Shown here one piece after another: positions 1 to 64,000 of a stretch of DNA of 64,000 bases. Origin of the DNA: a virus; IMG/VR virus record IMGVR_UViG_3300031722_000008, positions 1 through 64,000 of that record, one strand, 5' to 3'. A program made the position numbers and the translations under genes. The notes beneath the pieces were generated by a model, which saw nothing but the letters and a program-made list of their open reading frames with translations, was not told the DNA's origin and did not search any database. Numbering within the stretch: position 1 is the first letter of the stretch; each line of letters opens with the position of its first letter.

Positions 1-108
1 AGCAGATTCTTTCTCTTCTTTATCTTTCTCTTCTTTGTCCTTTTCAGAATCATCAGCAGATTCTTTCTCTTCTTTATCTTTCTCTTCTTTGTCCTTTTCT
101 TTGTCCTT
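1..108. repeat. tandem repeat, about 54-bp unit
   Basis: Two copies of a 54-base unit starting agcagattctttctc lie at 1-54 and from 55 onward. The second copy is followed by a shorter internal duplication of ttctttgtcctt. The repeat encodes the acidic/basic Glu-Lys run of the scaffold-like protein and may continue beyond the window. Confidence 0.8.
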
Positions 109-309
109 TTCAGAATCTTCTTCTGCTGCTAATTTTTGCTCTAATGTTAAATCACTTTCATTATCAGCATAACCTTCTATTTCTTGCGCTAATTTTTCAA
201 GAACCGCAGGATCTAAATTGCTTAATGTACTTTTAATGTTAGCATTTTCTGAGGCTTTCTTTTCAAAAAAACCACCCTCTATAAATTCACTATAAAAATT
301 ATTTGACAT
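1..309 (-). CDS. scaffold-like charged virion protein, N-terminal part
   Basis: An open frame starts at ATG 309 and runs off the window edge, so only 103 residues are visible. It begins with FYSEFIEGGFFEKKAS, which resembles the T4 capsid-targeting peptide (YxEFIxEA). VLEKLA and EQKLA follow, and then a highly charged Glu/Lys/Asp run made of repeated SEKDKEEKDKEEKES units. It overlaps the end of the protease gene by 11 bases. In T4-like phages the gene after the prohead protease is the core scaffold followed by the capsid protein, so position and charge suggest a scaffold. That role is inferred; the C-terminal part is not visible. Confidence 0.6.
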   Translation of the reverse strand, partial: MSNNFYSEFIEGGFFEKKASENANIKSTLSNLDPAVLEKLAQEIEGYADNESDLTLEQKLAAEEDSEKDKEKDKEEKDKEEKESADDSEKDKEEKDKEEKESA

Positions 310-2656
310 TTAACATTTCTCCCTTCTTTGTCTTGTTTATTTTATTTGTAGCTTTTTCGATACCTTTTCCTATACCTGCAAATATTAATCCATCAGCTAG
401 AAATCCTGGGATTGATCCTGCAAGTTGACCTTTTTTCGAATTGTTAAAAATAACATCACCTAGCATTGAATCTCCAATATCTCTAATGAAATTGCTTGCT
501 TGCTTTTCAATTTCTATTTTAAAGCAAGAACTTGCAGTTTTCAAGTACTCGTCCATATCTTGATATTTTAAATTTCCCTCAAGAAGTATATTCTCAGCAG
601 TATCTTCATTTCCGACACCAATTAGTACAGAGGCATATTTTATAATCGATATGTCTTTTTTTGAATAACCATTATCTTCCATAGCGCTATCGATGCTAGC
701 ATTTTTAAAAATATTATCATCGAAATCATCAGCTTGTTTTGGAATTTTTTTAGAAATATCTTTAATTAACTTTCCTGCTCCTTTCGAACCTTTATTTATT
801 GCTTTTATTCCTGCAGGTGTAACCATAGAATACAGGAATGCTGCATTTGTAGGGTTTTCAGCTATATACCTATTAAATGATGATGTCTGGTCTCCATTGT
901 TTATTCTGCTTCTTTGGAGTGCTGAATAAGAAAGTGTTAGTGGTATTCCAGCCATCAATGCTTTCATTGTACTTAACTTTGCAGTTTTTTCAAATCCAAA
1001 AGTATTATCATCTAAATAGTTTGCTATTTTCATTATACCATCATTTAACTCTCCGTTATTAGCTCTTTTAATTCTATCGTTTTGATATGCAGAATTAATC
1101 ATTGCTGACATAATAGCTGGAACAGTAAGGTCAGAGGCTTCTTCACTTGCTGCTTTAGTTAATATATTTGGTAGGAAATGATTTCTATTATTTTTTGGCT
1201 CTATTTCTCCTCTTGAAATCTTATCTAATCTAGGATATGCAAACTTTCTATGATTACTTCTAGATTCTAATAAGTGAGATACTATGCCATCCATGATGTC
1301 GTGGTTAAGGAAGTCACCATTGAAGCTTGTCTCTTGAGGTCTTGTTTTCATAATTACAAGTTTTATTTTAGCTGCTGGATGATTATTAAACATTCCATAT
1401 CCACTAGAATCACATTCACTTTTAATAGCATTTATCACATTCATAACATGACCTATTCCCATGTCCATGCCTAAATTTTCAGTTATAGAATTATTATTAC
1501 TAATAATAGATTTATCACCCAAACTACATGGAATCTGTCTTAAATCGTGACAATCCATATTCATGACTTCGAAAAAGATATCATGAATTTCGAGTGGAGA
1601 TAATTCTATAGCTGCAAAATCTAAAACTTTTAAAAATTGACTGAATACTTTTTCTGGAGGAACTTTATTCATCTGAGACAATTCTCTCAATTTCATTCCA
1701 ATATCTTGGCATTTAGCTTTATCCCAATATTCCGAGTAATTTAACTTCAATACATCGACTATATTTTCTAACATATTTAATCCATCTCTCGAAACTTCAT
1801 CACAAGCATTAGCTAATGCCTTATCTCTTATTTTGGTTTTTACTTTATCAACATCTTTAGGTGTTGATTTTTTATCCTCTTTAAAAGAAGAAGCTATCAC
1901 TTCCATATTTAATTCTTCATAAGGTTTTTCTGTTGCAACTTTAAATATATCCTCAATCTCAAGACTATCAATCATACTTGCTGTTTTCTCTAAACCTTTT
2001 CCTGATACAAATGCAACTTTACTTCCCTCGATAATTAGACCTTCAACTTTTGCAGTTCTTTCTGCTCCATTTAATACTGCAGATATATCGTGGAATTTAG
2101 GTCCTATATTGATTTCATAAACTTTCTTTCCATTGTCCATGACTTTACCTTTCATGGTCTTTAAATGCTCACAGTAATCAAATCTAGTTTTTGCAGCTTT
2201 ACCACAATAAGAACATACTACATGGTCTACTCTGCACCCCATAGATACATCGGTCATAAATCCTTTTTCGAAACCTCTAACTATTGATGGCGCTATTCTT
2301 CTATCTATCCTTATTAATAAATAGACAGACTTCATTTTATCTGACCAATCCGCCGTTAGTACATCACCTATGGCTTTTTCTATTAATTTATTTTCGTGAT
2401 TTTTAAATGTGTGAGCAGATAAGAATGTTTTATATCCTTTTAATAATTCTGTTTCAGGAAAATAATCATCATTCTTGTTACTGCCCCAATACTCTCCAGC
2501 ACTAACTGCTTTAACCTTAAGATATAAGTAATCAGGATCATAGGTAAAACCATCTGGTAATTTTACTGAGGCTGTTTTAATTAAGTCATTATCAATGACT
2601 TCAAAATCATTATTTTTAAAATCAATTAAAAATGTTGTGTGTTTGTTAAAAGACAT
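299..2656 (-). CDS. prohead protease with long C-terminal extension
   Basis: This 785-residue protein has an N-terminal domain of the kind found in prohead proteases of large myoviruses. The motif KNHENK (His near residue 87) is followed by AIGDVLTADW, and DVSMGC supplies the likely nucleophile Ser138. Immediately after is a zinc-finger-like insert (C148, C151, C162, H164) typical of this subfamily. The remaining ~550 residues are not recognised but carry many K-x-A-S peptides (IKTAS at 26-30, EKTAS, LKTAS, IEKQAS), which may be self-cleavage sites. The start follows a GGAG site. It should mature the head and trim proteins carrying similar peptides. The family call is good; the active-site residues are inferred from motif spacing. 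Confidence 0.75.
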   Translation of the reverse strand: MSFNKHTTFLIDFKNNDFEVIDNDLIKTASVKLPDGFTYDPDYLYLKVKAVSAGEYWGSNKNDDYFPETELLKGYKTFLSAHTFKNHENKLIEKAIGDVLTADWSDKMKSVYLLIRIDRRIAPSIVRGFEKGFMTDVSMGCRVDHVVCSYCGKAAKTRFDYCEHLKTMKGKVMDNGKKVYEINIGPKFHDISAVLNGAERTAKVEGLIIEGSKVAFVSGKGLEKTASMIDSLEIEDIFKVATEKPYEELNMEVIASSFKEDKKSTPKDVDKVKTKIRDKALANACDEVSRDGLNMLENIVDVLKLNYSEYWDKAKCQDIGMKLRELSQMNKVPPEKVFSQFLKVLDFAAIELSPLEIHDIFFEVMNMDCHDLRQIPCSLGDKSIISNNNSITENLGMDMGIGHVMNVINAIKSECDSSGYGMFNNHPAAKIKLVIMKTRPQETSFNGDFLNHDIMDGIVSHLLESRSNHRKFAYPRLDKISRGEIEPKNNRNHFLPNILTKAASEEASDLTVPAIMSAMINSAYQNDRIKRANNGELNDGIMKIANYLDDNTFGFEKTAKLSTMKALMAGIPLTLSYSALQRSRINNGDQTSSFNRYIAENPTNAAFLYSMVTPAGIKAINKGSKGAGKLIKDISKKIPKQADDFDDNIFKNASIDSAMEDNGYSKKDISIIKYASVLIGVGNEDTAENILLEGNLKYQDMDEYLKTASSCFKIEIEKQASNFIRDIGDSMLGDVIFNNSKKGQLAGSIPGFLADGLIFAGIGKGIEKATNKINKTKKGEMLNVK

Positions 2657-2691
2657 ATTGATATCTCTCCTCTCTTTTAATTACTGATTAA

Positions 2692-2720
2692 AGTATAGCA
2701 TTAATAAAATGGAACGACAA
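2692..2720 (-). promoter_or_regulatory. candidate sigma-A type promoter for the protease-scaffold unit
   Basis: On the minus strand TTGTCG (2720-2715) is followed after 17 bases by TATACT (2697-2692), preceded by TG as in an extended -10. It lies 36 bases upstream of the protease ATG and fits a host-type promoter. Confidence 0.5.
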
Positions 2721-3273
2721 TCTTCATGTTATTCCTATTAGTGGACACTTTTAAAATAGAAGTGTCCACTTTTTAAAAAAAGTGTCCATGCTTTTTTCCC
2801 GCAGGTAAGCCGAAAAAATAAAAATGGACAAATGGGAATAAAAGGGTGTCCATGCTTTTTCCTTTCACCAAGAGCAGAACTATTAAAAATGATGATTTTG
2901 GACACTTTTGGTTAGGGGTATCCCCCTCTCTTTAAAATTTTTAAAAGAAATTATCAAAATAAGATAGAAATTAAGAGGAAATAGGTGAATTAAAAAAATA
3001 CCCCTATATACTTTATCTTAAACTGTCCTATTATATATATAATAATAATATATATTATATATATATGAACCTATAGTAAGTGTCCATGAGGGTTTAGTAA
3101 AATAGATATATCCATTTTATTCCATTGATGGTGGACACTTGCAGGACATTTGGGGACATTAGAAAATATTCATTATTTTTATTTCCTTTACCTAAGCCAA
3201 ATCAATATAGGAAAATGGACACTTACAAAATTTGTAAGTGTCCATTTTATTTTATAAATGCTAATTTTTGTAG
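2698..3273. promoter_or_regulatory. divergent control region with TGTCCA/TGGACA repeats; possible origin
   Basis: About 600 non-coding bases separate the minus-strand protease unit from the plus-strand early block. At least ten copies of AGTGTCCAT or its complement occur in both orientations. They include an inverted pair at 2740-2750/2760-2770 and a near-perfect palindrome with 18-base arms at 3212-3229/3231-3248 around one A. An AT-only stretch lies at 3031-3066. Repeated short boxes beside an AT-rich tract are typical of iteron origins or of operator arrays. The sequence alone cannot tell these apart. Confidence 0.6.
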
Positions 3274-3287
3274 TATAAGATATTAAA
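3274..3287 (+). promoter_or_regulatory. TATAAGATATTAAA phage promoter motif, site 1
   Basis: Exact match to the recurring motif, 23 bases before the ATG of the membrane protein at 3311. It lies just after the long palindrome of the control region. Confidence 0.65.
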
Positions 3288-3310
3288 TAAAAAGAAAGGT
3301 GATGGTAATT

Positions 3311-3682
3311 ATGAATACAAAAATGAAATTAGGTTTAGGAATTGGAGCAATAGCAACAACAATAACAGGAGTAGTAGCAAGCAAAATTATTACAAGTAAA
3401 AGCAAAAAGAAAATTGAGGAAGGAGAATTTGATGAAGATCAAGAAAAGAAATTCAAGATTAAAAGTAGAATATTCGAAGGAATAGGAATAGCAGGAGTAA
3501 TAGCAGGAGTAGCAACATTAGGAACAATATTAATGGATAGTAACAATAAAAATGAAGATGAAAATGACGTGGAAGAAATAGAATACAACAATGAAGTGGA
3601 AGAAATAGAAATCAATGAAAATGAAATAGATAATGAAAAATTGGAAAATGAAATAAATAATGAAATAAAAGAAAATGAATAA
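3311..3682 (+). CDS. small membrane protein with acidic tail
   Basis: A 123-residue protein with two hydrophobic segments (about residues 4-24 and 56-76) joined by a Lys-rich loop. It ends in a repetitive Glu/Asn tail. ATG 3311 is chosen because AAAGGTGAT lies 7 bases before it; a GTG at 3299 sits inside that binding site. It is the first gene after the divergent region and directly downstream of promoter site 1. Similar small membrane proteins follow the same promoter motif elsewhere in the window. Function unknown; action at the host membrane is inferred. Confidence 0.75.
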   Translation: MNTKMKLGLGIGAIATTITGVVASKIITSKSKKKIEEGEFDEDQEKKFKIKSRIFEGIGIAGVIAGVATLGTILMDSNNKNEDENDVEEIEYNNEVEEIEINENEIDNEKLENEINNEIKENE

Positions 3683-3715
3683 TAAAAAAGGTGGGGAGAC
3701 TCACCATTTTTTATT
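3681..3715 (+). terminator. intrinsic terminator
   Basis: AATAAAAAAGGTG pairs with CACCATTTTTTATT around a short loop, with one A-A mismatch, and ends in a T run directly after the membrane protein gene. Confidence 0.6.
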
Positions 3716-3771
3716 GTCAGAATTTTGTTTTAGCATTAGAATAAGAATGAATAATATATGGAGGTAATGTA

Positions 3772-4575
3772 ATGAACGAAAATTTAGAAAATGAAAAGAT
3801 ATTAGCATTAGAAAGTAAGGATTTGAATTCTCATAATCCAGGATATAATGTTGAAAGGAAATCACTAGATAAGATGAATAATAGCATGGCGAACATATCG
3901 CATCTACCTAAAAATCAGATCAAAGAAAATAATGGAATTAAAACCAAAATAAGAACAAGAAAAGAAGCTCGTATTATTTGGCAAACTTTTCTTAAAAAAT
4001 ATGCAGTAGATTTTGAGGCATATATGGGATATGGAATCAATGAAATCAAGAAGATAGGTTGGAGAGAATTTATTGATTTTATGGATTGGAGAGAAAAGGA
4101 AGATATTCCTAGATACAGAACGGACAGAGTAAAAGTTATTCCATGTCAGCATTGTGGAAATCACTTCACTACATTCCAAATAGATTTTGGTTTATGTAAT
4201 CAATGTAAAAAAATATATAATTTAAAGCATTTTGGAGAAGTATGTCAGTATAGTGACCAAGTGGATGCTGGTTCAAGTGGTGCTTTAGTAATAGCCTTTG
4301 CATATATGGATGAATTCAGAAAGATGTACAGGAACGATTTACCGCTAAAAGAGAAGATTGAAATGGCCGGACAGCTAGATGATTTTAGTGGACTATATAC
4401 ATTAAAATTATTAGAGAGTATTATTAGTGAAAATAAGGCAGATGAGTTTTTAAAAATAACAGATGAAACCCTTATAACTCAAAAAGCGATAAATAAATAT
4501 GAGTCTATAAAAACTATTCTTTTATCTTATGATTCTAATGAATTAAAGTTAAAAAGATTAAAAGATATTTTTTAA
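3772..4575 (+). CDS. zinc-ribbon protein of unknown function
   Basis: A 267-residue protein with a central zinc ribbon (CQHCG near residue 124 and CNQCK near residue 141) between a basic N-terminal half and a helical C-terminal half. The start follows GGAGG with 7-base spacing. It is the second gene of the early plus-strand block. I do not recognise the family. The zinc ribbon and basic region fit nucleic-acid binding, but this is only inference. Confidence 0.7.
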   Translation: MNENLENEKILALESKDLNSHNPGYNVERKSLDKMNNSMANISHLPKNQIKENNGIKTKIRTRKEARIIWQTFLKKYAVDFEAYMGYGINEIKKIGWREFIDFMDWREKEDIPRYRTDRVKVIPCQHCGNHFTTFQIDFGLCNQCKKIYNLKHFGEVCQYSDQVDAGSSGALVIAFAYMDEFRKMYRNDLPLKEKIEMAGQLDDFSGLYTLKLLESIISENKADEFLKITDETLITQKAINKYESIKTILLSYDSNELKLKRLKDIF

Positions 4576-4591
4576 ATGCCTATATTTGTAG

Positions 4592-4605
4592 TATAAGATA
4601 TTAAA
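4592..4605 (+). promoter_or_regulatory. TATAAGATATTAAA phage promoter motif, site 2
   Basis: Exact match. Its last AAA is also the first base triplet of a 28-base palindrome (4603-4630). It drives the gene at 4656. Confidence 0.65.
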
Positions 4606-4636
4606 GGAGAAACATTAATGTTTCTCCTTTAATAAT
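4603..4636 (+). terminator. promoter-proximal hairpin with T run
   Basis: AAAGGAGAAACATT pairs perfectly with AATGTTTCTCCTTT and is followed by AATAATTTTTT. It begins inside promoter site 2, so it may act as an attenuator or 5' stabilising stem, or terminate the upstream gene. Confidence 0.6.
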
Positions 4637-4655
4637 TTTTTAGGAGGAATTAATT

Positions 4656-5087
4656 ATGTCGAAGTCAATCAAGGTAAGCGAAAAACATGGAGTTAATCCC
4701 ACAATACCACTTTGTTTTTATTGTGGTGGACACAAAGAAGAAATTGTACTTATGGGAAAATTAAAAGATGATGCTGAAGCACCTAAGAATTTATTACTTG
4801 ATTATGAACCTTGTGATAAATGTAAGGAGCAATTTAAACAAGGCTTTTTGGTTACGGAAGTTTCTAGTGAACCTACAATTGAAAATCAACCACCGATTAC
4901 TAAGGGGCATTATCCAACAGGAAAGCTTTTACTTATTAAAAAAGAATCAGCAAAAGATATTTTCGGTAAAGACAAGGAATGGGAAAGTATGGAGAGAAGG
5001 AGTGCTGTTCTTCTAGATAAAGAAATCTTTGAACACATATTTGGAGATGCATTAAGAGAACAGCAAAAAGAAGTACAGGCACAATAA
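4656..5087 (+). CDS. zinc-ribbon phage protein
   Basis: A 143-residue protein with CFYCGG near residue 21 and CDKC near residue 54, spaced as a split zinc ribbon. The rest is a small mixed alpha/beta domain. Proteins of this general form (CFYCGGHKEEI) are, as I recall, common conserved hypotheticals in Firmicute phages. The start follows AGGAGG. It sits behind promoter site 2 and its hairpin. Function unknown. Confidence 0.7.
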   Translation: MSKSIKVSEKHGVNPTIPLCFYCGGHKEEIVLMGKLKDDAEAPKNLLLDYEPCDKCKEQFKQGFLVTEVSSEPTIENQPPITKGHYPTGKLLLIKKESAKDIFGKDKEWESMERRSAVLLDKEIFEHIFGDALREQQKEVQAQ

Positions 5088-5120
5088 TAAATTATTTCTG
5101 TTAACGAAAGGAGATTAATA

Positions 5121-5795
5121 ATGAGAATAATTTATGGAACCAAGGTGCTGATTGAAAAAGATTTGTTTGAAAACTGTGGTAGACCCATAAATCTCATTCA
5201 ACTCGTTACAGATAATTTAGATAGTGTCTTAGAAGATTTGGATGATGTATGTTTATTCTTTATGCACAGAGGAACCTATCAATCAGCACAATTTAATTTT
5301 AGATTCATTCCATTAAATGTAATAGAACAATACATTCTTTATAAGAGTGTTAAATCTAATGCAGAAGATTCAATAAAAAACATGGCCACGAATTCAACTC
5401 GAAAATATTTTGATCAGATGATTGAAATTGCAAAAGATAGATTGGATTCTTTAATTAAAGAATATACAGATCTAGAACTTAGAAAATTAGAGTATGAAAC
5501 TTGCATGACTTTTATCTTTGATAAAAATGATAAGCTTAAGGATATCTGTCTAGCCATTCCAGAATTAGTGGTATCAAAAATCAATACACTTACAGAGTAT
5601 ACTTGTACGAAATGTGGAGCAACTAAAAAGACTGATATATTGCCCGAAGATATGTATTATAGAATTCATGATGGGCAAGTAATATATTACTGCAATAATT
5701 GTGTTAGTGATTATCCTGATGCAGTTCATGTTGGTGATATCTATGGAAAAGAAATCAAAAGTGCTTTACAAAAGGAAAAAATATATATAAAATAA
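5121..5795 (+). CDS. unknown protein with C-terminal zinc ribbon
   Basis: A 224-residue protein with a helical centre (about residues 75-140) and a CxxC...CxxC zinc ribbon near the C-terminus (CTKCG, CNNC). The start follows GAAAGGAG. It is co-directional with its neighbours and 33 bases after the previous gene. No family recognised. Confidence 0.7.
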   Translation: MRIIYGTKVLIEKDLFENCGRPINLIQLVTDNLDSVLEDLDDVCLFFMHRGTYQSAQFNFRFIPLNVIEQYILYKSVKSNAEDSIKNMATNSTRKYFDQMIEIAKDRLDSLIKEYTDLELRKLEYETCMTFIFDKNDKLKDICLAIPELVVSKINTLTEYTCTKCGATKKTDILPEDMYYRIHDGQVIYYCNNCVSDYPDAVHVGDIYGKEIKSALQKEKIYIK

Positions 5796-5821
5796 AAAAT
5801 GTTATCAAAAAAATAAATTCA

Positions 5822-5835
5822 TATAAGGTATTAAA
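5822..5835 (+). promoter_or_regulatory. TATAAGGTATTAAA phage promoter motif variant, site 3
   Basis: Differs from the consensus by one base (G for A at position 7). It lies upstream of the HU-like gene and overlaps the start of a hairpin. Confidence 0.55.
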
Positions 5836-5872
5836 CGAGGGAAATTAATCTTCGTTTAAAATAAATTTTTTT
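5831..5872 (+). terminator. promoter-proximal hairpin with T run
   Basis: TTAAACGA (5831-5838) pairs with TCGTTTAA (5852-5859) and a run of seven T follows just before the AGGAGG of the HU-like gene. The arrangement matches promoter site 2. Confidence 0.5.
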
Positions 5873-5886
5873 AGGAGGAATAAAAA

Positions 5887-6255
5887 ATGAAAACACAACC
5901 AGAATTTTTAGAATCAGTAATGGAAAAGGTAAAAGCGCAAGGTGTGGAATTAAGTGAAGCTGTAGTAAAGAAAGTACTTAAGGCAGCAGATGAAACAAGA
6001 GTAGAGGATCTTGTAGAAACAGGAAAAACAAAACTTACTGATATTGGTACTTTAGAAACAAGATATAGAGCTGCAAGACCAGGAGTTAATCCAAGAACAA
6101 AAGAAGAAATTACAGTTCCTGAAGCATTAACAGTAGGATTATCAGTTAGTTCTATAATCAAAAAGGAAATAGAAGAGAAAGTTGATATCGTTCCTTATAG
6201 AGAAGCAGCAGAAGCTAAGAAAGCAGCAGCAGAAGCTAAGAAAGCAGCAAAATAA
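5887..6255 (+). CDS. HU-like DNA-binding protein with Lys/Ala tail
   Basis: This 122-residue protein matches the HU/IHF pattern. Helical residues 1-45 are followed by IGTLETRYRAARPGVNPRT, equivalent to the HU GFGTF-x-RxRAARxGRNPxT arm, and then EEITVPEAL and a closing helix. After the HU fold comes an Ala/Lys tail (EAKKAAAEAKKAAK) like the basic tails of some actinobacterial HU proteins. HU proteins bend and compact DNA; in phages they can shape replicating DNA or cover packaged DNA. It has its own promoter variant and the start follows AGGAGG. Confidence 0.75.
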   Translation: MKTQPEFLESVMEKVKAQGVELSEAVVKKVLKAADETRVEDLVETGKTKLTDIGTLETRYRAARPGVNPRTKEEITVPEALTVGLSVSSIIKKEIEEKVDIVPYREAAEAKKAAAEAKKAAK

Positions 6256-6311
6256 TAAAATGTTAATTATTAAAAATAAAATAAAATATAAATCAAGGGG
6301 GACAAATTAAA

Positions 6312-7154
6312 ATGGCAGATGTTAAAGGTAAAAAAGAGGAATTAGCAGTAAAAGACGCAAGCGTAGTAGTTGAAGGATTCGGTGCATTTAAAAGTCCCAA
6401 CGAAGAAGTAGTTGGATTAGATGTAAATCAATCAGATATTCAATTACCAAAATATAAATTATTACAAACAACTTCTCCAGAAGTTACTAAATGTAAAGAT
6501 GGAAGTATAAAGGCTGGACAATTCTATAATACAGTAACAGGCGAAGCTAAAGATGCTATCGATTGTATATTATTAGATCAAGGGAAATCAATGGTAAATT
6601 GGAAGAAACCTTTTAAAAGAGGAGAGGACCCATTATGCAGAAGCTTCAATGGTAAAGTTAAAGTAGATGCTGATGGTGTTGGAGATGGTAACTGTGAAAC
6701 ATGCCAATACTCTTCTCAAAACCAAAAGGCTTGGAATAACTTACCTGAAGGAGAAACAAAACCAGCATGTAATATGAGTTATGTATTCCTTGCTTTAGAT
6801 TGTGAAACTAGAACACCATTTAGAATCATAGCAGCAGGTGCAAGTGTAAAAACTACCAAAGGATTCATGAACAAATTAATTCCACTTAACATTGCTCCTT
6901 TTGCATGTAAGGTAACATTTGGAAGTCACCAAGAAGAAAATGATCAAGGTGTATTCTATGTATTGGATTATAATAACTTTAGACCAAACGATGATGCTAT
7001 GAATCCTGATGGAAAAACTCGTAATGAAAAGGCTTATCAAGAATTAAAAACTATGAGTTTAGCGTTAAAGAAATTATTCATGACTGAAATCGTAGAAAGA
7101 GATATTATAGATGTAGAACAAGGTGCCGATGGCAAAGATGGAGAATTATTCTAA
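6312..7154 (+). CDS. possible single-stranded DNA-binding protein
   Basis: A 280-residue protein with a Cys-rich centre (CETC near residue 132, CNM near 155) and a beta-rich body. It has a strongly acidic C-terminus ending GELF, reminiscent of the acidic tips of SSB proteins. It lies between the HU-like and nucleotide genes, has a strong GGGGGA site, and is closed by a good terminator, as expected for an abundant replication protein. I recall similar phage proteins (LPRYKLLQ, PLCRSF) but not their proven function. SSB is a hypothesis only. Confidence 0.45.
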   Translation: MADVKGKKEELAVKDASVVVEGFGAFKSPNEEVVGLDVNQSDIQLPKYKLLQTTSPEVTKCKDGSIKAGQFYNTVTGEAKDAIDCILLDQGKSMVNWKKPFKRGEDPLCRSFNGKVKVDADGVGDGNCETCQYSSQNQKAWNNLPEGETKPACNMSYVFLALDCETRTPFRIIAAGASVKTTKGFMNKLIPLNIAPFACKVTFGSHQEENDQGVFYVLDYNNFRPNDDAMNPDGKTRNEKAYQELKTMSLALKKLFMTEIVERDIIDVEQGADGKDGELF

Positions 7155-7174
7155 AACTATAATAGATAATTAAA

Positions 7175-7203
7175 TGAAAGAGCCTTTCGGCTCTTTCATT
7201 TTT
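7175..7203 (+). terminator. intrinsic terminator
   Basis: TGAAAGAGCC and GGCTCTTTCA form a 10-bp stem with a TTTC loop, followed by five T. It shows that an ATG at 7174, inside the stem, is not a real gene start. Confidence 0.85.
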
Positions 7204-7230
7204 CATATTTTCATTTGGGAGGTAATTGTA

Positions 7231-7977
7231 TTGTTTAAGATAAGTATCGAAAAATCAAAAAATAAATATCTTGATATAGTTAAAGAAATAACTGATATAA
7301 TGAATAGCGAGAAATTAAAGAATGTAGATAAAAATGGATACTACATAGTATCTTGCTTTATAAGAGATATGAACAATTTATTATGCGAAACAACAATAAA
7401 AGAGAAAGAACTTTTGAAACAAAAAGGGTTTAGCAATTCATTGGTACACAATAGAACTGTTAAGTCTGTCTTATTAAATACTGAAATATCTGAACTTGCT
7501 GATGCTGTAAAGAAAGATTTAGGTAAAGAAGCAGAAGGCTTTGAGTTAGCTGATATAGTTATGAGATGTACAAATTTTCTTTGTTCTGATGAAACTATAT
7601 CTCAATACCTAAAATTAAGTATAGAAATTAAGAAAGAATTGAGCGAATTTGAGAATAAGTATTTTGCAATTTCAGTAAATACTTATTCTCAAAGCGAAAA
7701 TGAATCTAAATTTGTTATGATAGAAGATATGATGAGAGTTTGGAATGAAGTTAATACATCTTCAAAGATAATGATGTATGCTTATCATAATTCAGAAAAG
7801 AACTTCTTAAAACTATTTGTGGCAATGTGGAATAATATCATAGAGTTAGTATCATTATGTGATGTGTATGCTGATGTATTTTTGCCAGAGAATTTGCAGT
7901 ATTACGTTGAAACAAAAATGGAACAAAATTTTGGAAGACCGTTCAGATATAACATTTCCGGAAATATAGATAAGTAA
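7231..7977 (+). CDS. unknown protein
   Basis: A 248-residue protein. TTG 7231 is chosen because GGGAGG lies 8 bases upstream; the longer frame beginning at 7174 would start within a terminator. The sequence is mainly helical with no recognised motif. It sits between two terminators, so it may be its own unit, just before the ribonucleotide reductase. Function not assigned. Confidence 0.65.
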   Translation: MFKISIEKSKNKYLDIVKEITDIMNSEKLKNVDKNGYYIVSCFIRDMNNLLCETTIKEKELLKQKGFSNSLVHNRTVKSVLLNTEISELADAVKKDLGKEAEGFELADIVMRCTNFLCSDETISQYLKLSIEIKKELSEFENKYFAISVNTYSQSENESKFVMIEDMMRVWNEVNTSSKIMMYAYHNSEKNFLKLFVAMWNNIIELVSLCDVYADVFLPENLQYYVETKMEQNFGRPFRYNISGNIDK

Positions 7978-7992
7978 TTTTGCATTTCTTTA

Positions 7993-8026
7993 ATAGAGCA
8001 TCTATAATTATAGATGCTCTATTTTT
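7993..8026 (+). terminator. intrinsic terminator
   Basis: A perfect 30-base palindrome (ATAGAGCATCTATAA and its complement, 7993-8022) followed by a T run, just before the NrdD ribosome binding site. Confidence 0.8.
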
Positions 8027-8047
8027 ATTTTGAGGGAGGAAATTTTT

Positions 8048-10210
8048 ATGATAGAAAAGGTTATAAAAAGAGATGGGAGAAGAACAAAATTTTCAGAAAG
8101 GAGAATAAGAGAAGCTATTTCTGAAGCTATGAGAAATTGCGGTGCCAGTACTTATAATGTTATAGGACAAGTTACTGAAGCATGCATTAACGCAATCAAT
8201 GTTAATTTTGATGAAGCTTCATATCCTAAAGTTGAAGAAATCCAAGATGTAATTATTGGAGTGCTTAAGGAAATGGAATTGGGGAATGTAGCGGAACATT
8301 TTGAGGAATACAGACAAGACAGAACTAAGGTTAGAGAAATTAAATCAGATGTAATGCAAGCAATTAAAAAGATTGGTGAAGAAACCACTAGAGATAATGC
8401 TAATGTAGGAAATAATTTCAGTGCTAAATTACTTCAAATAGCCTCTGTAGCAAACAAATATTTTAACCTAGCAAATATGCCCAAAGAACATTCAAAGGCA
8501 CATGAGCGAGGTGATATCCATATACATGACGTAGATAGTTTCAATCTTACTATTAATTGTCTTCATATTGATACTAGGAGAAAATTAGCGGAAGGATTTA
8601 ATACTGGATATGGGACAATAAGATCACCTAAGAGTATTGAAGCTGCTGGAGAATTATCATGTATTCTTCTTCAATCAACTCAGAATGATATGTTTGGTGG
8701 TCAAAGTCATGTTAATTTCGATAATGATATGGCGCCATTTGTAGGAGAAACTAGAAAAAAATATGAGATTGAGGAAATAAATAATTTCATTCACTATAGT
8801 CCTAATTTAATGAGAGAGAATTTAGTTATAAATGATTTTTCCGCGTTTGATCAAAAACTTATAAAAGATAATGTGGAGAAGAGAGTTAAAAAATCAGTTC
8901 GCCAAGCCATGCAAGGTGTATGCTACAACCTAAACACAATGCATTCTCGTGCAGGAAGCCAAGTTCCATTCTCATCAATTAATATTGGTATTCCTAAGAA
9001 TGAAGATGCAGCATTAGTATGTCAAATGTTCCTTGAAGAATATGACAAGGGCATGGGCAAGGGAGAACAAATGATTTTCCCGAATATTTGTTTCAGAACA
9101 AAGAAAGGTGTAAATACAGAAGAAAATGATCCTTACAGATATCTATATGATTTAGCTGTCAAAGTTGCAGCTCACAGAATGAATCCTACATTTAGAAATT
9201 TAGATAATTCTATGGACCTTTCTTATTACATTAGAGGTATATTGGCAGCACAGATGGGTTGTAGAACAAATGTAATGGCAAACAGAAATGGAGAAGATGG
9301 TCCTGAAGCTAGAGGAAATATAGCTCCATGTTCAATGAATATGGTTAGGTTAGGAATAGAAGCCAAAAGTAATTGGGATAAATTCTTCAAGTCACTAGAT
9401 AAATTAATGATACTATCAAAAGAGGAATTATTGTACAGATATGACGTACTTAAGAAATTAAGAATAAAAGATTTACCTTTCGTCGCAGGCCAAAAACTCG
9501 TAAAAGGTTCAGAGGGGTTAGGTCCTGAAGACAGTATTGAACCAATATTAAAACAAGGAACATGGGGAATAGGATTCATAGGTCTTGCAGAAACACTTAT
9601 CGCTATGATGGGAGTTCATCATGGAGAATCAGAAGAAGCTTATGAAAAAGCAAAAGAAATCATGAATTTTATGAGTGACAGAGTTGAAGCGTTTGGAGAT
9701 GAAACAGGCTTAAACTTTTCTCTATATGCAACTCCAGCTGAGGGATTAAGCGGAAGATTCACTGAAATGGATTTGAAAAGATATGGAGAAATAAAGAATG
9801 TAACTGATAGGGGATTCTACACTAATAGTTTTCACATTCCAGTTTACTACAATATTTCAGCACTTAAGAAAGCTGATTTAGAAGCTCCATTTCATAAATT
9901 ATGTACTGGTGGAATGATAAGTTACTTTGAGATCGATGGTGGCGATACAGAAACTAGAGAACGATATATTCATAGACATTTAAAATATTGTAGAGAGAAT
10001 ACCAATATAGTGTATGTTGCTTATAATTTCAGGATAAGGTATTGCAAAGATTGTGGCACAGAAGCAACTATGGATATGACAACTTGCCCTAATTGTGGAG
10101 GAAATCATTTTCAAGGAATATCTAGAGTTACAGGATATTTAAGTTTAGATGAAAGATTTGGGTATGGAAAAGAAAGAGAGAGAGAATCAAGAATAGTCCA
10201 TGAAATATAG
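8048..10210 (+). CDS. nrdD: anaerobic ribonucleoside-triphosphate reductase
   Basis: This 720-residue protein is a class III ribonucleotide reductase. It reduces NTPs to dNTPs with a glycyl radical under anaerobic conditions. An ATP-cone (VIKRDGRRTKFSERRI) forms the first ~90 residues. Catalytic Cys sites appear in INCLHID and GVCYNLN. Near the C-terminus are the zinc site (CKDCG, CPNCGG) and the glycyl-radical loop RVTGYLS (Gly near 696; many homologues have RVCGYLG). ATG 8048 follows GGGAGGA, whereas TTG 8030 has no site. The activase NrdG lies 1.5 kb downstream. It points to an anaerobic host. Confidence 0.93.
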   Translation: MIEKVIKRDGRRTKFSERRIREAISEAMRNCGASTYNVIGQVTEACINAINVNFDEASYPKVEEIQDVIIGVLKEMELGNVAEHFEEYRQDRTKVREIKSDVMQAIKKIGEETTRDNANVGNNFSAKLLQIASVANKYFNLANMPKEHSKAHERGDIHIHDVDSFNLTINCLHIDTRRKLAEGFNTGYGTIRSPKSIEAAGELSCILLQSTQNDMFGGQSHVNFDNDMAPFVGETRKKYEIEEINNFIHYSPNLMRENLVINDFSAFDQKLIKDNVEKRVKKSVRQAMQGVCYNLNTMHSRAGSQVPFSSINIGIPKNEDAALVCQMFLEEYDKGMGKGEQMIFPNICFRTKKGVNTEENDPYRYLYDLAVKVAAHRMNPTFRNLDNSMDLSYYIRGILAAQMGCRTNVMANRNGEDGPEARGNIAPCSMNMVRLGIEAKSNWDKFFKSLDKLMILSKEELLYRYDVLKKLRIKDLPFVAGQKLVKGSEGLGPEDSIEPILKQGTWGIGFIGLAETLIAMMGVHHGESEEAYEKAKEIMNFMSDRVEAFGDETGLNFSLYATPAEGLSGRFTEMDLKRYGEIKNVTDRGFYTNSFHIPVYYNISALKKADLEAPFHKLCTGGMISYFEIDGGDTETRERYIHRHLKYCRENTNIVYVAYNFRIRYCKDCGTEATMDMTTCPNCGGNHFQGISRVTGYLSLDERFGYGKERERESRIVHEI

Positions 10211-10227
10211 ATTAAGGGGTGATGATA

Positions 10228-10383
10228 TTGGAAGAAATAAAATATGGATATCTAAGGGAACTAGAAATAAAGGATTTAGTAACTAGAAGATTCCATTTTT
10301 CAGCTAGATCAGTTATAGTTCCAAATACAAAAGAAATTAGAACAGATAATACTGAAAAAATAATAAATGAGAGAAAGGAGTAG
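10228..10383 (+). CDS. small unknown protein
   Basis: A 51-residue frame (MEEIKYGYLRELEIKD...) starting at TTG 10228, 8 bases after AAGGGG. It ends two bases before the next ATG, suggesting translational coupling within the NrdD-NrdG operon. No motif recognised. Confidence 0.55.
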   Translation: MEEIKYGYLRELEIKDLVTRRFHFSARSVIVPNTKEIRTDNTEKIINERKE

Positions 10384-10385
10384 CT

Positions 10386-10589
10386 ATGTTTGAATTCATT
10401 AAGAAAATATTTAAGAAAGTAACACCTGAAATAAAATGTAGCACATGCAAAAAATGTAAGAGAATTAAGGAAGGTTGGTATTGTTCGATTCATTATAGTA
10501 CTCGCAAAAAAGGCTATAATTACTATTCATCAATATGTGGCAAGCAACGAATAAAAACTAAACCTAGATGGTGTCCATTAATTAAGTAG
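10386..10589 (+). CDS. small Cys-rich protein
   Basis: A 67-residue basic protein with seven cysteines (CSTCKKCKR, WYCSIH, ICGKQ, WCP), resembling the short metal-binding proteins common in large Firmicute phages. The start is preceded by GAAAGGAG. It lies in the tight series of short genes between nrdD and nrdG. Function unknown. Confidence 0.65.
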   Translation: MFEFIKKIFKKVTPEIKCSTCKKCKRIKEGWYCSIHYSTRKKGYNYYSSICGKQRIKTKPRWCPLIK

Positions 10590-10604
10590 TTGGGAGGAAT
10601 AGCT

Positions 10605-10835
10605 ATGCTCAATAGAATAGGTAAATTTATTTATGAAAAAATAGTCAGGAAAGTATTTAAGTATGAACCACTCCCAAACATAAAATTGGAGAGTTCATTA
10701 GAATTTCAAGGACATATACTCATGATAGAATCTATTTCCATGCATACTGAACTTGGCCAAGGTACAGAAGTTAGTTTCAAATGTAGGGATGATATTCTAT
10801 TACGATTAAAAAGGAGGATTGACATTGAAAATTAA
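10605..10835 (+). CDS. small unknown protein
   Basis: A 76-residue protein. ATG 10605 is chosen because GGGAGG lies 6 bases upstream. It has a short basic amphipathic N-terminus, then a beta-rich segment. Its end overlaps the next gene's ribosome binding site. No family recognised. Confidence 0.6.
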   Translation: MLNRIGKFIYEKIVRKVFKYEPLPNIKLESSLEFQGHILMIESISMHTELGQGTEVSFKCRDDILLRLKRRIDIEN

Positions 10836-11055
10836 AATTGGAGACCAAATACATGATAGTAAAGATGAGCCTATAATGGTAATCTTGTCTGATAAAGATA
10901 AAGAAAATATCAGTAATATGTTAACGGAATGTCACAAATATGCTTGTTTTCCTGATACCATAAATAAAGAAGAAGCAGTGGAATTTATGGATACAGAGAA
11001 CCCTAAGAAGATGCGTATCATTCAAGTACCTCACGATGCTAAGAAAGGAGAGTGA
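10825..11055 (+). CDS. small conserved-looking phage protein
   Basis: A 76-residue protein starting at TTG 10825, 7 bases after AAGGAGG; the TTG at 10819 is too close to that site. The core IMVILSDKDKENISNML and YACFPD look like a compact alpha/beta domain that I associate with small phage hypotheticals. It overlaps the previous gene by 11 bases. Function unknown. Confidence 0.55.
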   Translation: MKIKIGDQIHDSKDEPIMVILSDKDKENISNMLTECHKYACFPDTINKEEAVEFMDTENPKKMRIIQVPHDAKKGE

Positions 11056-11062
11056 GCTTGAT

Positions 11063-11320
11063 ATGGCAGAAGCACTCATCGTTGTTATGATAAGAGTAAT
11101 ATCTAGAGTTGATGGATATTGCGTATTCTGGATGCTGATAGCATTATCTATTGGAGTGAAGTGTGGAGAAAGTTATTATAAGATGTTTCTAGAATCAAAA
11201 TATAAAGATAAAGGTACAATTTATATAAACAAAAAGTCATACAGAATAATAAGTGAAAGCGAGGCTATCGAAAATGATTTACTCAACTTATCTATCAAAT
11301 CTGAAAAAGATACCAAGTGA
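11063..11320 (+). CDS. small membrane protein
   Basis: An 85-residue protein with one hydrophobic segment (about residues 15-35) and a hydrophilic C-terminus. ATG 11063 lies 12 bases after GGAG, which is slightly far. It overlaps the downstream DUF488-like gene by 47 bases. No function recognised. Confidence 0.5.
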   Translation: MAEALIVVMIRVISRVDGYCVFWMLIALSIGVKCGESYYKMFLESKYKDKGTIYINKKSYRIISESEAIENDLLNLSIKSEKDTK

Positions 11321-11699
11321 TGCAGTAAAAATATTTATTGCAAGGCAAGCGAAGCCAGTAGTAGTGGAATCGCTTAAGAAATATGATTGTTTATGGGCAA
11401 AACGTTTTGCTCCAACAGATGAATTAAGAGATGAATTTAAAAATAAGGAAATAGAATGGAAAGAATTCGTTGAAAAATATCTAGTAGAACAAGCATATGA
11501 CATAATGAAAGTAAGTATTCTAAGATTAGGATTAATGAAAATAATCGAAGATGCTCATAAAGAAGGAAAAGATATTTATTTCATATGCTATGAAAAAGAT
11601 CCATTAGAATGTCACAGAACTCCTTGGTGTAATTTTATTTCTGTATATTTAAAAACAGAATACAAGGAGGCTGATTTCAGTGAAAGCAAGGATAGCTGA
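11274..11699 (+). CDS. DUF488-like protein
   Basis: A 141-residue protein whose C-terminal part ICYEKDPLECHRT matches the signature of the DUF488 family (CYE-x-D-P-xx-CHR). The biochemical role of that family is not firmly known. ATG 11274 follows GCGAGG; a GTG at 11253 has no site. Its end overlaps the nrdG start by 20 bases, so it is likely translated with nrdG. Confidence 0.6.
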   Translation: MIYSTYLSNLKKIPSDAVKIFIARQAKPVVVESLKKYDCLWAKRFAPTDELRDEFKNKEIEWKEFVEKYLVEQAYDIMKVSILRLGLMKIIEDAHKEGKDIYFICYEKDPLECHRTPWCNFISVYLKTEYKEADFSESKDS

Positions 11700-12174
11700 G
11701 GAAATAATTCATGAATCTTTAGTGAATGGAGAAGGAATCAGAGCTACAGTATTTTTTGCTGGTTGTGATAAAGACTGTAAGGGGTGTCATAACAAGGAAC
11801 TTCAAAATTTCAAAGCAGGTATTTCAAGAGAAGTTGATGCTATTGTTACTGAAATCCTAGAAAGTAAACCAATGATAGATGGTGTTACTTTGAGTGGTGG
11901 AGACCCAATGTGTCAGCAACATGCAGCATTAGGATTATGTAGAAGATTAAAAGATCATGGGATTAATATATGGCTTTATACTGGAAGAACTTATAATGAA
12001 CTGATAGGCAACAGTATCTTATCTAATGTCGATGTCCTTGTTGATGGCAAATTCGAAGAAGATTTAATGAGTGAAAAGATAAAATATAGAGGTTCTTCTA
12101 ATCAAAATATAATGTATTTAAAAGAAGGTATACCATATAGGATAATTTCGGGGGAGGAAAATGGATATGAATAG
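11680..12174 (+). CDS. nrdG: anaerobic ribonucleotide reductase activating protein
   Basis: This 164-residue radical-SAM enzyme installs the glycyl radical on NrdD. The cluster-binding motif is CDKDCKGCHN (CxxxCxxC), residues 29-36, followed by GVTLSGGDPM, the SAM-binding GGE-like motif. Length is typical for NrdG. GTG 11680 lies 9 bases after AAGGAGG. It partners NrdD in the same operon. Confidence 0.92.
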   Translation: MKARIAEEIIHESLVNGEGIRATVFFAGCDKDCKGCHNKELQNFKAGISREVDAIVTEILESKPMIDGVTLSGGDPMCQQHAALGLCRRLKDHGINIWLYTGRTYNELIGNSILSNVDVLVDGKFEEDLMSEKIKYRGSSNQNIMYLKEGIPYRIISGEENGYE

Positions 12175-12955
12175 ATTTCTTCTTGATATAAATCAAGAGC
12201 AATTAATAGAACTAGGAATGTTAATTGATGAGAATATTAAAAAGATTGAAAATAGTTCAGATAAGAAACTTCACATACTTCAGGGAATAGAGTATGCATT
12301 AGTAAGTGCAAAAGTGGTTCCTGAAGAAAGTCTAGCTGAAAGATATTTCAATGAAAGAGAAGTAAAAATGCCAAATAATACTTTAGGGAAAGCAGTCAAC
12401 GATGATAATAAGGTCAAATTAAGTATTGCTCCTCCGGAAACTTTCGAAGGTAAATTTAGTTTTGAATCAGGATATGAAGGTTTATTATCTAGCGAAACCC
12501 ATTACCATGAATTTACTTACGGCAAGTCGGGACAACTCGGAATATTTATCAGATCAAATGTCTCAGCAGTATCTAAGAGCTTATATATATGCAAAGGTGA
12601 TTTAGATGAATTGCATAATATATTTAATTTATTCGAAGAAGATTTGTTTATTTGTAAGCCTAGATTTGATAGATTAGATGAATATGATACCACTACAGAA
12701 CAAAATTTTTCTCCAGAACCCGGAATAATAGCTTACAATATGAATATAGCATCCATAAAAACAGGAGGCAGTTATAAAATCAGGATTGTATCAAGAATCA
12801 AAAATGAAGAAGATCTTAATCTTGAATTTATTTCATTTGAAGTATTCAAGTATAAAGATAATAATTTTGATAGCGAAATGAAATTCAATTACTTTGAGTT
12901 TCAAACATTCAAAAACTTTATTAAATTTTGGCAAGAACATGATTTAGAATTATAA
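12167..12955 (+). CDS. unknown protein
   Basis: A 262-residue protein that overlaps the end of nrdG. GGGGAGG lies 9 bases before ATG 12167 and only 3 before ATG 12161, so 12167 is preferred. The first ~60 residues are helical and the rest beta-rich. No motif or family recognised. Confidence 0.6.
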   Translation: MNRFLLDINQEQLIELGMLIDENIKKIENSSDKKLHILQGIEYALVSAKVVPEESLAERYFNEREVKMPNNTLGKAVNDDNKVKLSIAPPETFEGKFSFESGYEGLLSSETHYHEFTYGKSGQLGIFIRSNVSAVSKSLYICKGDLDELHNIFNLFEEDLFICKPRFDRLDEYDTTTEQNFSPEPGIIAYNMNIASIKTGGSYKIRIVSRIKNEEDLNLEFISFEVFKYKDNNFDSEMKFNYFEFQTFKNFIKFWQEHDLEL

Positions 12956-12970
12956 TAGGGGGAAATTAAA

Positions 12971-13981
12971 ATGGCAAACATAATCGATGGTGGAAAAGGA
13001 ATCAATGTAAAATTAATTGGTTCAATGGAAAGAGAAAGCTTTGTAGATATTGCTGCAACGATAACTAGGTCAGAAAAAAGTCTAGATGAGATTGTAAGTA
13101 TGGACTATAATGAGGACTTGGTTAAAAAGGTAGTTAGTATGAGCCACTTAGCTACAACAGAATTTGACTACTTTGTTTTTGCAGTTGAGGGTGCAAGCAG
13201 AGTGTGTGAAACTCAATTAGTAAGAAAAAGAATAGGTGCAGCATACATGATTAAAACTGGTAGGATTGAAAAGGGTGGAAAAAGAAGTTTCGATGTAATT
13301 AAACCACCCTCACTAGATGGACTATATGTATCAGTTAAATTAAATCCTTCCAAAATACTTATAAATGATCATGAAAATTTAGGAAGAATGATAGGTTTTG
13401 ATGCACTTACTGAAATAGACCTAACGTACGGAGATGTTATGGATATATTGGAACAATTCTATAATGGTGGTGTCGATAAAGGATATCCAGAAGAAGATAT
13501 GAGGTTCGCAAAGCCACAGGGTACAGAATTTAAATGTCTTATCGCTATGACTGGACATGCCCTACTAGATTGGTTTAAAATCAGATGTTGTAATAATGCT
13601 CAATGGGAGATTAAAATTTTAGCTGATAAAAAATTGGCTCTATGTAAATCTCACTCACCAGCATTATTTTCAAATGCAGGAGCGTCATGTAAAGTCCTTG
13701 GTTATTGTCCAGAGAATGGCAGACAATGCGAGCAATGCAAAGGCAAGATAATGACTCACGAAGAAGTTAAAGTTCTTATAAAGGAGCATATGAAACCTAA
13801 ATTCGAATTAAACAGTGAATGTTTTTTAGAATATACATGTCCTGGCGATGAGCATAAACTAATCTTAACTGGTCAAGATGGACCAACTATATATGCTAGG
13901 TGTCCTGAATGTAATAAGTGGTGGGCCATTGATGATAGAGATGGTAGTATCATTTTACATAAAGATAGATACACATTCTAA
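12971..13981 (+). CDS. divergent ThyX-like protein with C-terminal zinc ribbon
   Basis: A 336-residue protein with the layout of flavin-dependent thymidylate synthase, which makes dTMP from dUMP with FAD and methylene-folate. HLATTEFDYFVFAVEGASR corresponds to the ThyX helix before the signature, and GHALLDWFKIRCCNNAQWEI to the later dUMP-binding helix (normally NARSL...R....AQWEI). The signature RHRxxSxNExSxRY is replaced by RKRIGAAYMIKTGR (85-98), with Lys for His and no Ser-x-Asn. The usual Arg of NAR is His. Residues ~275-336 add a zinc ribbon (CPGDE, CPECNKW). It may use an altered substrate or have a structural role; canonical activity is doubtful. Confidence 0.7.
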   Translation: MANIIDGGKGINVKLIGSMERESFVDIAATITRSEKSLDEIVSMDYNEDLVKKVVSMSHLATTEFDYFVFAVEGASRVCETQLVRKRIGAAYMIKTGRIEKGGKRSFDVIKPPSLDGLYVSVKLNPSKILINDHENLGRMIGFDALTEIDLTYGDVMDILEQFYNGGVDKGYPEEDMRFAKPQGTEFKCLIAMTGHALLDWFKIRCCNNAQWEIKILADKKLALCKSHSPALFSNAGASCKVLGYCPENGRQCEQCKGKIMTHEEVKVLIKEHMKPKFELNSECFLEYTCPGDEHKLILTGQDGPTIYARCPECNKWWAIDDRDGSIILHKDRYTF

Positions 13982-13982
13982 A

Positions 13983-14023
13983 ATAGAGAGGAGATTTTTA
14001 CTAAATAAAAATCTCCTCTCTAT
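13983..14023. terminator. long hairpin after the ThyX-like gene
   Basis: An 18-bp perfect stem (ATAGAGAGGAGATTTTTA with its complement) around a five-base loop. No T run follows on the plus strand, so it may be a weak terminator or an mRNA-end stabiliser. Confidence 0.5.
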
Positions 14024-14052
14024 CGATATATTAATTTTAGGGGGAATAAACT

Positions 14053-14064
14053 ATGCTCAATTAA
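14053..14064 (+). other. three-codon minicistron with strong ribosome binding site
   Basis: AGGGGGAATAAACT is followed by ATG CTC AAT TAA, 45 bases upstream of the RuvC-like gene. A similar element occurs at 46391. It may be a leader or a remnant. Confidence 0.3.
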
Positions 14065-14108
14065 ATTATAAATCTTCCAAAATTTAAAAGCAAATGAGAG
14101 GTACTTAA

Positions 14109-14810
14109 ATGAAAGATAAATTTACTGTCTTAGTTTTTGACTTATCTAGTGTTTGTGTAGGAGTTATAGCTTCCATTATTGATACAAATACTGGAGACCC
14201 AATACTAGTTAAGAGCTGTCCCATAATACCCAAAAGTTTTAATCCCGAAGAATTAGGATATAAAAAAACTAAGAAAAAATTACTAACCGGAAAAAATGGA
14301 GAGTCTATAAATTCATACTATAGACTTGGAGAAGAGTCTATAAGTAAGGTAGAGAAGAAGAAGAGAGATACTCAAGTAAGAAACAAGAAGAACTCTTTTG
14401 TGCTTAAATATATAGGAGAACAAATTACAAAAATAGTAACAGCCATACAGCCTGATTTAATTGTTGTAGAAAAGAATGAGATATTCAACGGAGTATTAAC
14501 GTCAGTACTTCTCGGAAAAGTAATGGGAGTACTCATTGGTGTTGCGAGTTCAAAGAGTATTGATGTTATTGAATATCCAGTTAAAGAAGTAAGAGGACCT
14601 ATCGACTTAGTAAAAGTCACTCATGATTTAGTAGATAATTTAACTGAAAAAGAAATACTTAAAATACCCGATATAACAAAAAGAGCACTCCGAAAATATA
14701 TGGAAAAGAAATACGGAAAGTATGGATTAGAGTGTAACACCGATGATGAAAGCGATGCGTGCGTGGTATTCAATTACTGGTTAGAGGAAAAGTTCAAAAG
14801 GAGTAGATAG
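14109..14810 (+). CDS. RuvC-like Holliday junction resolvase
   Basis: A 233-residue protein with the RNase H-like fold pattern of RuvC-type resolvases. Asp11 lies in VFDLSS at the end of the first strand, Glu121 in LIVVEKNE, and the acidic pair in DDESDACVV (212-216) on the last helix. These positions match the metal-binding acid residues of RuvC. It probably resolves branched replication intermediates before packaging. The start follows GAGAGGTACTTAA. It lies in the replication block with a DinG-like helicase downstream. Confidence 0.75.
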   Translation: MKDKFTVLVFDLSSVCVGVIASIIDTNTGDPILVKSCPIIPKSFNPEELGYKKTKKKLLTGKNGESINSYYRLGEESISKVEKKKRDTQVRNKKNSFVLKYIGEQITKIVTAIQPDLIVVEKNEIFNGVLTSVLLGKVMGVLIGVASSKSIDVIEYPVKEVRGPIDLVKVTHDLVDNLTEKEILKIPDITKRALRKYMEKKYGKYGLECNTDDESDACVVFNYWLEEKFKRSR

Positions 14811-14816
14811 AGAAAA

Positions 14817-14924
14817 ATGAACCAAGGATATAATATTTGCTCAAAATGTCCACGAAAGCATGAGTGCAGAGTTGTATATACTTCATGTGAATATTTTTGG
14901 AGCGAGTATAACAAAAAGAAATAA
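14817..14924 (+). CDS. very small Cys-rich protein
   Basis: A 35-residue frame (MNQGYNICSKCPRKHECRVV...) with four cysteines in a CxxC...C...C pattern, in line between the resolvase and the next gene. AAAGGAG lies upstream at a rather long 13-base spacing. The cysteine pattern supports coding. Confidence 0.5.
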   Translation: MNQGYNICSKCPRKHECRVVYTSCEYFWSEYNKKK

Positions 14925-14944
14925 AATATAGGGGGACGAGATAT

Positions 14945-15184
14945 ATGCCAAAAAATGTAAGAAACTTTTGGGTAGATGGAGAAATCGATGGATATACAAA
15001 TAATTTAACTGGTGGACCAAGAAACAAAGAGGGTGGTATTGATATAACCATCAAGCAAAGAGATAATGGTGCAGTAACAACAGCACTAAAAATTGAGGGG
15101 TTCGCTAATGACAAAGGAGAACTGTCATTAAGAGTAAAAGATAAAGATGATAATTTAGTTTTTGAAAATGATACAAAGAGATAG
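14945..15184 (+). CDS. small unknown protein
   Basis: A 79-residue, probably all-beta protein (FWVDGEIDGYTNNLTGGPRNKEGG...) starting 10 bases after GGGGGA. I recall similar short beta proteins in phage replication regions but no assigned function. Confidence 0.6.
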   Translation: MPKNVRNFWVDGEIDGYTNNLTGGPRNKEGGIDITIKQRDNGAVTTALKIEGFANDKGELSLRVKDKDDNLVFENDTKR

Positions 15185-15195
15185 GGGGAAGTAAG

Positions 15196-15648
15196 ATGGA
15201 TAAGAATTTTATTGATTTAATTTATTTTGAACAAACTCCTAATTATATGAAAAATGAAATAAAAAAATTATGGAATCCACAAGTAGGAGATTTGTTTTGC
15301 ACAAACAAAGATAATTTGCATGTAGTTCTTTCATATACAAATAAATTCATATTAACATGGTGTGGTGACAATATAAGAAAAGATAATTGTATGCCATTAT
15401 TAAATGAGACACAGTTAATAAGCTTTATCCGAAATAAATTTCATGCAGTTGCTGATGTAACTTATGTAGATAGAGACTCATCCACTGGATTGTTCGAAAT
15501 TGGCTTTGATTTATTCGAAATTAATTCAAGAGATGGAATATCAACAATGATAGTAAGTCATACATTTAAGGTTGAAAATACTCTTATGGGCTATTGGTTA
15601 TTAATACAGAAGATGCTGGAGGAGGAAGATAGATGTCAAGAAAAATAA
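15196..15648 (+). CDS. unknown protein
   Basis: A 150-residue protein with a start preceded by AGGGGGAAGTAAG. It overlaps the helicase gene by 16 bases, so the two are probably co-translated. No motif recognised; a helicase accessory role is only suggested by the coupling. Confidence 0.6.
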   Translation: MDKNFIDLIYFEQTPNYMKNEIKKLWNPQVGDLFCTNKDNLHVVLSYTNKFILTWCGDNIRKDNCMPLLNETQLISFIRNKFHAVADVTYVDRDSSTGLFEIGFDLFEINSRDGISTMIVSHTFKVENTLMGYWLLIQKMLEEEDRCQEK

Positions 15649-17720
15649 TATTAGATGATATATTTAATAATGATGGAGCCATAAGTGACTTAAGAGATGG
15701 CTATAAAGAAAGACCGTCACAGATAGAGGCTGCTCATAGAATAAAGGATTGTTTGGACAATAATAAGATTGGAGTTATTGAGGGTGAAACAGGAATGGGT
15801 AAATCATATGCTTATCTGTTCCCTGTACTATTAGATATAATTGAAAGTGGATTTACGCACAGAGCTGTCATTGCAACATCGGGAATATCACTCCAAGAGC
15901 AATTAAATACTAAGGACGTTCCTTTTGCGATTGAAGTAATGAAATCTTTATATCCAAATATAACCGATGAGTTACAGTATACCTTATTAAAGGGTAGACA
16001 AAACTTTATATGTAATGAAAAGGTAGCAGATTTAGGATTATACGAAACAACAAAAAATATGATTGATAGTTCATTTGAGAAGATTTATGATTTCGTAAAT
16101 AATACAAAAACAGGAGATTTATCGGAACTTAATTTCATTCCTGAACAAGACATATTAGAAAAAATATGCTGTACAAAGAAAGGTGAATGTACAGGGAAGA
16201 ATTGTAAGTATCAACAAGAATGTTTCTATGGGAAACATAAGATAAAATTAAATTCATCAAAAATAATAATAACCAACTATCATATGTTATTTGCTGATAA
16301 TAAAATAGGAGGAAAGATACTACCAGTTTACGACATATTAGTATTTGATGAAGCTCATGAAGCAGCTAATATATTCAGGGATTTTGATGCACTAAAATTA
16401 TCTTATAATACAGTGTCTATGCTTAGAAATAAGAGCAGTGAATTAAATCACATATGCGCAAATTATAAGGATTCATTAGATCCTGAAATGTTTAACTCTG
16501 TTCTCAAGGAATTTGAAATTGCATTTTTTGATATAGAAGGAAAATTTACTGATTTAAGTTCTCCAACTATTATCAATAATAAAGATGAACTACCAAAATC
16601 TTTTTATGAACTAAAAACTCCGATGACAAATATAGATAACTGTATCGCTGACGCATTATCTAATTGCGAACAGAATCTAGCTGCATTCGGAGATAGCTAT
16701 GATGATGAAGAAAGTAAGGAAGTAACGAAAGTATATCAAATTCTGCAAACCATGTCCGATTCATCATCTGACATATTATACTTTATTACATCTATAGAAA
16801 ATATTCTAAAAGATGATAATAAAGTAATTTGGCTGGAAAAGATAAATGAAACAGTAAGCTTGAATTGTAAGAAAGTTGAGGTCGGAGGTTCATTAGCTGA
16901 AGCTTTCTTTGCTAGCGAAACTGTCACTTCTATATTTACATCAGCTACAATGAGTGTCGGTGGTTCCTTTGAATATATAAAAGAACAACTTGGATTAAAT
17001 CTATCAAAAAAAGATGTAGTTGAATTTATAGGTTCATCTCCATTTAATCTTGAAGAACAGCAATTATGGTATTTACCGGAAGGAGCCATAGAGGGAAATA
17101 AATTTGGATTTGATAAAACTATAGCTGGAAATATTCACTCTATAGTAAAAGCTACTGGTGGTGGAGCATTGTGCCTATTTACATCTGTGAAAAATATGAG
17201 AAATACTTTCTATGAACTGCAATATCAATTGCCATATACAATATATGTTCAAGGAGATATGCCAAGAACTAAGCTTGTGGAAAAATTCAAGGAAGATAAA
17301 AACTCTGTATTATTTGGTACACGCTCATTCTTTACTGGTGTTGATGTTCCTGGAGATGCACTTAGATGTGTAATTATAGATAAGTTTCCATTCCCTCAAC
17401 CAACAGATCCAATACAACAAAAACTAAAAGATAGAGCTAATTCATTTTATAAGTATTCAATTCCCGATATGGTAATAACACTTAAGCAAGCCATAGGTAG
17501 AGGAGTAAGAAGTGTAACTGACAAATGTGTAATTGTTATTTTAGATGGAAGAATGTCTACAGCTAAATATAAAGGAAGAATAAATTCTAGCTTTGGATAT
17601 AAGAAAACAGGGACTAGGGATTTAGAGAAAGTAAAAGAATATTGCAAGGATTTTATTGAAGAATCTAAACCTCTTGAATATCCTGAAAACGGAGAGGGCG
17701 ACGAGGATATGCCTTTTTAA
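15633..17720 (+). CDS. DinG-like superfamily 2 helicase
   Basis: A 695-residue helicase of the XPD/DinG group, which unwinds DNA 5' to 3' using an iron-sulphur cluster. Walker A is GETGMGKS (51-58). Four cysteines in the segment CCTKKGEC...C...C (about 178-198) fit the iron-sulphur domain, followed by KIIITNYHMLFAD. The DEAH box is VFDEAHEAAN, motif III is SATMS, and motif VI is QAIGRGVRS. It may remodel replication forks or R-loops. It closes the plus-strand replication block before a strong terminator. Confidence 0.85.
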   Translation: MSRKIILDDIFNNDGAISDLRDGYKERPSQIEAAHRIKDCLDNNKIGVIEGETGMGKSYAYLFPVLLDIIESGFTHRAVIATSGISLQEQLNTKDVPFAIEVMKSLYPNITDELQYTLLKGRQNFICNEKVADLGLYETTKNMIDSSFEKIYDFVNNTKTGDLSELNFIPEQDILEKICCTKKGECTGKNCKYQQECFYGKHKIKLNSSKIIITNYHMLFADNKIGGKILPVYDILVFDEAHEAANIFRDFDALKLSYNTVSMLRNKSSELNHICANYKDSLDPEMFNSVLKEFEIAFFDIEGKFTDLSSPTIINNKDELPKSFYELKTPMTNIDNCIADALSNCEQNLAAFGDSYDDEESKEVTKVYQILQTMSDSSSDILYFITSIENILKDDNKVIWLEKINETVSLNCKKVEVGGSLAEAFFASETVTSIFTSATMSVGGSFEYIKEQLGLNLSKKDVVEFIGSSPFNLEEQQLWYLPEGAIEGNKFGFDKTIAGNIHSIVKATGGGALCLFTSVKNMRNTFYELQYQLPYTIYVQGDMPRTKLVEKFKEDKNSVLFGTRSFFTGVDVPGDALRCVIIDKFPFPQPTDPIQQKLKDRANSFYKYSIPDMVITLKQAIGRGVRSVTDKCVIVILDGRMSTAKYKGRINSSFGYKKTGTRDLEKVKEYCKDFIEESKPLEYPENGEGDEDMPF

Positions 17721-17740
17721 TTAAAAATAATCAAAAAAAG

Positions 17741-17768
17741 AAGAGTTGGCGAAAGCCAACTCTTTTTA
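17741..17768 (+). terminator. intrinsic terminator of the replication block
   Basis: AAGAGTTGGC, a GAAA tetraloop and GCCAACTCTT form a 10-bp stem followed by a T run. Confidence 0.85.
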
Positions 17769-17772
17769 TTTT

Positions 17773-17845
17773 AAACATAGTATTTACGCATTTCTCGGCC
17801 AAGAAATGTGGATTGTTAGGGCCCTAAAACAACCTAACTATGTTT
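17773..17845. ncRNA. intergenic element with three-way junction potential
   Basis: AAACATAGT (17773-17781) pairs with ACTATGTTT (17837-17845). Inside lie CATTTCT/AGAAATG (17789-17795/17802-17808, loop CGGCCA) and TTAGG/CCTAA (17816-17820/17833-17837). Both inner loops contain a GGCC that could pair with the other. It sits between convergent genes. The strand of expression and the function are unknown, and it matches no riboswitch consensus I know. Confidence 0.4.
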
Positions 17846-17856
17846 GAAACCTATAA

Positions 17857-18267
17857 TTATTCTTTTACTAATTTTCCTAATACACCATGTTCTTTCACGA
17901 GTTCTTCATTACTAATTTCTTTAGCTCCCTCTATACTTATCTTTTCTGGGAACTTATTATAATCTTTCATGAGTTTCTTAGCTATACTGTTATCTCTTTT
18001 TTCTTTCAAGAAATTAAGTTTTTCAAGAAGAAAAATTTCTTGACCTTTAAGTATTGGTGTATTTGTTTTTGCCATTAATACCATTTGAGCAATCCCAGAA
18101 CCACCATCATCTTTGCCTGCTTCATCTGCATGACTAGATGCAAATTTTTCATAGAATTCTGCTTCGAGTTGAGTTGCAATTAATTCATCCCTAACTCTGT
18201 TTATATTTGCGTTTATTATCTTTTCTCTTGATGTTAGTTTAGGTGCTACATTTTTATTTTTTGTCAA
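17857..18267 (-). CDS. unknown protein after the RNA polymerase gene
   Basis: A 136-residue helical protein. TTG 18267 is preferred because GGGAG lies about 8 bases upstream; the GTG at 18276 overlaps that site. It is the last gene of the minus-strand unit carrying the RNA polymerase, separated from it by a terminator. A link to the polymerase is only positional. Confidence 0.55.
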   Translation of the reverse strand: MTKNKNVAPKLTSREKIINANINRVRDELIATQLEAEFYEKFASSHADEAGKDDGGSGIAQMVLMAKTNTPILKGQEIFLLEKLNFLKEKRDNSIAKKLMKDYNKFPEKISIEGAKEISNEELVKEHGVLGKLVKE

Positions 18268-18309
18268 AGTTATCACTCCCTAAATTTTTATTTCTATAAA
18301 CAATATAAC

Positions 18310-18343
18310 AAATAAAAACAAGTTGGTCAATGACCAACTTGTT
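18310..18343 (-). terminator. intrinsic terminator after the RNA polymerase gene
   Basis: ACAAGTTGGTCA pairs with TGACCAACTTGT. The minus strand then reads TTTTTATTTG. Confidence 0.8.
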
Positions 18344-18353
18344 TTTTGTGAAT

Positions 18354-21300
18354 CTATTTTAGGTATTTATTTACATCTATTTTGTTATTAAAGAAGTTAG
18401 ACATTTTATTTGTATATTTATCTTTAAATTCATCTTTTAGTTCTGCACCTGCCCCGATGTTCAACATCTTACCAGCCATAAGTCTTGCTCTTGGGTCTTG
18501 TAGATTATCTACTGCTCCCATTTCAGCACCAGAAGCTAATGTTCCCATAAGACCTCCGGAATTTCTACTTCCCATATCACCAAACCAATTTCCAGTAACA
18601 CTTGCTGGCATTTTACCTTGAAGTAAAACTTGATATTCTATTGGTTTATATAATACTTTCACTTTTTCAGTATATTTAGAAAGTAAGGCTACATTCTCTG
18701 ATGTTATTATTGAACCTTTTTTAGCGACCAATTTGCCTCCAATAATAATGTCAGTGGCTAATGTTCTTCCAAGTAATTGAGTTGCATCTACGGGAGAAAT
18801 ATCTACTGTTTTTGTTCCAGTACAATTTTCCTTATTCCATCTATCATAAAGATTTACATCACCTTTTTGTCCTTTCATGAATGATGAATCTCCTGAATCT
18901 GTAATTTGTGCAGTACCTGTTAATTTAGATACTATAGTTTCTGCATGTCTTCTATCCATATAAGCATTGGAAGCCTTGATAGCATATTGCATAGAGTTTG
19001 CTAAATAGTCCCTTGTGTAATTTACTGCTTCATGTTGACCATTAGCTTCTGCTCTCAATTTAAATAATTTGCTAGGATCAGCATTAGTAAGTACTAACGT
19101 TGTTTTGTTATTATCCATTGTAGCAACGATATCGCTGGAATCACCGACAGTTAAGAAATCTCCTTTCTCTACTACATCTCCACGTTTAACCTTTAATGCT
19201 GGAGGTGTTTGACCTAACACTTTTTTGATGACGTGTTTTCTTTTTCCGATCATTATAGTTATTTCATTTGGAGTTTCAGTTACACTATCTACTGTTCCGC
19301 TTTGTTCTGCTAATACAGCTTTATTTGAAGGCTTACTGCTAAGGTCTAGTATATTGTTAACTCTAGGTAATCCAAGAGTAGCAGCTGAATTTGCACCACC
19401 AGTATGGAAAGTATTCATTGTCATTTGAGTAACAGGTTCTCCTATAGCTTGAGAAGCTATAACTCCAACAGCAGTTCCTATCTTGACTGGTTGTATTGTT
19501 CCTGCCATCGCACCGTAGCAATGTTGGCATTTTCCATGTGGAGTTTTACATCTAAGTGGAGAACGTACTGGAACATATTCAATAGTATCATCTTTGAATA
19601 TTGCGTTATACATTTCACCAGTAATTATTTGGTTTCTTTTACAGATAACTCTTCCGGTTGAATCTTTTATGTCTTGACCTGCATATCTACCTTTGATTGT
19701 TTTATCATTCTTTGAAAGATTGATAAATTCCTTTGTTCCACAATCTTTTTCTGTTACAACTAAGTCTTGAGTTGTTGACCAGACATCTCTAGTTAATGCT
19801 CCTGGTGCTTCTGTTGAAACTGATCTGTCATACATACCTTTTCTTGAATCTCTGCCTAGTGTGTAATAATCTTGAGGACTTAATCCATCAAAATGGGAAT
19901 TTCTTATAGGGCTTAATGTTTTTAAACTAACGTCCATACCAACACCGATAGTTGAGAACATTTTTCTGATTTGTTGAGCATTAGCTCTAGCCCCAGAACT
20001 CATCATTACTTGTAATGGATTATCACTAGGAAGTAAACCACCTTTCAATTTACCTTCTATTTCATTTTCAACTTTTTTCCAAGATTCAGGATCTGTACTA
20101 TCTCCTTTTGCAGTAATTTTATTAATCTCAGATGTTACATTCTTATCGAAAGTAAAGTCTTTAACTCCAAGAGATAATCCTGTTCTTGTTGAAGCTTTAA
20201 ATCCTAAGTCTTTAACTGCATCAAATAAATTAGCTATTTCAACTTTTGACATTAATTTGAATCCTGTCAATTCTGATTCCTCATAAGTTTTTATAAGCAT
20301 TTTCATTACTTCATCCTTAGTCCAAACTTTTCTGAAATCTCTGTACTTCTTTATTCTTTCAGGAATTACCCAGTTAAATAAAGCTTGACCTGCAGTTGTT
20401 TCTTGCATACATATTGGAACTCTAACCTTACTATCATGGTTTACTCTGCCCATTAGATAATCTTTTCTAAGGTCTTTTTCATTAGCATAAGATTTCACTG
20501 TACCCTTTGGCTTATCCCAATGATTAGTTAATTGATATATTCCAAGAGCCATTTCATGTCTTATTTCTATAACCATTTTACCATCAGTAGGGTTAATTAA
20601 ATTGTGTGATGGCATAGCAAGTCTTCTAGCTTCTTCTTTAGCTTTTTCTGTTACAGGAACATGAGCTGCCATTGTATCTCCATCGAAGTCAGCATTGTAT
20701 CCAGTAACTACAAGTGGATTAAGTTGTAAACTTCTTACTACACCGCCATCTTCGTATTCTTTAATGACAGGCTTCATAGCTTGAATACTGTATTTATGAA
20801 GTGATGGCTGTCTATTTAAGAATAAAAGTCTATCACTTGCAATCTCTTGTATTATTTTCTTTACTTCTTGGTCAGGTTTATTTACTCTGCTTTCAGCTTC
20901 AATATCATTTTTGCATATACCCTTATCAACTAATCCTTTGATGATGAATGGCTTGTAGAGTTGTTTTGCCATATCTAAAGGAACTCCAACTTCGTCTAAT
21001 CTTAGATTAGGGTCAACAGTTATAACTGATCTTCCAGAGAAATCAACTCTCTTTGCAAGCATTTCTTTTCTAACTAATCCAGCTTTAGAACTTAATGTAT
21101 CTTTCATTGATGTTATTGTTTTGTCTCCATCTTTAGCATCGATGTGGCCTTGAAGCATCTTTAATGAATCGTACATAACTTTACTTCTTTGAGCTAAATC
21201 TTTTGGCGCTAATCCAGTACCATCAACATTTCCGTTGTTATCTAATACAGCCTCTCTCTCGGCTACCTGTTTAGCCGATAAAACTTTAGAGTATAATTTA

Positions 21301-24300
21301 TTCAAGTCATTAATCAATACACTTCTATCCTCTTGTTTAGGAATTATAGGTCTTAAATAAGAAGGAGTAACAGGTAAATATTTAACCATTAAATCTTGTG
21401 GCTTTAAGTTATTGTGCTTTAACATCTCAAAAGCCTTAACTTTTTTGTAAGCTTTATTTATGTCGTCACCATTTTTTGCAACATCTAAATCTATTCTAGC
21501 TTTATCTAATGATTTATCTACATCAATATTTTTCAAAATATATTCTAATGCAGCACCACCTGTCTTATAAGGAATATTAACACCTTGTTCTTTTAGTTTA
21601 TCTAATACATCTATAGGAACTAATTGACCTGTCTTGAATCCATGTTCTTCCATATTAGCTTTGAATTGTTCCTTATACATCTTAACAAGTTCTGGATTCT
21701 CAATTCTAGATAATGATGATTCCATTTCAGAAACATCAGTAATAATAGCCTTAGGTCCTTTTTCTCCTGTCACTGTAGCTGGTGCAGCTAATTGTTTTAG
21801 CTCATCTCTCTTTAATCCAGTTATATGCTCATAAATATTATTAGAAGCATTTTCCATAAATAAAGGATTTGGTACAGGAATAGGAAGTTTTATATAACCC
21901 CACTTATCTCTATCTTCATCTGTTCCTTCACCGAAAATTTCAGAATCCATAAGTCCACCTTTTTGATCTGGTGCAGACTTTTTACTACTATCAGTTTTTG
22001 TATCCTTATCTCCGTATAACTTTCTAGCATCTAGTATTTTAGATTCGAATACTTCTTTATCCTTACCTATAGTTTTTATGAATTCTTCTTGATTTATAGG
22101 AGCTAAACCTAAACTATTAAATGGTTTATCAAGTGATGTTTGCACTCCATTGTACATAGGTTTAACATGAAGTCCTAATGTCTTTAATGAATCAATATAA
22201 ACTTTTAGAGTTTCAGGAGTTGCTGATTTAGATAATTCAGCAGCATCAAGATTACCTGTTGATATAGCTTTAAATATTGCAGCCTTGCCCTTAGAATCGC
22301 CACCACCATCAGCTTTGATAGTTTGGTTCTCTAATAGATTCCATGCTGCTCCATGACCTTGTAATGCTCTCATTTCCATTTCGCCCAATCTTTGAGGATT
22401 GAACTTTTCACCTTGAGCTGTTCCAGTTTCTTTTTTAGGCATATGAGTTTTAGATGTCAAAGAAGTTTCTCTGTTACTTCTCGATTGAATTTTATCATCA
22501 ACCTTATGCTTAAGTTTCATGATGTAACAATTACCAACTGTTACTGGATTTTCGATAGGAACATCAATAATATTTCCATCATCGTCTTCTTCCTTTAATG
22601 TAACTTTCATTTTTCCATCAGGGAATCCGATTTGTTTCAATCCTTCAAGAACTCTATCCTTTTCACGATGGTTAAAGTTATCAACAACAAATGTCTTACC
22701 AGTCTTTTCGGCAATAAGTCCTGCTGCTGCTTCAAGTAATTGTCCTGGGTTCTTTCTTGAAGGTACTGCAAGAGGTGACATCATTAAATCTAATGGCTTT
22801 CCATCTTCTGCTACAGGCATTAGATTGTCAGCTAACACTCTTGTTATTGTTCCTTTATTACCATGTCTACCTGCAATCTTATCTCCTTTTTTCAAAGCCT
22901 TTTTATTAACTATACTGAATATTACCTTTTGTTTATTAACAGCATCAGGACTATTAACAACGGTAATTCTTTCTATTTTACCAGCTACATATGAACCATG
23001 AGGTACATTCATTTCACTATATTTGTATTTAATTTTTCCACTACCTAATGAAATTAAATCAATGATATCATCTGATTCTTTTGTTATTTCTTTTAGATAT
23101 CCAACCAATACAGAGCCAGCTTTGATTTCTGTGCCGACTTTTATAATACCATCATTATCAAATAATGAAAGATTTGAATTTGTAGTTTCTTTCATTAATT
23201 CGCTTTTAATGTTACTTCCTTTTCCTCCTAATGCATTTTGAGGAATCATTATTTCTACTTCATTAAATTCATCAGAAGTCATTCTATTTGCAAAACTTTG
23301 AGATACAATAACACCATCTTCATAGTTATATCCTTTGTAAGGAACATACCCTATTCTAGTATTTAATCCCAATGCTAATTTTCCATCTTTTGTGTGCCAA
23401 CCCTCAGCAATTATTTGCCCTTGATTTACTTTATCTCCTACTTTAACTTTCAGCTCATTATTAATATAACTTTGATTTAAAGGATAATAATGATAGTAAG
23501 CATGAGGATACTCTTTCCCATCTTCTCCGATAACTATGATAGATGAGTTTGTTATAGTTTGAACTGTACCATTAACTGCTGCTCTAATTGGTTTACCTTG
23601 TTCTTCTCCAACCTTTTGATCGAAAGTTTCACCAGTATGCTTGTCAGCTAATGTTGTAACAAGTGCAGCTTGTCTATTAACTAAAGGTATTGCTTGTTTC
23701 TGCATGGCAGCACCCATAAGAGTTCTTGAACCATCATTATGAGCAACAAAGGGAATCATATTAGCTGATGTACCTAAGATAGATTGAGGTGATGCATCCA
23801 CATAATTAATTTTAGAGATTGGATACATTCCGTTCTTATTCATGTATCTAGCAGGAACTACATCTTCTGTAAATACATACTTATTACCATCTTTATTTAC
23901 ATATCTTGAATCATTGAAAGCTATGATATTTTCCTCTTCCTCATTAGGAGATAATCTTAGTTTATTGGCATCACTTATGATAGCCTCACCATTTAACACT
24001 CTTAGGAATTCAGATTTTATTGTATGATTTTCTATCCTAGCTCCAACAGTTAAATGTTGAGTAAAACCTATCTTTCCACTTTCAGGAGTTTCAACTGGGT
24101 CTATTTTATTTATTCCACTTTGAGTTAAATTTCTAGCATCAGTTTCATTTCTCATGGAATTCTTACTCATTCCGTCTGGTCCACCTTGAGTAATTTCTCT
24201 TTGTTTAGCCTCCATAAATAAAGGATTTATTTCTTCTGAAGCTAAGCAAAGTTCACTATTCATAAGACCATTTCTACCATTTAAATCATTGTGAATAGTA

Positions 24301-25331
24301 TTTTGCATACCAGTAAGTAAAGGTGCACCTTTCTTTGTTGAATCATAAGAAGTCATCTTAGTTTTTACTGACTCTAAAAATTTATCTATACCATTAACTA
24401 TTGATTCAAAAATTAAATCATTGTCACTGTATATTTCTTTATATTTTATTAAGTCTTTTGTATCTTCCTCAACAAGTCCTGTAGAAACTGATACAGTCTT
24501 TTTTACAGCTTTAGAAATAAGTTCTTTATTTAGATAAAGATTATTTGTAGTCTTACCTAGTGTTGAACTTATAGCTGAACCATCTCCAAATGTAGCATGT
24601 TGAGCAAAGAAAGCTAATATATTTTCTCTCTTCTTAGCATCACTTAGATTTTCTCCACTGACTGCTCTAGGGAAGAATATTTTATATAATGTATCTAATG
24701 ATTTTTCATTTCTTTTCTTTTGATTTATAGTCATTATTGCATCAGAAGCATCGCTATCGCCGAATGACTTTTTAATTTCTGCATCAGTAAAACCTAATAG
24801 TGTCATTAAATTTACAACATTAAATTTAATTGCTGCACCATAAGATTTTATTTCTGTATTGAATACCTTTGTTTCGGGATCTAATATCATTGTCATTGCT
24901 GGCATGAATGCTCCAGCTACCTTATTTCTTTCAAATCTAAGCTGAGTCTTGATATTCCCATTACTAGATTTATTAGTATAACATCCAGGTTTCATTCTCA
25001 TTTGAGATATTATATTTTTTTCAATTCCATTAACAAGATAGGTACCTCTTTCTGTTGCTACAGGAAAAGTTACCAATTTTGCATAATGTCCATTATGAAC
25101 CGATGTACCTGCTCCATTAGTAATTTTAATTGTACCAGAAACAAACCCCTCAGTATTCCCACTTCCTGAGTATTTCATGTTAAGTTGATTATCGATATTA
25201 TAATTTGATTCAGGAATATTAACTTTTAAATTATCAATGTTAAGTTGTAATCCATGCTCACCTTTTAGGGGTAAACTTCCATTAATATATTTAACTATTC
25301 GATTCGCTAATTCTGTTGATTTATCAATCAT
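18354..25331 (-). CDS. RNA polymerase, beta and beta' subunits fused in one chain
   Basis: A 2325-residue DNA-directed RNA polymerase. The first half is beta-like, with VETPESGKIGF, GRHGNKG near residue 818 and EMRALQGHGAAWNLLE. The beta' part starts around residue 1120 (GGLMDSEIFGEG). It carries LRPIIP, KRVDFSGRSVI, the catalytic NADFDGD near 1545, the second zinc site (CKTPHGKCQHCYG) and the trigger-loop MNTFHTGG near 1971. The N-terminal beta' zinc ribbon is missing and the sigma-binding coiled coil is diverged. No alpha or omega gene is seen. ATG 25331 follows AAGGAG; the GTG at 25340 overlaps it. It ends with TAG. It lies among virion genes, so it may be a virion polymerase or a middle/late one. 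Confidence 0.95.
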   Translation of the reverse strand: MIDKSTELANRIVKYINGSLPLKGEHGLQLNIDNLKVNIPESNYNIDNQLNMKYSGSGNTEGFVSGTIKITNGAGTSVHNGHYAKLVTFPVATERGTYLVNGIEKNIISQMRMKPGCYTNKSSNGNIKTQLRFERNKVAGAFMPAMTMILDPETKVFNTEIKSYGAAIKFNVVNLMTLLGFTDAEIKKSFGDSDASDAIMTINQKKRNEKSLDTLYKIFFPRAVSGENLSDAKKRENILAFFAQHATFGDGSAISSTLGKTTNNLYLNKELISKAVKKTVSVSTGLVEEDTKDLIKYKEIYSDNDLIFESIVNGIDKFLESVKTKMTSYDSTKKGAPLLTGMQNTIHNDLNGRNGLMNSELCLASEEINPLFMEAKQREITQGGPDGMSKNSMRNETDARNLTQSGINKIDPVETPESGKIGFTQHLTVGARIENHTIKSEFLRVLNGEAIISDANKLRLSPNEEEENIIAFNDSRYVNKDGNKYVFTEDVVPARYMNKNGMYPISKINYVDASPQSILGTSANMIPFVAHNDGSRTLMGAAMQKQAIPLVNRQAALVTTLADKHTGETFDQKVGEEQGKPIRAAVNGTVQTITNSSIIVIGEDGKEYPHAYYHYYPLNQSYINNELKVKVGDKVNQGQIIAEGWHTKDGKLALGLNTRIGYVPYKGYNYEDGVIVSQSFANRMTSDEFNEVEIMIPQNALGGKGSNIKSELMKETTNSNLSLFDNDGIIKVGTEIKAGSVLVGYLKEITKESDDIIDLISLGSGKIKYKYSEMNVPHGSYVAGKIERITVVNSPDAVNKQKVIFSIVNKKALKKGDKIAGRHGNKGTITRVLADNLMPVAEDGKPLDLMMSPLAVPSRKNPGQLLEAAAGLIAEKTGKTFVVDNFNHREKDRVLEGLKQIGFPDGKMKVTLKEEDDDGNIIDVPIENPVTVGNCYIMKLKHKVDDKIQSRSNRETSLTSKTHMPKKETGTAQGEKFNPQRLGEMEMRALQGHGAAWNLLENQTIKADGGGDSKGKAAIFKAISTGNLDAAELSKSATPETLKVYIDSLKTLGLHVKPMYNGVQTSLDKPFNSLGLAPINQEEFIKTIGKDKEVFESKILDARKLYGDKDTKTDSSKKSAPDQKGGLMDSEIFGEGTDEDRDKWGYIKLPIPVPNPLFMENASNNIYEHITGLKRDELKQLAAPATVTGEKGPKAIITDVSEMESSLSRIENPELVKMYKEQFKANMEEHGFKTGQLVPIDVLDKLKEQGVNIPYKTGGAALEYILKNIDVDKSLDKARIDLDVAKNGDDINKAYKKVKAFEMLKHNNLKPQDLMVKYLPVTPSYLRPIIPKQEDRSVLINDLNKLYSKVLSAKQVAEREAVLDNNGNVDGTGLAPKDLAQRSKVMYDSLKMLQGHIDAKDGDKTITSMKDTLSSKAGLVRKEMLAKRVDFSGRSVITVDPNLRLDEVGVPLDMAKQLYKPFIIKGLVDKGICKNDIEAESRVNKPDQEVKKIIQEIASDRLLFLNRQPSLHKYSIQAMKPVIKEYEDGGVVRSLQLNPLVVTGYNADFDGDTMAAHVPVTEKAKEEARRLAMPSHNLINPTDGKMVIEIRHEMALGIYQLTNHWDKPKGTVKSYANEKDLRKDYLMGRVNHDSKVRVPICMQETTAGQALFNWVIPERIKKYRDFRKVWTKDEVMKMLIKTYEESELTGFKLMSKVEIANLFDAVKDLGFKASTRTGLSLGVKDFTFDKNVTSEINKITAKGDSTDPESWKKVENEIEGKLKGGLLPSDNPLQVMMSSGARANAQQIRKMFSTIGVGMDVSLKTLSPIRNSHFDGLSPQDYYTLGRDSRKGMYDRSVSTEAPGALTRDVWSTTQDLVVTEKDCGTKEFINLSKNDKTIKGRYAGQDIKDSTGRVICKRNQIITGEMYNAIFKDDTIEYVPVRSPLRCKTPHGKCQHCYGAMAGTIQPVKIGTAVGVIASQAIGEPVTQMTMNTFHTGGANSAATLGLPRVNNILDLSSKPSNKAVLAEQSGTVDSVTETPNEITIMIGKRKHVIKKVLGQTPPALKVKRGDVVEKGDFLTVGDSSDIVATMDNNKTTLVLTNADPSKLFKLRAEANGQHEAVNYTRDYLANSMQYAIKASNAYMDRRHAETIVSKLTGTAQITDSGDSSFMKGQKGDVNLYDRWNKENCTGTKTVDISPVDATQLLGRTLATDIIIGGKLVAKKGSIITSENVALLSKYTEKVKVLYKPIEYQVLLQGKMPASVTGNWFGDMGSRNSGGLMGTLASGAEMGAVDNLQDPRARLMAGKMLNIGAGAELKDEFKDKYTNKMSNFFNNKIDVNKYLK

Positions 25332-25343
25332 TCTATTCACTCC

Positions 25344-25508
25344 TTATTCATAACGTTCAATTTCAAGAAGATATAAGATCGTTCCTTCCTTTGGACAAGG
25401 GGAAATTACCTTATTGGTAATGTCTACCATATCATCATTTAATAATTCATTCAGAAGTCTTTCTTCTGCAGGAAGAGTATATACTTTCACCTCTTTTTTC
25501 TTCTTCAT
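25344..25508 (-). CDS. small protein coupled to the RNA polymerase gene
   Basis: A 54-residue frame (MKKKKEVKVYTLPAEERLLNELL...) with ATG 25508, preceded by GGGGTG. Its stop overlaps the polymerase ribosome binding site (TAAGGAG), so translation is probably coupled. No family recognised; a polymerase accessory factor is possible from position alone. Confidence 0.6.
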   Translation of the reverse strand: MKKKKEVKVYTLPAEERLLNELLNDDMVDITNKVISPCPKEGTILYLLEIERYE

Positions 25509-25552
25509 TTTACCACACCCCAATCCATTTTTCTATTTAACCCTACACTAAG

Positions 25553-25566
25553 TATAAGATATTAAA
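25553..25566 (+). promoter_or_regulatory. TATAAGATATTAAA phage promoter motif, site 4
   Basis: Exact match with no real plus-strand gene behind it; a terminator follows 35 bases later. It would produce a transcript of about 60 bases. Confidence 0.55.
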
Positions 25567-25626
25567 GAAGAAATATAAACAGGGAAAGATGTATAAATTA
25601 AAAACGAGGGCATTGCCCTCGTTTTT
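25567..25626 (+). ncRNA. candidate ~60-base small RNA
   Basis: A promoter motif (25553-25566) and a strong terminator (25601-25626) bracket about 60 bases containing only a 14-codon frame that runs into the terminator. It is divergent from the polymerase operon and opposes the portal gene. Existence as an RNA is inferred. Confidence 0.35.
25601..25626. terminator. bidirectional intrinsic terminator
   Basis: AAAACGAGGGC and GCCCTCGTTTT form an 11-bp stem around ATT, with T runs on both strands. It ends the portal transcript on the minus strand and the short plus-strand transcript. Confidence 0.8.
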
Positions 25627-25629
25627 AAT

Positions 25630-27501
25630 TTAGCTTTCTCTTCTTGGTGGTTTTTGATTAGGTAATGGTCTCATGTCAATTTTATCTTTAGATTGTTTAG
25701 TTTGTTTAGTTTGCTCTAATTCAGCTAATCTCTTTTCTACCATGCCTTTAGCTTCCATTGGTATCTTGGATAAATATTGGGTTTGTTGTTCTTTAGGCAT
25801 TTTAATTAAGCTAAGAGCTATCCTGTTTACTTCTTTCTCAACATCACCATTGTTTTGTTGTCCCTCTTGAGGTTGTTGAGACTGCTTACTTTCCCCTGCT
25901 TGTTGATTAGTGGCTTGTTGTTCACCAGTTCCTCCAGATTGAGGAGCTTGTTGTTCTTCAGGATTAATATTAACTCCGTATTGCTGTGCAAGTTTTTGTT
26001 GCATTGCTTGTAATTTAAACTGCATTTCCATTTGTTTTATTTGGAGTTGTTCCTGTAGCTCCATAGATTCTATTTGCATTTTAATCTTCTCATTTTCGGC
26101 TTTCGTTTGAAGAAGTAGAGCATCCATAGTTTCCTTTTCGATGGCTTCTTTCATCTTATCAGAATCCATACCCATTGCTTTCCACATATAATCATTAGAA
26201 CATTTATTTGCACTATTCAACTGAATAATTAATTGTTTTTGTTGAACATCATCTTGCATTTTTAGGTCAGACATTTTTACTGAAAGTAATGCATCATCAT
26301 CTTCTTCTGATAACCATTCACCCCTGGCTTTTGCCATACCCCTAATTATAAAGTTTTGCATAAAATCTTCTAAAAGAAGTCTATATGTTATAAATTGATT
26401 TTCTAATATTCTAAGAGATATTGAACTTCCTGAATAACTTACTCCACCGAAAATAAATTCTTTAGGCATATTCATACCAGCTAAGATTTCAGATTGAACT
26501 TGGTCTATTTCAGGAGCAAGTAATAAACTTCTTCCTTCTCCACCAACATTTATAACATTAACTGGTACTGGAGATACAACTTTATAGTTAGGATCCCTAA
26601 CAGATTTTTTTATTTGGTCAGCTAAGTCCTGTGCTGTTTTATTCCAATCAGCTTGAATGTTAACAGTATTTGTTCTATCAAGATAATATATTCTCATTGG
26701 CACTATATGCTCTCTAGCGATAGCCTCTTGTGCTTGCCTAAGAACATTTCTGTACATCAATAGTTTTAGTACGTTTGCTACTACAGGAACTCCCCAGACG
26801 CTATTATCACCCATAGAATCGGTCGCTCTACTGAAATGATAAACATTATCAGGGTTTAGTATGATACTTTTATTTTTTCTAACAGCTTGTTTCATAAGTT
26901 CTGGTATTTTTTCATATTCAGCTTTCGGTTGTTTCTTTGTTACTATATCTCTTATTTTTTGAGGAATAGTCCATCGAAATGTCTTACTTCCTGTAGCTGG
27001 ATTATAATCTATAATCATTTTCGAAGGATCTAATCTAATCATATTAGTCCATTCTTTTTCACCCTTAGAGTTTCCTCCAAGCTCACCCATAACAAAGCAA
27101 TTTCCATATAAAAAGTAATCTATCCCTATCTCTATAAGTAATTTATGAAGATTAAGATTTTTAAATAAAACCTTCTCATAGAGTTTAACTGAATCTGATT
27201 TTTCTTTACTTTTATTTTCATCATCTTCTAGTGTAACTTCGGATACAGGGAATGTAGCTAACGCATTGATAGCTCCACTTATTAATGGATCAAATGTATA
27301 GTAATATTTACACCATTTAAATACATCTATAGTTGATTCAGGTAATTGCATATCAGAAAGATTTAAAAAAGGTGATGGATATGGATTTTGCATATTACCT
27401 CTGAATGAGGCTACCTTTTCTTGCGAACCTTCAATGGCTGCATTAAGTTCTTTCTCTAACATGGCTTTTTTATCTTTCTCATCTAAAAACCCTTTACTCA
27501 T
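25630..27501 (-). CDS. portal protein
   Basis: A 623-residue protein with portal features of large tailed phages. STIDVFKWCKYYYTFDPLISGAINALATFPVSEV opens the body, and a conserved GVSYSGSSISLRILENQF segment near residue 350 is followed by a long helical stretch. The C-terminal ~170 residues are Gln-rich and low complexity. The portal dodecamer is the DNA channel of the head. EGSQEKVASF near residue 30 carries the EKxA peptide found in many virion proteins here and may be an N-terminal processing site. The start follows GAGGGGGA. Confidence 0.8.
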   Translation of the reverse strand: MSKGFLDEKDKKAMLEKELNAAIEGSQEKVASFRGNMQNPYPSPFLNLSDMQLPESTIDVFKWCKYYYTFDPLISGAINALATFPVSEVTLEDDENKSKEKSDSVKLYEKVLFKNLNLHKLLIEIGIDYFLYGNCFVMGELGGNSKGEKEWTNMIRLDPSKMIIDYNPATGSKTFRWTIPQKIRDIVTKKQPKAEYEKIPELMKQAVRKNKSIILNPDNVYHFSRATDSMGDNSVWGVPVVANVLKLLMYRNVLRQAQEAIAREHIVPMRIYYLDRTNTVNIQADWNKTAQDLADQIKKSVRDPNYKVVSPVPVNVINVGGEGRSLLLAPEIDQVQSEILAGMNMPKEFIFGGVSYSGSSISLRILENQFITYRLLLEDFMQNFIIRGMAKARGEWLSEEDDDALLSVKMSDLKMQDDVQQKQLIIQLNSANKCSNDYMWKAMGMDSDKMKEAIEKETMDALLLQTKAENEKIKMQIESMELQEQLQIKQMEMQFKLQAMQQKLAQQYGVNINPEEQQAPQSGGTGEQQATNQQAGESKQSQQPQEGQQNNGDVEKEVNRIALSLIKMPKEQQTQYLSKIPMEAKGMVEKRLAELEQTKQTKQSKDKIDMRPLPNQKPPRRES

Positions 27502-27504
27502 TTA

Positions 27505-29424
27505 TTATTCCCCCTCAGGCCTTACAATATTATAAGTCGAAAGTTGGTTTTGGATAGTTTTGTTATAAAAATCTAAAGCACTATCTAAAGCCATATTCAA
27601 AACAACTTGTCTTTTTATTATAGCAGATAAATCTTGCTTTATTGATTTTTTTGAAATTATTACATCAATTAAATCTCCATTAATCATTTGATTAGCACTC
27701 ATATTTGGATTATCAGCCATATATCTTCTTATCGATTTTAAAATAATCATTGAGTTATCAGCTATATATTCACATTTTGAATTTATTTCTTCGTCTAATT
27801 GTGCATCGTCCGAACTTAATGTCATTTTACCTTTAATTGCTTTTAATAGGGCTTCATTGAGTATTTGATTAAACATTGGCTCTGTAAGTGAACCAACTAT
27901 ACTTGTTGGATTATATATATAAATCTCTTGATCTGATAGAACATCACAGATGTAGTTCACTGCTTCTCTTGAAAAATTATCATAAATATCATCATATGGA
28001 GTTACCCTATCTAAGGCATCTATAGTAAAAGCAATATCTTGAATTTTAACATTATCTTTTTCTGACGATAAGAAATCTACGGATTTAGACGATAAACTTA
28101 GTATTGTTTTTTCGAAAGCATAAGCATTCGTATATGGGCTTTCTGATTGATTTGCTACTAGAATAGTCATTATTTTATTAAGATTTGATTCAGGTATATC
28201 TTCAACATTAAACTCTTTCTTTATAATTGACTCGATTGCACCTATATCATAAGTTAACCAATCAACTCCTAGTTTTGATGTTATAAATAAATACAGTACA
28301 ACTGGGTGAGTATCCGATGATTGTATGCAGTTGGAATAAGATGTTTGTGCTATATTTACTTCTGCTAACTTTTCTATTGCAGATTCTATAGTTACTTCAT
28401 TAGATTGTTTAACCATGTTTTTTATATTATTAACAAAATAATTTTTGAAATATTTAATATCCTGTTTTATGAAGTGTTGATAACCATCCTCATTCATAGA
28501 GATTAAAGGCAATGTACTTACTAATTGATTTTCTAGAGAAAACACAACTCTATCAGGAAAAAATCCTACTTTGATATTACTCATAACATATCCTGGGTTC
28601 TCTAGCTTTCTCTTTATTTCTTTAATATTTTCGCTACTACTATTTAATCCTAATGAGCTTTTTATTCCAGTAATAAATCCTGCATACTTAGTGAATGGTC
28701 TTTCTAAAACTAAATCTATATGTTCCACCTCAGAATCATTTTCCATATCACTAACAACAGCACTTGCTAATTTTTCTTTAATATCATTACCAATAAAAAA
28801 TTCTCCACTTTTTTTAGCTAATGATATTAAATCCACTTCACTTATATCATCTAAAAAAGAGGTGTCACTAGCATCTTTAGATATTGAATCTTTGATACCT
28901 AATTGTTTTCTTACGAAATTCTTAGTAAAACCTTGCTCTGCAATTTGCATTTCAGAATACATTTTGCTCATAAGTAAATTCTTGAAGTATTCCTCATTCT
29001 TGTTTTTCCATGCCATCTTCATATCAGAGTTCATTTCATTAGTTTCTATAGTATCGAGAGTAAATGGTTTATTTTTATTGTTTACTGTATAGATAGCACT
29101 AACAGGAGTAAATACAACTTTCAAATTGTTTGCTACTGAATTGACTTGATTGTAATAATTCCCATCAATTCTTGGCATCTCTTTATTTCTTCTTACATTT
29201 TCTTGAAGTACTCTTTTCTCATTTTCCTTTTCAATATTATTTTTAGCCATAAGTCCACCAACAATTGCTCCGAAAATTGCCCCAGGAGTTACCCCTATTT
29301 TTTTCTGTGGAGATGTTGGCCAATCAATTTGTGGTCTTCTTGATTCAGTAACTCCATCGGGAATTGGAAAACCATAGTCGCCATTAGGTATGAAATTATG
29401 ATTATATTTATAATTTTCGTTCAT
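27505..29424 (-). CDS. virion-associated protein next to the portal
   Basis: A 639-residue protein of unknown family immediately upstream of the portal gene (3-base gap). It has one short hydrophobic Gly/Ala segment near residue 45 and several K-x-A peptides (KDAS, EKLAS, IEKLAE). Its start is unusual: no ribosome binding site lies close to ATG 29424. A perfect GGGAGGTG lies about 35 bases upstream with an 11-bp hairpin between them. A head or neck protein is likely from position. Confidence 0.65.
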   Translation of the reverse strand: MNENYKYNHNFIPNGDYGFPIPDGVTESRRPQIDWPTSPQKKIGVTPGAIFGAIVGGLMAKNNIEKENEKRVLQENVRRNKEMPRIDGNYYNQVNSVANNLKVVFTPVSAIYTVNNKNKPFTLDTIETNEMNSDMKMAWKNKNEEYFKNLLMSKMYSEMQIAEQGFTKNFVRKQLGIKDSISKDASDTSFLDDISEVDLISLAKKSGEFFIGNDIKEKLASAVVSDMENDSEVEHIDLVLERPFTKYAGFITGIKSSLGLNSSSENIKEIKRKLENPGYVMSNIKVGFFPDRVVFSLENQLVSTLPLISMNEDGYQHFIKQDIKYFKNYFVNNIKNMVKQSNEVTIESAIEKLAEVNIAQTSYSNCIQSSDTHPVVLYLFITSKLGVDWLTYDIGAIESIIKKEFNVEDIPESNLNKIMTILVANQSESPYTNAYAFEKTILSLSSKSVDFLSSEKDNVKIQDIAFTIDALDRVTPYDDIYDNFSREAVNYICDVLSDQEIYIYNPTSIVGSLTEPMFNQILNEALLKAIKGKMTLSSDDAQLDEEINSKCEYIADNSMIILKSIRRYMADNPNMSANQMINGDLIDVIISKKSIKQDLSAIIKRQVVLNMALDSALDFYNKTIQNQLSTYNIVRPEGE

Positions 29425-29469
29425 ATTATAAAACAGACAGAGATACTCTGTCTGTTCGCACCTCCCTTA
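29425..29469 (-). promoter_or_regulatory. ribosome binding site separated from its start by a hairpin
   Basis: On the minus strand AAGGGAGGTG (about 29468-29459) is followed by CG, an 11-bp hairpin (29456-29432, loop TAT), TTATAAT and then ATG 29424. Folding would bring the ribosome binding site to about 11 bases from the ATG. The hairpin could instead be a terminator of the 48-residue upstream gene. Confidence 0.5.
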
Positions 29470-29473
29470 TTAT

Positions 29474-29620
29474 TTATTTTCTGTTAGCATCTGAACCTGT
29501 TTCTTTTGCAGACACTTTCTTTTCTCTTTCTGATTGTGTATCAGAAGTATCTGATTTAACATTAGCACAACCAAAAGGCATAAATCCTGGATGACCTTTT
29601 AACTTATTCATATCAGTCAT
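29474..29620 (-). CDS. small unknown protein
   Basis: A 48-residue frame (MTDMNKLKGHPGFMPFGCAN...) with GGAGGTGAATTAA before ATG 29620. A compact hydrophobic N-terminal part is followed by a charged Ser/Lys/Glu tail. It lies in the head gene cluster. Function unknown. Confidence 0.6.
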   Translation of the reverse strand: MTDMNKLKGHPGFMPFGCANVKSDTSDTQSEREKKVSAKETGSDANRK

Positions 29621-29688
29621 TTAATTCACCTCCATAAATTCTTTACATTTAAATTCTATAACATTATCTGTTATCAGTAAACAAATAA

Positions 29689-31071
29689 TTATTTTTGCAT
29701 TCTAAAATTCTTCTTTACTCCATTACCGATAGATATTTTATTGGTCTTAATTCTGCTCGAATCACCTAACATATGATTAATATCTTTATCCGCATTGTCA
29801 GCAACATCACCAATATCAAAACCATTAGTACGTGTATCTGCTTGTTTTGATAATGCAGTATCTAGTTGTTTGGATATATCTCTTTTAATTTTTCTTTTTG
29901 TGCCATCGCCACTAACCTGAATGACTATTCCGTTAGCCATGCTATTTTGCATATTAGACTTATTGCTACGGCTATCTTCTAATCTTCCGAAAGAATTTGT
30001 AATATCTCTTCCGGTTGCAGCCATCAATGCAGCAGGGAAAATTGTTCTACCTAATCCCTCGACACCTTTTTCTAAATTCATTTTAACTTCACCCTCAACT
30101 TTAGGTGACATTTTGAATCCTGCTACTTTTTCAGGATCATCTTTTTTTTTTGGTTCTTTTTCAAATCCACGCCTTAAATTTCTACCAAGAGCAAAACTTA
30201 AAGCTGCTGGAGCTACATAATAAGGAATTGATTCTTTTCCTTTTTGAAGAAAGTGTTCATTCAATAATTTTTTTCCATATTCAGCATCGAAGCTAGCTAA
30301 CTTTTCTAAATCTAAAAGTTCATCAGAAGCTTTCTTTTTCCTCTTAAGTCCTTTATTGACTTGCGCAGCAACATCAACTACAACCTTTCCAGCCTTACTA
30401 TTATTTTTCACTACTCTTAATGGATATTTCATCATTTTATCGCCTGCAATGCTAGCCATAACACCCGCAGGTTTAAGTACTTTTTTGTGACTTAATGCAT
30501 TCAGTATTAATCCTGCACTAATACCTGTACCTATAGTATTGTATTCTAAATCTTTCTCAGGACTTCTCTCTTTATCGAATCGTTTCATTGTTTTTGTGGT
30601 TGCAACACCTGCACCCATCATACCCAATAAAGCTGGTATAGTTACTTTTCCAGCCCTAGCACCTTCTTTTAATGTCTCTTTTACGTTTTTATTTTTCGCA
30701 TTTTGAACCATATTTTTCAAATGCTCTGTATTTTTGGTATCTAAATCATCCACCTTACTCTTAACTTTGTTAATGCCTTTTTTTGCATCGTAAGAAAAGT
30801 TATGAACTATTCTTCTTACATCATTCCCACTTGGAATCTTCATTCCAGCCTGTTTACAAAGAAGATCAAGTGTTTCAGATGCTGTTACACCTGGACCTGA
30901 TATCATAGCATTATTTAATCCATTCTTATGAGTTATATTTTTTGAAACTGTAGTACCCATCATAGCATCATATTTATTTTCAGAATTATTATAGGTAGTC
31001 TTTGTTTTCTTAGCTCCATCAATAGCATCCATTGTGCCAAATATAGCATTTAATCCAGCTTGCTTATACAT
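29689..31071 (-). CDS. probable internal virion protein, Ala/Gly-rich
   Basis: A 460-residue protein. ATG 31071 is chosen because AGGAGG lies 6 bases upstream, whereas the frame extending to 31143 has no site and crosses a terminator region. It begins MYKQAG and contains LCKQAG, LEKLAS, PEKVAG and LSKQAD, i.e. the K-x-A peptides typical of virion proteins here. Hydrophobic Gly/Ala segments alternate with basic stretches. Membrane interaction or capsid interior location is plausible. Confidence 0.65.
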   Translation of the reverse strand: MYKQAGLNAIFGTMDAIDGAKKTKTTYNNSENKYDAMMGTTVSKNITHKNGLNNAMISGPGVTASETLDLLCKQAGMKIPSGNDVRRIVHNFSYDAKKGINKVKSKVDDLDTKNTEHLKNMVQNAKNKNVKETLKEGARAGKVTIPALLGMMGAGVATTKTMKRFDKERSPEKDLEYNTIGTGISAGLILNALSHKKVLKPAGVMASIAGDKMMKYPLRVVKNNSKAGKVVVDVAAQVNKGLKRKKKASDELLDLEKLASFDAEYGKKLLNEHFLQKGKESIPYYVAPAALSFALGRNLRRGFEKEPKKKDDPEKVAGFKMSPKVEGEVKMNLEKGVEGLGRTIFPAALMAATGRDITNSFGRLEDSRSNKSNMQNSMANGIVIQVSGDGTKRKIKRDISKQLDTALSKQADTRTNGFDIGDVADNADKDINHMLGDSSRIKTNKISIGNGVKKNFRMQK

Positions 31072-31102
31072 ATTTATCCTCCTATTCTCTTCGTTATAAT
31101 AC

Positions 31103-31137
31103 AAAAGGCATTCCCTTGTAATTTGGGAATGCCTTTT
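31103..31137 (-). terminator. intrinsic terminator
   Basis: AAAAGGCATTCCC and GGGAATGCCTTTT form a 13-bp stem. It ends the gene at 31150-31656 on the minus strand. Confidence 0.75.
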
Positions 31138-31149
31138 ACTCAAGGGATT

Positions 31150-31656
31150 TTATTCAAATTCATATCCATATGAAGCAAGAACTTCCATAGCTGCATTAAC
31201 TTCTATACAAGCATCTGCATAACATTCTTCAGCAGCAGCAATTTTTTCGCTACCATCATCATATATCCCTGCTATTTGATTTGTAAATTGGATAGCTTCT
31301 TCACTTGATTCAGCAGCTTCTTTATCTAATCCATTTTCATCATAAAGACCAGCCTCTGCAAGAGTTTCGATACATGCTTGCTTTTGAATTGTTCCATCTT
31401 CATACATTTCTTGGCAAAGTGCTATTTTATTCATAGCATTTTCATAAACAGCAGCAGCTTTTTCTTCTTCTGATGCTTTAGATCCACCTTGTGCTTGTGC
31501 TTTAGCTTGAGCCTTTTTAGCCTCAATTATTTTTTTAATTTGTTCAGGTGTAAGTTTTTGACCTTCACCAGCAGTTTTTTCAACACCAAAATCCTCGACT
31601 ATTTCATTTGCTAATTTTTCTACCATTTCACTATATTGATTATTAGTTAATTTCAT
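31150..31656 (-). CDS. acidic helical virion protein, scaffold-like
   Basis: A 168-residue acidic, Ala/Glu-rich helical protein. NQYSEMVEKLANEI near the N-terminus resembles the capsid-targeting-like peptides, and VEKTAGEG, QKQAC and SEKIAA repeat the EKxA pattern. A Lys/Ala/Gln segment (KKAQAKAQAQGG) lies near residue 50. The start follows AGGAGG. It may be a core or internal head protein; this is inference from composition and context. Confidence 0.6.
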   Translation of the reverse strand: MKLTNNQYSEMVEKLANEIVEDFGVEKTAGEGQKLTPEQIKKIIEAKKAQAKAQAQGGSKASEEEKAAAVYENAMNKIALCQEMYEDGTIQKQACIETLAEAGLYDENGLDKEAAESSEEAIQFTNQIAGIYDDGSEKIAAAEECYADACIEVNAAMEVLASYGYEFE

Positions 31657-31701
31657 TTCATTTTCCTCCTTTAATCTAAAATCTAAATTAATTATATTCT
31701 A

Positions 31702-32424
31702 TTAAAAATTATTATTCAAGTCAGGGAAGTAATTCTGTTGATCTATTGGGTTACTTCTATCTCTGACCTTTTTTATTCCAAAGCCAGCAGCACCTAATCC
31801 CGCAACTGTTCCGAGCCTTGCATTAGTAGTACTTCTAGTAGCTTTGTCAAAAACTTTTTGTTGATCGCCAATTTTACTATTTAAATCAGTAATGCCAATT
31901 TTATCTTCCCAATTTTTCATATTAGCTTTGTTTTTATCAAGCTTAGAATTTAAGTCTGATGTTATATTTTGTTTAGCTTGATTCTTTCTCATATTTAATG
32001 AGTCGAGTTGCTTTTGAGCAGAAGAGACTTCTTTAGTTGCCGCCCTACCTTCGCTATCAAATAAATTTTTTACAAAGCCTTGTTTTTGAGTTCTATCTAA
32101 AATAGTTTTGTTTTTGATTTTTAAGCCATCAACATTCTTCTCTGCATCACCTATTTTTTTATTCAAATTAGGCAAATATTTATCTGTATCATTCAACTTG
32201 CTATTAATCTTATCCATGTTATTTTTTATTGAATTGTATTCTGGACTACTATTCTTAAAATTATTGCCAAGAGATACCATATCATCTAATTTATTTTTGG
32301 ATTCTTTCTTAGCTATTCCAGTAACATTAGATAGATACTTATTTTTCTTAACTAGCTTTGTTAGATTCTCAATAGAGTCATCTAATATTCCAGCAGTTTT
32401 TTCAGGTTCACTTGGCTTTATTGA
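31702..32424 (-). CDS. -1 frame extension of the upstream virion gene
   Basis: The frame is open from 32448 down to 31702. It has no ATG, GTG or TTG before ATG 32280, which itself lacks a ribosome binding site. The 48 codons between 32424 and 32281 read as sensible protein (SIKPSEPEKTAGILDD...), including an EKTA peptide. They join the preceding gene in the -1 frame at a run of seven T. The whole gives a 598-residue product with a coiled-coil tail. A sequencing error in the homopolymer would give the same picture. Confidence 0.6.
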   Translation of the reverse strand, partial: SIKPSEPEKTAGILDDSIENLTKLVKKNKYLSNVTGIAKKESKNKLDDMVSLGNNFKNSSPEYNSIKNNMDKINSKLNDTDKYLPNLNKKIGDAEKNVDGLKIKNKTILDRTQKQGFVKNLFDSEGRAATKEVSSAQKQLDSLNMRKNQAKQNITSDLNSKLDKNKANMKNWEDKIGITDLNSKIGDQQKVFDKATRSTTNARLGTVAGLGAAGFGIKKVRDRSNPIDQQNYFPDLNNNF

Positions 32425-33497
32425 AAAAAATTTTCTGGATCTAAAACCTCATCTGTAACTCCACAAGAAGCGCATTTTTCTCTTATTTTAATATATTCAT
32501 CATTTTTTTCAGAAAGAGTATTTACACATTGTTTAAAGTCACTAGCTAATTTAACAATATCATCAATACTTCTTAACGACTTATTTGTAGATAAAAGAAT
32601 ATTTGGTATTTCAGTATCACAAACAACACTTGCAATTTTGCTTAATGAATATTTACCTAGTGTAAATTTTTCACTAGCTTTTTTCTCAACATCAATATTG
32701 TTTAGCTCAACCGAGAAATTATCATGTAGTGCCTTTCTTTCTTTGTACATAGCTATTCTTTCTTCGGTAGCTTCCTTAATTAAGCCTATTTCTCTCTCAT
32801 TTAAATTAGCTGATTTTACTATTGCGGACATAACTTCATTAACATCTGAGCCTAATTTTTCAAGGCTTATAAAAGTATCTCCTAATTCATTACAATAATG
32901 CATAACTTCTTTTGAGATTTTATTAAGTTCATCTTCTTTTCTATCTAGCGTTTCTGCTATTTTTTTTAAGAAGAAATCTCCTCTTGAATATTTCATATTA
33001 ACAGACAAATCACCGAAGCTATGATCAAGATTACCGTTAAATAAATCATAGTGTTCATCACTTGCGATTTTTTCCATATATTCATCATCGATTTTATTTT
33101 GCTCGAAAGCAACTTTTTCTGATTTTTTAGGTTCATCTGTAGGCTCTGTCTTATCGGAATCAGAAGATGAACTTTCACCTCTCATACATTTCTTTACACC
33201 ATCGATTGATGCTATATTAAATTCAACTTCTCTATCTGCACCAACTAACTTCTTGTATTTTATTAGGTATACTTGATTATTAACTTCTTCAACAATTCTA
33301 TGAATCTGATCATCATTCATGTTTTCTCTTTTAGCAATCTTTGCTATTGCTTGATTTAAGTCAATATTGAATTTTAGAAATTCGGAAATAACCACATCTC
33401 TATATTCTAATATTTTTCTTGAAAAATCAGTAGATAAATCTCTCTTGTTTTGTAGATCATAACTTCCATCTGACAATGCTTGTAATAATGTTGACAT
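32418..33497 (-). CDS. virion protein, zero-frame product of a probable frameshift gene
   Basis: A 359-residue helical protein. ATG 33497 follows AGAAAGAAGTGAT. It is rich in K-x-A peptides (SEKVAF, MEKIAS, LKKIAE, VKSAN, SKIAS, EKKAS, VKLAS) spread through a mostly coiled-coil body. It ends ENFFQ-stop directly after the T run at 32430-32424. It lies downstream of the terminase. Unknown family; probably a head protein processed at several sites. Confidence 0.65.
   Translation of the reverse strand: MSTLLQALSDGSYDLQNKRDLSTDFSRKILEYRDVVISEFLKFNIDLNQAIAKIAKRENMNDDQIHRIVEEVNNQVYLIKYKKLVGADREVEFNIASIDGVKKCMRGESSSSDSDKTEPTDEPKKSEKVAFEQNKIDDEYMEKIASDEHYDLFNGNLDHSFGDLSVNMKYSRGDFFLKKIAETLDRKEDELNKISKEVMHYCNELGDTFISLEKLGSDVNEVMSAIVKSANLNEREIGLIKEATEERIAMYKERKALHDNFSVELNNIDVEKKASEKFTLGKYSLSKIASVVCDTEIPNILLSTNKSLRSIDDIVKLASDFKQCVNTLSEKNDEYIKIREKCASCGVTDEVLDPENFFQ
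32424..32430 (-). other. candidate -1 ribosomal frameshift site (T TTT TTT)
   Basis: In the zero frame the minus strand reads AAT TTT TTT CAA TAA, so the heptamer T TTT TTT is placed exactly as a canonical -1 slippery site five bases before the stop. I see no obvious downstream pseudoknot. Confidence 0.55.
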
Positions 33498-33521
33498 TTT
33501 TATCACTTCTTTCTTATTTAT

Positions 33522-35153
33522 TTACCATCCACCACGTTCACTTTCATCAACGCCGCTAAATGCTATTGCTCCACTTCCTGTTTCTCTGAATATCTCTTCG
33601 GCCAATTTAGCATATACGCATGAATGAAGAGCATCATCTGGTTGACCTTCAGGATGAGTATACATCAAATCTTCTGATCGACCAGTTTTTTCAGATTTTC
33701 TATATTCAGCTTGTTCAGATAAATGATGGTCATATAACCAAGGAAACTCTGATTTATCTGCTCCTGGCCATAATATATCTTCTTTCTGAATCGAAGTAAC
33801 ATACTCTTGCATTACTTGAGTCCTGTTAACAATCCATCTTGCTTGATCCAAATCATATTTCTTTCTTAACTTTTGATTAAAAGAATAGTAACAAGCAACA
33901 ACCCTACTTACCCCAAATATATTTTGTAATTTTTTATATCTATCATAACCAAATCCCCAATCCACAACAGCCAAGCAGACGTTGTAGTTTTGCATCATAT
34001 AGCAAATATCGTTTATTTGATAGTCGGGGTCTAATTCTTCTCCGACAGCATATCTTTTTATAAATAATAATTGGAATTTACCATTACTGTTTCTTGCATA
34101 TATACTCACTACAGTATATGATTTTTCTCCAGTTCCCCAATCCACTCCCATATACACAGGAACATTTGCAAATTCTCCTTCACATCGATTAAACATTCTT
34201 TGATTGTTTGCACTGATTCTACCCAACATAACAGGGGTAAATGGCTTCGAAGCATTCTCATAACTTCTTCCAAGAACTTCGTTATGAAACTTATCTAACG
34301 AATAGTTATCTGCATACTTTGACCAAATATCCTCGGCAGTTATCCAAGGAACCATTAATTGAGATATTCTAAAACCTTTTAATTTTTTCTCTGGTGCAAG
34401 TGGCAACCAAAATCCATTAACAATGCTCATTTTTGGTAATTCCATCTCGCACTTTCTACATACAAATTGTTTCGGTCTTAGATTCTTAATTCCCATTATT
34501 TGGTACTTACCACAATGAGGGCATTTTACTACCCATTCATTTTGTGATGATTGGTCCCATTTTTGCTGAATTGTATTGGAGAATGTTTTAGGTGTTCCTG
34601 TATACCAAGTAACTCTCATTCTTGCTCCAGCTTCAAGTGCATGAGATTGACATTCCTTTATTACTGGTAATGCATCAATGTGGATATCTTGTATTTCATC
34701 TCCCCATATTCCATTAACAGTAATACCTCTTATATTATCCCCAAGTCCATAGCAATGCTTTAAGTATACAGTAGAATTAGTCTTTTTTATTGTTTTCATG
34801 AATACAGCTTGTGAATCATGCTTATCTATATAGTCTTTTTTGATAACATCTTGATTGCTGTATTCATACAATTTCCCTAATCTTTCATTTGAGAATTCCT
34901 TAACTTGTGATGTTAAGGGTGCGAAATATAAACCCTTAAAGTTTTCAAGAAGCAACGTATGGTTAGCCATATGAGTGGAATTAGTAGTAGATTTCTCAAC
35001 TTGTCTTCCACTCATAATAAGTCCTTCTTCTATCTGACCATTATATATAGGATCTAGATAATGCCTGTCACTTAATCTAAATGGTTTCCCATCTAATCGA
35101 TATATGGATTCGGCAAACGTAGAAGGCAGTACTTGTTTGATTTGTTTTTCCAT
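33522..35153 (-). CDS. terminase large subunit
   Basis: A 543-residue DNA-packaging motor. The ATPase part has a variant Walker A, SGRQVEKST (48-56), and a Walker B-like GIWGDEIQD. A zinc ribbon (CPHCG, CRKC) as in GpA-type terminases lies near residues 215-240. The nuclease part has GVDWGTGEKS, AVVDWGFGYD and PDDALH with the expected acid residues. The ATG follows a weak site (AGGGTGATTCT). It should dock on the portal and cut concatemers. Confidence 0.88.
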   Translation of the reverse strand: MEKQIKQVLPSTFAESIYRLDGKPFRLSDRHYLDPIYNGQIEEGLIMSGRQVEKSTTNSTHMANHTLLLENFKGLYFAPLTSQVKEFSNERLGKLYEYSNQDVIKKDYIDKHDSQAVFMKTIKKTNSTVYLKHCYGLGDNIRGITVNGIWGDEIQDIHIDALPVIKECQSHALEAGARMRVTWYTGTPKTFSNTIQQKWDQSSQNEWVVKCPHCGKYQIMGIKNLRPKQFVCRKCEMELPKMSIVNGFWLPLAPEKKLKGFRISQLMVPWITAEDIWSKYADNYSLDKFHNEVLGRSYENASKPFTPVMLGRISANNQRMFNRCEGEFANVPVYMGVDWGTGEKSYTVVSIYARNSNGKFQLLFIKRYAVGEELDPDYQINDICYMMQNYNVCLAVVDWGFGYDRYKKLQNIFGVSRVVACYYSFNQKLRKKYDLDQARWIVNRTQVMQEYVTSIQKEDILWPGADKSEFPWLYDHHLSEQAEYRKSEKTGRSEDLMYTHPEGQPDDALHSCVYAKLAEEIFRETGSGAIAFSGVDESERGGW

Positions 35154-35162
35154 AGAATCACC

Positions 35163-36017
35163 CTACTCTTGCTGTTCTTGTTGTTTTTTTAATCTATGCT
35201 TCTTGAAATTTACTATATTTTCAGGAGTGGCAAAATAAGTAGGTAATGCTGCAACTTCTTGTGCGGCTGCCATAGGAGCTAATGCTGCTCCAACTTTAAG
35301 TGCGCGCTTTGCAACTCTAACTGAATTATCTCCCATTTTTTTACTTACCATTTTTTGGAATTCAGGATTACTTGCCGCATCTACTGTAGTTGCTTTATTT
35401 GATAGGTCTTTAAAATCTCTAGCAAATATCTTTCCACTGGCACCAACTCTTCCCAATGATTGTTCTAGGTTTTTACCTATTTCACCACGAATAGCCTTAC
35501 CTTTCTTTAATCCGTATAAACCTCCCCATAATGCTGCAACTGGTGCTGTGCTTGCGCCTATAGTTGCGGCGATACTTTTAGCATCAGGAGCTGTTCCAAA
35601 TTCTTCTTTGTGTTTTTTATATAATTGATAAGTAGGAATTGTTGCTCCTCCTGCGATATCACCAATTGCCATGCCTGCCATGCCACCATGAACCAAAGCT
35701 TTATTGAATGGCATCTTGCCTTTTTTCATAGCGAGAGCAGTACCAGCTATACCTCCAATTTTCATTGCAGTATCTTGTGCTTCGCCATTAACCATCCCTG
35801 TTGCAATACTCTTGCCTACTGTCTTTACACCACTTTTTATCTTAGCTTTACCTTCATCATTACTTAAAGCGTATGCGCTACCTAATGCTCCTGCACCTAC
35901 ACCTGTTCCTATTCCAACTTTTTTAATTAAACCTTTATTTTTGTTGAACATTTTAATTGCTTTTTCTTTTATGCTTGCAGTCTTTTCTATAGATTCAATA
36001 TAATATTCCTTATTCAT
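35163..36017 (-). CDS. internal virion protein with capsid-targeting-like N-terminus
   Basis: A 284-residue protein starting MNKEYYIESIEKTAS, a clear member of the YxxxIEKxA group. ATG 36017 lies 7 bases after GGAGGTGAT. The rest alternates Gly/Ala-rich hydrophobic segments (VGIGTGVGAGALGSAYAL, IGGIAGTALAM) with Lys-rich stretches, suggesting membrane insertion or packing inside the capsid. It ends in QQEQQE. Role beyond packaging unknown. Confidence 0.65.
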   Translation of the reverse strand: MNKEYYIESIEKTASIKEKAIKMFNKNKGLIKKVGIGTGVGAGALGSAYALSNDEGKAKIKSGVKTVGKSIATGMVNGEAQDTAMKIGGIAGTALAMKKGKMPFNKALVHGGMAGMAIGDIAGGATIPTYQLYKKHKEEFGTAPDAKSIAATIGASTAPVAALWGGLYGLKKGKAIRGEIGKNLEQSLGRVGASGKIFARDFKDLSNKATTVDAASNPEFQKMVSKKMGDNSVRVAKRALKVGAALAPMAAAQEVAALPTYFATPENIVNFKKHRLKKQQEQQE

Positions 36018-36075
36018 AACAATTATCACCTCCATCAAATTTATTATATATCAATCAATAGATTGTAACAACTTA

Positions 36076-36104
36076 TTGATGAAAGGCTAATAATTGTGTA
36101 TGAT
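36076..36104 (+). promoter_or_regulatory. candidate sigma-A type promoter
   Basis: TTGATG (36076-36081), a 17-base spacer and TATGAT (36099-36104) lie 18 bases upstream of ATG 36122. This plus-strand gene lacks the TATAAGATATTAAA motif. Confidence 0.45.
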
Positions 36105-36121
36105 TAATTTGAGGTGATAAT

Positions 36122-36757
36122 ATGGATAAAAATAATAACAAAGAAAATGAATTAAATATCGTAAAGTTTGAGGATAACGAAAATCCAATAGACAAAATAT
36201 CAGAATTAATTAAACAATGTTTTGATAGTCTTAAAGGACAAGACTTACTAATAACAAATAGGAGAATTAGTGGTGATTATTTTTCTACATTCGCTGACTC
36301 ATTATATGCGTATGAGAAAGGTATAGTTTTATTGGAGCGTTTCTTTAAAAAAGATAAATGTAAATGGATTGGACAGGAGTATAAGGAGTTTTCAGAAAAG
36401 GATAAAGAACTCTTAAAGGAGTTTGAAGAATTTGCTCATAATATCCCAACTTCTATTGATACAACTCAAGAGGAGAGAACTAAGTATTCTGACAAACTAG
36501 AGGGATATCAAGGAAGAATTAAGAATATAGCTCCCAAGATTGGTATAATTAATGATTATATGTATGATGATATAAGACTGATATTATTAGATGATGTTGA
36601 AGATGAGGGCTTAAAAAATTTAAGTAATTCATATAGTTCTTTCGGAATAGCAATGTTAACAACTCTTACATGGGGAAATATTAATGGATTATCTTTCGGA
36701 ATAACAACTATTAATTATGATGATTATGTGGATTTAATCTTAATACCAATAAAATAA
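36122..36757 (+). CDS. unknown protein
   Basis: A 211-residue acidic, mostly helical protein starting after GAGGTGATA. It is a single plus-strand gene between two minus-strand virion genes, with its own sigma-A-like promoter and a shared terminator. That suggests it is expressed at a different time. No motif recognised. Confidence 0.65.
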   Translation: MDKNNNKENELNIVKFEDNENPIDKISELIKQCFDSLKGQDLLITNRRISGDYFSTFADSLYAYEKGIVLLERFFKKDKCKWIGQEYKEFSEKDKELLKEFEEFAHNIPTSIDTTQEERTKYSDKLEGYQGRIKNIAPKIGIINDYMYDDIRLILLDDVEDEGLKNLSNSYSSFGIAMLTTLTWGNINGLSFGITTINYDDYVDLILIPIK

Positions 36758-36784
36758 AAGTGTGGCTCCAAGAGCCACACTTTT
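36756..36784. terminator. bidirectional intrinsic terminator
   Basis: AAAAGTGTGGCTC and GAGCCACACTTTT form a 13-bp stem around CAA between convergent genes. Confidence 0.85.
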
Positions 36785-36787
36785 ATT

Positions 36788-38044
36788 TTATCTTTCCTCG
36801 TCTTCATTGAAGTTTAATGCTATTTCATCTAAACCTTCAATTTCATCTAACTTTACATTGCCGTAATTTTCATCACCAGTTTGTTCAGCAACTCTTCTCT
36901 TATTTTCTTCAATAAGCTCTTCTTCTCTTTTTCCATATAATTGAAGAACCACTTCTTGAGAGTGTTTATCATTATTTCCACTTCTTCCCGACATAGCTCT
37001 GATTTCTTCCACCTTATCATGAGCGAAAGACATCATTTTAGCGGTTTTAAATAATGGGTCAACTACATCTCTATCCTTATCAGCATCCAATGAAACGAAT
37101 CGCTTGTATGCTTTACCTACAACATCAGCAAACATATCTTCGAAGCTTGCCTCATTCATTTCTGCTATATTAACTGCAGCATTTGTATACATCATATTCA
37201 AACCTTTTATGTTGTCTGATAATTCAGATACTCTTTTTTCGGTTTGATCGATAAGACTAACCCTGTCTCCCATACTTAATTCTTCGTAATCACCAATGCC
37301 ATCTTCCACATCTTTAAGTAATGTGTTCAAGGAATTTTTTTCAGTAACAAGAGAGTTTATTTTATCCTCGATTGTTTGAGTCTGTATATTAAAAAACATT
37401 GATTTATATAATTGGATATCCTGATCATAAACACTAAATTTTAATTGTTCTCTACAATATCTAGTTATTCTATCTGTAGGAACATTTTCCAATAAGAATT
37501 TATCTATTAGGTATCTTTTCTCAAATAACAATATTTTTTCAACAGCACCTTTTCCTCTAGTCGATGTTGATGATGTAAGTAATCTATTTCCTTTTTCATC
37601 AACAGGTAAATTAACTGCACTGCCATGGAATCTGTATATTTCTTGGCACCACATCTCATCTATATCTAGTGATTTTATTAATTTACAAAATTTAACTTGA
37701 CCATCTAAATCATCTCCTAAATCCAGTCTATAATTCAGGAGTTCTTTAGTATATGCACCTCTCTTTGATTTTGCTCTAAGAAGTTTATTTTTATAATCTG
37801 CATAAATATTCGCAAGTCCGAAATGTTTTATCAATGGATCCATAACAGCTAAATAATATAGTGTCAATGGTTTTTCGTGAGGTGCTGATAGTCCCAATTT
37901 TTGTAATTCTTTCTTTATAACTATTGGAGAATACCTTTTACTTAAAAGATATCTGATGTACTTAATGTGAGGCTTCTTCTCTATTCCTTCAATGGTTTGC
38001 CTATATTTAGGATCTAGTTTTTCAAAATCTATTTTTATACCCAC
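36788..38044 (-). CDS. unknown protein with helix-turn-helix-like N-terminus
   Basis: A 418-residue protein starting at GTG 38044 after GGAGGG. Residues ~25-70 (HIKYIRYLLSKRYSPIVIKKELQ) look like a helix-turn-helix, the centre is coiled coil, and the C-terminus is acidic. It lies two genes upstream of the large terminase and lacks the capsid-targeting peptide. A small-terminase-like DNA-recognition role is possible but not shown by any motif. Confidence 0.6.
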   Translation of the reverse strand: MGIKIDFEKLDPKYRQTIEGIEKKPHIKYIRYLLSKRYSPIVIKKELQKLGLSAPHEKPLTLYYLAVMDPLIKHFGLANIYADYKNKLLRAKSKRGAYTKELLNYRLDLGDDLDGQVKFCKLIKSLDIDEMWCQEIYRFHGSAVNLPVDEKGNRLLTSSTSTRGKGAVEKILLFEKRYLIDKFLLENVPTDRITRYCREQLKFSVYDQDIQLYKSMFFNIQTQTIEDKINSLVTEKNSLNTLLKDVEDGIGDYEELSMGDRVSLIDQTEKRVSELSDNIKGLNMMYTNAAVNIAEMNEASFEDMFADVVGKAYKRFVSLDADKDRDVVDPLFKTAKMMSFAHDKVEEIRAMSGRSGNNDKHSQEVVLQLYGKREEELIEENKRRVAEQTGDENYGNVKLDEIEGLDEIALNFNEDEER

Positions 38045-38104
38045 GTTATTCCCTCCGTTTCTATTTCATTATAAATGCAAAGATAATTTTTGTAAAACAA
38101 GGCT

Positions 38105-39718
38105 CTAACTACTAAACTTATTTTTTATCTTTTGAATTAAACTTTCTTTTGGTCTCATTTTACGGTTATTTTCATCAAGTAAATTATATAGTAGTTGATT
38201 TTGTTTAGCCTTATTATCAGCTATTTCATAAATAACTTCATCAGGAGTCCTATATGGAGATTTAAATAAACCTAACGTTTTTGGCATAGTAGATAGATAC
38301 CTATTTACTTCGACCTTTCGTTCGCCCTCCGCCCGTTTCGATTGACCGAACGCTCTTATTCCTCTGGCTTCCATTTGCTTCATTCTTTCTGGATTATAGT
38401 GACCATCTAAGGCACCTTCCCATGTAGTATCTCCAAGAGATAATCCTTCTGCTCCTGCCCCACTTATAAGCATTACTCTTTTCTTTCTAGCATTATAATC
38501 ATTAACATCATTCTGTCTAGTTTCTTCTGTAACTCCTTTATTACCCTTACCTATAAACTTTCCATAACTTATTCCTCTATCCTTAAGTCCTGCTTCTAAT
38601 ACATCAGCTCCACCATTAATCATATTAGTTAGTAGTATTGCTTGACCATCAGGAGTTGTCTTTAAATGTTCTTGCATATCACTAAGCATCTTATCTGTTT
38701 TTGGTGATAGCCTTGAACTTTCTTTTAGTGATATTCCAGGAACTACTGAACCAACACTATTAACTAATTTTCTTGCTTCTATCATACGATTAAATGCTTT
38801 TGATATTTCATCATCTTTTAGGGTTTCTAATCTTTTTTGTTTTATTATTTCTCTTAGTTTAGGGTCATTCTTAATTAATTGCTTATAATATTTAGCTTGC
38901 TCTTTAGATAATGGAACTTTTTCGGTATGAGTTTCTTTAAGTGGAATCTTGGCCATAGGTCTAACATCATCAACGCTAGCATAGTCAACATATTTAGCTA
39001 AGTCACCTTGCAATCTTTTCTTATTGTTAAAACCAGTAACAGGAACTCTATTCTCCTTAAGTCCTTTATATTTAGGTGAAGTACTTCTCTTTAGATAATT
39101 CTTATCAAAATCTTTCGAAGTAGCACCTAGATGATGTTCGCCTTGTGAAGCTAAATCAACTAAATTGTACATATCAGGAATATGATTATTTACTATAGAG
39201 CCTGTTAATCCTATAAAATTCTTGTATTTATCTCTAGTGCTTTTGAAACTATCTAATGTCGCAGTATCATTATTTCTAAGCTTATGCATTTCATCAGCTA
39301 TGACTGTGTCAGCACCAGTATCCCTTAAGATAGCTTCAGGATTTTTCCTGAACATTTCATATGAAATTATATTATAGTCAGAATCTTTATTGGGTGCATG
39401 ACCTGTTCCTTTTGATATCTCACCCATATTACCCACAATATTATATTTACTGTCCGTAAATTTTTTTACACCATCATTTCCAAAATTATGTCTTAAACTT
39501 GCTGGAGTAACTACGAGTGCTTTGTTCGCTAAGCCTTTTTCTTTCATCTTTTCGAACTTAGCTATCGATGATAATGTTTTACCACTTCCAACATCGTGCG
39601 CAACAATCATACTGTTTGATGGATTATCAACTACACGTTTTTGAAACGGATTAAATTCTATATCATCATGAAGTTTTGCTTGTTTCTCTATTTGCTCTTT
39701 ATATTTATCTCTTTTCAT
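38105..39718 (-). CDS. SNF2-type helicase/ATPase with capsid-targeting-like N-terminus
   Basis: A 537-residue superfamily 2 ATPase. It begins MKRDKYKEQIEKQAK, the shared capsid-targeting-like peptide, then FNPFQKRVV (Q motif-like), Walker A HDVGSGKTLS near 42-50, IADEMHKLRN (motif II), GLTGSIVNN (motif III), GAGAEGLSL (motif V) and MEARGIRAFGQS (motif VI). ATG 39718 follows GGAGG by 7 bases. It overlaps the previous gene by 14 bases. If packaged like T4 internal proteins it would enter the host with the DNA and could act on incoming DNA or on host factors; delivery is inferred. Confidence 0.8.
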   Translation of the reverse strand: MKRDKYKEQIEKQAKLHDDIEFNPFQKRVVDNPSNSMIVAHDVGSGKTLSSIAKFEKMKEKGLANKALVVTPASLRHNFGNDGVKKFTDSKYNIVGNMGEISKGTGHAPNKDSDYNIISYEMFRKNPEAILRDTGADTVIADEMHKLRNNDTATLDSFKSTRDKYKNFIGLTGSIVNNHIPDMYNLVDLASQGEHHLGATSKDFDKNYLKRSTSPKYKGLKENRVPVTGFNNKKRLQGDLAKYVDYASVDDVRPMAKIPLKETHTEKVPLSKEQAKYYKQLIKNDPKLREIIKQKRLETLKDDEISKAFNRMIEARKLVNSVGSVVPGISLKESSRLSPKTDKMLSDMQEHLKTTPDGQAILLTNMINGGADVLEAGLKDRGISYGKFIGKGNKGVTEETRQNDVNDYNARKKRVMLISGAGAEGLSLGDTTWEGALDGHYNPERMKQMEARGIRAFGQSKRAEGERKVEVNRYLSTMPKTLGLFKSPYRTPDEVIYEIADNKAKQNQLLYNLLDENNRKMRPKESLIQKIKNKFSS

Positions 39719-40544
39719 CACTATGCCTCCTAAACTTACTTAATCCATAAGCTCCAAGTCCAATACCAGCTGTCCCGATTCCAATTCCAAGTGCAAGCTT
39801 TTTATTTATTCTTGATTTAGGTATATTTCTTATTTTATCTTTATATTTCTCTTTGTTTTTATAGCAATGATCAATTATTATTTTGTCATTATCTCTAGCT
39901 AGATAAGCTTGAAACGGTTTTTTCTGAACATAATCCATTCTTGATATTTCTAAGTCCTTTTTAAATTGATTACTCATATCCTTATTGACAGATATTTTTT
40001 TGCCATAATTTTTCAAACCATCATTTTTAGGATCTAATAGGCTTCTTGATAATTTCAATTTTTTAGGGAAAGATTTATTCTCGTAATATGGAGAGAATGC
40101 TCCCTCATTCATCATTTGAGCATCAAAACCATGAGTTCCCTTTACTATAGCATTTCTCTTCGAAACAGCATTATAGAGTTCTTTATCTCCCTTGCTTAAT
40201 TTTTTTACTCCTGAAAACTTATCAAATACATTTAACATTGCTTTCTCGGATTTACTCATGTTTGAGTTCTTGATATCAAAATCAGCAAGTGATTTTGGTG
40301 ATACTATATTTGTCTTACCACCCTTAGAATTTATTTGCTGAAATTCTTTATCATCCACAATATCATTCATATCCCATTTTTCTATTAAATTTTTATTCCC
40401 TAGTTCCACACCCTTTGCAATTTCGGAATTACTCTTTCCTACAGTTTTAATTAATTTATTTCGATTTTTATTTGATAACTCATGATATTTCTCTTTCCAT
40501 TTTGTTGCAGCTTGCTTTTCTATTTGCTCTTTATATCGATTCAA
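39705..40544 (-). CDS. internal virion protein with capsid-targeting-like N-terminus
   Basis: A 279-residue basic protein starting at TTG 40544, 9 bases after GAGGAG. It begins MNRYKEQIEKQAA. The middle (residues ~125-215) is soluble and includes KGTHGFDAQMMNEGAF; a Gly-rich hydrophobic segment lies near the C-terminus (LGIGIGTAGIGLGAYGL). It precedes the helicase and is probably co-translated with it. The middle domain is not recognised. Confidence 0.65.
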   Translation of the reverse strand: MNRYKEQIEKQAATKWKEKYHELSNKNRNKLIKTVGKSNSEIAKGVELGNKNLIEKWDMNDIVDDKEFQQINSKGGKTNIVSPKSLADFDIKNSNMSKSEKAMLNVFDKFSGVKKLSKGDKELYNAVSKRNAIVKGTHGFDAQMMNEGAFSPYYENKSFPKKLKLSRSLLDPKNDGLKNYGKKISVNKDMSNQFKKDLEISRMDYVQKKPFQAYLARDNDKIIIDHCYKNKEKYKDKIRNIPKSRINKKLALGIGIGTAGIGLGAYGLSKFRRHSDEKR

Positions 40545-40617
40545 TTCAACTCACTCCTCTCTATCTAACACTAATTCTATCACACATATTTTTTAAATTA
40601 AATAAATGATATATTGG

Positions 40618-40631
40618 TATAAGATATTAAA
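40618..40631 (+). promoter_or_regulatory. TATAAGATATTAAA phage promoter motif, site 5
   Basis: Exact match 28 bases before ATG 40660 of a membrane-anchored protein. Confidence 0.65.
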
Positions 40632-40659
40632 GGAATAAAATAGAAAAGGAGAGATAAAT

Positions 40660-41193
40660 ATGGAAAAAATATTAAAAAATAAAAGTAACGTAATAGCAAT
40701 AATAGTGGCAATTTTTATAGTAGGTAGTGTAATGGGGATGAACATAGGAATAAGATATGAACAAACAATTAATACTCAAAGAGCAGCAGATGTAATTAAT
40801 GTGAATATACAAAAACAAATGAAAGAGAAAGAATATTTTGATATAGAGTTTAATAAAATAAAAAATGGATTCGTAGAATCAACAGGAGAATTATATAAAG
40901 AAACTAAGGACAAAACAGGATTTAATTTTGACAAGGATTCGAAACAAAGAATGGCAAATGCATTAGTTAAATTAGGAAACATAACAAAAGAAAGCAGTAA
41001 TTTGAAAGTACCAACAGATTTAGATAATATACAAATATATTCAGATATAAAGGATATAAGTAAATATATAGATAGATTTAGTATTAGATTTATTGATGGA
41101 GTTGATAATAAAAGCAAAGATAGTTTAGATCAAGCAGCAGAAGAAATAAAAAATATAAACAAAATAATTGATAATAACAAATTAAAACAATAA
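40660..41193 (+). CDS. membrane-anchored or exported protein
   Basis: A 177-residue protein with a single N-terminal hydrophobic segment (residues ~10-28, NVIAIIVAIFIVGSVMGM) and a helical, charged remainder. It could be a signal anchor with an extracytoplasmic domain. The start follows AAAGGAGAGATAAAT. It forms a promoter-gene-terminator cassette between minus-strand virion genes. Confidence 0.7.
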   Translation: MEKILKNKSNVIAIIVAIFIVGSVMGMNIGIRYEQTINTQRAADVINVNIQKQMKEKEYFDIEFNKIKNGFVESTGELYKETKDKTGFNFDKDSKQRMANALVKLGNITKESSNLKVPTDLDNIQIYSDIKDISKYIDRFSIRFIDGVDNKSKDSLDQAAEEIKNINKIIDNNKLKQ

Positions 41194-41194
41194 A

Positions 41195-41224
41195 AATAAA
41201 GTGGCGAAAGCCACTTTATTTTCT
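41195..41224. terminator. intrinsic terminator
   Basis: AATAAAGTGGC, GAAA tetraloop and GCCACTTTATT, 11-bp stem followed by TT; shared by convergent genes. Confidence 0.8.
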
Positions 41225-42006
41225 TAATAGTTTAATGAATATCTTGCCTCATTTCTTATTCTATCTAAGTTTGGAGATACCTTATTTTGTGCGTGATTAA
41301 AGGCACCATTTTGATCCATCGCTACTCCAGTTAATCTTCCGAAACCTGCTCCAAGTCCTGCACCTAATCCTCCAGAAAGAACAACTTTCCCTAGTCTATT
41401 AGTTGTTCCTCCTGCCAATCCTAATCCTAATCCTGCTAATGCTCCAACTCCAGTTCCAATCTTAAGACCTGTCTTTTTTGCAGTTAAACTATCATATTTA
41501 TTTTGATATTCTTTAGAGCTGTAGACATTACTTATTGATGAATCTAACTCTTTATATTTATTTAAAGTATCTTCACTAACCCTTTTATTAGTCTTATGAG
41601 CAACTAATACTTTCATAATATCTTCATTCATACCATTAACTAAAGCTGATTGTATATCATTTCTGATATGAGGTTTCAGATCATCTTGAAGAGAATTTGG
41701 TAGTCTCCTATACCAAATAGAATTAGTTACATCACTCAAATGTTTATCGGTCTTTTCGCGTATAGATAAGGCTTCATTATTAGTCTTTTGGTGTTTTGCT
41801 TCGTTGCTTCTCGTCGGAGTGCTCGTCGCATATCTCGTCGCACTCCTTGTATGTTGATTAATATCGTTCTTATATTGTTCTTTAGTCTTTTTGAACTGAC
41901 CACTTCTAAATCCACTATCTGCTGATTGATTGGAATTACCTCCAAAATCTCCGCTTCTGTATTCGCCAGTTACTGCCTCTTTTTCAATTTGTTCTTTGTA
42001 ATTCAT
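41224..42006 (-). CDS. internal virion protein with capsid-targeting-like N-terminus
   Basis: A 260-residue protein starting MNYKEQIEKEAV at ATG 42006, 9 bases after AAGGTG. Residues 15-75 are Ser/Thr/Gln/Arg-rich and probably disordered, including a Thr/Arg repeat (RSATRYATSTPTR). A helical domain follows. The C-terminal Gly-rich hydrophobic segments (GVGALAGLGLGLAGG, GGLGAGLGAGFG) resemble membrane-inserting stretches. Likely packaged; function unknown. Confidence 0.65.
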   Translation of the reverse strand: MNYKEQIEKEAVTGEYRSGDFGGNSNQSADSGFRSGQFKKTKEQYKNDINQHTRSATRYATSTPTRSNEAKHQKTNNEALSIREKTDKHLSDVTNSIWYRRLPNSLQDDLKPHIRNDIQSALVNGMNEDIMKVLVAHKTNKRVSEDTLNKYKELDSSISNVYSSKEYQNKYDSLTAKKTGLKIGTGVGALAGLGLGLAGGTTNRLGKVVLSGGLGAGLGAGFGRLTGVAMDQNGAFNHAQNKVSPNLDRIRNEARYSLNY

Positions 42007-42007
42007 A

Positions 42008-43591
42008 TTACAATACACCTTCCTCTTCGCCCATATTCGTTTTAAAAATTTTTGAACTTAAGTCATTAAACTTATCTCTTGCAGGCTGTAACTTATTTGA
42101 AATTGCCCTAATCTTATTCTTGGTATCACTTGCTATCATTGATGCCCTTGGCTTTGCAACCTGTAGTCCGTTTCTTATTCCTTCTTTAGCAATATCCAAA
42201 TCTCTTTGTGACATCGCTAAAAGTGGAAAGGGTGCATCAAAAAGAGTATCGAAAGCATTGTCCTTAACTATTTTAGTTACTTTTTGAACAACTGGAGATT
42301 CTCTTAATTTTTTTCCATACATTTTTCCTCCAGCAAATATTGCTTGTTTTTCTATTTCCTCTATATAGTATTCCTTAGATTTCTTCTCAAAGTTAGAAGA
42401 TTTTTTTCCTTTAAGCTGATTCATAATATGGCTTTCTGATACTTTAAATAGTTTTAATCCATATTCCTTTGCCATATCCTTAAAACTATTAAATTGTTCT
42501 TCAAAGACTATGTGTATATCTTTATTTGTAGTTATGCTCTCAATATCATTCTTATATCTTAGAGGCTTAAAATCACCTTTTATTTTGTACATCGAACAAG
42601 GTTTGTTTATATCTACATCACTAGTATATTTTAATACTGTGCCTGTGTAGTTGCTTTCCGTAGGAACTTTACTATCCTTAGTCAGTACATTGAATCTAGC
42701 AGTACCATCATTCCACTTTAATCCAAAAGCAGCAGAGAAAGAAGGATATTTAGACGCGAATAAAACATCTCCTTTGTTGTTTCCTGATGTATCTTCTGAT
42801 AATCTAAATTTCTTTATTCCTTGAACTGGTGAAGCATGATAATAAACATTTTCTCCAGCTTCTTTTTCAATACTATTATCATTATCCTCGCTAGCTGTGC
42901 TTTTGATGAAAGAAAACTTTCCTATAGCACCTTTTAATGTTGGTGCAGTAGCACATGCTCTATGAGTGTAGCAGAAGTATATAGTTTCTCCACTAGGCAT
43001 AAATGCTTTCGATATACCTAATTCTCCATTATTATACCAAACCGCCTTACCCTCTCTTACTATTTTCTTTTCATCAGAAGTTAAAGGTATTTGATATTTT
43101 TTAAGATCTTTCATTTTGTATCTTTTCTCGGCTACTTTATCAAATCCACTAAGTATCTCATTTGCTTTTTGTTCAATAAGTTCTTCTATGCTTTTTTCTG
43201 CTCCACCTGTGTATTTACCATAATATACAGGAACTTCTTTGATTCCTTTAAATTCGCAAGCTTCCTTTCTATGATGTCCATCAAGCAAAATAGAATGACC
43301 TTTTGTTTGAGGGGTAATTCCTTGGAATTTATCTACCACCATGAAAGGATTAATATTTCCAGGCTTTATAGTTTCTGCAATATTAAACACCTTTTCTTTA
43401 TTTACAGGTTTATCGATACCTTGTAGTTTATCTATCTTCATCATTTTCTTTTGCCATTTATAATTCTTTACAAGTTTTATTGCACCATCTTCATTAGGTG
43501 TCTTGTATTCATGGGAAGTAGCAATCATATAAGCTACTTCTCTATCAATGGAACCTTTCAGAAATGCCCTATCTATCTTCTCTAATTTCAT
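42008..43591 (-). CDS. multidomain virion polyprotein: ParB-like and ART-like modules
   Basis: A 527-residue protein built of modules separated by EKxA-type peptides. Residues ~70-135 form a ParB/sulfiredoxin-like domain (ILLDGHHRKEACEFKGIKEVPVYY). After FDKVAEKRY comes an unassigned module. After SIEKEAGE comes an ADP-ribosyltransferase-like start (NVYYHASPVQGIKKFRL, then DVLFASKYPSFSAAF). After YYIEEIEKQAI comes a basic helical tail. The peptides match the capsid-targeting/processing signal of neighbours, so the prohead protease may release the modules. The ART assignment rests on the YYHAS and FASKYPSFSAAF pattern and needs a fold check. Confidence 0.6.
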   Translation of the reverse strand: MKLEKIDRAFLKGSIDREVAYMIATSHEYKTPNEDGAIKLVKNYKWQKKMMKIDKLQGIDKPVNKEKVFNIAETIKPGNINPFMVVDKFQGITPQTKGHSILLDGHHRKEACEFKGIKEVPVYYGKYTGGAEKSIEELIEQKANEILSGFDKVAEKRYKMKDLKKYQIPLTSDEKKIVREGKAVWYNNGELGISKAFMPSGETIYFCYTHRACATAPTLKGAIGKFSFIKSTASEDNDNSIEKEAGENVYYHASPVQGIKKFRLSEDTSGNNKGDVLFASKYPSFSAAFGLKWNDGTARFNVLTKDSKVPTESNYTGTVLKYTSDVDINKPCSMYKIKGDFKPLRYKNDIESITTNKDIHIVFEEQFNSFKDMAKEYGLKLFKVSESHIMNQLKGKKSSNFEKKSKEYYIEEIEKQAIFAGGKMYGKKLRESPVVQKVTKIVKDNAFDTLFDAPFPLLAMSQRDLDIAKEGIRNGLQVAKPRASMIASDTKNKIRAISNKLQPARDKFNDLSSKIFKTNMGEEEGVL

Positions 43592-43611
43592 TGCGTTTCT
43601 CCTTTCATTTA

Positions 43612-44082
<471 letters not shown>

Positions 44083-44160
44083 TAATTTTCCTCCTATCAT
44101 ATAATTATCATAGGTTCATTATAACTTAATTTATTATTTTTTAAAAATAATAATAAATGG

Positions 44161-44174
44161 TATAAGATATTTGT
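44161..44174 (+). promoter_or_regulatory. phage promoter motif variant, site 6
   Basis: TATAAGATATTTGT keeps the first eleven bases of the consensus and lies 38 bases before ATG 44213. Confidence 0.5.
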
Positions 44175-44212
44175 AAATAGAACAAATAATAAAAGAAGGA
44201 AGGATGATTTAC

Positions 44213-44413
44213 ATGATAAACAAAATTAAGGAAAAAGTAGGGAAAGCAGGATTAATTGGAGGAGCAGCAATAGTAGTAGCAGGAATAGCAACAGGAGCAA
44301 TAACATTTATGGCAAGAAAAGACAAAAAGGATATAATAAACAAAATTAAAGAAAACAATGAAAAAGTTGAAGAGAAAGTTGAAAATGAAGAAGATCAATC
44401 AGAAACTAAATAA
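44213..44413 (+). CDS. small membrane protein
   Basis: A 66-residue protein with one hydrophobic segment (residues ~13-33, AGLIGGAAIVVAGIATGAITF), a basic turn and an acidic C-terminus. ATG 44213 lies 9 bases after GGAAGG. It is followed by a terminator. It is one of the promoter-linked small membrane proteins. Confidence 0.7.
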   Translation: MINKIKEKVGKAGLIGGAAIVVAGIATGAITFMARKDKKDIINKIKENNEKVEEKVENEEDQSETK

Positions 44414-44437
44414 AGAATAATTTGGAAGAAATATATT

Positions 44438-44469
44438 AAGAATAAAGATGAAAATCTTTATTCTTTTTG
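44438..44469 (+). terminator. intrinsic terminator
   Basis: AAGAATAAAGAT, GAAA tetraloop and ATCTTTATTCTT, 12-bp stem followed by a T run. Confidence 0.75.
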
Positions 44470-44495
44470 TTCTCAAAAAAGAAAGGATGATATCG

Positions 44496-44942
44496 ATGAT
44501 CAATAAAGAAAAATTAACAGTGTATGGTATACTAGGAGGATTAACAATTATATCAGGAACAATAGGTGGAGCATTAACTGCTGTTATAATGACAAAAAGC
44601 AATAGAGCAAATAAAAAGGCTATAGCAGTAAATGAAAATAAGAATGAAATATTTAAGAATGAGATCTATGAATCATTAAATAAATATAGTGCTGACTTCG
44701 AGAGCAGTATTGAAATACTAGCTAAGTCAAATGATGTAATAGAAGAATCTATCACTAGAGCGAAAGATACAATAACAAAAGTAGCAGAAGCTGAAAATAA
44801 AGCTACAGAAAATATATCCAATGAATTAAAGAAAATAACTAATGATTCTATCATTAAAATACAGCAAGAAGGAAATCGAATTTTCGCTGAAACAAATGAA
44901 CACTTTGAAAAAAATAAACAAAAATATTGGGAAGAAAAATAA
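44496..44942 (+). CDS. membrane-anchored coiled-coil protein
   Basis: A 148-residue protein with an N-terminal hydrophobic segment (residues ~8-32) and a long charged helical region likely to be coiled coil. ATG 44496 follows GAAAGGATGATATCG. It lies behind a terminator, without an obvious motif of its own, so it may depend on read-through from site 6. Function unknown. Confidence 0.65.
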   Translation: MINKEKLTVYGILGGLTIISGTIGGALTAVIMTKSNRANKKAIAVNENKNEIFKNEIYESLNKYSADFESSIEILAKSNDVIEESITRAKDTITKVAEAENKATENISNELKKITNDSIIKIQQEGNRIFAETNEHFEKNKQKYWEEK

Positions 44943-44975
44943 ATAATAGCTGGGGTTCTGCCCCAGCTATTATTT
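44941..44975. terminator. bidirectional intrinsic terminator
   Basis: AAATAATAGCTGGGG and CCCCAGCTATTATTT form a 15-bp stem around TTCTG between convergent genes. Confidence 0.85.
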
Positions 44976-45654
44976 AATAGAAACTATTTATTTCATTTTT
45001 TCCTCTTTCAATATCATCATATAATCTACTTCTGTCATGATCAACATCATGAAGATCATCTCTTCTCTCTTGTGGCGCTTCTTTAGGCATTACACCACAC
45101 ATTGCTCCACATTGAGGGCATCTACCATCCTCACTATCAGGCTTTCCTGCATAGCCACATTGTTCACAATTAATATCACCCATATACCCCGAAAGCTTTA
45201 GTAGTGCTTGTTTCTCTATTTTATTTTTATAGTATTCTTTTTTTTCATCTTCTTCTGTTACGGAATTTACCATTCTTCTTTTCTCATCTTCATTTGGACT
45301 TTCTTGAACTTCCTTTTCCTCATCAGTCATCTTATTATCTTCGTCATGAGGAATTTCCATATCTGCTTTTTTGAATACCCCAAGAGCAGCAGAACCTAAT
45401 TTCTTAGCGGCACTAACACCTGGACCTGCTGCTAATCCACCAAGAGCTAATCCACCCATAACTCCACCAGCTATATTTCCAGCCTTTTCATCCGGAGAAG
45501 CACCAGGATTAGCTTCATTAGCTGATACACCCTTCATTGAGCCGATTCCAGCCCCAAGCAATGCTCCGCCAGTTGTTCTACCTAGAAATTTACCTACTTG
45601 AGCAAATCCAGCAGTTTTAAGTATTTCTTCACTTAAATTATTTATTTCATTCAT
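44974..45654 (-). CDS. virion protein with zinc ribbon and internal targeting-like peptide
   Basis: A 226-residue protein. The N-terminus LSEEILKTAGF and the internal EYYKNKIEKQALLK (near residue 145) both resemble the processing/targeting peptides. Between them lie a Gly-rich hydrophobic segment and an acidic stretch; after the second comes a zinc ribbon (CEQCG, CPQCGAMCG) and a charged tail. The start follows AAAGGAGG. It looks like two joined virion modules. Confidence 0.65.
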   Translation of the reverse strand: MNEINNLSEEILKTAGFAQVGKFLGRTTGGALLGAGIGSMKGVSANEANPGASPDEKAGNIAGGVMGGLALGGLAAGPGVSAAKKLGSAALGVFKKADMEIPHDEDNKMTDEEKEVQESPNEDEKRRMVNSVTEEDEKKEYYKNKIEKQALLKLSGYMGDINCEQCGYAGKPDSEDGRCPQCGAMCGVMPKEAPQERRDDLHDVDHDRSRLYDDIERGKNEINSFY

Positions 45655-45723
45655 AACAATCGAACCTCCTTTATTAGTATAATTATATGATAAAAATAAT
45701 TCTTTGGAAAGGAAAGTGATTAT

Positions 45724-46236
45724 ATGTCAAGAATATCATTCTCTAGATGGGCTATGAATATAGCTGAGGAAACAAAAAGAAGAAGTACTTGTTGTTCCAG
45801 AAAAGTAGGTGCAATAATAGTAAAAGATAAAAACCTTATATCTACAGGATATAATGGCGCACCAAGTGGAGCAACTCACTGTACAGATATTGGTTACTGC
45901 AAAAGGAGAGAGATGGGATTTAAGTCAGGGGAGGGATTGGAGTTTTGTAGAGCTGGTCATGCTGAATCAAATGCAATAGATCAATGTGCAAAACATGGAA
46001 ATAGTTGTGATGGAGCAACTATGTATGTTACTACGCAACCATGTGTGTTTTGCACAATAAGACTCATTCAGGCAGGAATAAAAAAGGTTATATTTAAAGG
46101 AGAATATCCAACCAAACTAGCAAAGGAATTAGCTGATGAAAGTGGATTGGAATTTATTAAATATGGGGAGGACGTTTCGTACGAATTTTTGCCAGCTGAT
46201 AAAAATGCAGTAGTCCATCCTCTTAAGATTGATTAA
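45724..46236 (+). CDS. dCMP deaminase
   Basis: A 170-residue zinc deaminase converting dCMP to dUMP, the substrate for thymidylate synthesis. Zinc ligands and catalytic Glu are in GHAESN (His79, Glu81) and PCVFC (Cys107, Cys110). The N-terminal half carries an extra Cys/His-rich loop (HCTDIGYCKRRE) as in other phage dCMP deaminases. The start follows GGAAAGGAAAGTGATTAT. It links functionally to the ThyX-like gene. Confidence 0.9.
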   Translation: MSRISFSRWAMNIAEETKRRSTCCSRKVGAIIVKDKNLISTGYNGAPSGATHCTDIGYCKRREMGFKSGEGLEFCRAGHAESNAIDQCAKHGNSCDGATMYVTTQPCVFCTIRLIQAGIKKVIFKGEYPTKLAKELADESGLEFIKYGEDVSYEFLPADKNAVVHPLKID

Positions 46237-46262
46237 AACTTAATCAATCCACTATAAAATGG

Positions 46263-46276
46263 TATAAGATATTAAA
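46263..46276 (+). promoter_or_regulatory. TATAAGATATTAAA phage promoter motif, site 7
   Basis: Exact match 11 bases upstream of a tRNA-like gene; the only plus-strand tRNA-like element in the window. Confidence 0.6.
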
Positions 46277-46286
46277 GAGAAAGAAA

Positions 46287-46354
46287 TAAATTATAGCTCA
46301 GTTGGTTAGAGCGGTCTATATGACATGTCGTAGGTTCAAGTCCTACTGATTTAT
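46287..46354 (+). tRNA. tRNA-like gene with reduced anticodon arm
   Basis: The acceptor stem (TAAATTA/TGATTTA), D arm (GCTC...GAGC) and T arm (GTAGG TTCAAGT CCTAC) are all good. Only 17 bases (46313-46329) lie between the D and T stems, where about 23 are normal, and they form at best a 3-bp stem with a five-base loop. No CCA is encoded. It may be non-decoding, and the amino acid cannot be assigned. Confidence 0.55.
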
Positions 46355-46390
46355 TTTTCTTTAATTTTTTATAGATTGGAGGTATACTAA

Positions 46391-46402
46391 ATGAAAGATT
46401 AA
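46391..46402 (+). other. three-codon minicistron with strong ribosome binding site
   Basis: GGAGGTATACTAA is followed by ATG AAA GAT TAA, 22 bases before the SprT-like gene. It resembles the element at 14053. Confidence 0.3.
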
Positions 46403-46424
46403 AATTATGGGGGTATGAATAACT

Positions 46425-47042
46425 ATGAATACAAACATGGAAGTAATACTAAGAGAGCTAAGAAAAATGTTTATCGAATTTAATATCAAATATTTTGATG
46501 GGCAACTAAAAGAACCTATGATTGTGGTTCAAACTCATGGACAAAAGAAAAGTACATTAGGTTGGTGTTCAGTTCATCAGATATGGAGTGGAGAAAACGA
46601 GGACGAAAAAGAGTATGAAATTACAATGTGTGCAGAATACTTAAACAGAACCTTTCATGAACTTTGCGGAACAATGCAACATGAGATGGTTCATCTCTAT
46701 AATATTTATAACAATATCCAAGACGTCAATGCTAATGGAAAAACACATAATACAAAATTCAGAGATGCAGCAGAATCAAGAGGATTACACATAGAAAGAG
46801 CAGATAAAATTGGTTGGTCAGTAACAACACTAACTGATTCTATGCGAGAGTTTGTTGATTCTTTGGATATTGATAAGTCGGTGTTTTCATGGAAAAGAAC
46901 TAATTTTGTTGCTCCGAAGAAAACTAGAAAGCCATCGACTAAACTCAAATACGTGTGTCCTGATTGTGGAGCAAGCTTTGAGAGTAAAAAAGAAATCAAG
47001 GCTATATGTACAGATTGTGATACAATATTTAATCAAGCATAA
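46425..47042 (+). CDS. SprT-like zinc metalloprotease
   Basis: A 205-residue protein of the SprT/Spartan type. The catalytic motif HEMVH (86-90) is in TMQHEMVHLYN, followed by GKTHNTKFRDAA, which supplies the third region seen in SprT proteins. A C-terminal zinc ribbon (CPDCGASF, CTDCD) lies at 175-200. Eukaryotic relatives cut protein-DNA crosslinks; bacterial and phage members are poorly known. The start follows GGGGG. A second zincin follows directly. Confidence 0.8.
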   Translation: MNTNMEVILRELRKMFIEFNIKYFDGQLKEPMIVVQTHGQKKSTLGWCSVHQIWSGENEDEKEYEITMCAEYLNRTFHELCGTMQHEMVHLYNIYNNIQDVNANGKTHNTKFRDAAESRGLHIERADKIGWSVTTLTDSMREFVDSLDIDKSVFSWKRTNFVAPKKTRKPSTKLKYVCPDCGASFESKKEIKAICTDCDTIFNQA

Positions 47043-47045
47043 TTA

Positions 47046-47076
47046 AAACAGTCATCAGAAATTGATGACTGTTTTT
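47046..47076 (+). terminator. intrinsic terminator
   Basis: AAACAGTCATCA and TGATGACTGTTT stem followed by a T run after the SprT-like gene. Confidence 0.8.
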
Positions 47077-47100
47077 TATTTGAAAGGAATGAGATAATTC

Positions 47101-47721
47101 ATGAAGATAACAAAAAATACAATGCAAGAAAGTTTAGATAAAGCCCTAGAAATATTTTCGAAAAACGTAATAAAACCTAACTGTTCAGTCATAATAAAAT
47201 ATATCAATGACGAAGATTTCATAGCAAGTGCAAAGGATACACAATTCAATTCTATGCTAATTAATTCTAAATTCTACGAAGATTTCGATAAGGAATATAA
47301 AAGTTTTGCAGCAGTCTATCCGATGGACAAAACTCAAATAATTAAACTTATGGGATTACCTTATCGAATATCAATATCTTTAGACAGAGCCAAAAGAGTG
47401 CTTTCTAAAGAAAGCACTAAAAATACAAAGGAATATCTTTTACATGTTTTCTTCCATGAATTAACACATTTATTTGAGGACGAAATAAAAGATAAATACA
47501 GTGAATGCTATGATATAATTTCAAACAAATATAATAGTGAAAATCATATAAATGAAATGCTTGCAGAAACATTTTCTTATAAATATACTGACCATGTACG
47601 TTGCGATGAAATGGAGAAGAGATTGAATTACAAATTATATAAAAGGCTTAATAATCAGAGAATAAATATAGTGCATCATGATGATGAGAAAGAAATGACG
47701 GAATACATGAAATATATTTAA
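47101..47721 (+). CDS. putative zinc metalloprotease (HExxH)
   Basis: A 206-residue protein with VFFHELTHLFEDE (His119, Glu120, His123) and a downstream Glu-containing helix (NEMLAETFSYKY, about 151-162) spaced as in gluzincins. No signal peptide is visible, so it is probably intracellular. The family is not recognised beyond the zincin motif. It is placed after the SprT-like protease; the start follows GAAAGGAATGAG. Confidence 0.65.
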   Translation: MKITKNTMQESLDKALEIFSKNVIKPNCSVIIKYINDEDFIASAKDTQFNSMLINSKFYEDFDKEYKSFAAVYPMDKTQIIKLMGLPYRISISLDRAKRVLSKESTKNTKEYLLHVFFHELTHLFEDEIKDKYSECYDIISNKYNSENHINEMLAETFSYKYTDHVRCDEMEKRLNYKLYKRLNNQRINIVHHDDEKEMTEYMKYI

Positions 47722-48029
47722 TTAATTTCAATGTTCCATCTAGCCTCAAAAGGCTTCTTTGTTTCTTTGATACCTTTTATATTTTTTGTTTTGAATCTCC
47801 TAATTTCATTTTTTGTAGTATCGAACCCCCAAAAATCATCACCTGAAAGTTTGTAGGGTTCAACCAATCTTTTTGTTTTAGTACCTTTTTTGTCTTTGTA
47901 AGATATCTCTAAGAGATTTTTATTGAGACCACAATTTTTAATTTTGTTGATTCTTTTATCATTCATAGTTAATTCTTGTGCCTGTTTTTCAATATAATCC
48001 TTATATTTATTTCTAAGATGAATATTCAT
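47718..48029 (-). CDS. WYL-like domain protein with capsid-targeting-like N-terminus
   Basis: A 103-residue protein. Residues 6-16 (NKYKDYIEKQA) match the shared targeting-like peptide. The rest resembles a WYL domain: LLEISYKDKKGTKTKRLVEPY, a WGFD strand and RRFKTKNIKGI. WYL domains bind ligands or nucleic acids and are frequent in phage-defence and regulatory proteins. ATG 48029 lies 5 bases from an AAGGAGTTGAT site buried in a perfect hairpin. Packaging and delivery to the host are inferred. Confidence 0.65.
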   Translation of the reverse strand: MNIHLRNKYKDYIEKQAQELTMNDKRINKIKNCGLNKNLLEISYKDKKGTKTKRLVEPYKLSGDDFWGFDTTKNEIRRFKTKNIKGIKETKKPFEARWNIEIN

Positions 48030-48033
48030 TAAT

Positions 48034-48071
48034 ATCAACTCCTTGATTCTTATTTTAATCAAGGAGTTGAT
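48034..48071 (-). promoter_or_regulatory. hairpin masking the ribosome binding site of the WYL-like gene
   Basis: ATCAACTCCTTGAT and ATCAAGGAGTTGAT form a perfect 14-bp stem with a 10-base loop. On the minus-strand mRNA the second arm contains the AAGGAG site for ATG 48029, so translation would be blocked when folded. Confidence 0.6.
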
Positions 48072-48098
48072 TAGTATCAATAAGAAAGAGGGAGATTT

Positions 48099-48437
48099 AT
48101 GAAAATAATTAATTTAGTAGCACATAATATAAATGTATTAAACAAAGATGGCAAAGAAATAATAATTCCTCCTAGTGGGAAAATAGTAAGAGTAGAATTT
48201 GTTCAAGAAGAAATTAATAATGTAGATAATTTTTCTATCTTTAAGAAAAGTTATAACAATGTAAAGTTTCCTATTGATATAGAAAGTGATAAATTCTACA
48301 TCGTCAGTAGAGAGGTGCTTAAAGCTCTACAAGAGCAAGATTATCCTATGGTTAATAACTTTATGTCTCCGAACACAACGAAGGCTAAGAAAGACGAGAA
48401 TGGGGTTATTTTAAACGTTAGGGGCTTTACTGTATAA
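48099..48437 (+). CDS. conserved-looking small phage protein
   Basis: A 112-residue protein starting KIINLVAHNINVL with IIIPPSGKIVRVEF, a pattern I recall from short phage proteins (LTPH...PPSG...RV) of unknown function. The start follows AGAGGGAGATTT. The last codons run into promoter site 8. Confidence 0.6.
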   Translation: MKIINLVAHNINVLNKDGKEIIIPPSGKIVRVEFVQEEINNVDNFSIFKKSYNNVKFPIDIESDKFYIVSREVLKALQEQDYPMVNNFMSPNTTKAKKDENGVILNVRGFTV

Positions 48438-48446
48438 GATATTAAA
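48433..48446 (+). promoter_or_regulatory. TATAAGATATTAAA phage promoter motif, site 8
   Basis: Exact match overlapping the stop of the previous gene, 22 bases before ATG 48469. Confidence 0.6.
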
Positions 48447-48468
48447 AAGAAGAAAGAGAGTGATAGTA

Positions 48469-48867
48469 ATGAAAATGACAGAAAATAACAAAAACAAAAA
48501 AATATTAAAGGGATTAATTAAAGAGTACAAATCAATGACAAAAAAATATGAAAAGGAGAGATTTGCTCATCCAGGATTAAAAAATGATATAAATCAATTA
48601 GGAAATGATATATTGGAATTAAATTCAAAAATAAAACATAACAGTATTATTGTAAATATAGAAAAAAGAAAAACAATTAAAGAGTGTGACAAGAAGATAG
48701 ACAATATGGTATTGGATTACAAAGCAATGAATAAATCATTAGATAAGTATGAAAAAGAAGGTAGTGAATTTAGTAAGAAAAAAGCAGATAAGTTAAAAAT
48801 TAAAATTAAGAAAATAGAAAAAGATATTTTAAGAATAAATGAAGAAAAAGAATTAGCAGCAAAATAA
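48469..48867 (+). CDS. Lys-rich coiled-coil protein
   Basis: A 132-residue, strongly charged helical protein (about one third Lys) without hydrophobic segments. ATG 48469 follows AGAGAGTGATAGTA. It is followed by a terminator, forming a promoter-gene-terminator cassette. Function unknown. Confidence 0.65.
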   Translation: MKMTENNKNKKILKGLIKEYKSMTKKYEKERFAHPGLKNDINQLGNDILELNSKIKHNSIIVNIEKRKTIKECDKKIDNMVLDYKAMNKSLDKYEKEGSEFSKKKADKLKIKIKKIEKDILRINEEKELAAK

Positions 48868-48871
48868 ATTA

Positions 48872-48898
48872 GGGGAACAGCAATGTTCCTTATTTTTT
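48872..48898 (+). terminator. intrinsic terminator
   Basis: GGGGAACA and TGTTCCTT (two G-T pairs) around GCAA, followed by a T-rich run. Confidence 0.65.
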
Positions 48899-48923
48899 GC
48901 TTTAATATGAGGGGGAGATTAAA

Positions 48924-49349
48924 ATGTCAAAATATATTTATCAAACAGTTCAAGAAAATGAATATCTAGATGTATATAGGATAACTGAGGGAGTACTCTT
49001 AAAAGTTTACAAAGTTAGAGCAATAGAAGGAGTTTATTTTATTGACATAAATAAGAGAAAAATGGAGAAGATATCTAAAGATATATATAAGCTCAAAGAA
49101 AAGAACAGTGTCTACGGAACTATTCTAGAAGCTGGAACTATAGTACTTGAAAATGTACCAGTAAAAATAACGGAATTAAAGAATTATAGATATGAAATAA
49201 AAACAACAGGAAACTCATTAGGAGGCTCTGCAATTAATTTCTCTAGGTACTTAGATACAATTAATCATCTAATAAATAAAACTCAAAATCCGAGCCAATA
49301 TGAATGGGAGAATGGAAATCCTGAATACATGCAGGGAGGACAAAAATGA
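48924..49349 (+). CDS. unknown protein
   Basis: A 141-residue, probably beta-rich protein; the start follows GAGGGGGAGATTAAA. Its end overlaps the next start as ATGA, so both are co-translated. No motif recognised. Confidence 0.6.
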   Translation: MSKYIYQTVQENEYLDVYRITEGVLLKVYKVRAIEGVYFIDINKRKMEKISKDIYKLKEKNSVYGTILEAGTIVLENVPVKITELKNYRYEIKTTGNSLGGSAINFSRYLDTINHLINKTQNPSQYEWENGNPEYMQGGQK

Positions 49350-49606
49350 AGAAAGTTATCATAATAGGCGTTGCAAGTGTAGGCTTCGAGGGGAGAGCTT
49401 TTTTACTTGAAGCTATAGCGAATGGGGAACTTGTAATTCCGGCTGAGAAACCTGTAAAGAAAGAGGATATGATACTTAACACTATGGATAGATTTGAAGT
49501 AATGGATGATTTTGATTTTAAGAAGATAGGTAACGAGGTAGGCAAGGCTAACAAGAAAGGTAAGTCAATTAAAAATTGGAATAAGAATAAATTTTGGCAA
49601 GGGTGA
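49346..49606 (+). CDS. small unknown protein
   Basis: An 86-residue protein overlapping the previous gene by 4 bases, with GGGAGGAC upstream. Its first residues (KKVIIIGVASVGFEGRAF) look like the first strand of a nucleotide-binding fold, but it is too short for a full Rossmann domain. Function unknown. Confidence 0.55.
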   Translation: MKKVIIIGVASVGFEGRAFLLEAIANGELVIPAEKPVKKEDMILNTMDRFEVMDDFDFKKIGNEVGKANKKGKSIKNWNKNKFWQG

Positions 49607-49610
49607 TATG

Positions 49611-49928
49611 ATGGCAGTGTGTAATAATTTTTTTGATGGAATGAGAATAGCTAATTTTGGAAACATTTCATTACATGGATTAGAGGTAATAGAAAACGTA
49701 CAACTTACTGATGGATTCTTAGAATACCCATCTAAAAGAAATAAGAACAAAAGGATACAAAAGAAATGGATCAAGAAATATGGATATAAACGCAAGCCAA
49801 TCCCAAATAAAAATATCTATATTTTTGAGAATAAGATATTGATGGCACATCCAGCAATTATTAAGAAAATGATGAAAGGAATGAATAAGGTTGAGAAAAG
49901 TACAGGAATCAATAACAAAAATATTTAA
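49611..49928 (+). CDS. small basic protein
   Basis: A 105-residue basic protein. ATG 49611 lies 7 bases after AAGGG; ATG 49608 is also possible. A cluster of Lys/Arg (SKRNKNKRIQKKWIKKYGYKRK) lies in the middle. It overlaps the next frame. Function unknown. Confidence 0.5.
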   Translation: MAVCNNFFDGMRIANFGNISLHGLEVIENVQLTDGFLEYPSKRNKNKRIQKKWIKKYGYKRKPIPNKNIYIFENKILMAHPAIIKKMMKGMNKVEKSTGINNKNI

Positions 49929-50232
49929 AGATTTTAAGTCCTTAAATAATCTTGATTTAAATAGTGAAAGGCACGAAGTAATAGAAGTATTGAATTTATT
50001 GGAAAAAGATATATCAAAAACAAAGGAAATGATAAATAATCAAGAAGGAGATTTTAAGCAATATTTAGAGTGCATGGCTTGCGGACACAAAAGCGTTCCA
50101 ATTAAGAGTGATTGTTTTGTTCTTCAGATGAGTAAATGTGAAGATTGCAATATAGAATTTTCTGTTAGGATGTTTAAAAGTGGTAGATTTAGAATGAGGA
50201 ATATGGGGGTAAAAAATGAGCGAAGTTCGTGA
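49891..50232 (+). CDS. unknown protein with zinc ribbon
   Basis: A 113-residue protein with a helical N-terminus and a C-terminal CMACGHK...CEDC zinc ribbon. The start is probably TTG 49891, 10 bases after AAAGGA, within the preceding gene. It overlaps the next gene by 17 bases. Confidence 0.5.
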   Translation: MRKVQESITKIFKDFKSLNNLDLNSERHEVIEVLNLLEKDISKTKEMINNQEGDFKQYLECMACGHKSVPIKSDCFVLQMSKCEDCNIEFSVRMFKSGRFRMRNMGVKNERSS

Positions 50233-50431
50233 ATCATTAGAAAAGAAAAAGAATAAAAAGGTTCTATTGGATAGAGAAATCATAAATACAATGCTTAGAG
50301 CTATCACTAAAGATGAAGATGTAGTAAGGAGATGGAACAACAAATGCAGATCAATTAAACAAAAACAGAAATCTATAAGGCGAATTGATAGACATATTCG
50401 TAGATTGGAAAAACTAGCAAAACCATTTTAG
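50216..50431 (+). CDS. small basic helical protein
   Basis: A 71-residue Lys/Arg-rich helical protein starting after ATATGGGGGTAAAA. It is part of a run of overlapping short genes (48924-50614). No family recognised. Confidence 0.55.
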   Translation: MSEVRESLEKKKNKKVLLDREIINTMLRAITKDEDVVRRWNNKCRSIKQKQKSIRRIDRHIRRLEKLAKPF

Positions 50432-50443
50432 GGAGGAATTAAT

Positions 50444-50614
50444 ATGTCTGATAACAAGAAAAATCCTATCATTGGAGAAACTATCAGTGATGTCCATTAT
50501 GGCAATCCTATGATTATAGAATTTGAGAGTGGAGATAAAATAGAAATGGAATTTTGCAGAGTAGATGGAGAAAACACTGCTCTTACGAAATATATAAAAA
50601 AAGAAAATAAATAA
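50444..50614 (+). CDS. small unknown protein
   Basis: A 56-residue frame (MSDNKKNPIIGETISDVHYGNPM...) with GGGAGGAATTAAT before ATG 50444. Last gene of the short-gene run before a strong terminator and the tRNA cluster. Confidence 0.6.
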   Translation: MSDNKKNPIIGETISDVHYGNPMIIEFESGDKIEMEFCRVDGENTALTKYIKKENK

Positions 50615-50648
50615 AATAATAGCGTGGCGATAAGCCACGCTATTATTT
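50614..50648. terminator. bidirectional intrinsic terminator
   Basis: AAATAATAGCGTGGC and GCCACGCTATTATTT form a 15-bp stem. It separates the plus-strand genes from the minus-strand tRNA cluster. Confidence 0.85.
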
Positions 50649-50649
50649 T

Positions 50650-50930
50650 TCGAGGTGCTACTTCATAAAATCCCTCACATAATCGATATAGTTTCAGTTT
50701 ACCATGCAGATTGTTATCTGACAAAGATATCAATTATTTTTACTTGTGGGCTGCAACGGCCACAAGCGAAGTCTTTTTTGTAGGGTTCGAACCCACTAAA
50801 CAGTATCATTCTTCACTATACAAATGCACCGTTTTTTCGCCGAGGTCAAGGATTAGAAGTCCTAGCCTATACCGGAGAGAACTAAAGCAAAAGTACACGA
50901 ATGCTGATATGAGAAACCCACTGTTTCTGC
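50650..50930 (-). other. non-coding end of the tRNA cluster with possible degenerate tRNAs
   Basis: T-arm-like sequences on the minus strand (GTGGG TTCGAAC CCTAC around 50780-50796, and AGGACTTCTAATCCTT near 50848-50864) lack convincing acceptor or anticodon arms. A hairpin CTTGTGG/CCCACAAG lies near 50744-50767. I cannot assign complete tRNAs here. Confidence 0.35.
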
Positions 50931-50933
50931 CAC

Positions 50934-51009
50934 TGGCCAAGGGAGCAAGGTTCGAACTTGCGCATACATATTCTAAGAATACAGCTCTACCACATTAAGC
51001 TATCCCCTG
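50934..51009 (-). tRNA. tRNA, anticodon probably TAG (alternative TTA)
   Basis: Acceptor CAGGGGA/TCCCTTG, D arm GCTT...GAGC, T arm GCAAG TTCGAAC CTTGC and an encoded CCA make a normal 76-base class I tRNA. With standard spacing the loop is CTTAGAA, giving anticodon TAG with one stem mismatch. A better-paired stem shifted by one base gives TTA, but with C at position 33. TAG would be Leu, yet the variable loop is short. Identity is uncertain. Confidence 0.6.
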
Positions 51010-51127
51010 AAAATCTTTTTTGGTATCCATTGCGGTATTTCCGCTAGTCCAATACCTGTATGATAAATCATACTAAATGTCACGATTTGAGCATGTCGTG
51101 AAATGACAGAGGCTTGTGAGGCTCTTT

Positions 51128-51222
51128 TGGCGGAGCGACAGAGATTCGAACTCTGGCATCGGTGACTAACCGACCTAGCAGTTTTCAAGACTGCCCCCTT
51201 ATAGCCACTTGGGTATCGCTCC
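51128..51222 (-). tRNA. tRNA-Ser(TGA)
   Basis: Acceptor GGAGCGA/TCGCTCC, anticodon arm GCAGT CTTGAAA ACTGC, a long class II variable arm, T arm CAGAG TTCGAAT CTCTG and encoded CCA. All features are normal for serine tRNA reading UCA. Confidence 0.85.
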
Positions 51223-51229
51223 ATATGTA

Positions 51230-51345
51230 CGACCAGTGAGGGATTTGAACCGCCTACTCAAATTTAAATCTTTAAATAACCCAATCCGGAAAAGTTAAGT
51301 TAGTGTTTTAAATCGTGCTTTAACCAAACATAAGCTACACTGGGC
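51230..51345 (-). tRNA. tRNA-like gene with ~40 extra bases in the anticodon region
   Basis: Acceptor GCCCAGT/ACTGGTC (one mismatch), D arm GCTT...AAGC and T arm GGCGG TTCAAAT CCCTC are recognisable. About 60 bases instead of about 22 lie between the D and T stems. ATTTAAA/TTTAAAT could close an enlarged arm. It is either interrupted or decayed, and the amino acid cannot be assigned. Confidence 0.45.
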
Positions 51346-51568
51346 ATGTAAGAGTAAATTAATACTCTAAATATAATACTAGGCTTGCAGAAGTTAACAA
51401 TACTGCAAGATGATGCCTTACTAATCTCGCCTTTATTCGCAAAACTAGGTTTACCTACTTCTTTCTTCTCATACTTCCTAATATTCTATTTACAATATTA
51501 ATTTTATGCCCCACATCATCTTAGCATTTTTAAGTATAAACTTAAAACATTGAATCAGCAGAGCAAGC
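51346..51568 (-). other. spacer in the tRNA cluster, possible decayed tRNA
   Basis: CTTGCAG and CTGCAAG (near 51383-51408) enclose a 12-base loop that contains TTGTTAA, like an Asn anticodon loop. No T arm or acceptor stem is convincing. I see no gene otherwise. Confidence 0.3.
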
Positions 51569-51717
51569 AGAGAATAAGAGGATTCGAACCTCCAATGGAT
51601 TTCCCATGTATAATTTCAACACAGCCAGATTATGAATCATCTGACAAGCTAATCTTATCAGTTTAGTACAAAGCACTAAACTGACTTAGCAGCGTATGCC
51701 CATTCCGCCATATTCTC
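51569..51717 (-). tRNA. interrupted tRNA-Leu-like gene (TAA?)
   Basis: The acceptor stem is perfect (GAGAATA/TATTCTC), the D arm GCGGAATGGGCATACGC is Leu-like and the T arm GGAGG TTCGAAT CCTCT is good, but the gene is 149 bases long. The stem GCTAA/TTAGC encloses 33 bases (51653-51685), including a 10-bp hairpin (51658-51684). Removing about 26 bases would leave GTTAAGA with anticodon TAA. The variable region is also about 40 bases too long. Splicing is hypothetical. Confidence 0.45.
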
Positions 51718-51896
51718 TGTACTTAGTCCCAACCTACTAAGTGATGAGCTCCTCATGAACTCTCCGAAATTTTCTCCTATTTAGGTACCTAACGGTGGAA
51801 ACTCATGACCTCTTGCGGTGCAGTACTACACATATTTACCAAGATCACTTATTCTCTTTAAGTCGAGGAGACATAATTTCTGAAACCTTTTGACTT
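51718..51896 (-). other. spacer in the tRNA cluster
   Basis: Contains tRNA-like fragments on the minus strand (for example GGTAAAT...AGTTTCC near 51795-51840), but no complete tRNA and no supported open reading frame. Confidence 0.3.
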
Positions 51897-51969
51897 TGGT
51901 GGACGATTGAGGATTCGAACCTCCGACTTTCAGACCAGCTGACACGCTTTACCCTTAAGCTATTCGCCC
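51897..51969 (-). tRNA. tRNA with abnormal anticodon arm
   Basis: Acceptor GGGCGAA/ATCGTCC (one mismatch), D arm GCTT AAGGGTA AAGC, T arm GAGG TTCGAAT CCTC and encoded CCA. The anticodon arm is two bases short. TCAG and CTGA pair around a five-base loop CTGGT. The anticodon cannot be read with confidence (GGT or TGG are possible). Confidence 0.55.
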
Positions 51970-52118
51970 ATATTAAATCCAGTCTTTCCTGGAAGTCACC
52001 TAAAATACTGATTACTCGACAATGGTTATGCCGTTATAACTCCGTATCAGCTTGGAGAGTTTCCTTATACACATCGTAGCCAATCCTAACCGCAAAAGCG
52101 CGGTGTGTACGGATTTAT

Positions 52119-52205
52119 TGGTGGAGCGAGTAGGACTTGAACCTACAATGAGCGAACTCAACAGATTTACAGTCTGCCTGCCTTTTCCAATTTGCATATC
52201 TCTCC
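52119..52205 (-). tRNA. tRNA-Tyr(GTA)
   Basis: Acceptor GGAGAGA/TCGCTCC (one mismatch), anticodon arm GCAGA CTGTAAA TCTGT, class II variable arm, T arm GTAGG TTCAAGT CCTAC and encoded CCA. Normal tyrosine tRNA. Confidence 0.85.
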
Positions 52206-52266
52206 ATAGTGAGAGTTTCTAATTATTTGACCTAGCCCGGAAACTCAATAAGGTAAATGGCTATTT

Positions 52267-52355
52267 TGGCGGAGAAGAAAGGACTCGAACCTCCATGCCG
52301 ATTTCTCGACAATAGCTTAGCAAGCTATCGTGGCTACCAATTTCACCACTTCTCC
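52267..52355 (-). tRNA. tRNA-Ser(GCT)
   Basis: Acceptor GGAGAAG/CTTCTCC, anticodon arm ATAGC TTGCTAA GCTAT, class II variable arm, T arm GGAGG TTCGAGT CCTTT and encoded CCA. Reads AGC/AGU. Confidence 0.85.
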
Positions 52356-52439
52356 AAGTTGTTTCTAATTATTTTCGTAACTTCTTTTCGTCGTTACTTT
52401 CTAAGCCTAGAAACCTTTCAAATATGGCTCGTATTGTAT

Positions 52440-52514
52440 TGGTGCAAAGAGTAGGAATCAAACCCACTACACTTGATTATTAGTCAAGCGGTTTACCAAT
52501 AAGCCTATCTCCGC
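52440..52514 (-). tRNA. tRNA, anticodon AAT (Ile-type by codon)
   Basis: Acceptor GCGGAGA/TCTTTGC, perfect anticodon stem CTTGA/TCAAG with loop CTAATAA, T arm GTGGG TTTGATT CCTAC and encoded CCA. The loop gives anticodon AAT (AUU, Ile). A34 is unusual in bacteria, where Ile normally uses GAT. Confidence 0.7.
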
Positions 52515-52589
52515 ATATTATTTTGGCTTAGCGCCAACCGATAATTATCAGTCAACACTAATTGGTAACTTGCTGGATACCAAGCCTTC

Positions 52590-52677
52590 TGGTGCAAGTC
52601 ATGGGATTTCAACCTCATAATCTCTAAGTCACGTTAATGAAGCTTCCTTAGTGTTCTATCATCGAACTAATACTTGC
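52590..52677 (-). tRNA. tRNA-like gene with 18-base anticodon loop
   Basis: Acceptor GCAAGTA/GACTTGC (last pair mismatched), D arm GTTC GATGATA GAAC and encoded CCA. The stem CTAAG/CTTAG encloses 18 bases instead of seven and the T stem has a bulged A. The anticodon cannot be assigned. Confidence 0.5.
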
Positions 52678-52686
52678 ATAAAATAG

Positions 52687-52757
52687 TGGGGCTAGATGGA
52701 ATCGAACCATCAACACCAGGCTTACGGCCTGTGCTCTACCGTTTGAGCTATAGTCCC
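52687..52757 (-). tRNA. tRNA with five-base anticodon loop (Thr CGT-like?)
   Basis: Acceptor GGGACTA/TAGCCCC (one mismatch), D arm GCTC...GAGC and T arm GATGG TTCGATT CCATC. The anticodon stem CAGGC/GCCTG closes the five-base loop CGTAA, which equals a Thr(CGT) loop TTCGTAA lacking positions 32-33. No CCA is encoded. Confidence 0.55.
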
Positions 52758-52764
52758 TATAATG

Positions 52765-52851
52765 CAGAAATGACTGGATTCGAACCAGTAAATATCAAGA
52801 TATACAATTCTAGAAATTGCAAAGCCTCTCCTCTGACTATATCGCGTTCCC
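52765..52851 (-). tRNA. class II tRNA with CTA anticodon (amber-suppressor type)
   Basis: Anticodon arm GCAAT TTCTAGA ATTGT gives anticodon CTA with T33 and purine 37. The variable arm ATATC TT GATAT is class II (Ser/Leu/Tyr) and the T arm ACTGG TTCGAAT CCAGT is perfect. The acceptor GGGAACG/CATTTCT has G-T pairs and one mismatch, and about four extra bases precede the D arm AGTC/GGCT. It would read UAG if functional; the 5' irregularity leaves doubt. Confidence 0.5.
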
Positions 52852-52924
52852 ACATCATGTATAATAATATATCATTTCTAAAAATACTTTGTCAATACTA
52901 TTTTTTAAAATAGTATAAATAGGG

Positions 52925-52938
52925 TATAAGATATTAAA
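52925..52938 (+). promoter_or_regulatory. TATAAGATATTAAA phage promoter motif, site 9
   Basis: Exact match 28 bases before ATG 52967, just beyond the tRNA cluster. Confidence 0.65.
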
Positions 52939-52966
52939 TAAAAAACAGAAAGAGAGAGTGATAAAC

Positions 52967-53305
52967 ATGAAAAAATTTATAGTAAACAGTTTAGCAGTAA
53001 TCGGAGGATTAACAGTAGTAGGAACAATAGCAGGAATGATGATAACAAAGAAAGCAATTAAAGGAATTAATGAAACAATGACACAAGAAGGTTTAGGAGA
53101 TTTAAGTCAAGTAATTAAAAAGGCAAGTGAAGATCATAAAATGAATGAGGAATTAAATAGACATGCAGAAAAATATGAAATTAAAATAGCAAAGAGTGAT
53201 AATGGATCAATAACGTTTATAAAAGATGGAGAAATTAGAGATGAATATGATAGTTTAGAGCAAGCATATAATTATGTAACAGAACATGAGGAAATTAATA
53301 AATAA
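52967..53305 (+). CDS. small membrane-anchored protein
   Basis: A 112-residue protein with an N-terminal hydrophobic segment (residues ~5-26, SLAVIGGLTVVGTIAGMMI) and a soluble charged C-terminal part ending EHEEINK. ATG 52967 follows AGAGAGAGTGAT. Cassette of promoter, gene and hairpin. Function unknown. Confidence 0.7.
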   Translation: MKKFIVNSLAVIGGLTVVGTIAGMMITKKAIKGINETMTQEGLGDLSQVIKKASEDHKMNEELNRHAEKYEIKIAKSDNGSITFIKDGEIRDEYDSLEQAYNYVTEHEEINK

Positions 53306-53308
53306 GAA

Positions 53309-53334
53309 GTGGGCGAAAGCCCACAAATTATTTT
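53309..53334 (+). terminator. intrinsic terminator
   Basis: GTGGGC, GAAA and GCCCAC followed by an A/T-rich run ending in TTTT. Confidence 0.55.
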
Positions 53335-54263
53335 CCTGCAATTTTTTCAAAACATTCTTCGATGATTTCATTTGCTTCTTTGTGATGAGGATTTTTTGTC
53401 TTTTTGAAAGAATCAGCTAACAGTTTTCCCCCTATAGCTATTGGGATTGCTCCTAATCCTACATGTCCAAGACCTTTAGCAAAATGTTTAGGGTTTTCCT
53501 TTATGAACCGACCAATACCTTTTAATGTTTGTTTCTCATAACCCTTTCCACCCTTTACATATTTTGATGCTATATCTCCTTGAATAACATCTGTTTGTGG
53601 ACCTAACTGATTAAATCCACTTCTAGCTACATTCATAGGAATTTTTTGACCCATATACATGATATTGCCATCCACTTTCTTTTGAAGAATTTTTTGAAAT
53701 TCTTTAGCATTCTTAGCTCCCATTAATTCTGGATTGTCTACTTTATGCATACCCTTATAATCCTTAACAGGAATATTAACTTTTAGTGTTTCTTGAGTTT
53801 TCTTTGCACCAAAAAGATCTGGCATAAGTCTTCCGTTATCAATTTGATCTCTTCTCATTCCTATTCCATCAGCTACACCTTTCTTTTTCGCCATATAAGT
53901 TTTACCTGCTTGTTCTTCTTTTCCTATACCTGCTGCCATAGAAGTTAGGTTATCAGGGTCCATAGCTTTATTTGATAATATTCCATGTTCTTTGATTCCA
54001 CTAACATTATCTTTCTTCGTATTGTGATATCTTCTAACTACACCATCTAGCATTCCTTCTTGCCTTGCCTTATTTATAACGTTTGCTCCGACTGCTCCAC
54101 CAACAATTCCTGCTCCACCCTTAGCAACTTTTTTATTATGTTCTTTTTCAGCATAGTCGAGATCTTTATTTGAAATTTCATCTACAGAAACTCCCCACTT
54201 TTTCGCAAGTTGTTTTTTTGTATATTCTACTGCTGTTTTTTCTATTTGATTTCTATAATTCAT
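53328..54263 (-). CDS. virion protein with targeting-like N-terminus and possible ART-like domain
   Basis: A 311-residue protein starting MNYRNQIEKTAVEY at ATG 54263 after AGGAGGAGAATAT. After a short hydrophobic segment, RRYHNTKKDNVSGIKEHGIL resembles the opening of ADP-ribosyltransferase-like folds (YHGT-x-KEN-x-xxI-x-xxGL). The C-terminus ends in another processing-like peptide, IEECFEKIAGK. T4 packages an ADP-ribosyltransferase (Alt) using a similar N-terminal signal, which makes the idea attractive. The catalytic Glu is not evident. Confidence 0.5.
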   Translation of the reverse strand: MNYRNQIEKTAVEYTKKQLAKKWGVSVDEISNKDLDYAEKEHNKKVAKGGAGIVGGAVGANVINKARQEGMLDGVVRRYHNTKKDNVSGIKEHGILSNKAMDPDNLTSMAAGIGKEEQAGKTYMAKKKGVADGIGMRRDQIDNGRLMPDLFGAKKTQETLKVNIPVKDYKGMHKVDNPELMGAKNAKEFQKILQKKVDGNIMYMGQKIPMNVARSGFNQLGPQTDVIQGDIASKYVKGGKGYEKQTLKGIGRFIKENPKHFAKGLGHVGLGAIPIAIGGKLLADSFKKTKNPHHKEANEIIEECFEKIAGK

Positions 54264-54294
54264 ATATTCTCCTCCTAATGTTTTATATTTATAG

Positions 54295-54308
54295 TATAAG
54301 ATATTAAA
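54295..54308 (+). promoter_or_regulatory. TATAAGATATTAAA phage promoter motif, site 10
   Basis: Exact match 25 bases before ATG 54334. Confidence 0.65.
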
Positions 54309-54333
54309 CAAGATATAGAAAGAGGTGAAATTA

Positions 54334-54483
54334 ATGAAAAACAAAACAGTAGCAATAGTATTGGGATTAGGAATACTAGGAATAGTAGCATACAGAAAAA
54401 TAGAAGGAGTGATGTTTCAGAAATACTATTTAATCGCACAAGGCGAAGAAATAAGTAAATATAGAGATTCAATAAAGAAATAA
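54334..54483 (+). CDS. small membrane protein
   Basis: A 49-residue frame (MKNKTVAIVLGLGILGIVAYRK...) with one hydrophobic segment at residues 5-19 and a soluble C-terminus. ATG 54334 follows AGAGGTGAAATTA. Promoter motif and terminator flank it. Confidence 0.65.
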   Translation: MKNKTVAIVLGLGILGIVAYRKIEGVMFQKYYLIAQGEEISKYRDSIKK

Positions 54484-54508
54484 AGAGTTGGGCAATGCCC
54501 AACTCTTT
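54482..54508. terminator. bidirectional intrinsic terminator
   Basis: AAAGAGTTGGGC and GCCCAACTCTTT form a 12-bp stem between convergent genes. Confidence 0.8.
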
Positions 54509-55697
54509 ATTTCTTTTCAATTATGTCATTAACTATATCCATAGCTGTTTTTGCTAAAGCTTTTTTTGTAGATATAACACCTGCTCCATGAGTTAAGTTA
54601 TTTTTCTTACCTCTTTCAGCTTCTTCATTTTTTACAATTGTAGCTTTAGAAAGTTTATGATCTAATCCTTTTTCAGCTTCTTCTTTTCTTACACTTTCAG
54701 CTTTGCCAAGCTTATGATTTAATCCATGATGTTCTTCTTCCTTTTTCGTGATAGTAGCTTTCGCAATTGGAGAAGTTACACTTCTTGCAGCTTCTTCTTT
54801 TTTTGTGATTTCAGCTTTAGGTACTGGCGATTTCAAGCCTCTTTCTCTTTCTTCATTTAGTGTAATTGTAGCTTGAGCGATTTTTTCAAAAGTATCACTA
54901 ACTACAGTGCTTGCTTCTTTTTCAGCTAATGCTCTTCTTCTTTTCTTTTGAATTACAGCTTCTGGTGTTGTTCCAAGACTTGCTGCTAATCCTACTAATC
55001 CCATACCAGGAGCATGTTGACTTAATCCACTAGCAGCATAATTAGCAGCACCACCTAATTGTGTTTTTAAGTGCTCTTCCTTGCCTGCTTTTCCTCCGAT
55101 ATATTTTTCATGCAACTTATTAGTATCGTGAGCCCTAAATGCTGCATTTGCTCCAGCACTACCTATCCCCAATACTCCTAATTGCTTTGCACTTAACTGA
55201 CCCATATTTCCTTTACTATGAGAATGCGCCATCATTGCTATTCCAACAGGTAACATTGCTCCGAAAGTTTTAAAGCCTCTTCCGAATTCTGGAGCAATTC
55301 TATCTCTCCACATTCTAGTTTCAGTATCATCATCTCTATCTCTTGCAATTTTTTCGAATTGATCTTCGATTATATCGCTAGCCGTTTTTTGTTTTTTACT
55401 TCCAGCAGCATATCCTGCTCCAGTTGCACCTGCAAGACTTGCTGCACCTACTCCAGTAGCCACCCTTGCGTTCTTTGTCGCAGAACTTGTACTGTCAGCT
55501 TTAGCTTTAGCTTTATCAGCTATATCGCTTATTCTTTGCATGTGAGCTCCTTGATTAGATAAATTTTTGCTTCCATTTGCTGGATCAGTAAGTCTTGTTG
55601 ATGCTTTATCTAATGCTCCCTCTGCTTTATTGAGCGCTCCTTTTGCCTTTTTCAATGTCTTTCCTGTGATTAAATTTTTGTATTCGTTGAAACCCAT
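54507..55697 (-). CDS. repeat-containing virion protein
   Basis: A 396-residue protein starting MGFNEYKNLITG after AAAGGAGGATCATATT, distantly like the targeting peptides. A disordered Ala/Lys-rich start and a Gly/Ala hydrophobic segment are followed by IIEDQFEKIARD and SDTFEKIAQA, both with the EKxA signal. Residues ~280-375 are five imperfect repeats of about 20 residues with the core KAxITKKEEAERGL. It ends MDIVNDIIEKK. Likely a processed internal head protein. Confidence 0.6.
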   Translation of the reverse strand: MGFNEYKNLITGKTLKKAKGALNKAEGALDKASTRLTDPANGSKNLSNQGAHMQRISDIADKAKAKADSTSSATKNARVATGVGAASLAGATGAGYAAGSKKQKTASDIIEDQFEKIARDRDDDTETRMWRDRIAPEFGRGFKTFGAMLPVGIAMMAHSHSKGNMGQLSAKQLGVLGIGSAGANAAFRAHDTNKLHEKYIGGKAGKEEHLKTQLGGAANYAASGLSQHAPGMGLVGLAASLGTTPEAVIQKKRRRALAEKEASTVVSDTFEKIAQATITLNEERERGLKSPVPKAEITKKEEAARSVTSPIAKATITKKEEEHHGLNHKLGKAESVRKEEAEKGLDHKLSKATIVKNEEAERGKKNNLTHGAGVISTKKALAKTAMDIVNDIIEKK

Positions 55698-55742
55698 AAT
55701 ATGATCCTCCTTTTTATTCTTTAATCTTTAATCTATTTATAG

Positions 55743-55756
55743 TATAAGACATTAAA
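55743..55756 (+). promoter_or_regulatory. phage promoter motif variant, site 11
   Basis: TATAAGACATTAAA, one base from consensus, 26 bases before ATG 55783. Confidence 0.6.
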
Positions 55757-55782
55757 CAATAAAATAAAAGGGAATGATTATA

Positions 55783-55869
55783 ATGGAAAGGATGATAGCA
55801 ACGATAATGGTTTTAATAGTGGTTAGTATAGCAACAAAATATATTAAAAATAAGAAGGAGAATGATTAA
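55783..55869 (+). CDS. 28-residue membrane peptide
   Basis: MERMIATIMVLIVVSIATKY is a single hydrophobic segment followed by a Lys/Asn tail. The start follows AAAGGGAATGATTATA. It is directly upstream of and probably co-translated with the next small membrane protein. Too short for family assignment. Confidence 0.55.
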   Translation: MERMIATIMVLIVVSIATKYIKNKKEND

Positions 55870-55870
55870 G

Positions 55871-56002
55871 ATGATTAAAAGAGGAATAGTAGCAGGAATA
55901 GAAATAGGAATAGCAATAGTAGTAGCAAATTTAGTGATGGCAGGGGCATATCATATGTCAGAAAAAGCAAAAAGAAAAATAAAAGAAAATATAAAAAATT
56001 AA
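55871..56002 (+). CDS. 43-residue membrane peptide
   Basis: One hydrophobic segment (IVAGIEIGIAIVVANLVMAG) and a basic tail. AAGGAG lies 10 bases before ATG 55871, within the end of the previous frame. Same promoter as its neighbour. Confidence 0.6.
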   Translation: MIKRGIVAGIEIGIAIVVANLVMAGAYHMSEKAKRKIKENIKN

Positions 56003-56003
56003 G

Positions 56004-56025
56004 GTGAGGGGTTAAAATCCCTCAC
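56004..56025 (+). terminator. hairpin after the membrane peptides
   Basis: GTGAGGG and CCCTCAC enclose an eight-base loop; there is no clear T run, so termination may be weak. Confidence 0.5.
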
Positions 56026-56035
56026 AATATTCTCG

Positions 56036-56049
56036 TATAAGATATTAAA
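56036..56049 (+). promoter_or_regulatory. TATAAGATATTAAA phage promoter motif, site 12
   Basis: Exact match 18 bases before ATG 56068. Confidence 0.65.
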
Positions 56050-56067
56050 AAGAACGGAGTAGATAAT

Positions 56068-56253
56068 ATGGGATACGAAATAAATAAAAATGAATTTGAA
56101 GAATATGAAACAAAGATGAATAAATTGGAAGATATACATAATAGGTTTGATAGTAAAATTAGATTATTAACAAGAAATGGTAAATGTACAAAGACATTAG
56201 ATAAGTTAGATTACATAGAATATAAAAAAGAATTAATGATTGAAGAATTATGA
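56068..56253 (+). CDS. small helical protein
   Basis: A 61-residue charged helical protein (MGYEINKNEFEEYETKM...) with ACGGAG upstream of ATG 56068. Own promoter and terminator. Function unknown. Confidence 0.6.
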   Translation: MGYEINKNEFEEYETKMNKLEDIHNRFDSKIRLLTRNGKCTKTLDKLDYIEYKKELMIEEL

Positions 56254-56285
56254 TTAATGGGGATAAATCCCCATTAATATTTTTT
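56253..56285 (+). terminator. intrinsic terminator
   Basis: ATTAATGGGGA and TCCCCATTAAT around TAAA, followed by TATTTTTT. Confidence 0.8.
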
Positions 56286-56290
56286 ATTAG

Positions 56291-56304
56291 TATAAGATAT
56301 TAAA
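56291..56304 (+). promoter_or_regulatory. TATAAGATATTAAA phage promoter motif, site 13
   Basis: Exact match upstream of the amylase gene. Two inverted repeats follow in the leader: an imperfect stem AAATAAAAGACTTGAA/TTTCAAGCTTTATTT and then CATAATATTAG/CTAATATTATG. Confidence 0.6.
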
Positions 56305-56382
56305 TAAAAGACTTGAAGTATTTCAAGCTTTATTTCATAATATTAGTAAATGAACTAATATTATGAAGGAGTTAGAGTGAGA

Positions 56383-57282
56383 ATGAAGAGAGAAAAAATA
56401 TTTCAAGCTTTTAACTGGAGGATAAGTGATATTATAGATAACTTAAGAAAAATAGCTAGTCAAGGTTTTACAATTATACAAGTAAGTCCGCTTCAAGGAA
56501 CGAAACAGTGGATTGGTCCCTGGTGGATTTATTACCAACCTACCAATTTTAGGATTGGTAATTTTTTAGGGAATGAAAATGATTTAAGAGAACTTTGCGA
56601 AAAGGCAAATGAATACGGTATTAGAATTATAGTTGATGTGGTTTTCAATCATGTCGCTAATGCAGGTGATGGCTTAAATTCATTTATCCCTCACGAAAAT
56701 GTAGATCCATCAATCAGAAACAATCCTAATTTTTTTCATGAACGAAGAGGTATAGAAAATTATAACGATAGGTGGCAAGTTACTCATTGGGGAATAAATC
56801 TACCTGATTTAAATACAAGTAATGAGGAACTTCAATTTATTATGATTAGATATCTTCATGACTTACTTGGATGTGGAGTAAAAGGATTTAGGTTCGATGC
56901 AGCTAAGCACATAGAATTGCCTGATGATTTTGATGGGTCTAATTTTTGGCCAATGATACTGTCGGGATTAAAAGGTAGGGATTTATTTGTCTATGGTGAA
57001 GTTATAATGGCAGACAAAGAAACTGTTGATAGGTATACTAAATATATAAATGTGGGAACAGATGGATATGGCAGTGATAAGAATAAATTAATATTGTGGT
57101 CGTTTAGTCATGACGAGGACTTAACATTTAATAAGTTATCTAATTTAACTAGAGATATGACTATTAATGAGTGGTCCAATTTATTGCAAGATAACAAAGA
57201 GAGCCATGTTTTATTTTATCCAAGACAATTTGATGATACTTGGACAGATAATAGAATAAGAGAAATAAATGAAAAGTATTGA
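56383..57282 (+). CDS. GH13 alpha-amylase family protein
   Basis: A 299-residue (beta/alpha)8 glycoside hydrolase; numbers below count from GTG 56377. The four conserved regions are present: DVVFNH (87-92), GFRFDAAKH with the nucleophile Asp174, YGEV with the acid/base Glu208, and FSHDED (His245-Asp246). It lacks the C-terminal beta domain of typical 400-500-residue amylases. AAGGAG lies 11 bases before ATG 56383 and 5 before GTG 56377. It should cleave alpha-1,4-glucans such as glycogen, which is rare for a phage. It has its own promoter motif and terminator. Confidence 0.85.
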   Translation: MKREKIFQAFNWRISDIIDNLRKIASQGFTIIQVSPLQGTKQWIGPWWIYYQPTNFRIGNFLGNENDLRELCEKANEYGIRIIVDVVFNHVANAGDGLNSFIPHENVDPSIRNNPNFFHERRGIENYNDRWQVTHWGINLPDLNTSNEELQFIMIRYLHDLLGCGVKGFRFDAAKHIELPDDFDGSNFWPMILSGLKGRDLFVYGEVIMADKETVDRYTKYINVGTDGYGSDKNKLILWSFSHDEDLTFNKLSNLTRDMTINEWSNLLQDNKESHVLFYPRQFDDTWTDNRIREINEKY

Positions 57283-57288
57283 AAATTC

Positions 57289-57325
57289 AATAAGATAAGC
57301 TATAATTATAGCTTATCTTATTTTT
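57289..57325 (+). terminator. intrinsic terminator
   Basis: A perfect 34-base palindrome (AATAAGATAAGCTATAA and complement) followed by T. Confidence 0.8.
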
Positions 57326-57358
57326 ATATACAAAATAAAAGAATGGGGGATCATCAAA

Positions 57359-57940
57359 ATGATGAATATAGTAAAAGATAGTGAAGAAATTATTAAAGAA
57401 ATACGTAACCGAATACGGGGGATAACAAATCAATTCGTTAATAAGCCGATGACTAGCGATACTTTGGCATGTATAAGTTCAAATCTTAATTCGTTTCTAA
57501 AAAGTATTATTAGTCAGGGTAGACTTGATGATGGAATAAGCGCAAAAGTTGATGGAGATAAAGATACTGCTAATATACATTTTTATTATGGCGATAAGGA
57601 ATTGTATTTAGTTGATATATCGAATTTAATTGATTTTAATCCTAATGATTATTATTATGTTGAGAATGATCAAATATATCACTATTGCCCTAATAGCATA
57701 ACATTCACACTGTCATTGGATGAAGAAAAACCAACTAAGATGATACAGATTCATGAATGTAAAAAATGCCCATATATGCAACTTAGAAGTAAACGTAGAA
57801 ATCTTGGAGTTTGTGATAACCTTGATTTAGATTTATCTCATGATGAAGAAAACTTTGAACTCAAGGATAATTATATTCCCGATTGGTGTCCACTTGAAAA
57901 TTATAAGAAAGTTGATGAGGTGAAGAATAATGAAAAATAA
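57359..57940 (+). CDS. unknown protein with Cys cluster
   Basis: A 193-residue protein. A helical N-terminal part with GRLDDGISAKVDGD is followed by a beta-rich middle. The C-terminal part has CKKCPY, VCDN and WCP, a possible zinc site. The start follows GGGGGA. It overlaps the next gene by 11 bases and is upstream of the sigma factor gene. Family not recognised. Confidence 0.6.
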   Translation: MMNIVKDSEEIIKEIRNRIRGITNQFVNKPMTSDTLACISSNLNSFLKSIISQGRLDDGISAKVDGDKDTANIHFYYGDKELYLVDISNLIDFNPNDYYYVENDQIYHYCPNSITFTLSLDEEKPTKMIQIHECKKCPYMQLRSKRRNLGVCDNLDLDLSHDEENFELKDNYIPDWCPLENYKKVDEVKNNEK

Positions 57941-58319
57941 TAACGAAGAATTTGTAAAAGAGTTAGATATAATTGTTAAAGATGTTTGGCAACAAATAAT
58001 AGATAGGCTTGCTATTGATAAGGAGATAGCAATAATAACAGATGTGAATTTCTTCATCGAAGATAAAAGAGTTAAAGAGCTCCTAACTAAATATGAATTA
58101 AAAGCAGATAAATTTGATATAAAAATGGAAACTTCAAAAAATAAATATATTGGAAACAAGTGTAAATATTATTACAATGAAATGGAAATGAAACCAGTAT
58201 GTCATTATATTCAACCTAAAGATCGTAGAGAAGTAACATTATTGCAAATGCTAAGAGAATGTGAGAAGCAAGACACTCATACTCCTGACATCAAGCACTT
58301 GGAAGAACCTGAAAAATAA
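57930..58319 (+). CDS. unknown protein
   Basis: A 129-residue charged, mostly helical protein with GATGAGGTGAAGAATA before ATG 57930. It lies in the operon with the sigma factor. No motif recognised. Confidence 0.6.
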   Translation: MKNNNEEFVKELDIIVKDVWQQIIDRLAIDKEIAIITDVNFFIEDKRVKELLTKYELKADKFDIKMETSKNKYIGNKCKYYYNEMEMKPVCHYIQPKDRREVTLLQMLRECEKQDTHTPDIKHLEEPEK

Positions 58320-58337
58320 AACATATTGGGGGAGGAA

Positions 58338-59783
58338 ATGGAGAGAAAATCTATAAAATTAAAGATAGATTCAAAGGAAGAAATAAGGGAAATGTCTATA
58401 GATGAAGTTTATGAACAATTTAAAAACTTCATCTATAAGTCCTGTCAATCATGGCTCAGACAATATGAATTTGATGATTTATGCCAAATTGCATCAATAG
58501 GATTAACAAAAGCTTATAATAAATATGACGTAAGTAAGGATATATTATTCCTAACATATGCAGCAAGAATAGTGCAAAATGAAATTCTCATGTACAATAG
58601 AAAAAATAAAGAGAATTATTTTTGTGATAGCCTTAATAGAACAATACTTGGAAAAGATGATAGTGAGGAAGAGTTACAATCTTTTATTCCTGACAGTATC
58701 AATATAGAAGATGATGTTGTTCAAAAATATCAATGTATTGAATTACAAGAAGTAATAGAGAATCTAACAGATAGAGATAAAGAGATAGTGACAGAGATTG
58801 CTTTTAATGAAAAGACACAGCTTCAATTATCGGAGAAGTTAGGCTTGTCCCAATCTTACGTATCAAGAATATATAGCAGAACATTAAAAACAATAAAGGG
58901 TAGAATGGAGAATGATGATATGCCTCACGAATTAAAAATAACAAGAGAACAATTACTCAAAGATTGCTTAGTTCTTGGCACTAGCAAAACAGCACAACAA
59001 ATAATTGCTGATACTTATGGATTCTCGAACCGATTAACTGTCGGTAATTATATTTCTAAGTTTAAAATAAAGGAGGAAATGGTAAAAATCAAAGAGAAAG
59101 AAATGAAAGATGAGGGGGAGGATATTAAAGTGAGAAAAGAAGATGCAAAAATAACAAGAGAGCAATTACTCAAGGAATGCATGGCTGTCGGAACCAGTTG
59201 GTCATCAGCTAAAAAAATAGCTGATAAATACGGATTGGCTCACGCAACCATAGGTAATTATATCAATAGAATGAAAATCAGAGAAGAAATTGATAAGATG
59301 GATAATAATAAAAAACCTGAAGAAATTGATAAGATGGATAATAATAAAAAACCTGAAGAAAATAATGTAGTTGAGAATCCTATTCTTGATAATAGGATTT
59401 CTAAAGAGATTGTTAGTGATAATATAAAGCTTTCAAAAACAATAAATAGAAATCCTGCGCTATCAAAGGACAATATTGTTATGAGAGACTATAAACCTAA
59501 AACATGGGATGAATACGCGAAAGACCATGATGGCGATGTTCCTAGACAAAAGATTCTGGAGAATAGATCAAAATTAAGATCTATTCTCCGAGGTAATATT
59601 GGTGAATATGATATTACAGGTGAATTGATAGCAGCAAAAATTAATGGTTCTAGTATAATTATAGATGAATCAGAGATACCAGAACTAATCGAAGAACTTC
59701 AAGAATTAATGAAAGCAATGAAAGGTATGGCTTATGTGAACTATCTAAAGAATGATACAGAAAGGAAAGTAAGTAATGATTAG
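58338..59783 (+). CDS. phage sigma-70 family factor with extra helix-turn-helix repeats
   Basis: A 481-residue protein. Residues ~15-110 match sigma region 2 (YEFDDLCQIASIGLTKAYNKYD, FLTYAARIVQNEI). Residues ~140-190 match region 4 (LTDRDKEIV...TQLQLSEKLGLSQSYVSRI). Two copies of a ~48-residue helix-turn-helix unit (ITREQLLKDC...GNYI) follow, then a 12-residue tandem repeat (EEIDKMDNNKKP twice) and an acidic C-terminus. ATG 58338 is very close to GGGGGAGG; TTG 58326 has no site. It could direct host or phage RNA polymerase to phage promoters. Confidence 0.85.
   Translation: MERKSIKLKIDSKEEIREMSIDEVYEQFKNFIYKSCQSWLRQYEFDDLCQIASIGLTKAYNKYDVSKDILFLTYAARIVQNEILMYNRKNKENYFCDSLNRTILGKDDSEEELQSFIPDSINIEDDVVQKYQCIELQEVIENLTDRDKEIVTEIAFNEKTQLQLSEKLGLSQSYVSRIYSRTLKTIKGRMENDDMPHELKITREQLLKDCLVLGTSKTAQQIIADTYGFSNRLTVGNYISKFKIKEEMVKIKEKEMKDEGEDIKVRKEDAKITREQLLKECMAVGTSWSSAKKIADKYGLAHATIGNYINRMKIREEIDKMDNNKKPEEIDKMDNNKKPEENNVVENPILDNRISKEIVSDNIKLSKTINRNPALSKDNIVMRDYKPKTWDEYAKDHDGDVPRQKILENRSKLRSILRGNIGEYDITGELIAAKINGSSIIIDESEIPELIEELQELMKAMKGMAYVNYLKNDTERKVSND
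59284..59355 (+). repeat. 36-bp direct repeat inside the sigma factor gene
   Basis: gaagaaattgataagatgga with following bases occurs twice in tandem and encodes the duplicated EEIDKMDNNKKP. Confidence 0.8.
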
Positions 59784-60330
59784 AAATAAATATGAGAGTG
59801 ATTATGAAATAAAAAGACTTGGATTAAATAGAATGCTAGAGGGAATATTTACAAAAGATTCAAAGACAGAAGACCTTGAAAAGTTCTTAGATGATAATGT
59901 TTTTGAATATTACAATATAAGAGATAAATCAGTATCATCCGGTAAATTCCTATATAAGCTTACTAGAGAAGAAATTCTAGAAGCAAGTAAGAATTACACC
60001 AAGTTTGCAGTTTATGAAAGCCTAGCGTTGGCAGACGATAGATTAGTGCTGCAAGGAGATATAGAAATAGATAAGGATTTTGTTATGAGGGCATCGCTTA
60101 GTGATATAAAGAATATGTCCAATAGACTGGCGATGCAAGAGCCAGTCTATCATATTTATAATCATGATTTGAGAGAGCGAAAAGAACCATCGATATATGG
60201 TCTATCAAAAGTTATAGATTATATAGCCAGTAAAGAATTAATTGGAATGGTGGTAGAGTTTTCCCTATTTGAGATACCAGTTGGAATAAATAGGGAACAT
60301 TTGATAATATGGGAATTAAGAAATTATTAG
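59776..60330 (+). CDS. unknown protein
   Basis: A 184-residue protein overlapping the sigma factor gene by 8 bases, with GAAAGGAAAGTA upstream. Mixed alpha/beta, no motif recognised. Translational coupling to the sigma factor is likely. Confidence 0.6.
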   Translation: MIRNKYESDYEIKRLGLNRMLEGIFTKDSKTEDLEKFLDDNVFEYYNIRDKSVSSGKFLYKLTREEILEASKNYTKFAVYESLALADDRLVLQGDIEIDKDFVMRASLSDIKNMSNRLAMQEPVYHIYNHDLRERKEPSIYGLSKVIDYIASKELIGMVVEFSLFEIPVGINREHLIIWELRNY

Positions 60331-60340
60331 GAGGAAACAG

Positions 60341-60664
60341 ATGAAAGAAATTATAAGAATAAAAAGAAGTACGTTCGAAACACGAAGTAAATTCTTAACT
60401 TTGGTTGCTATAGATTCGAACACATTTATATATAAGAAAAGATTTAAATACAAAATTAAAACCTTTTTAAAGGTAATAGGTATGATATTATGGATACCTA
60501 TTAATATACCTTACTCATTAGTAGTGGCAATACTGTTTACTTTGGCTGAATGGTGGGTAGATATGATTGATAGTTTCAGAGGTAATGACATTAAAGAATG
60601 GTGTCAAGATATCAAGTCAGAATTTAAGTCTATTCAAGATTGTATTTTTGAGATTGAAGATTAG
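60341..60664 (+). CDS. small membrane protein
   Basis: A 107-residue protein with a basic N-terminus and one or two hydrophobic segments (residues ~43-75, VIGMILWIPINIPYSLVVAI). The start follows TAGGAGGAAACAG. Function unknown. Confidence 0.65.
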   Translation: MKEIIRIKRSTFETRSKFLTLVAIDSNTFIYKKRFKYKIKTFLKVIGMILWIPINIPYSLVVAILFTLAEWWVDMIDSFRGNDIKEWCQDIKSEFKSIQDCIFEIED

Positions 60665-60673
60665 GAGGAATAA

Positions 60674-60847
60674 ATGGATTGCAATGTTAGCTGTAAATGT
60701 AAAGAATGTGGAAAATTAATGGAATTTGATACCACAAATGAGGCGTTCAATCTACGGATATTGATGAAAGCTTTAGAAGGAATAGGGCATAAATGTATGC
60801 AATGTGCATTGAGAGATTTAAGCATAGAGGCGCAGGAATCAATATAA
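60674..60847 (+). CDS. small Cys-rich protein
   Basis: A 57-residue frame (MDCNVSCKCKECGKLMEFD...) with four zinc-ligand-like cysteines (CKECG, CMQC). AGGAGGAATAA precedes ATG 60674. Zinc-ribbon type; function unknown. Confidence 0.65.
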   Translation: MDCNVSCKCKECGKLMEFDTTNEAFNLRILMKALEGIGHKCMQCALRDLSIEAQESI

Positions 60848-60875
60848 TAAAAGAAATCTAGATGGGGGTAATGGT

Positions 60876-61061
60876 ATGAGAATAATTGTAGGTATGATAA
60901 CAGGGTTAGGAGTAACAGCAGGAATAGTATCAGAGAGAGAAGATGTAAAATTAATAAATAAAGTACAGAAGATAGAGCCAATAAGTGAATCTCAAAGAAC
61001 AGCATATGATGATAAGTTTCAGAGATTATTAGATAGAAGCAAGAGAAATGTAGGGTTGTAA
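60876..61061 (+). CDS. small membrane-anchored protein
   Basis: A 61-residue protein with a short hydrophobic N-terminus (IIVGMITGLGVTAGIV) and a charged helical C-terminus. GGGGGTAATGGT precedes ATG 60876. Followed by a strong terminator. Confidence 0.6.
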   Translation: MRIIVGMITGLGVTAGIVSEREDVKLINKVQKIEPISESQRTAYDDKFQRLLDRSKRNVGL

Positions 61062-61092
61062 AAATAGAGGTGGCTTAGCCACCTCTATTTTT
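61060..61092. terminator. bidirectional intrinsic terminator
   Basis: AAAAATAGAGGTGGC and GCCACCTCTATTTTT form a 15-bp stem around TTA between convergent genes. Confidence 0.85.
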
Positions 61093-61840
61093 ACCTTTTC
61101 TTTTTTTGTTCATCAAGCATTGATTTTGTTTTCATTCCTGTATTATATTGCATATGAGAAGATGATGCATTCAATGCTCCCCCAGCTACTCCTGTTCCTA
61201 GAGTAGTTAATGCGGTAAGCGCTCTTTCTCCACCTTCTGATACTTTCTTTCCACCGTAATAGTTTTTAGAAAGGTCCTCACCTACATCTTGCAATTTAGA
61301 ATTTATATCTCTAACTCTTTTACCTGAATCAGCCATACCTTTCATGTGATTTAATGCTTCTTCCTGTTCTTTCTTTGATAACCTCTTGCCCTTTTTAGCT
61401 GCATTAAATAGTTGTTCGGCTTTATCTACGCCACCCATTGTTTTATTAGATTCCCTCATTAAATCGCCACCAAGTCCTTGGAATTCGGATAGCTTACCTA
61501 GTGATTTAGTGTATTTCATTACTCTTTTTGGATTAAAGGAATCCATACTTCCTTTTGCCATATTCATAAGATTATGTGATAACCCTGGCATTTTCTTTCT
61601 TACTGCAAGTGCTGCTGCCCCTGTCATTGCTGCTGGCATTAATGCGCCTGTTGCTGCTCCACTAATAAATCCACTGGCGTCTCCTACAGCTTTATGAATC
61701 TTATGATGCTTTTCATTTTGCAGAGAGTTTCTAAATGTACTAACTCCTGTTGGGTCAAACCCCGATACAAAATCTTTCATATATGATGATTCTGCTAATT
61801 TTTCACAAGCTATCTTTTCTATTTGTTCTTTATAATTCAT
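61091..61840 (-). CDS. internal in-frame start giving the second virion module alone
   Basis: AAGGAGG followed by CAAAT and ATG 61840 lies in frame within the HAD-virion fusion gene. It would yield a 249-residue protein starting MNYKEQIEKIAC. This suggests two once-separate genes joined in frame with the old start retained. Confidence 0.5.
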   Translation of the reverse strand: MNYKEQIEKIACEKLAESSYMKDFVSGFDPTGVSTFRNSLQNEKHHKIHKAVGDASGFISGAATGALMPAAMTGAAALAVRKKMPGLSHNLMNMAKGSMDSFNPKRVMKYTKSLGKLSEFQGLGGDLMRESNKTMGGVDKAEQLFNAAKKGKRLSKKEQEEALNHMKGMADSGKRVRDINSKLQDVGEDLSKNYYGGKKVSEGGERALTALTTLGTGVAGGALNASSSHMQYNTGMKTKSMLDEQKKKR

Positions 61841-62233
61841 ATTTGCCTCCTTATTCATCCAATTATTAAATTTACCTATTTGCTCAATCAAGTGTTTCGG
61901 ATTACCATCAAAGCATACTGCATTATCATCGACATACATTATTGCTGGTGGTTTTTCTTTTGCCACCCCATCTACTTTAATATCATATTTTTCTAGCCAT
62001 TTTTTAATAGCATCTATCCCACCTTTTTGGAAACATCTGGTAGATACAACAACGATTTTATAATCTTGCCTTAATTTATCTATAGCTTCTTTTATTCCCT
62101 CTACTGGTTTATCAGGTATATTGGTTGTTCCTTTCCAACCACTAATATAGGAGTGAATCACTCCGTCAAAATCAAACACTATGGTTTTTTTAGCGCTTGC
62201 TATTTTTTCTATTAATTTCTTATAATTCAACAT
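61091..62233 (-). CDS. HAD-like domain fused to an internal virion protein
   Basis: A 380-residue protein with two modules. The first starts MLNYKKLIEKIAS (targeting-like peptide) and continues with a HAD-type phosphatase domain: FDFDGVIHS (motif I Asp pair), VVSTR, KPPAIMYVDDNAV. The second begins at residue ~132 with MNYKEQIEKIAC and is a helical Gly/Ala-rich internal-protein module. ATG 62233 lies 6 bases after GGGAG. Inside the frame an AAGGAGG site precedes ATG 61840, so the second module can also be made alone. Likely a packaged nucleotide or polynucleotide phosphatase; substrate unknown. Confidence 0.7.
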   Translation of the reverse strand: MLNYKKLIEKIASAKKTIVFDFDGVIHSYISGWKGTTNIPDKPVEGIKEAIDKLRQDYKIVVVSTRCFQKGGIDAIKKWLEKYDIKVDGVAKEKPPAIMYVDDNAVCFDGNPKHLIEQIGKFNNWMNKEANMNYKEQIEKIACEKLAESSYMKDFVSGFDPTGVSTFRNSLQNEKHHKIHKAVGDASGFISGAATGALMPAAMTGAAALAVRKKMPGLSHNLMNMAKGSMDSFNPKRVMKYTKSLGKLSEFQGLGGDLMRESNKTMGGVDKAEQLFNAAKKGKRLSKKEQEEALNHMKGMADSGKRVRDINSKLQDVGEDLSKNYYGGKKVSEGGERALTALTTLGTGVAGGALNASSSHMQYNTGMKTKSMLDEQKKKR

Positions 62234-62307
62234 CATCAACTCCCTTCCTCCTTAGTATAAAATAAAAATAAGAAATAAGAAAGCTAATAAACTTTCGAAA
62301 TTTATGG

Positions 62308-62321
62308 TATAAGATATTAAA
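62308..62321 (+). promoter_or_regulatory. TATAAGATATTAAA phage promoter motif, site 14
   Basis: Exact match; a perfect 28-base palindrome begins 3 bases later. Confidence 0.65.
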
Positions 62322-62323
62322 GC

Positions 62324-62351
62324 AGAAGAGCAACGATATCGTTGCTCTTCT
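62324..62351 (+). promoter_or_regulatory. leader hairpin after promoter site 14
   Basis: AGAAGAGCAACGAT and ATCGTTGCTCTTCT are perfectly complementary with no loop; folding would open a few central pairs. CTAATTTTA follows, then GGAGG. A 5' stabilising stem or attenuator. Confidence 0.5.
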
Positions 62352-62374
62352 CTAATTTTATGGAGGTATTAAAA

Positions 62375-62764
62375 ATGGAGAGAGTATCATTCAAAGAAGC
62401 AATAATAGAAAGTGCAAAAGATATGATTACAGATTTTACAGTGGACGGTGAGTGCTCAAATTGTGGTAATTGCTGTACTAATTTACTACCAATGAGCAAG
62501 GAAGAAATAAAGAGAGTCCAAAAGTATGTCACAGATAATAATATAAAGGAGCAGTCCAATATCAATCCATTAGAAAAATATCCACCAATAGATATGGTAT
62601 GTCCTTTCAGAAACAATAAGAATAAGTCTTGCAATATCCATGATGTTAGACCAAAAGTATGTAGAAAATTTATCTGCAACAAACCAGTAGAAGCTAAGAA
62701 AAATAGAGATTTATTCAGCAGAACATTACAGATAATTAATTGCAGAGCTACATTTTTTAAGTAG
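62375..62764 (+). CDS. YkgJ-type cysteine-cluster protein
   Basis: A 129-residue protein with the Cys-cluster pattern CSNCGNCCTN...C...CNIHDVRPKVCRKF seen in the YkgJ family of putative iron- or zinc-binding proteins. ATG 62375 lies 8 bases after GGAGG. Function of the family is not established. First gene of a short operon behind promoter site 14. Confidence 0.7.
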   Translation: MERVSFKEAIIESAKDMITDFTVDGECSNCGNCCTNLLPMSKEEIKRVQKYVTDNNIKEQSNINPLEKYPPIDMVCPFRNNKNKSCNIHDVRPKVCRKFICNKPVEAKKNRDLFSRTLQIINCRATFFK

Positions 62765-62776
62765 GGGGAATTAAAT

Positions 62777-62968
62777 ATGAAATTTGTAGGAATTATAAAA
62801 TTGAAAAATGGACACAATATACCAGTAAAAATAGATGCTGATAATGAAATTAAAGCGAAAGATGAAATTAAGGAAAACATTAGTCAAGTTACTAACCAAG
62901 AAGTAGAAGATATTATTTGTGCGAGTTTAAATTTTGGATTCAATATTATCACAAGGGGGCATCAATAG
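62777..62968 (+). CDS. small unknown protein
   Basis: A 63-residue mixed alpha/beta protein (KFVGIIKLKNGHNIPVKIDADNE...) starting 8 bases after AGGGGGA. Its end is 2 bases before the next start. Function unknown. Confidence 0.55.
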   Translation: MKFVGIIKLKNGHNIPVKIDADNEIKAKDEIKENISQVTNQEVEDIICASLNFGFNIITRGHQ

Positions 62969-62970
62969 AA

Positions 62971-63657
62971 ATGCAATTATATTTATATGATCCAATGAAC
63001 AATGTTAAAACGCCAACCAGCTACAAATTATTATCAGGAATAACAGGAATGAACAAAGGAGATTTAGCAGTCTATAAGTCTAGACGTAATAAGCTTGGAG
63101 CTCTACATCGCTACATTGTTGATGAAAAAACAACCAAAGAAGAACTCTATGAATTAATGCTTAAAGAGAAACCTAAAGATGAAATATGGAAGAATGTTGA
63201 GAATGAATATCAAATAAGTAATTATGGTAGATTCAGAAGATTGTATAAATCTAAAGGACCAAGACTTCTGATGCCATACAGGAAGAAAAATAAGTGGCTA
63301 GTAGTAAAGATACATGGTAAGGAAGTAGAGATTCATAAGTTAGTTGCCCATGCATTCTTAGAAGTTCCTGAGGGCAAATGTATATATCATAAGAATGAAA
63401 ATATTTGGTACAACCATGTAAGTAATATAGGTTTTGCAACAAGAAAAGAACTTGGCGAAATGTTTGGTGGTAGTAGTTCAAAAGGAATCCCTGTATCAAA
63501 GATAGATTTAGATACAGGCGAAGTCTTAGATGAATATGATAACATGGCTGTCGCAGGTAGAGAAAATTATATGAGTAGAGAAGCTATAAGATTGGCCATT
63601 GAGGAAAATAGACCATCTTGTGGATTCGGTTGGAAGAAATGTGCTAATTGGGACTAA
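62971..63657 (+). CDS. HNH/NUMOD4-type endonuclease-like protein
   Basis: A 228-residue protein. ATG 62971 follows AAGGGGGCATC. Residues ~70-90 (EIWKNVENEYQISNYGRFRR) are a NUMOD4-like DNA-binding motif. IHKLVAHAFLEVPEGKCIYHKNENIWYNHVSNI is the HNH region, though the usual His-Asn pattern is partly altered. The C-terminal part resembles NUMOD1. The ~65-residue N-terminus is not typical of homing enzymes. It may be mobile or domesticated; activity is uncertain. Confidence 0.7.
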   Translation: MQLYLYDPMNNVKTPTSYKLLSGITGMNKGDLAVYKSRRNKLGALHRYIVDEKTTKEELYELMLKEKPKDEIWKNVENEYQISNYGRFRRLYKSKGPRLLMPYRKKNKWLVVKIHGKEVEIHKLVAHAFLEVPEGKCIYHKNENIWYNHVSNIGFATRKELGEMFGGSSSKGIPVSKIDLDTGEVLDEYDNMAVAGRENYMSREAIRLAIEENRPSCGFGWKKCANWD

Positions 63658-63681
63658 GTACCTAGTAAGGAGGAATTAATT

Positions 63682-63924
63682 ATGAAAAAAGATAAAATGT
63701 ATTGTGGTAAGGTATATATTGACGAGGAATTAAAAAATGTTCTGATTGAATATGGGGTAATAATATTAGGTATCTATGACAAGAAACTTAAATGTTATGA
63801 AAATTGTTTGATGTCAATCCCAGTCTTTAATAAGCTAATGTTATTAGCGAAGAAAGGTGCATTATATTTCGACGGTTCTTTAATGGCCAATGTAGATGAG
63901 TTACAAAAACATATTTCTTTATAG
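63682..63924 (+). CDS. small unknown protein
   Basis: An 80-residue protein with AAGGAGGAATTAATT before ATG 63682. Mixed alpha/beta without recognised motif. Its stop directly abuts promoter site 15. Confidence 0.6.
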   Translation: MKKDKMYCGKVYIDEELKNVLIEYGVIILGIYDKKLKCYENCLMSIPVFNKLMLLAKKGALYFDGSLMANVDELQKHISL

Positions 63925-63938
63925 TATAAGATATTAAA
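63925..63938 (+). promoter_or_regulatory. TATAAGATATTAAA phage promoter motif, site 15
   Basis: Exact match 28 bases before ATG 63967. Confidence 0.65.
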
Positions 63939-63966
63939 TAAAAATGAGGAAGAGAGTGTGGTAAAC

Positions 63967-64000
63967 ATGAAAAAAGAAATAATGATAGTAATAGGAATGG
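63967..64000 (+). CDS. start of a probable small membrane protein, cut by the window edge
   Basis: Only MKKEIMIVIGM is visible. The hydrophobic start, the GAAGAGAGTG site and the preceding promoter motif match the other small membrane protein cassettes. Confidence 0.5.
   Translation, partial: MKKEIMIVIGM

What the first reader, a model, noticed from the sequence alone, without database searches (positions are those of the whole stretch)
1..62233. A family of capsid-targeting-like N-terminal peptides (YKxxIEKxA) marks a packaged protein arsenal
Seen at or near the N-terminus of minus-strand proteins starting at 309 (FYSEFIEGG), 31656 (YSEMVEKLA), 36017, 39718, 40544, 42006, 44082, 48029, 54263 and 62233, and internally in those at 43591, 45654 and 62233. 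Most read YKEQIEKQA or close. Known: T4 internal proteins and Alt carry an N-terminal signal MKTYQEFIAEA that targets them into the prohead and is removed by the gp21 protease. Length, Tyr and Ile spacing and position agree. The bodies differ (helicase, HAD, WYL-like, ART-like, Gly-rich membrane segments), as expected for cargo. Inferred: these proteins are loaded into the head and injected.
Basis: partly seen in the sequence, partly recalled or inferred. Interest (0 to 1): 0.9.

Follow-up and report, generated by a model that had tools for sequence, protein, structure and literature searches.

The report
Phage tag marking proteins for packaging
A large uncultured phage carries a short peptide at the front of about nine unrelated proteins, and comparison with relatives suggests it is an address label, cut off by the phage's own protease, that loads these proteins into the virus head.

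Summary
In detail: YxxxIEKxA occurs 11 times in the 160.5-kb record, always on the late (minus) strand; reversed control 0. Its core, h-E-K-x-A (h = hydrophobic), is not only N-terminal: it runs through the head proteins (minus strand 40 vs 3.0 expected, plus strand 2 vs 2.9).

Over 55 distinct loci carrying a relative of this phage's head-maturation protease, hxKxA occurs 1183 times vs 420 expected; controls hxKxG, hxKxS, hxExA give 0.8-1.1. The same count recovers T4's L/I-x-E site in T4. In published virion mass spectrometry of the relative Arash, 11 of 12 hEKxA proteins have at least 5 unique peptides, against 56 of 184 others.

Best reading: hxKxA is the prohead-protease site of a large phage family, unlike the Glu-ending sites of T4 and SPN3US. 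Here a cargo-specific YK-x-x extension (11 of 15 cargo sites, 1 of 25 others) makes it a capsid-targeting propeptide on a SNF2 helicase, HAD-like and WYL proteins and others. Packaging is supported indirectly; cleavage after Ala is inferred; injection is untested.

The parts
35976..36002 (-). N-terminal tag YIESIEKTA of ORF 35163-36038 (Gly-rich hydrophobic body)
39677..39703 (-). N-terminal tag YKEQIEKQA of SNF2-type helicase ORF 38105-39721
   Evidence: SNF2 domain PF00176 E 2.4e-22; Arash gp217 homolog E 2e-36 lacks hxKxA
40509..40535 (-). N-terminal tag YKEQIEKQA of ORF 39705-40544
41974..42000 (-). N-terminal tag YKEQIEKEA of ORF 41224-42018 (Gly-rich C-terminus)
   Evidence: weak homolog in G002 (phmmer E 2.4e-4)
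42341..42367 (-). internal copy YIEEIEKQA in ORF 42008-43591; further sites FDKVA (res 150) and IEKEA (res 241) in the same ORF
44041..44067 (-). N-terminal tag YKQEIEKQA of ORF 43612-44100
45205..45231 (-). internal copy YKNKIEKQA in ORF 44974-45654 (CxxC pairs; N-terminal ILKTA as well)
   Evidence: weak match to Arash gp213, phmmer E 1e-4, which is a virion protein there
47979..48005 (-). N-terminal tag YKDYIEKQA of WYL-domain ORF 47718-48080
   Evidence: PF13280 E 4.3e-5, 23.9 bits vs cut-off 21.8; homolog in G002 E 6e-12
54231..54257 (-). N-terminal tag YRNQIEKTA of ORF 53328-54344; a C-terminal FEKIA near residue 332
61808..61834 (-). internal copy YKEQIEKIA in ORF 61091-62239, preceded by its own ATG (61840) and AAGGAGG five bases upstream of it
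62198..62224 (-). N-terminal tag YKKLIEKIA of HAD-like ORF 61091-62239
   Evidence: HAD-like: phrog_1238 E 7.4e-15, TIGR01662 E 5e-4 but below its cut-off
31609..31635 (-). YSEMVEKLA near the N-terminus of ORF 31150-31656, a small protein with five hxKxA sites in the head gene run (probably core)
54507..55697 (-). ORF with hEKxA at residues 114 and 270 and further KxA sites; no N-terminal Y tag
299..2656 (-). head-maturation (prohead) protease with long C-terminal extension; 11 hxKxA sites, 3 of them hEKxA
   Evidence: phrog_2774 E 6.1e-22; phrog_18299 head maturation protease E 9.8e-10; His87 and Ser138 invariant in 9 relatives
1..309 (-). start of a Glu/Lys-rich core or scaffold-like ORF (FYSEFIEGGFFEKKA, LEKLA) that runs off the record start
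25630..27501 (-). portal protein, one hxKxA site (LMKQA)
   Evidence: phrog_16240 E 1.6e-21
27505..29424 (-). head-region protein with three hxKxA sites
   Evidence: homolog in G002
29689..31143 (-). head-region protein with five hxKxA sites
32418..33506 (-). core-type protein with eight hxKxA sites; relatives in D69 and Arash are likewise rich in the motif
33522..35153 (-). terminase large subunit (marks the head/packaging gene run)
   Evidence: phrog_675 E 3.3e-70

Best explanation
The phage belongs to a large, mostly uncultured group whose prohead protease cuts at h-x-K-x-A, probably just after the Ala (h = hydrophobic, often preceded by or followed in the pattern h-E-K-x-A; Ser, Gly or Ala often next). 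The site recurs in the core, protease, portal-side and, in many relatives, major capsid proteins. Separate late-strand genes, scattered among early genes, carry the same site at their N-terminus within a 9-residue peptide, Y-K-x-x-I-E-K-x-A. During prohead assembly the peptide docks the protein to the inner core (the Tyr and Ile lie four residues apart, on one face if helical); on maturation the protease removes it and the freed protein stays in the head with the DNA. Internal copies would split multi-domain cargo. Delivery into the host with the DNA then follows as for T4 internal proteins. Shown by sequence and by reanalysis of a relative's virion proteome: the motif, its late-strand and head-protein bias, its link to this protease family, and its association with virion proteins. 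Inferred: docking, the exact bond cut, trimming of the cargo. Not tested: injection and host effect.
For: (1) Late-strand hEKxA 40 vs 3.0 expected, early strand 2 vs 2.9; hxRxA, hxKxG, hxKxS flat. (2) Y tag 11 vs 0 and 0; N-terminal hEKxA 9 of 25 minus vs 0 of 104 plus ORFs. (3) Protease in the same record with invariant His and Ser across 9 relatives. (4) 74 further loci with a relative of the protease; in 55 distinct ones hxKxA 1183 vs 420, KxAS 431 vs 104, controls 0.8-1.1, T4-type [LI]xE[AGS] 1.11. (5) Two closer relatives repeat the strand split: hEKxA 30 vs 4.4 and 14 vs 1.8 on the late strand, 2 vs 2.6 and 0 vs 1.0 on the other. (6) MCP: 16 of 38 have hxKxA in the first 70 residues, 4.4 expected, shuffle maximum 12; two more have the same place with Arg (GFERYA). 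(7) Arash virion proteome: hEKxA proteins 11 of 12 detected with at least 5 unique peptides vs 56 of 184 without; control hEKx-not-A p 0.33. With length and composition held by shuffling, 11 detected proteins vs 2.25 expected, maximum 8 in 1000. (8) The Arash homolog of the tagged helicase has 38 unique peptides and 1148 spectra in the virion. (9) T4 as positive control: [LI]xE 55 vs 29.2, hxKxA 7 vs 4.8.
Against: No proteomics of this phage. The Arash helicase gp217 lacks hxKxA yet is in the virion, so a tag is not needed for packaging there. The extended Y tag was not found as a repeated N-terminal set elsewhere: exact-pattern scans gave only near-identical contigs of this phage plus three unrelated matches, and a looser pattern in 16 relatives gave 9 matches in 7 records against 3 for the control. 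Phage G-type MCPs mostly lack the site, and in four actinobacterial relatives hxKxA itself is not enriched (z -0.4 to 1.2), only R/K-T-A or KxAS variants in some. In Arash, N-terminal hxKxA alone within gp18-gp184 gives no signal (1 detected, 1 not; p 0.33) and the control hxKxS over all proteins gives p 0.013 before length control; one of the 11 detected carriers is a long tail protein (gp191), probably by chance. At cargo tags the residue after Ala is not Ser-biased. The Arash proteome lists 116 proteins, some of which the authors allow may be carry-over.
Confidence: 0.74

Rival explanations
1. hxKxA is only the protease site; packaging depends on other contacts, and the N-terminal peptide is simply a removable propeptide (for example keeping enzymes inactive until they are inside the head).
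For: The same site occurs throughout head proteins without Y(-8) (1 of 25 non-cargo hEKxA sites). Arash packages gp217 and gp216 with no hxKxA.
Against: Y(-8) is strongly cargo-linked (11 of 15), so the peptide carries information beyond the cut site. The bodies have no common domain that could dock them otherwise.
Confidence: 0.14
2. The peptide is an uncleaved docking helix that binds a core or portal protein, like an encapsulin cargo peptide; it is not a protease substrate.
For: The repeat is compatible with a short amphipathic helix (hydrophobics at -8, -4, -1/0), and core proteins carry many copies.
Against: The link to one protease family, the placement just before the conserved part of many MCPs, the KxAS bias, and the match to how T4 head proteins carry gp21 sites.
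Confidence: 0.08
3. The repeats are paralogous relics or compositional bias (Glu/Lys/Ala-rich helices) with no shared function.
For: The proteins are Lys- and Glu-rich; homologous proteins share sites, so counts across loci are not independent.
Against: Composition-preserving shuffles give 3.0 vs 40; controls with one residue changed are flat; bodies are unrelated; the plus strand shows nothing.
Confidence: 0.04

Closest known systems
T4 capsid-targeting sequence and gp21 prohead protease
   Same: A short N-terminal peptide shared by otherwise unrelated packaged proteins (PMC3012670, passages), with Tyr and Ile four residues apart as in the sequence quoted in the finding; many protease sites in the core proteins.
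   Different: T4 sites end in Glu (L/I-x-E; PMC5694885, passages); here K-x-A. No sequence kinship between this peptide and the T4 peptide was tested. More and larger cargo.
SPN3US / phiKZ prohead proteases
   Same: Large myovirus heads with many internal proteins, several cut at a motif; RNA polymerase in the head (PMC5694885, PMC10052503, passages).
   Different: SPN3US cuts after A-x-E and the phiKZ motif is given as S-x-E; propeptides there are mostly longer than 100 residues, with one of 20 (PMC5694885, passages).
P1 DarB capsid-targeting sequence
   Same: N-terminal signal that sends a reporter into the capsid (PMC9024508, passages).
   Different: The authors report no consensus among Dar proteins; no K-x-A motif named in the passages seen.
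Salmonella phage Arash head module
   Same: Protease relative, core proteins full of hxKxA, RNA polymerase and SNF2 helicase in the virion (PMC10585845, section on genome and proteome read).
   Different: Few N-terminal tags; helicase untagged; paper does not mention a protease or a cleavage motif (the word protease is not found in its main text).
Bacillus phage G gp19 protease
   Same: 37% identity over the protease domain; hxKxA sites in gp19 and some N-termini such as MKRLISKTA.
   Different: Its MCP lacks the site.

Membership tests
T4-type capsid-targeting sequence | short shared peptide at the N-terminus of several unrelated proteins | tested here: met
T4-type capsid-targeting sequence | cleavage site of the T4 type (L/I-x-E) at its end | tested here: not met
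   tags end in E-K-x-A; [LI]xE[AGS] near expectation in the protease-family loci
T4-type capsid-targeting sequence | directs proteins into the prohead | not testable with these tools
   indirect support from the Arash proteome only
prohead (head-maturation) proteases | profile match and conserved catalytic His and Ser | tested here: met
   phrog_18299 E 9.8e-10; His87 and Ser138 invariant in 9 sequences; that these are the catalytic pair is recalled from the family
prohead (head-maturation) proteases | cleaves head proteins at a recurring motif | tested here: inconclusive
   motif enrichment with this protease family and MCP placement fit; no cleavage data
ejected internal head proteins | enter the host with the DNA | not testable with these tools
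   no experiment available
ADP-ribosyltransferase (claimed for 42008 and 53328 ORFs) | profile or sequence match to the family | tested here: not met
   no such match in Pfam, PHROGs, NCBIfam or PDB sequences; the one fold attempted was of no use, so a remote fold is not excluded

The most novel reading that the evidence does not exclude
A widespread group of large phages uses a prohead protease with an h-x-K-x-A site instead of the Glu-ending sites known so far, and in this lineage that site has been joined to a portable nine-residue address (YK-x-x-I-E-K-x-A) that lets the phage add new packaged, self-trimming and in part polyprotein effectors, helicase, HAD-like, WYL and others, simply by acquiring the peptide. 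Reading K-x-A sites would then list the packaged cargo of a whole phage group from sequence alone.
Probability: 0.6. Interest if true: 0.82.

Novelty: new variant of a known kind. Interest (0 to 1): 0.68.

Why it matters
Which proteins large phages carry in their heads is mostly known only from proteomics of a few isolates. A sequence rule tied to one protease family would let cargo be listed from uncultured genomes, give candidates for proteins acting in the first minutes of infection, and offer a nine-residue packaging tag to test. It also extends prohead-protease site types from Glu-ending motifs to K-x-A. Searches that found no report of such a motif in the held library: (listings; subscription journals and preprints are largely outside that library).

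Tried and rejected
Structure prediction of ORF 42008-43591 without an alignment gave mean pLDDT 33.9 and was not used; the second job was not spent. The idea that the sites of this ORF separate ParB-like and ART-like domains therefore stays a reading by eye without profile support. Close relatives by protein search were only near-identical contigs for protease, terminase and MCP. The 9-sequence protease alignment was too diverse to search with; a 2-sequence alignment worked. Looking for the exact Y tag elsewhere gave unrelated matches only, apart from this phage's own contigs. The triad scan, which assumes no motif, ranks K-x-A type triads at or near the top in this phage, Arash, D69, Tunturi_5 and phage G, but in T4 its top triads only partly show L/I-x-E (I-x-E with Q, A with I-x-E) and in Myrna and Phrappuccino it shows no such motif. 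Folding the RNA around the internal start at 61840 showed nothing (z 0.43). Fisher tests use classes set after seeing the motif.

Dropped before counts: one search used 73 of the 74 loci plus own (L067-L139) and kept 55 after removing near-duplicates; these still include the near-identical L067 and phage G itself (L076), without which hxKxA is 1141 vs about 405. One search used 196 Arash CDS of 80 aa or more; shorter CDS, the table rows xxxxx and Gp225.1, and rows of short CDS were left out; table and GenBank gene numbers were taken to agree.

Full report
Observation. Translation of the window confirms the peptide at the listed places. As a degenerate DNA pattern YxxxIEKxA has 11 hits in the 160,540-base record, all on the minus strand, with none on plus and none for the reversed pattern. 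Among ORFs of 70 aa or more between 35 and 124 kb, 9 of 25 on the minus strand and 0 of 104 on the plus strand have hEKxA in their first 45 residues. The window is the first 64 kb of a virus record; the rest was read as L002-L006.

The core hEKxA is not confined to N-termini: 40 vs 3.0 expected in 64 minus-strand ORFs, 2 vs 2.9 in 95 plus-strand ORFs, while hxRxA, hxKxG and hxKxS are at expectation. Carriers include the head-maturation protease (299-2656; 11 hxKxA), core-type proteins (31150, 32418, 159217, 69569-72817), portal-side proteins and, at residue 30, the major capsid protein (157747-158778). This is how T4 gp21 sites are spread through T4 head proteins, and the same count finds them there: [LI]xE 55 vs 29.2, z 5.6, whereas hxKxA is 7 vs 4.8.

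Comparative test. The protease has relatives in Bacillus phage G, Salmonella phage Arash, Vibrio phage D69 and many actinobacterial phages; His87 and Ser138 are invariant in nine. A scan with the window and phage G sequences returned 74 loci. In 55 distinct ones hxKxA is 1183 vs 420 expected and above expectation in 53; hEKxA 202 vs 34; KxAS 431 vs 104; hxKxG 1.03, hxKxS 1.12, hxExA 0.81 and T4-type [LI]xE[AGS] 1.11 times expectation. Homologous proteins share sites, so these are not independent counts. In four actinobacterial relatives hxKxA is not enriched; Finch has K-T-A (17 vs 2.1) and Stormageddon R-T-A (14 vs 2.4) instead, Myrna and Phrappuccino neither in the triad scan. Two closer relatives, G002 (175 kb) and G003 (116 kb), repeat the strand split: hEKxA 30 vs 4.4 and 14 vs 1.8 on the late strand, 2 vs 2.6 and 0 vs 1.0 on the other.

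Major capsid protein. Of 38 MCPs found in the 55 loci, 16 have hxKxA within 70 residues of the start (4.4 expected, at most 12 in 300 shuffles); two (L068, L070) have GFERYA where the window has AFEKFA. By eye about half of the 38 are of the phage G type, and most of those lack the site; this counts against a universal rule.

Virion proteomics of a relative. The Arash paper (PMC10585845; I read its section on genome and proteome) lists 116 virion proteins. Joining its table to the deposited genes, 11 of 12 CDS with hEKxA have at least 5 unique peptides, against 56 of 184 without (p 3.6e-5); the twelfth, gp225, has 2. The control hEKx-not-A gives p 0.33; hxKxS gives p 0.013, a sign of length bias. 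With each protein shuffled, so that length and composition are held, 2.25 detected carriers are expected and at most 8 seen in 1000 runs, against 11. Two carriers, gp97 and gp100, lie among early minus-strand genes far from the head cluster and are well detected (24 and 9 unique peptides). Within that block hEKxA gives 2 of 2 (p 0.031), but N-terminal hxKxA gives 1 of 2 (p 0.33). One carrier, gp191, is a long tail protein and probably a chance match.

Cargo in this phage. At hEKxA sites, Y stands at -8 in 11 of 15 sites of minus-strand ORFs between 35 and 66 kb and in 1 of 25 others, so the cargo peptide is more than a cut site. Bodies: SNF2-type helicase, WYL, HAD-like, Gly-rich hydrophobic proteins and proteins without profile. 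The Arash helicase gp217, homologous at E 2e-36, lacks hxKxA but is among the most detected virion proteins (1148 spectra): the kind of protein is packaged in a relative, and the tag looks like an add-on here. The WYL homolog in G002 sits next to portal-side genes and has IRKAA near its N-terminus. G002 also has a TerF-type vWA protein on the late strand with LQKEA at residue 7.

Internal copies. In the HAD-like ORF the second copy has its own ATG at 61840 with AAGGAGG five bases upstream: either an in-frame second gene or a fusion that a protease would separate. Copies in 42008-43591 and 44974-45654 have no such start and would act as internal cut sites.

Mechanism. Proposed: the N-terminal peptide docks to the core, the protease cuts after the Ala, the body stays in the head and leaves with the DNA. 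T4 internal proteins are the model: diverse proteins sharing only a targeting sequence (PMC3012670, passages). Docking, the bond cut and injection are inferences. The residue after Ala is Ser in 12 of 40 hEKxA sites overall, but not preferentially at cargo tags.

Novelty. SPN3US cuts after A-x-E and the phiKZ motif is S-x-E, with T4 also Glu-ending (PMC5694885, passages). Library searches listed no paper on a K-x-A prohead-protease site; these are listings in a partial library. The Y-extended tag appears confined to this lineage. I file it as a new variant of a known kind.

Noticed in passing
window 18354-25340 (-): A single 2328-aa ORF with RNA polymerase beta and beta-prime domains in one chain, in the head gene run; G002 has a 2244-aa homolog, while Arash has two separate genes whose products are among the most detected virion proteins.
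   Followed up: partly
window 1-309 and L006 16370-16540 (record 160370-160540): The record breaks inside a 54-base tandem repeat of a Glu/Lys-rich core-type gene seen at both ends, which suggests a circular map or a break made at the repeat.
   Followed up: partly
window 50934-52757 (-): Six tRNA genes on the minus strand, including two tRNA-Tyr with the same anticodon; small ORFs over them are probably spurious.
   Followed up: no
window 54507-55697 and 64458-64781 (-): Two related ORFs (starts MGFNEYKNLITGKTLKKA and MGKLNAYKNLINGKSLKEA) with repeated KTASDI(I/V)xxxFEK segments, one at the very C-terminus: a possible C-terminal form of the signal.
   Followed up: no
phage G 163172-163870 (-), locus L022: A minus-strand ORF beginning MTRLLKLKKLASGKIELFHTT, i.e. 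K-x-A at the N-terminus, among mostly plus-strand genes; no family search was made.
   Followed up: no
L002 5569-8817 (-) (record 69569-72817): A 1082-aa ORF with 11 EKxA sites, no Pfam or PHROG match; a homolog with nine or more hxKxA sites in G002.
   Followed up: partly
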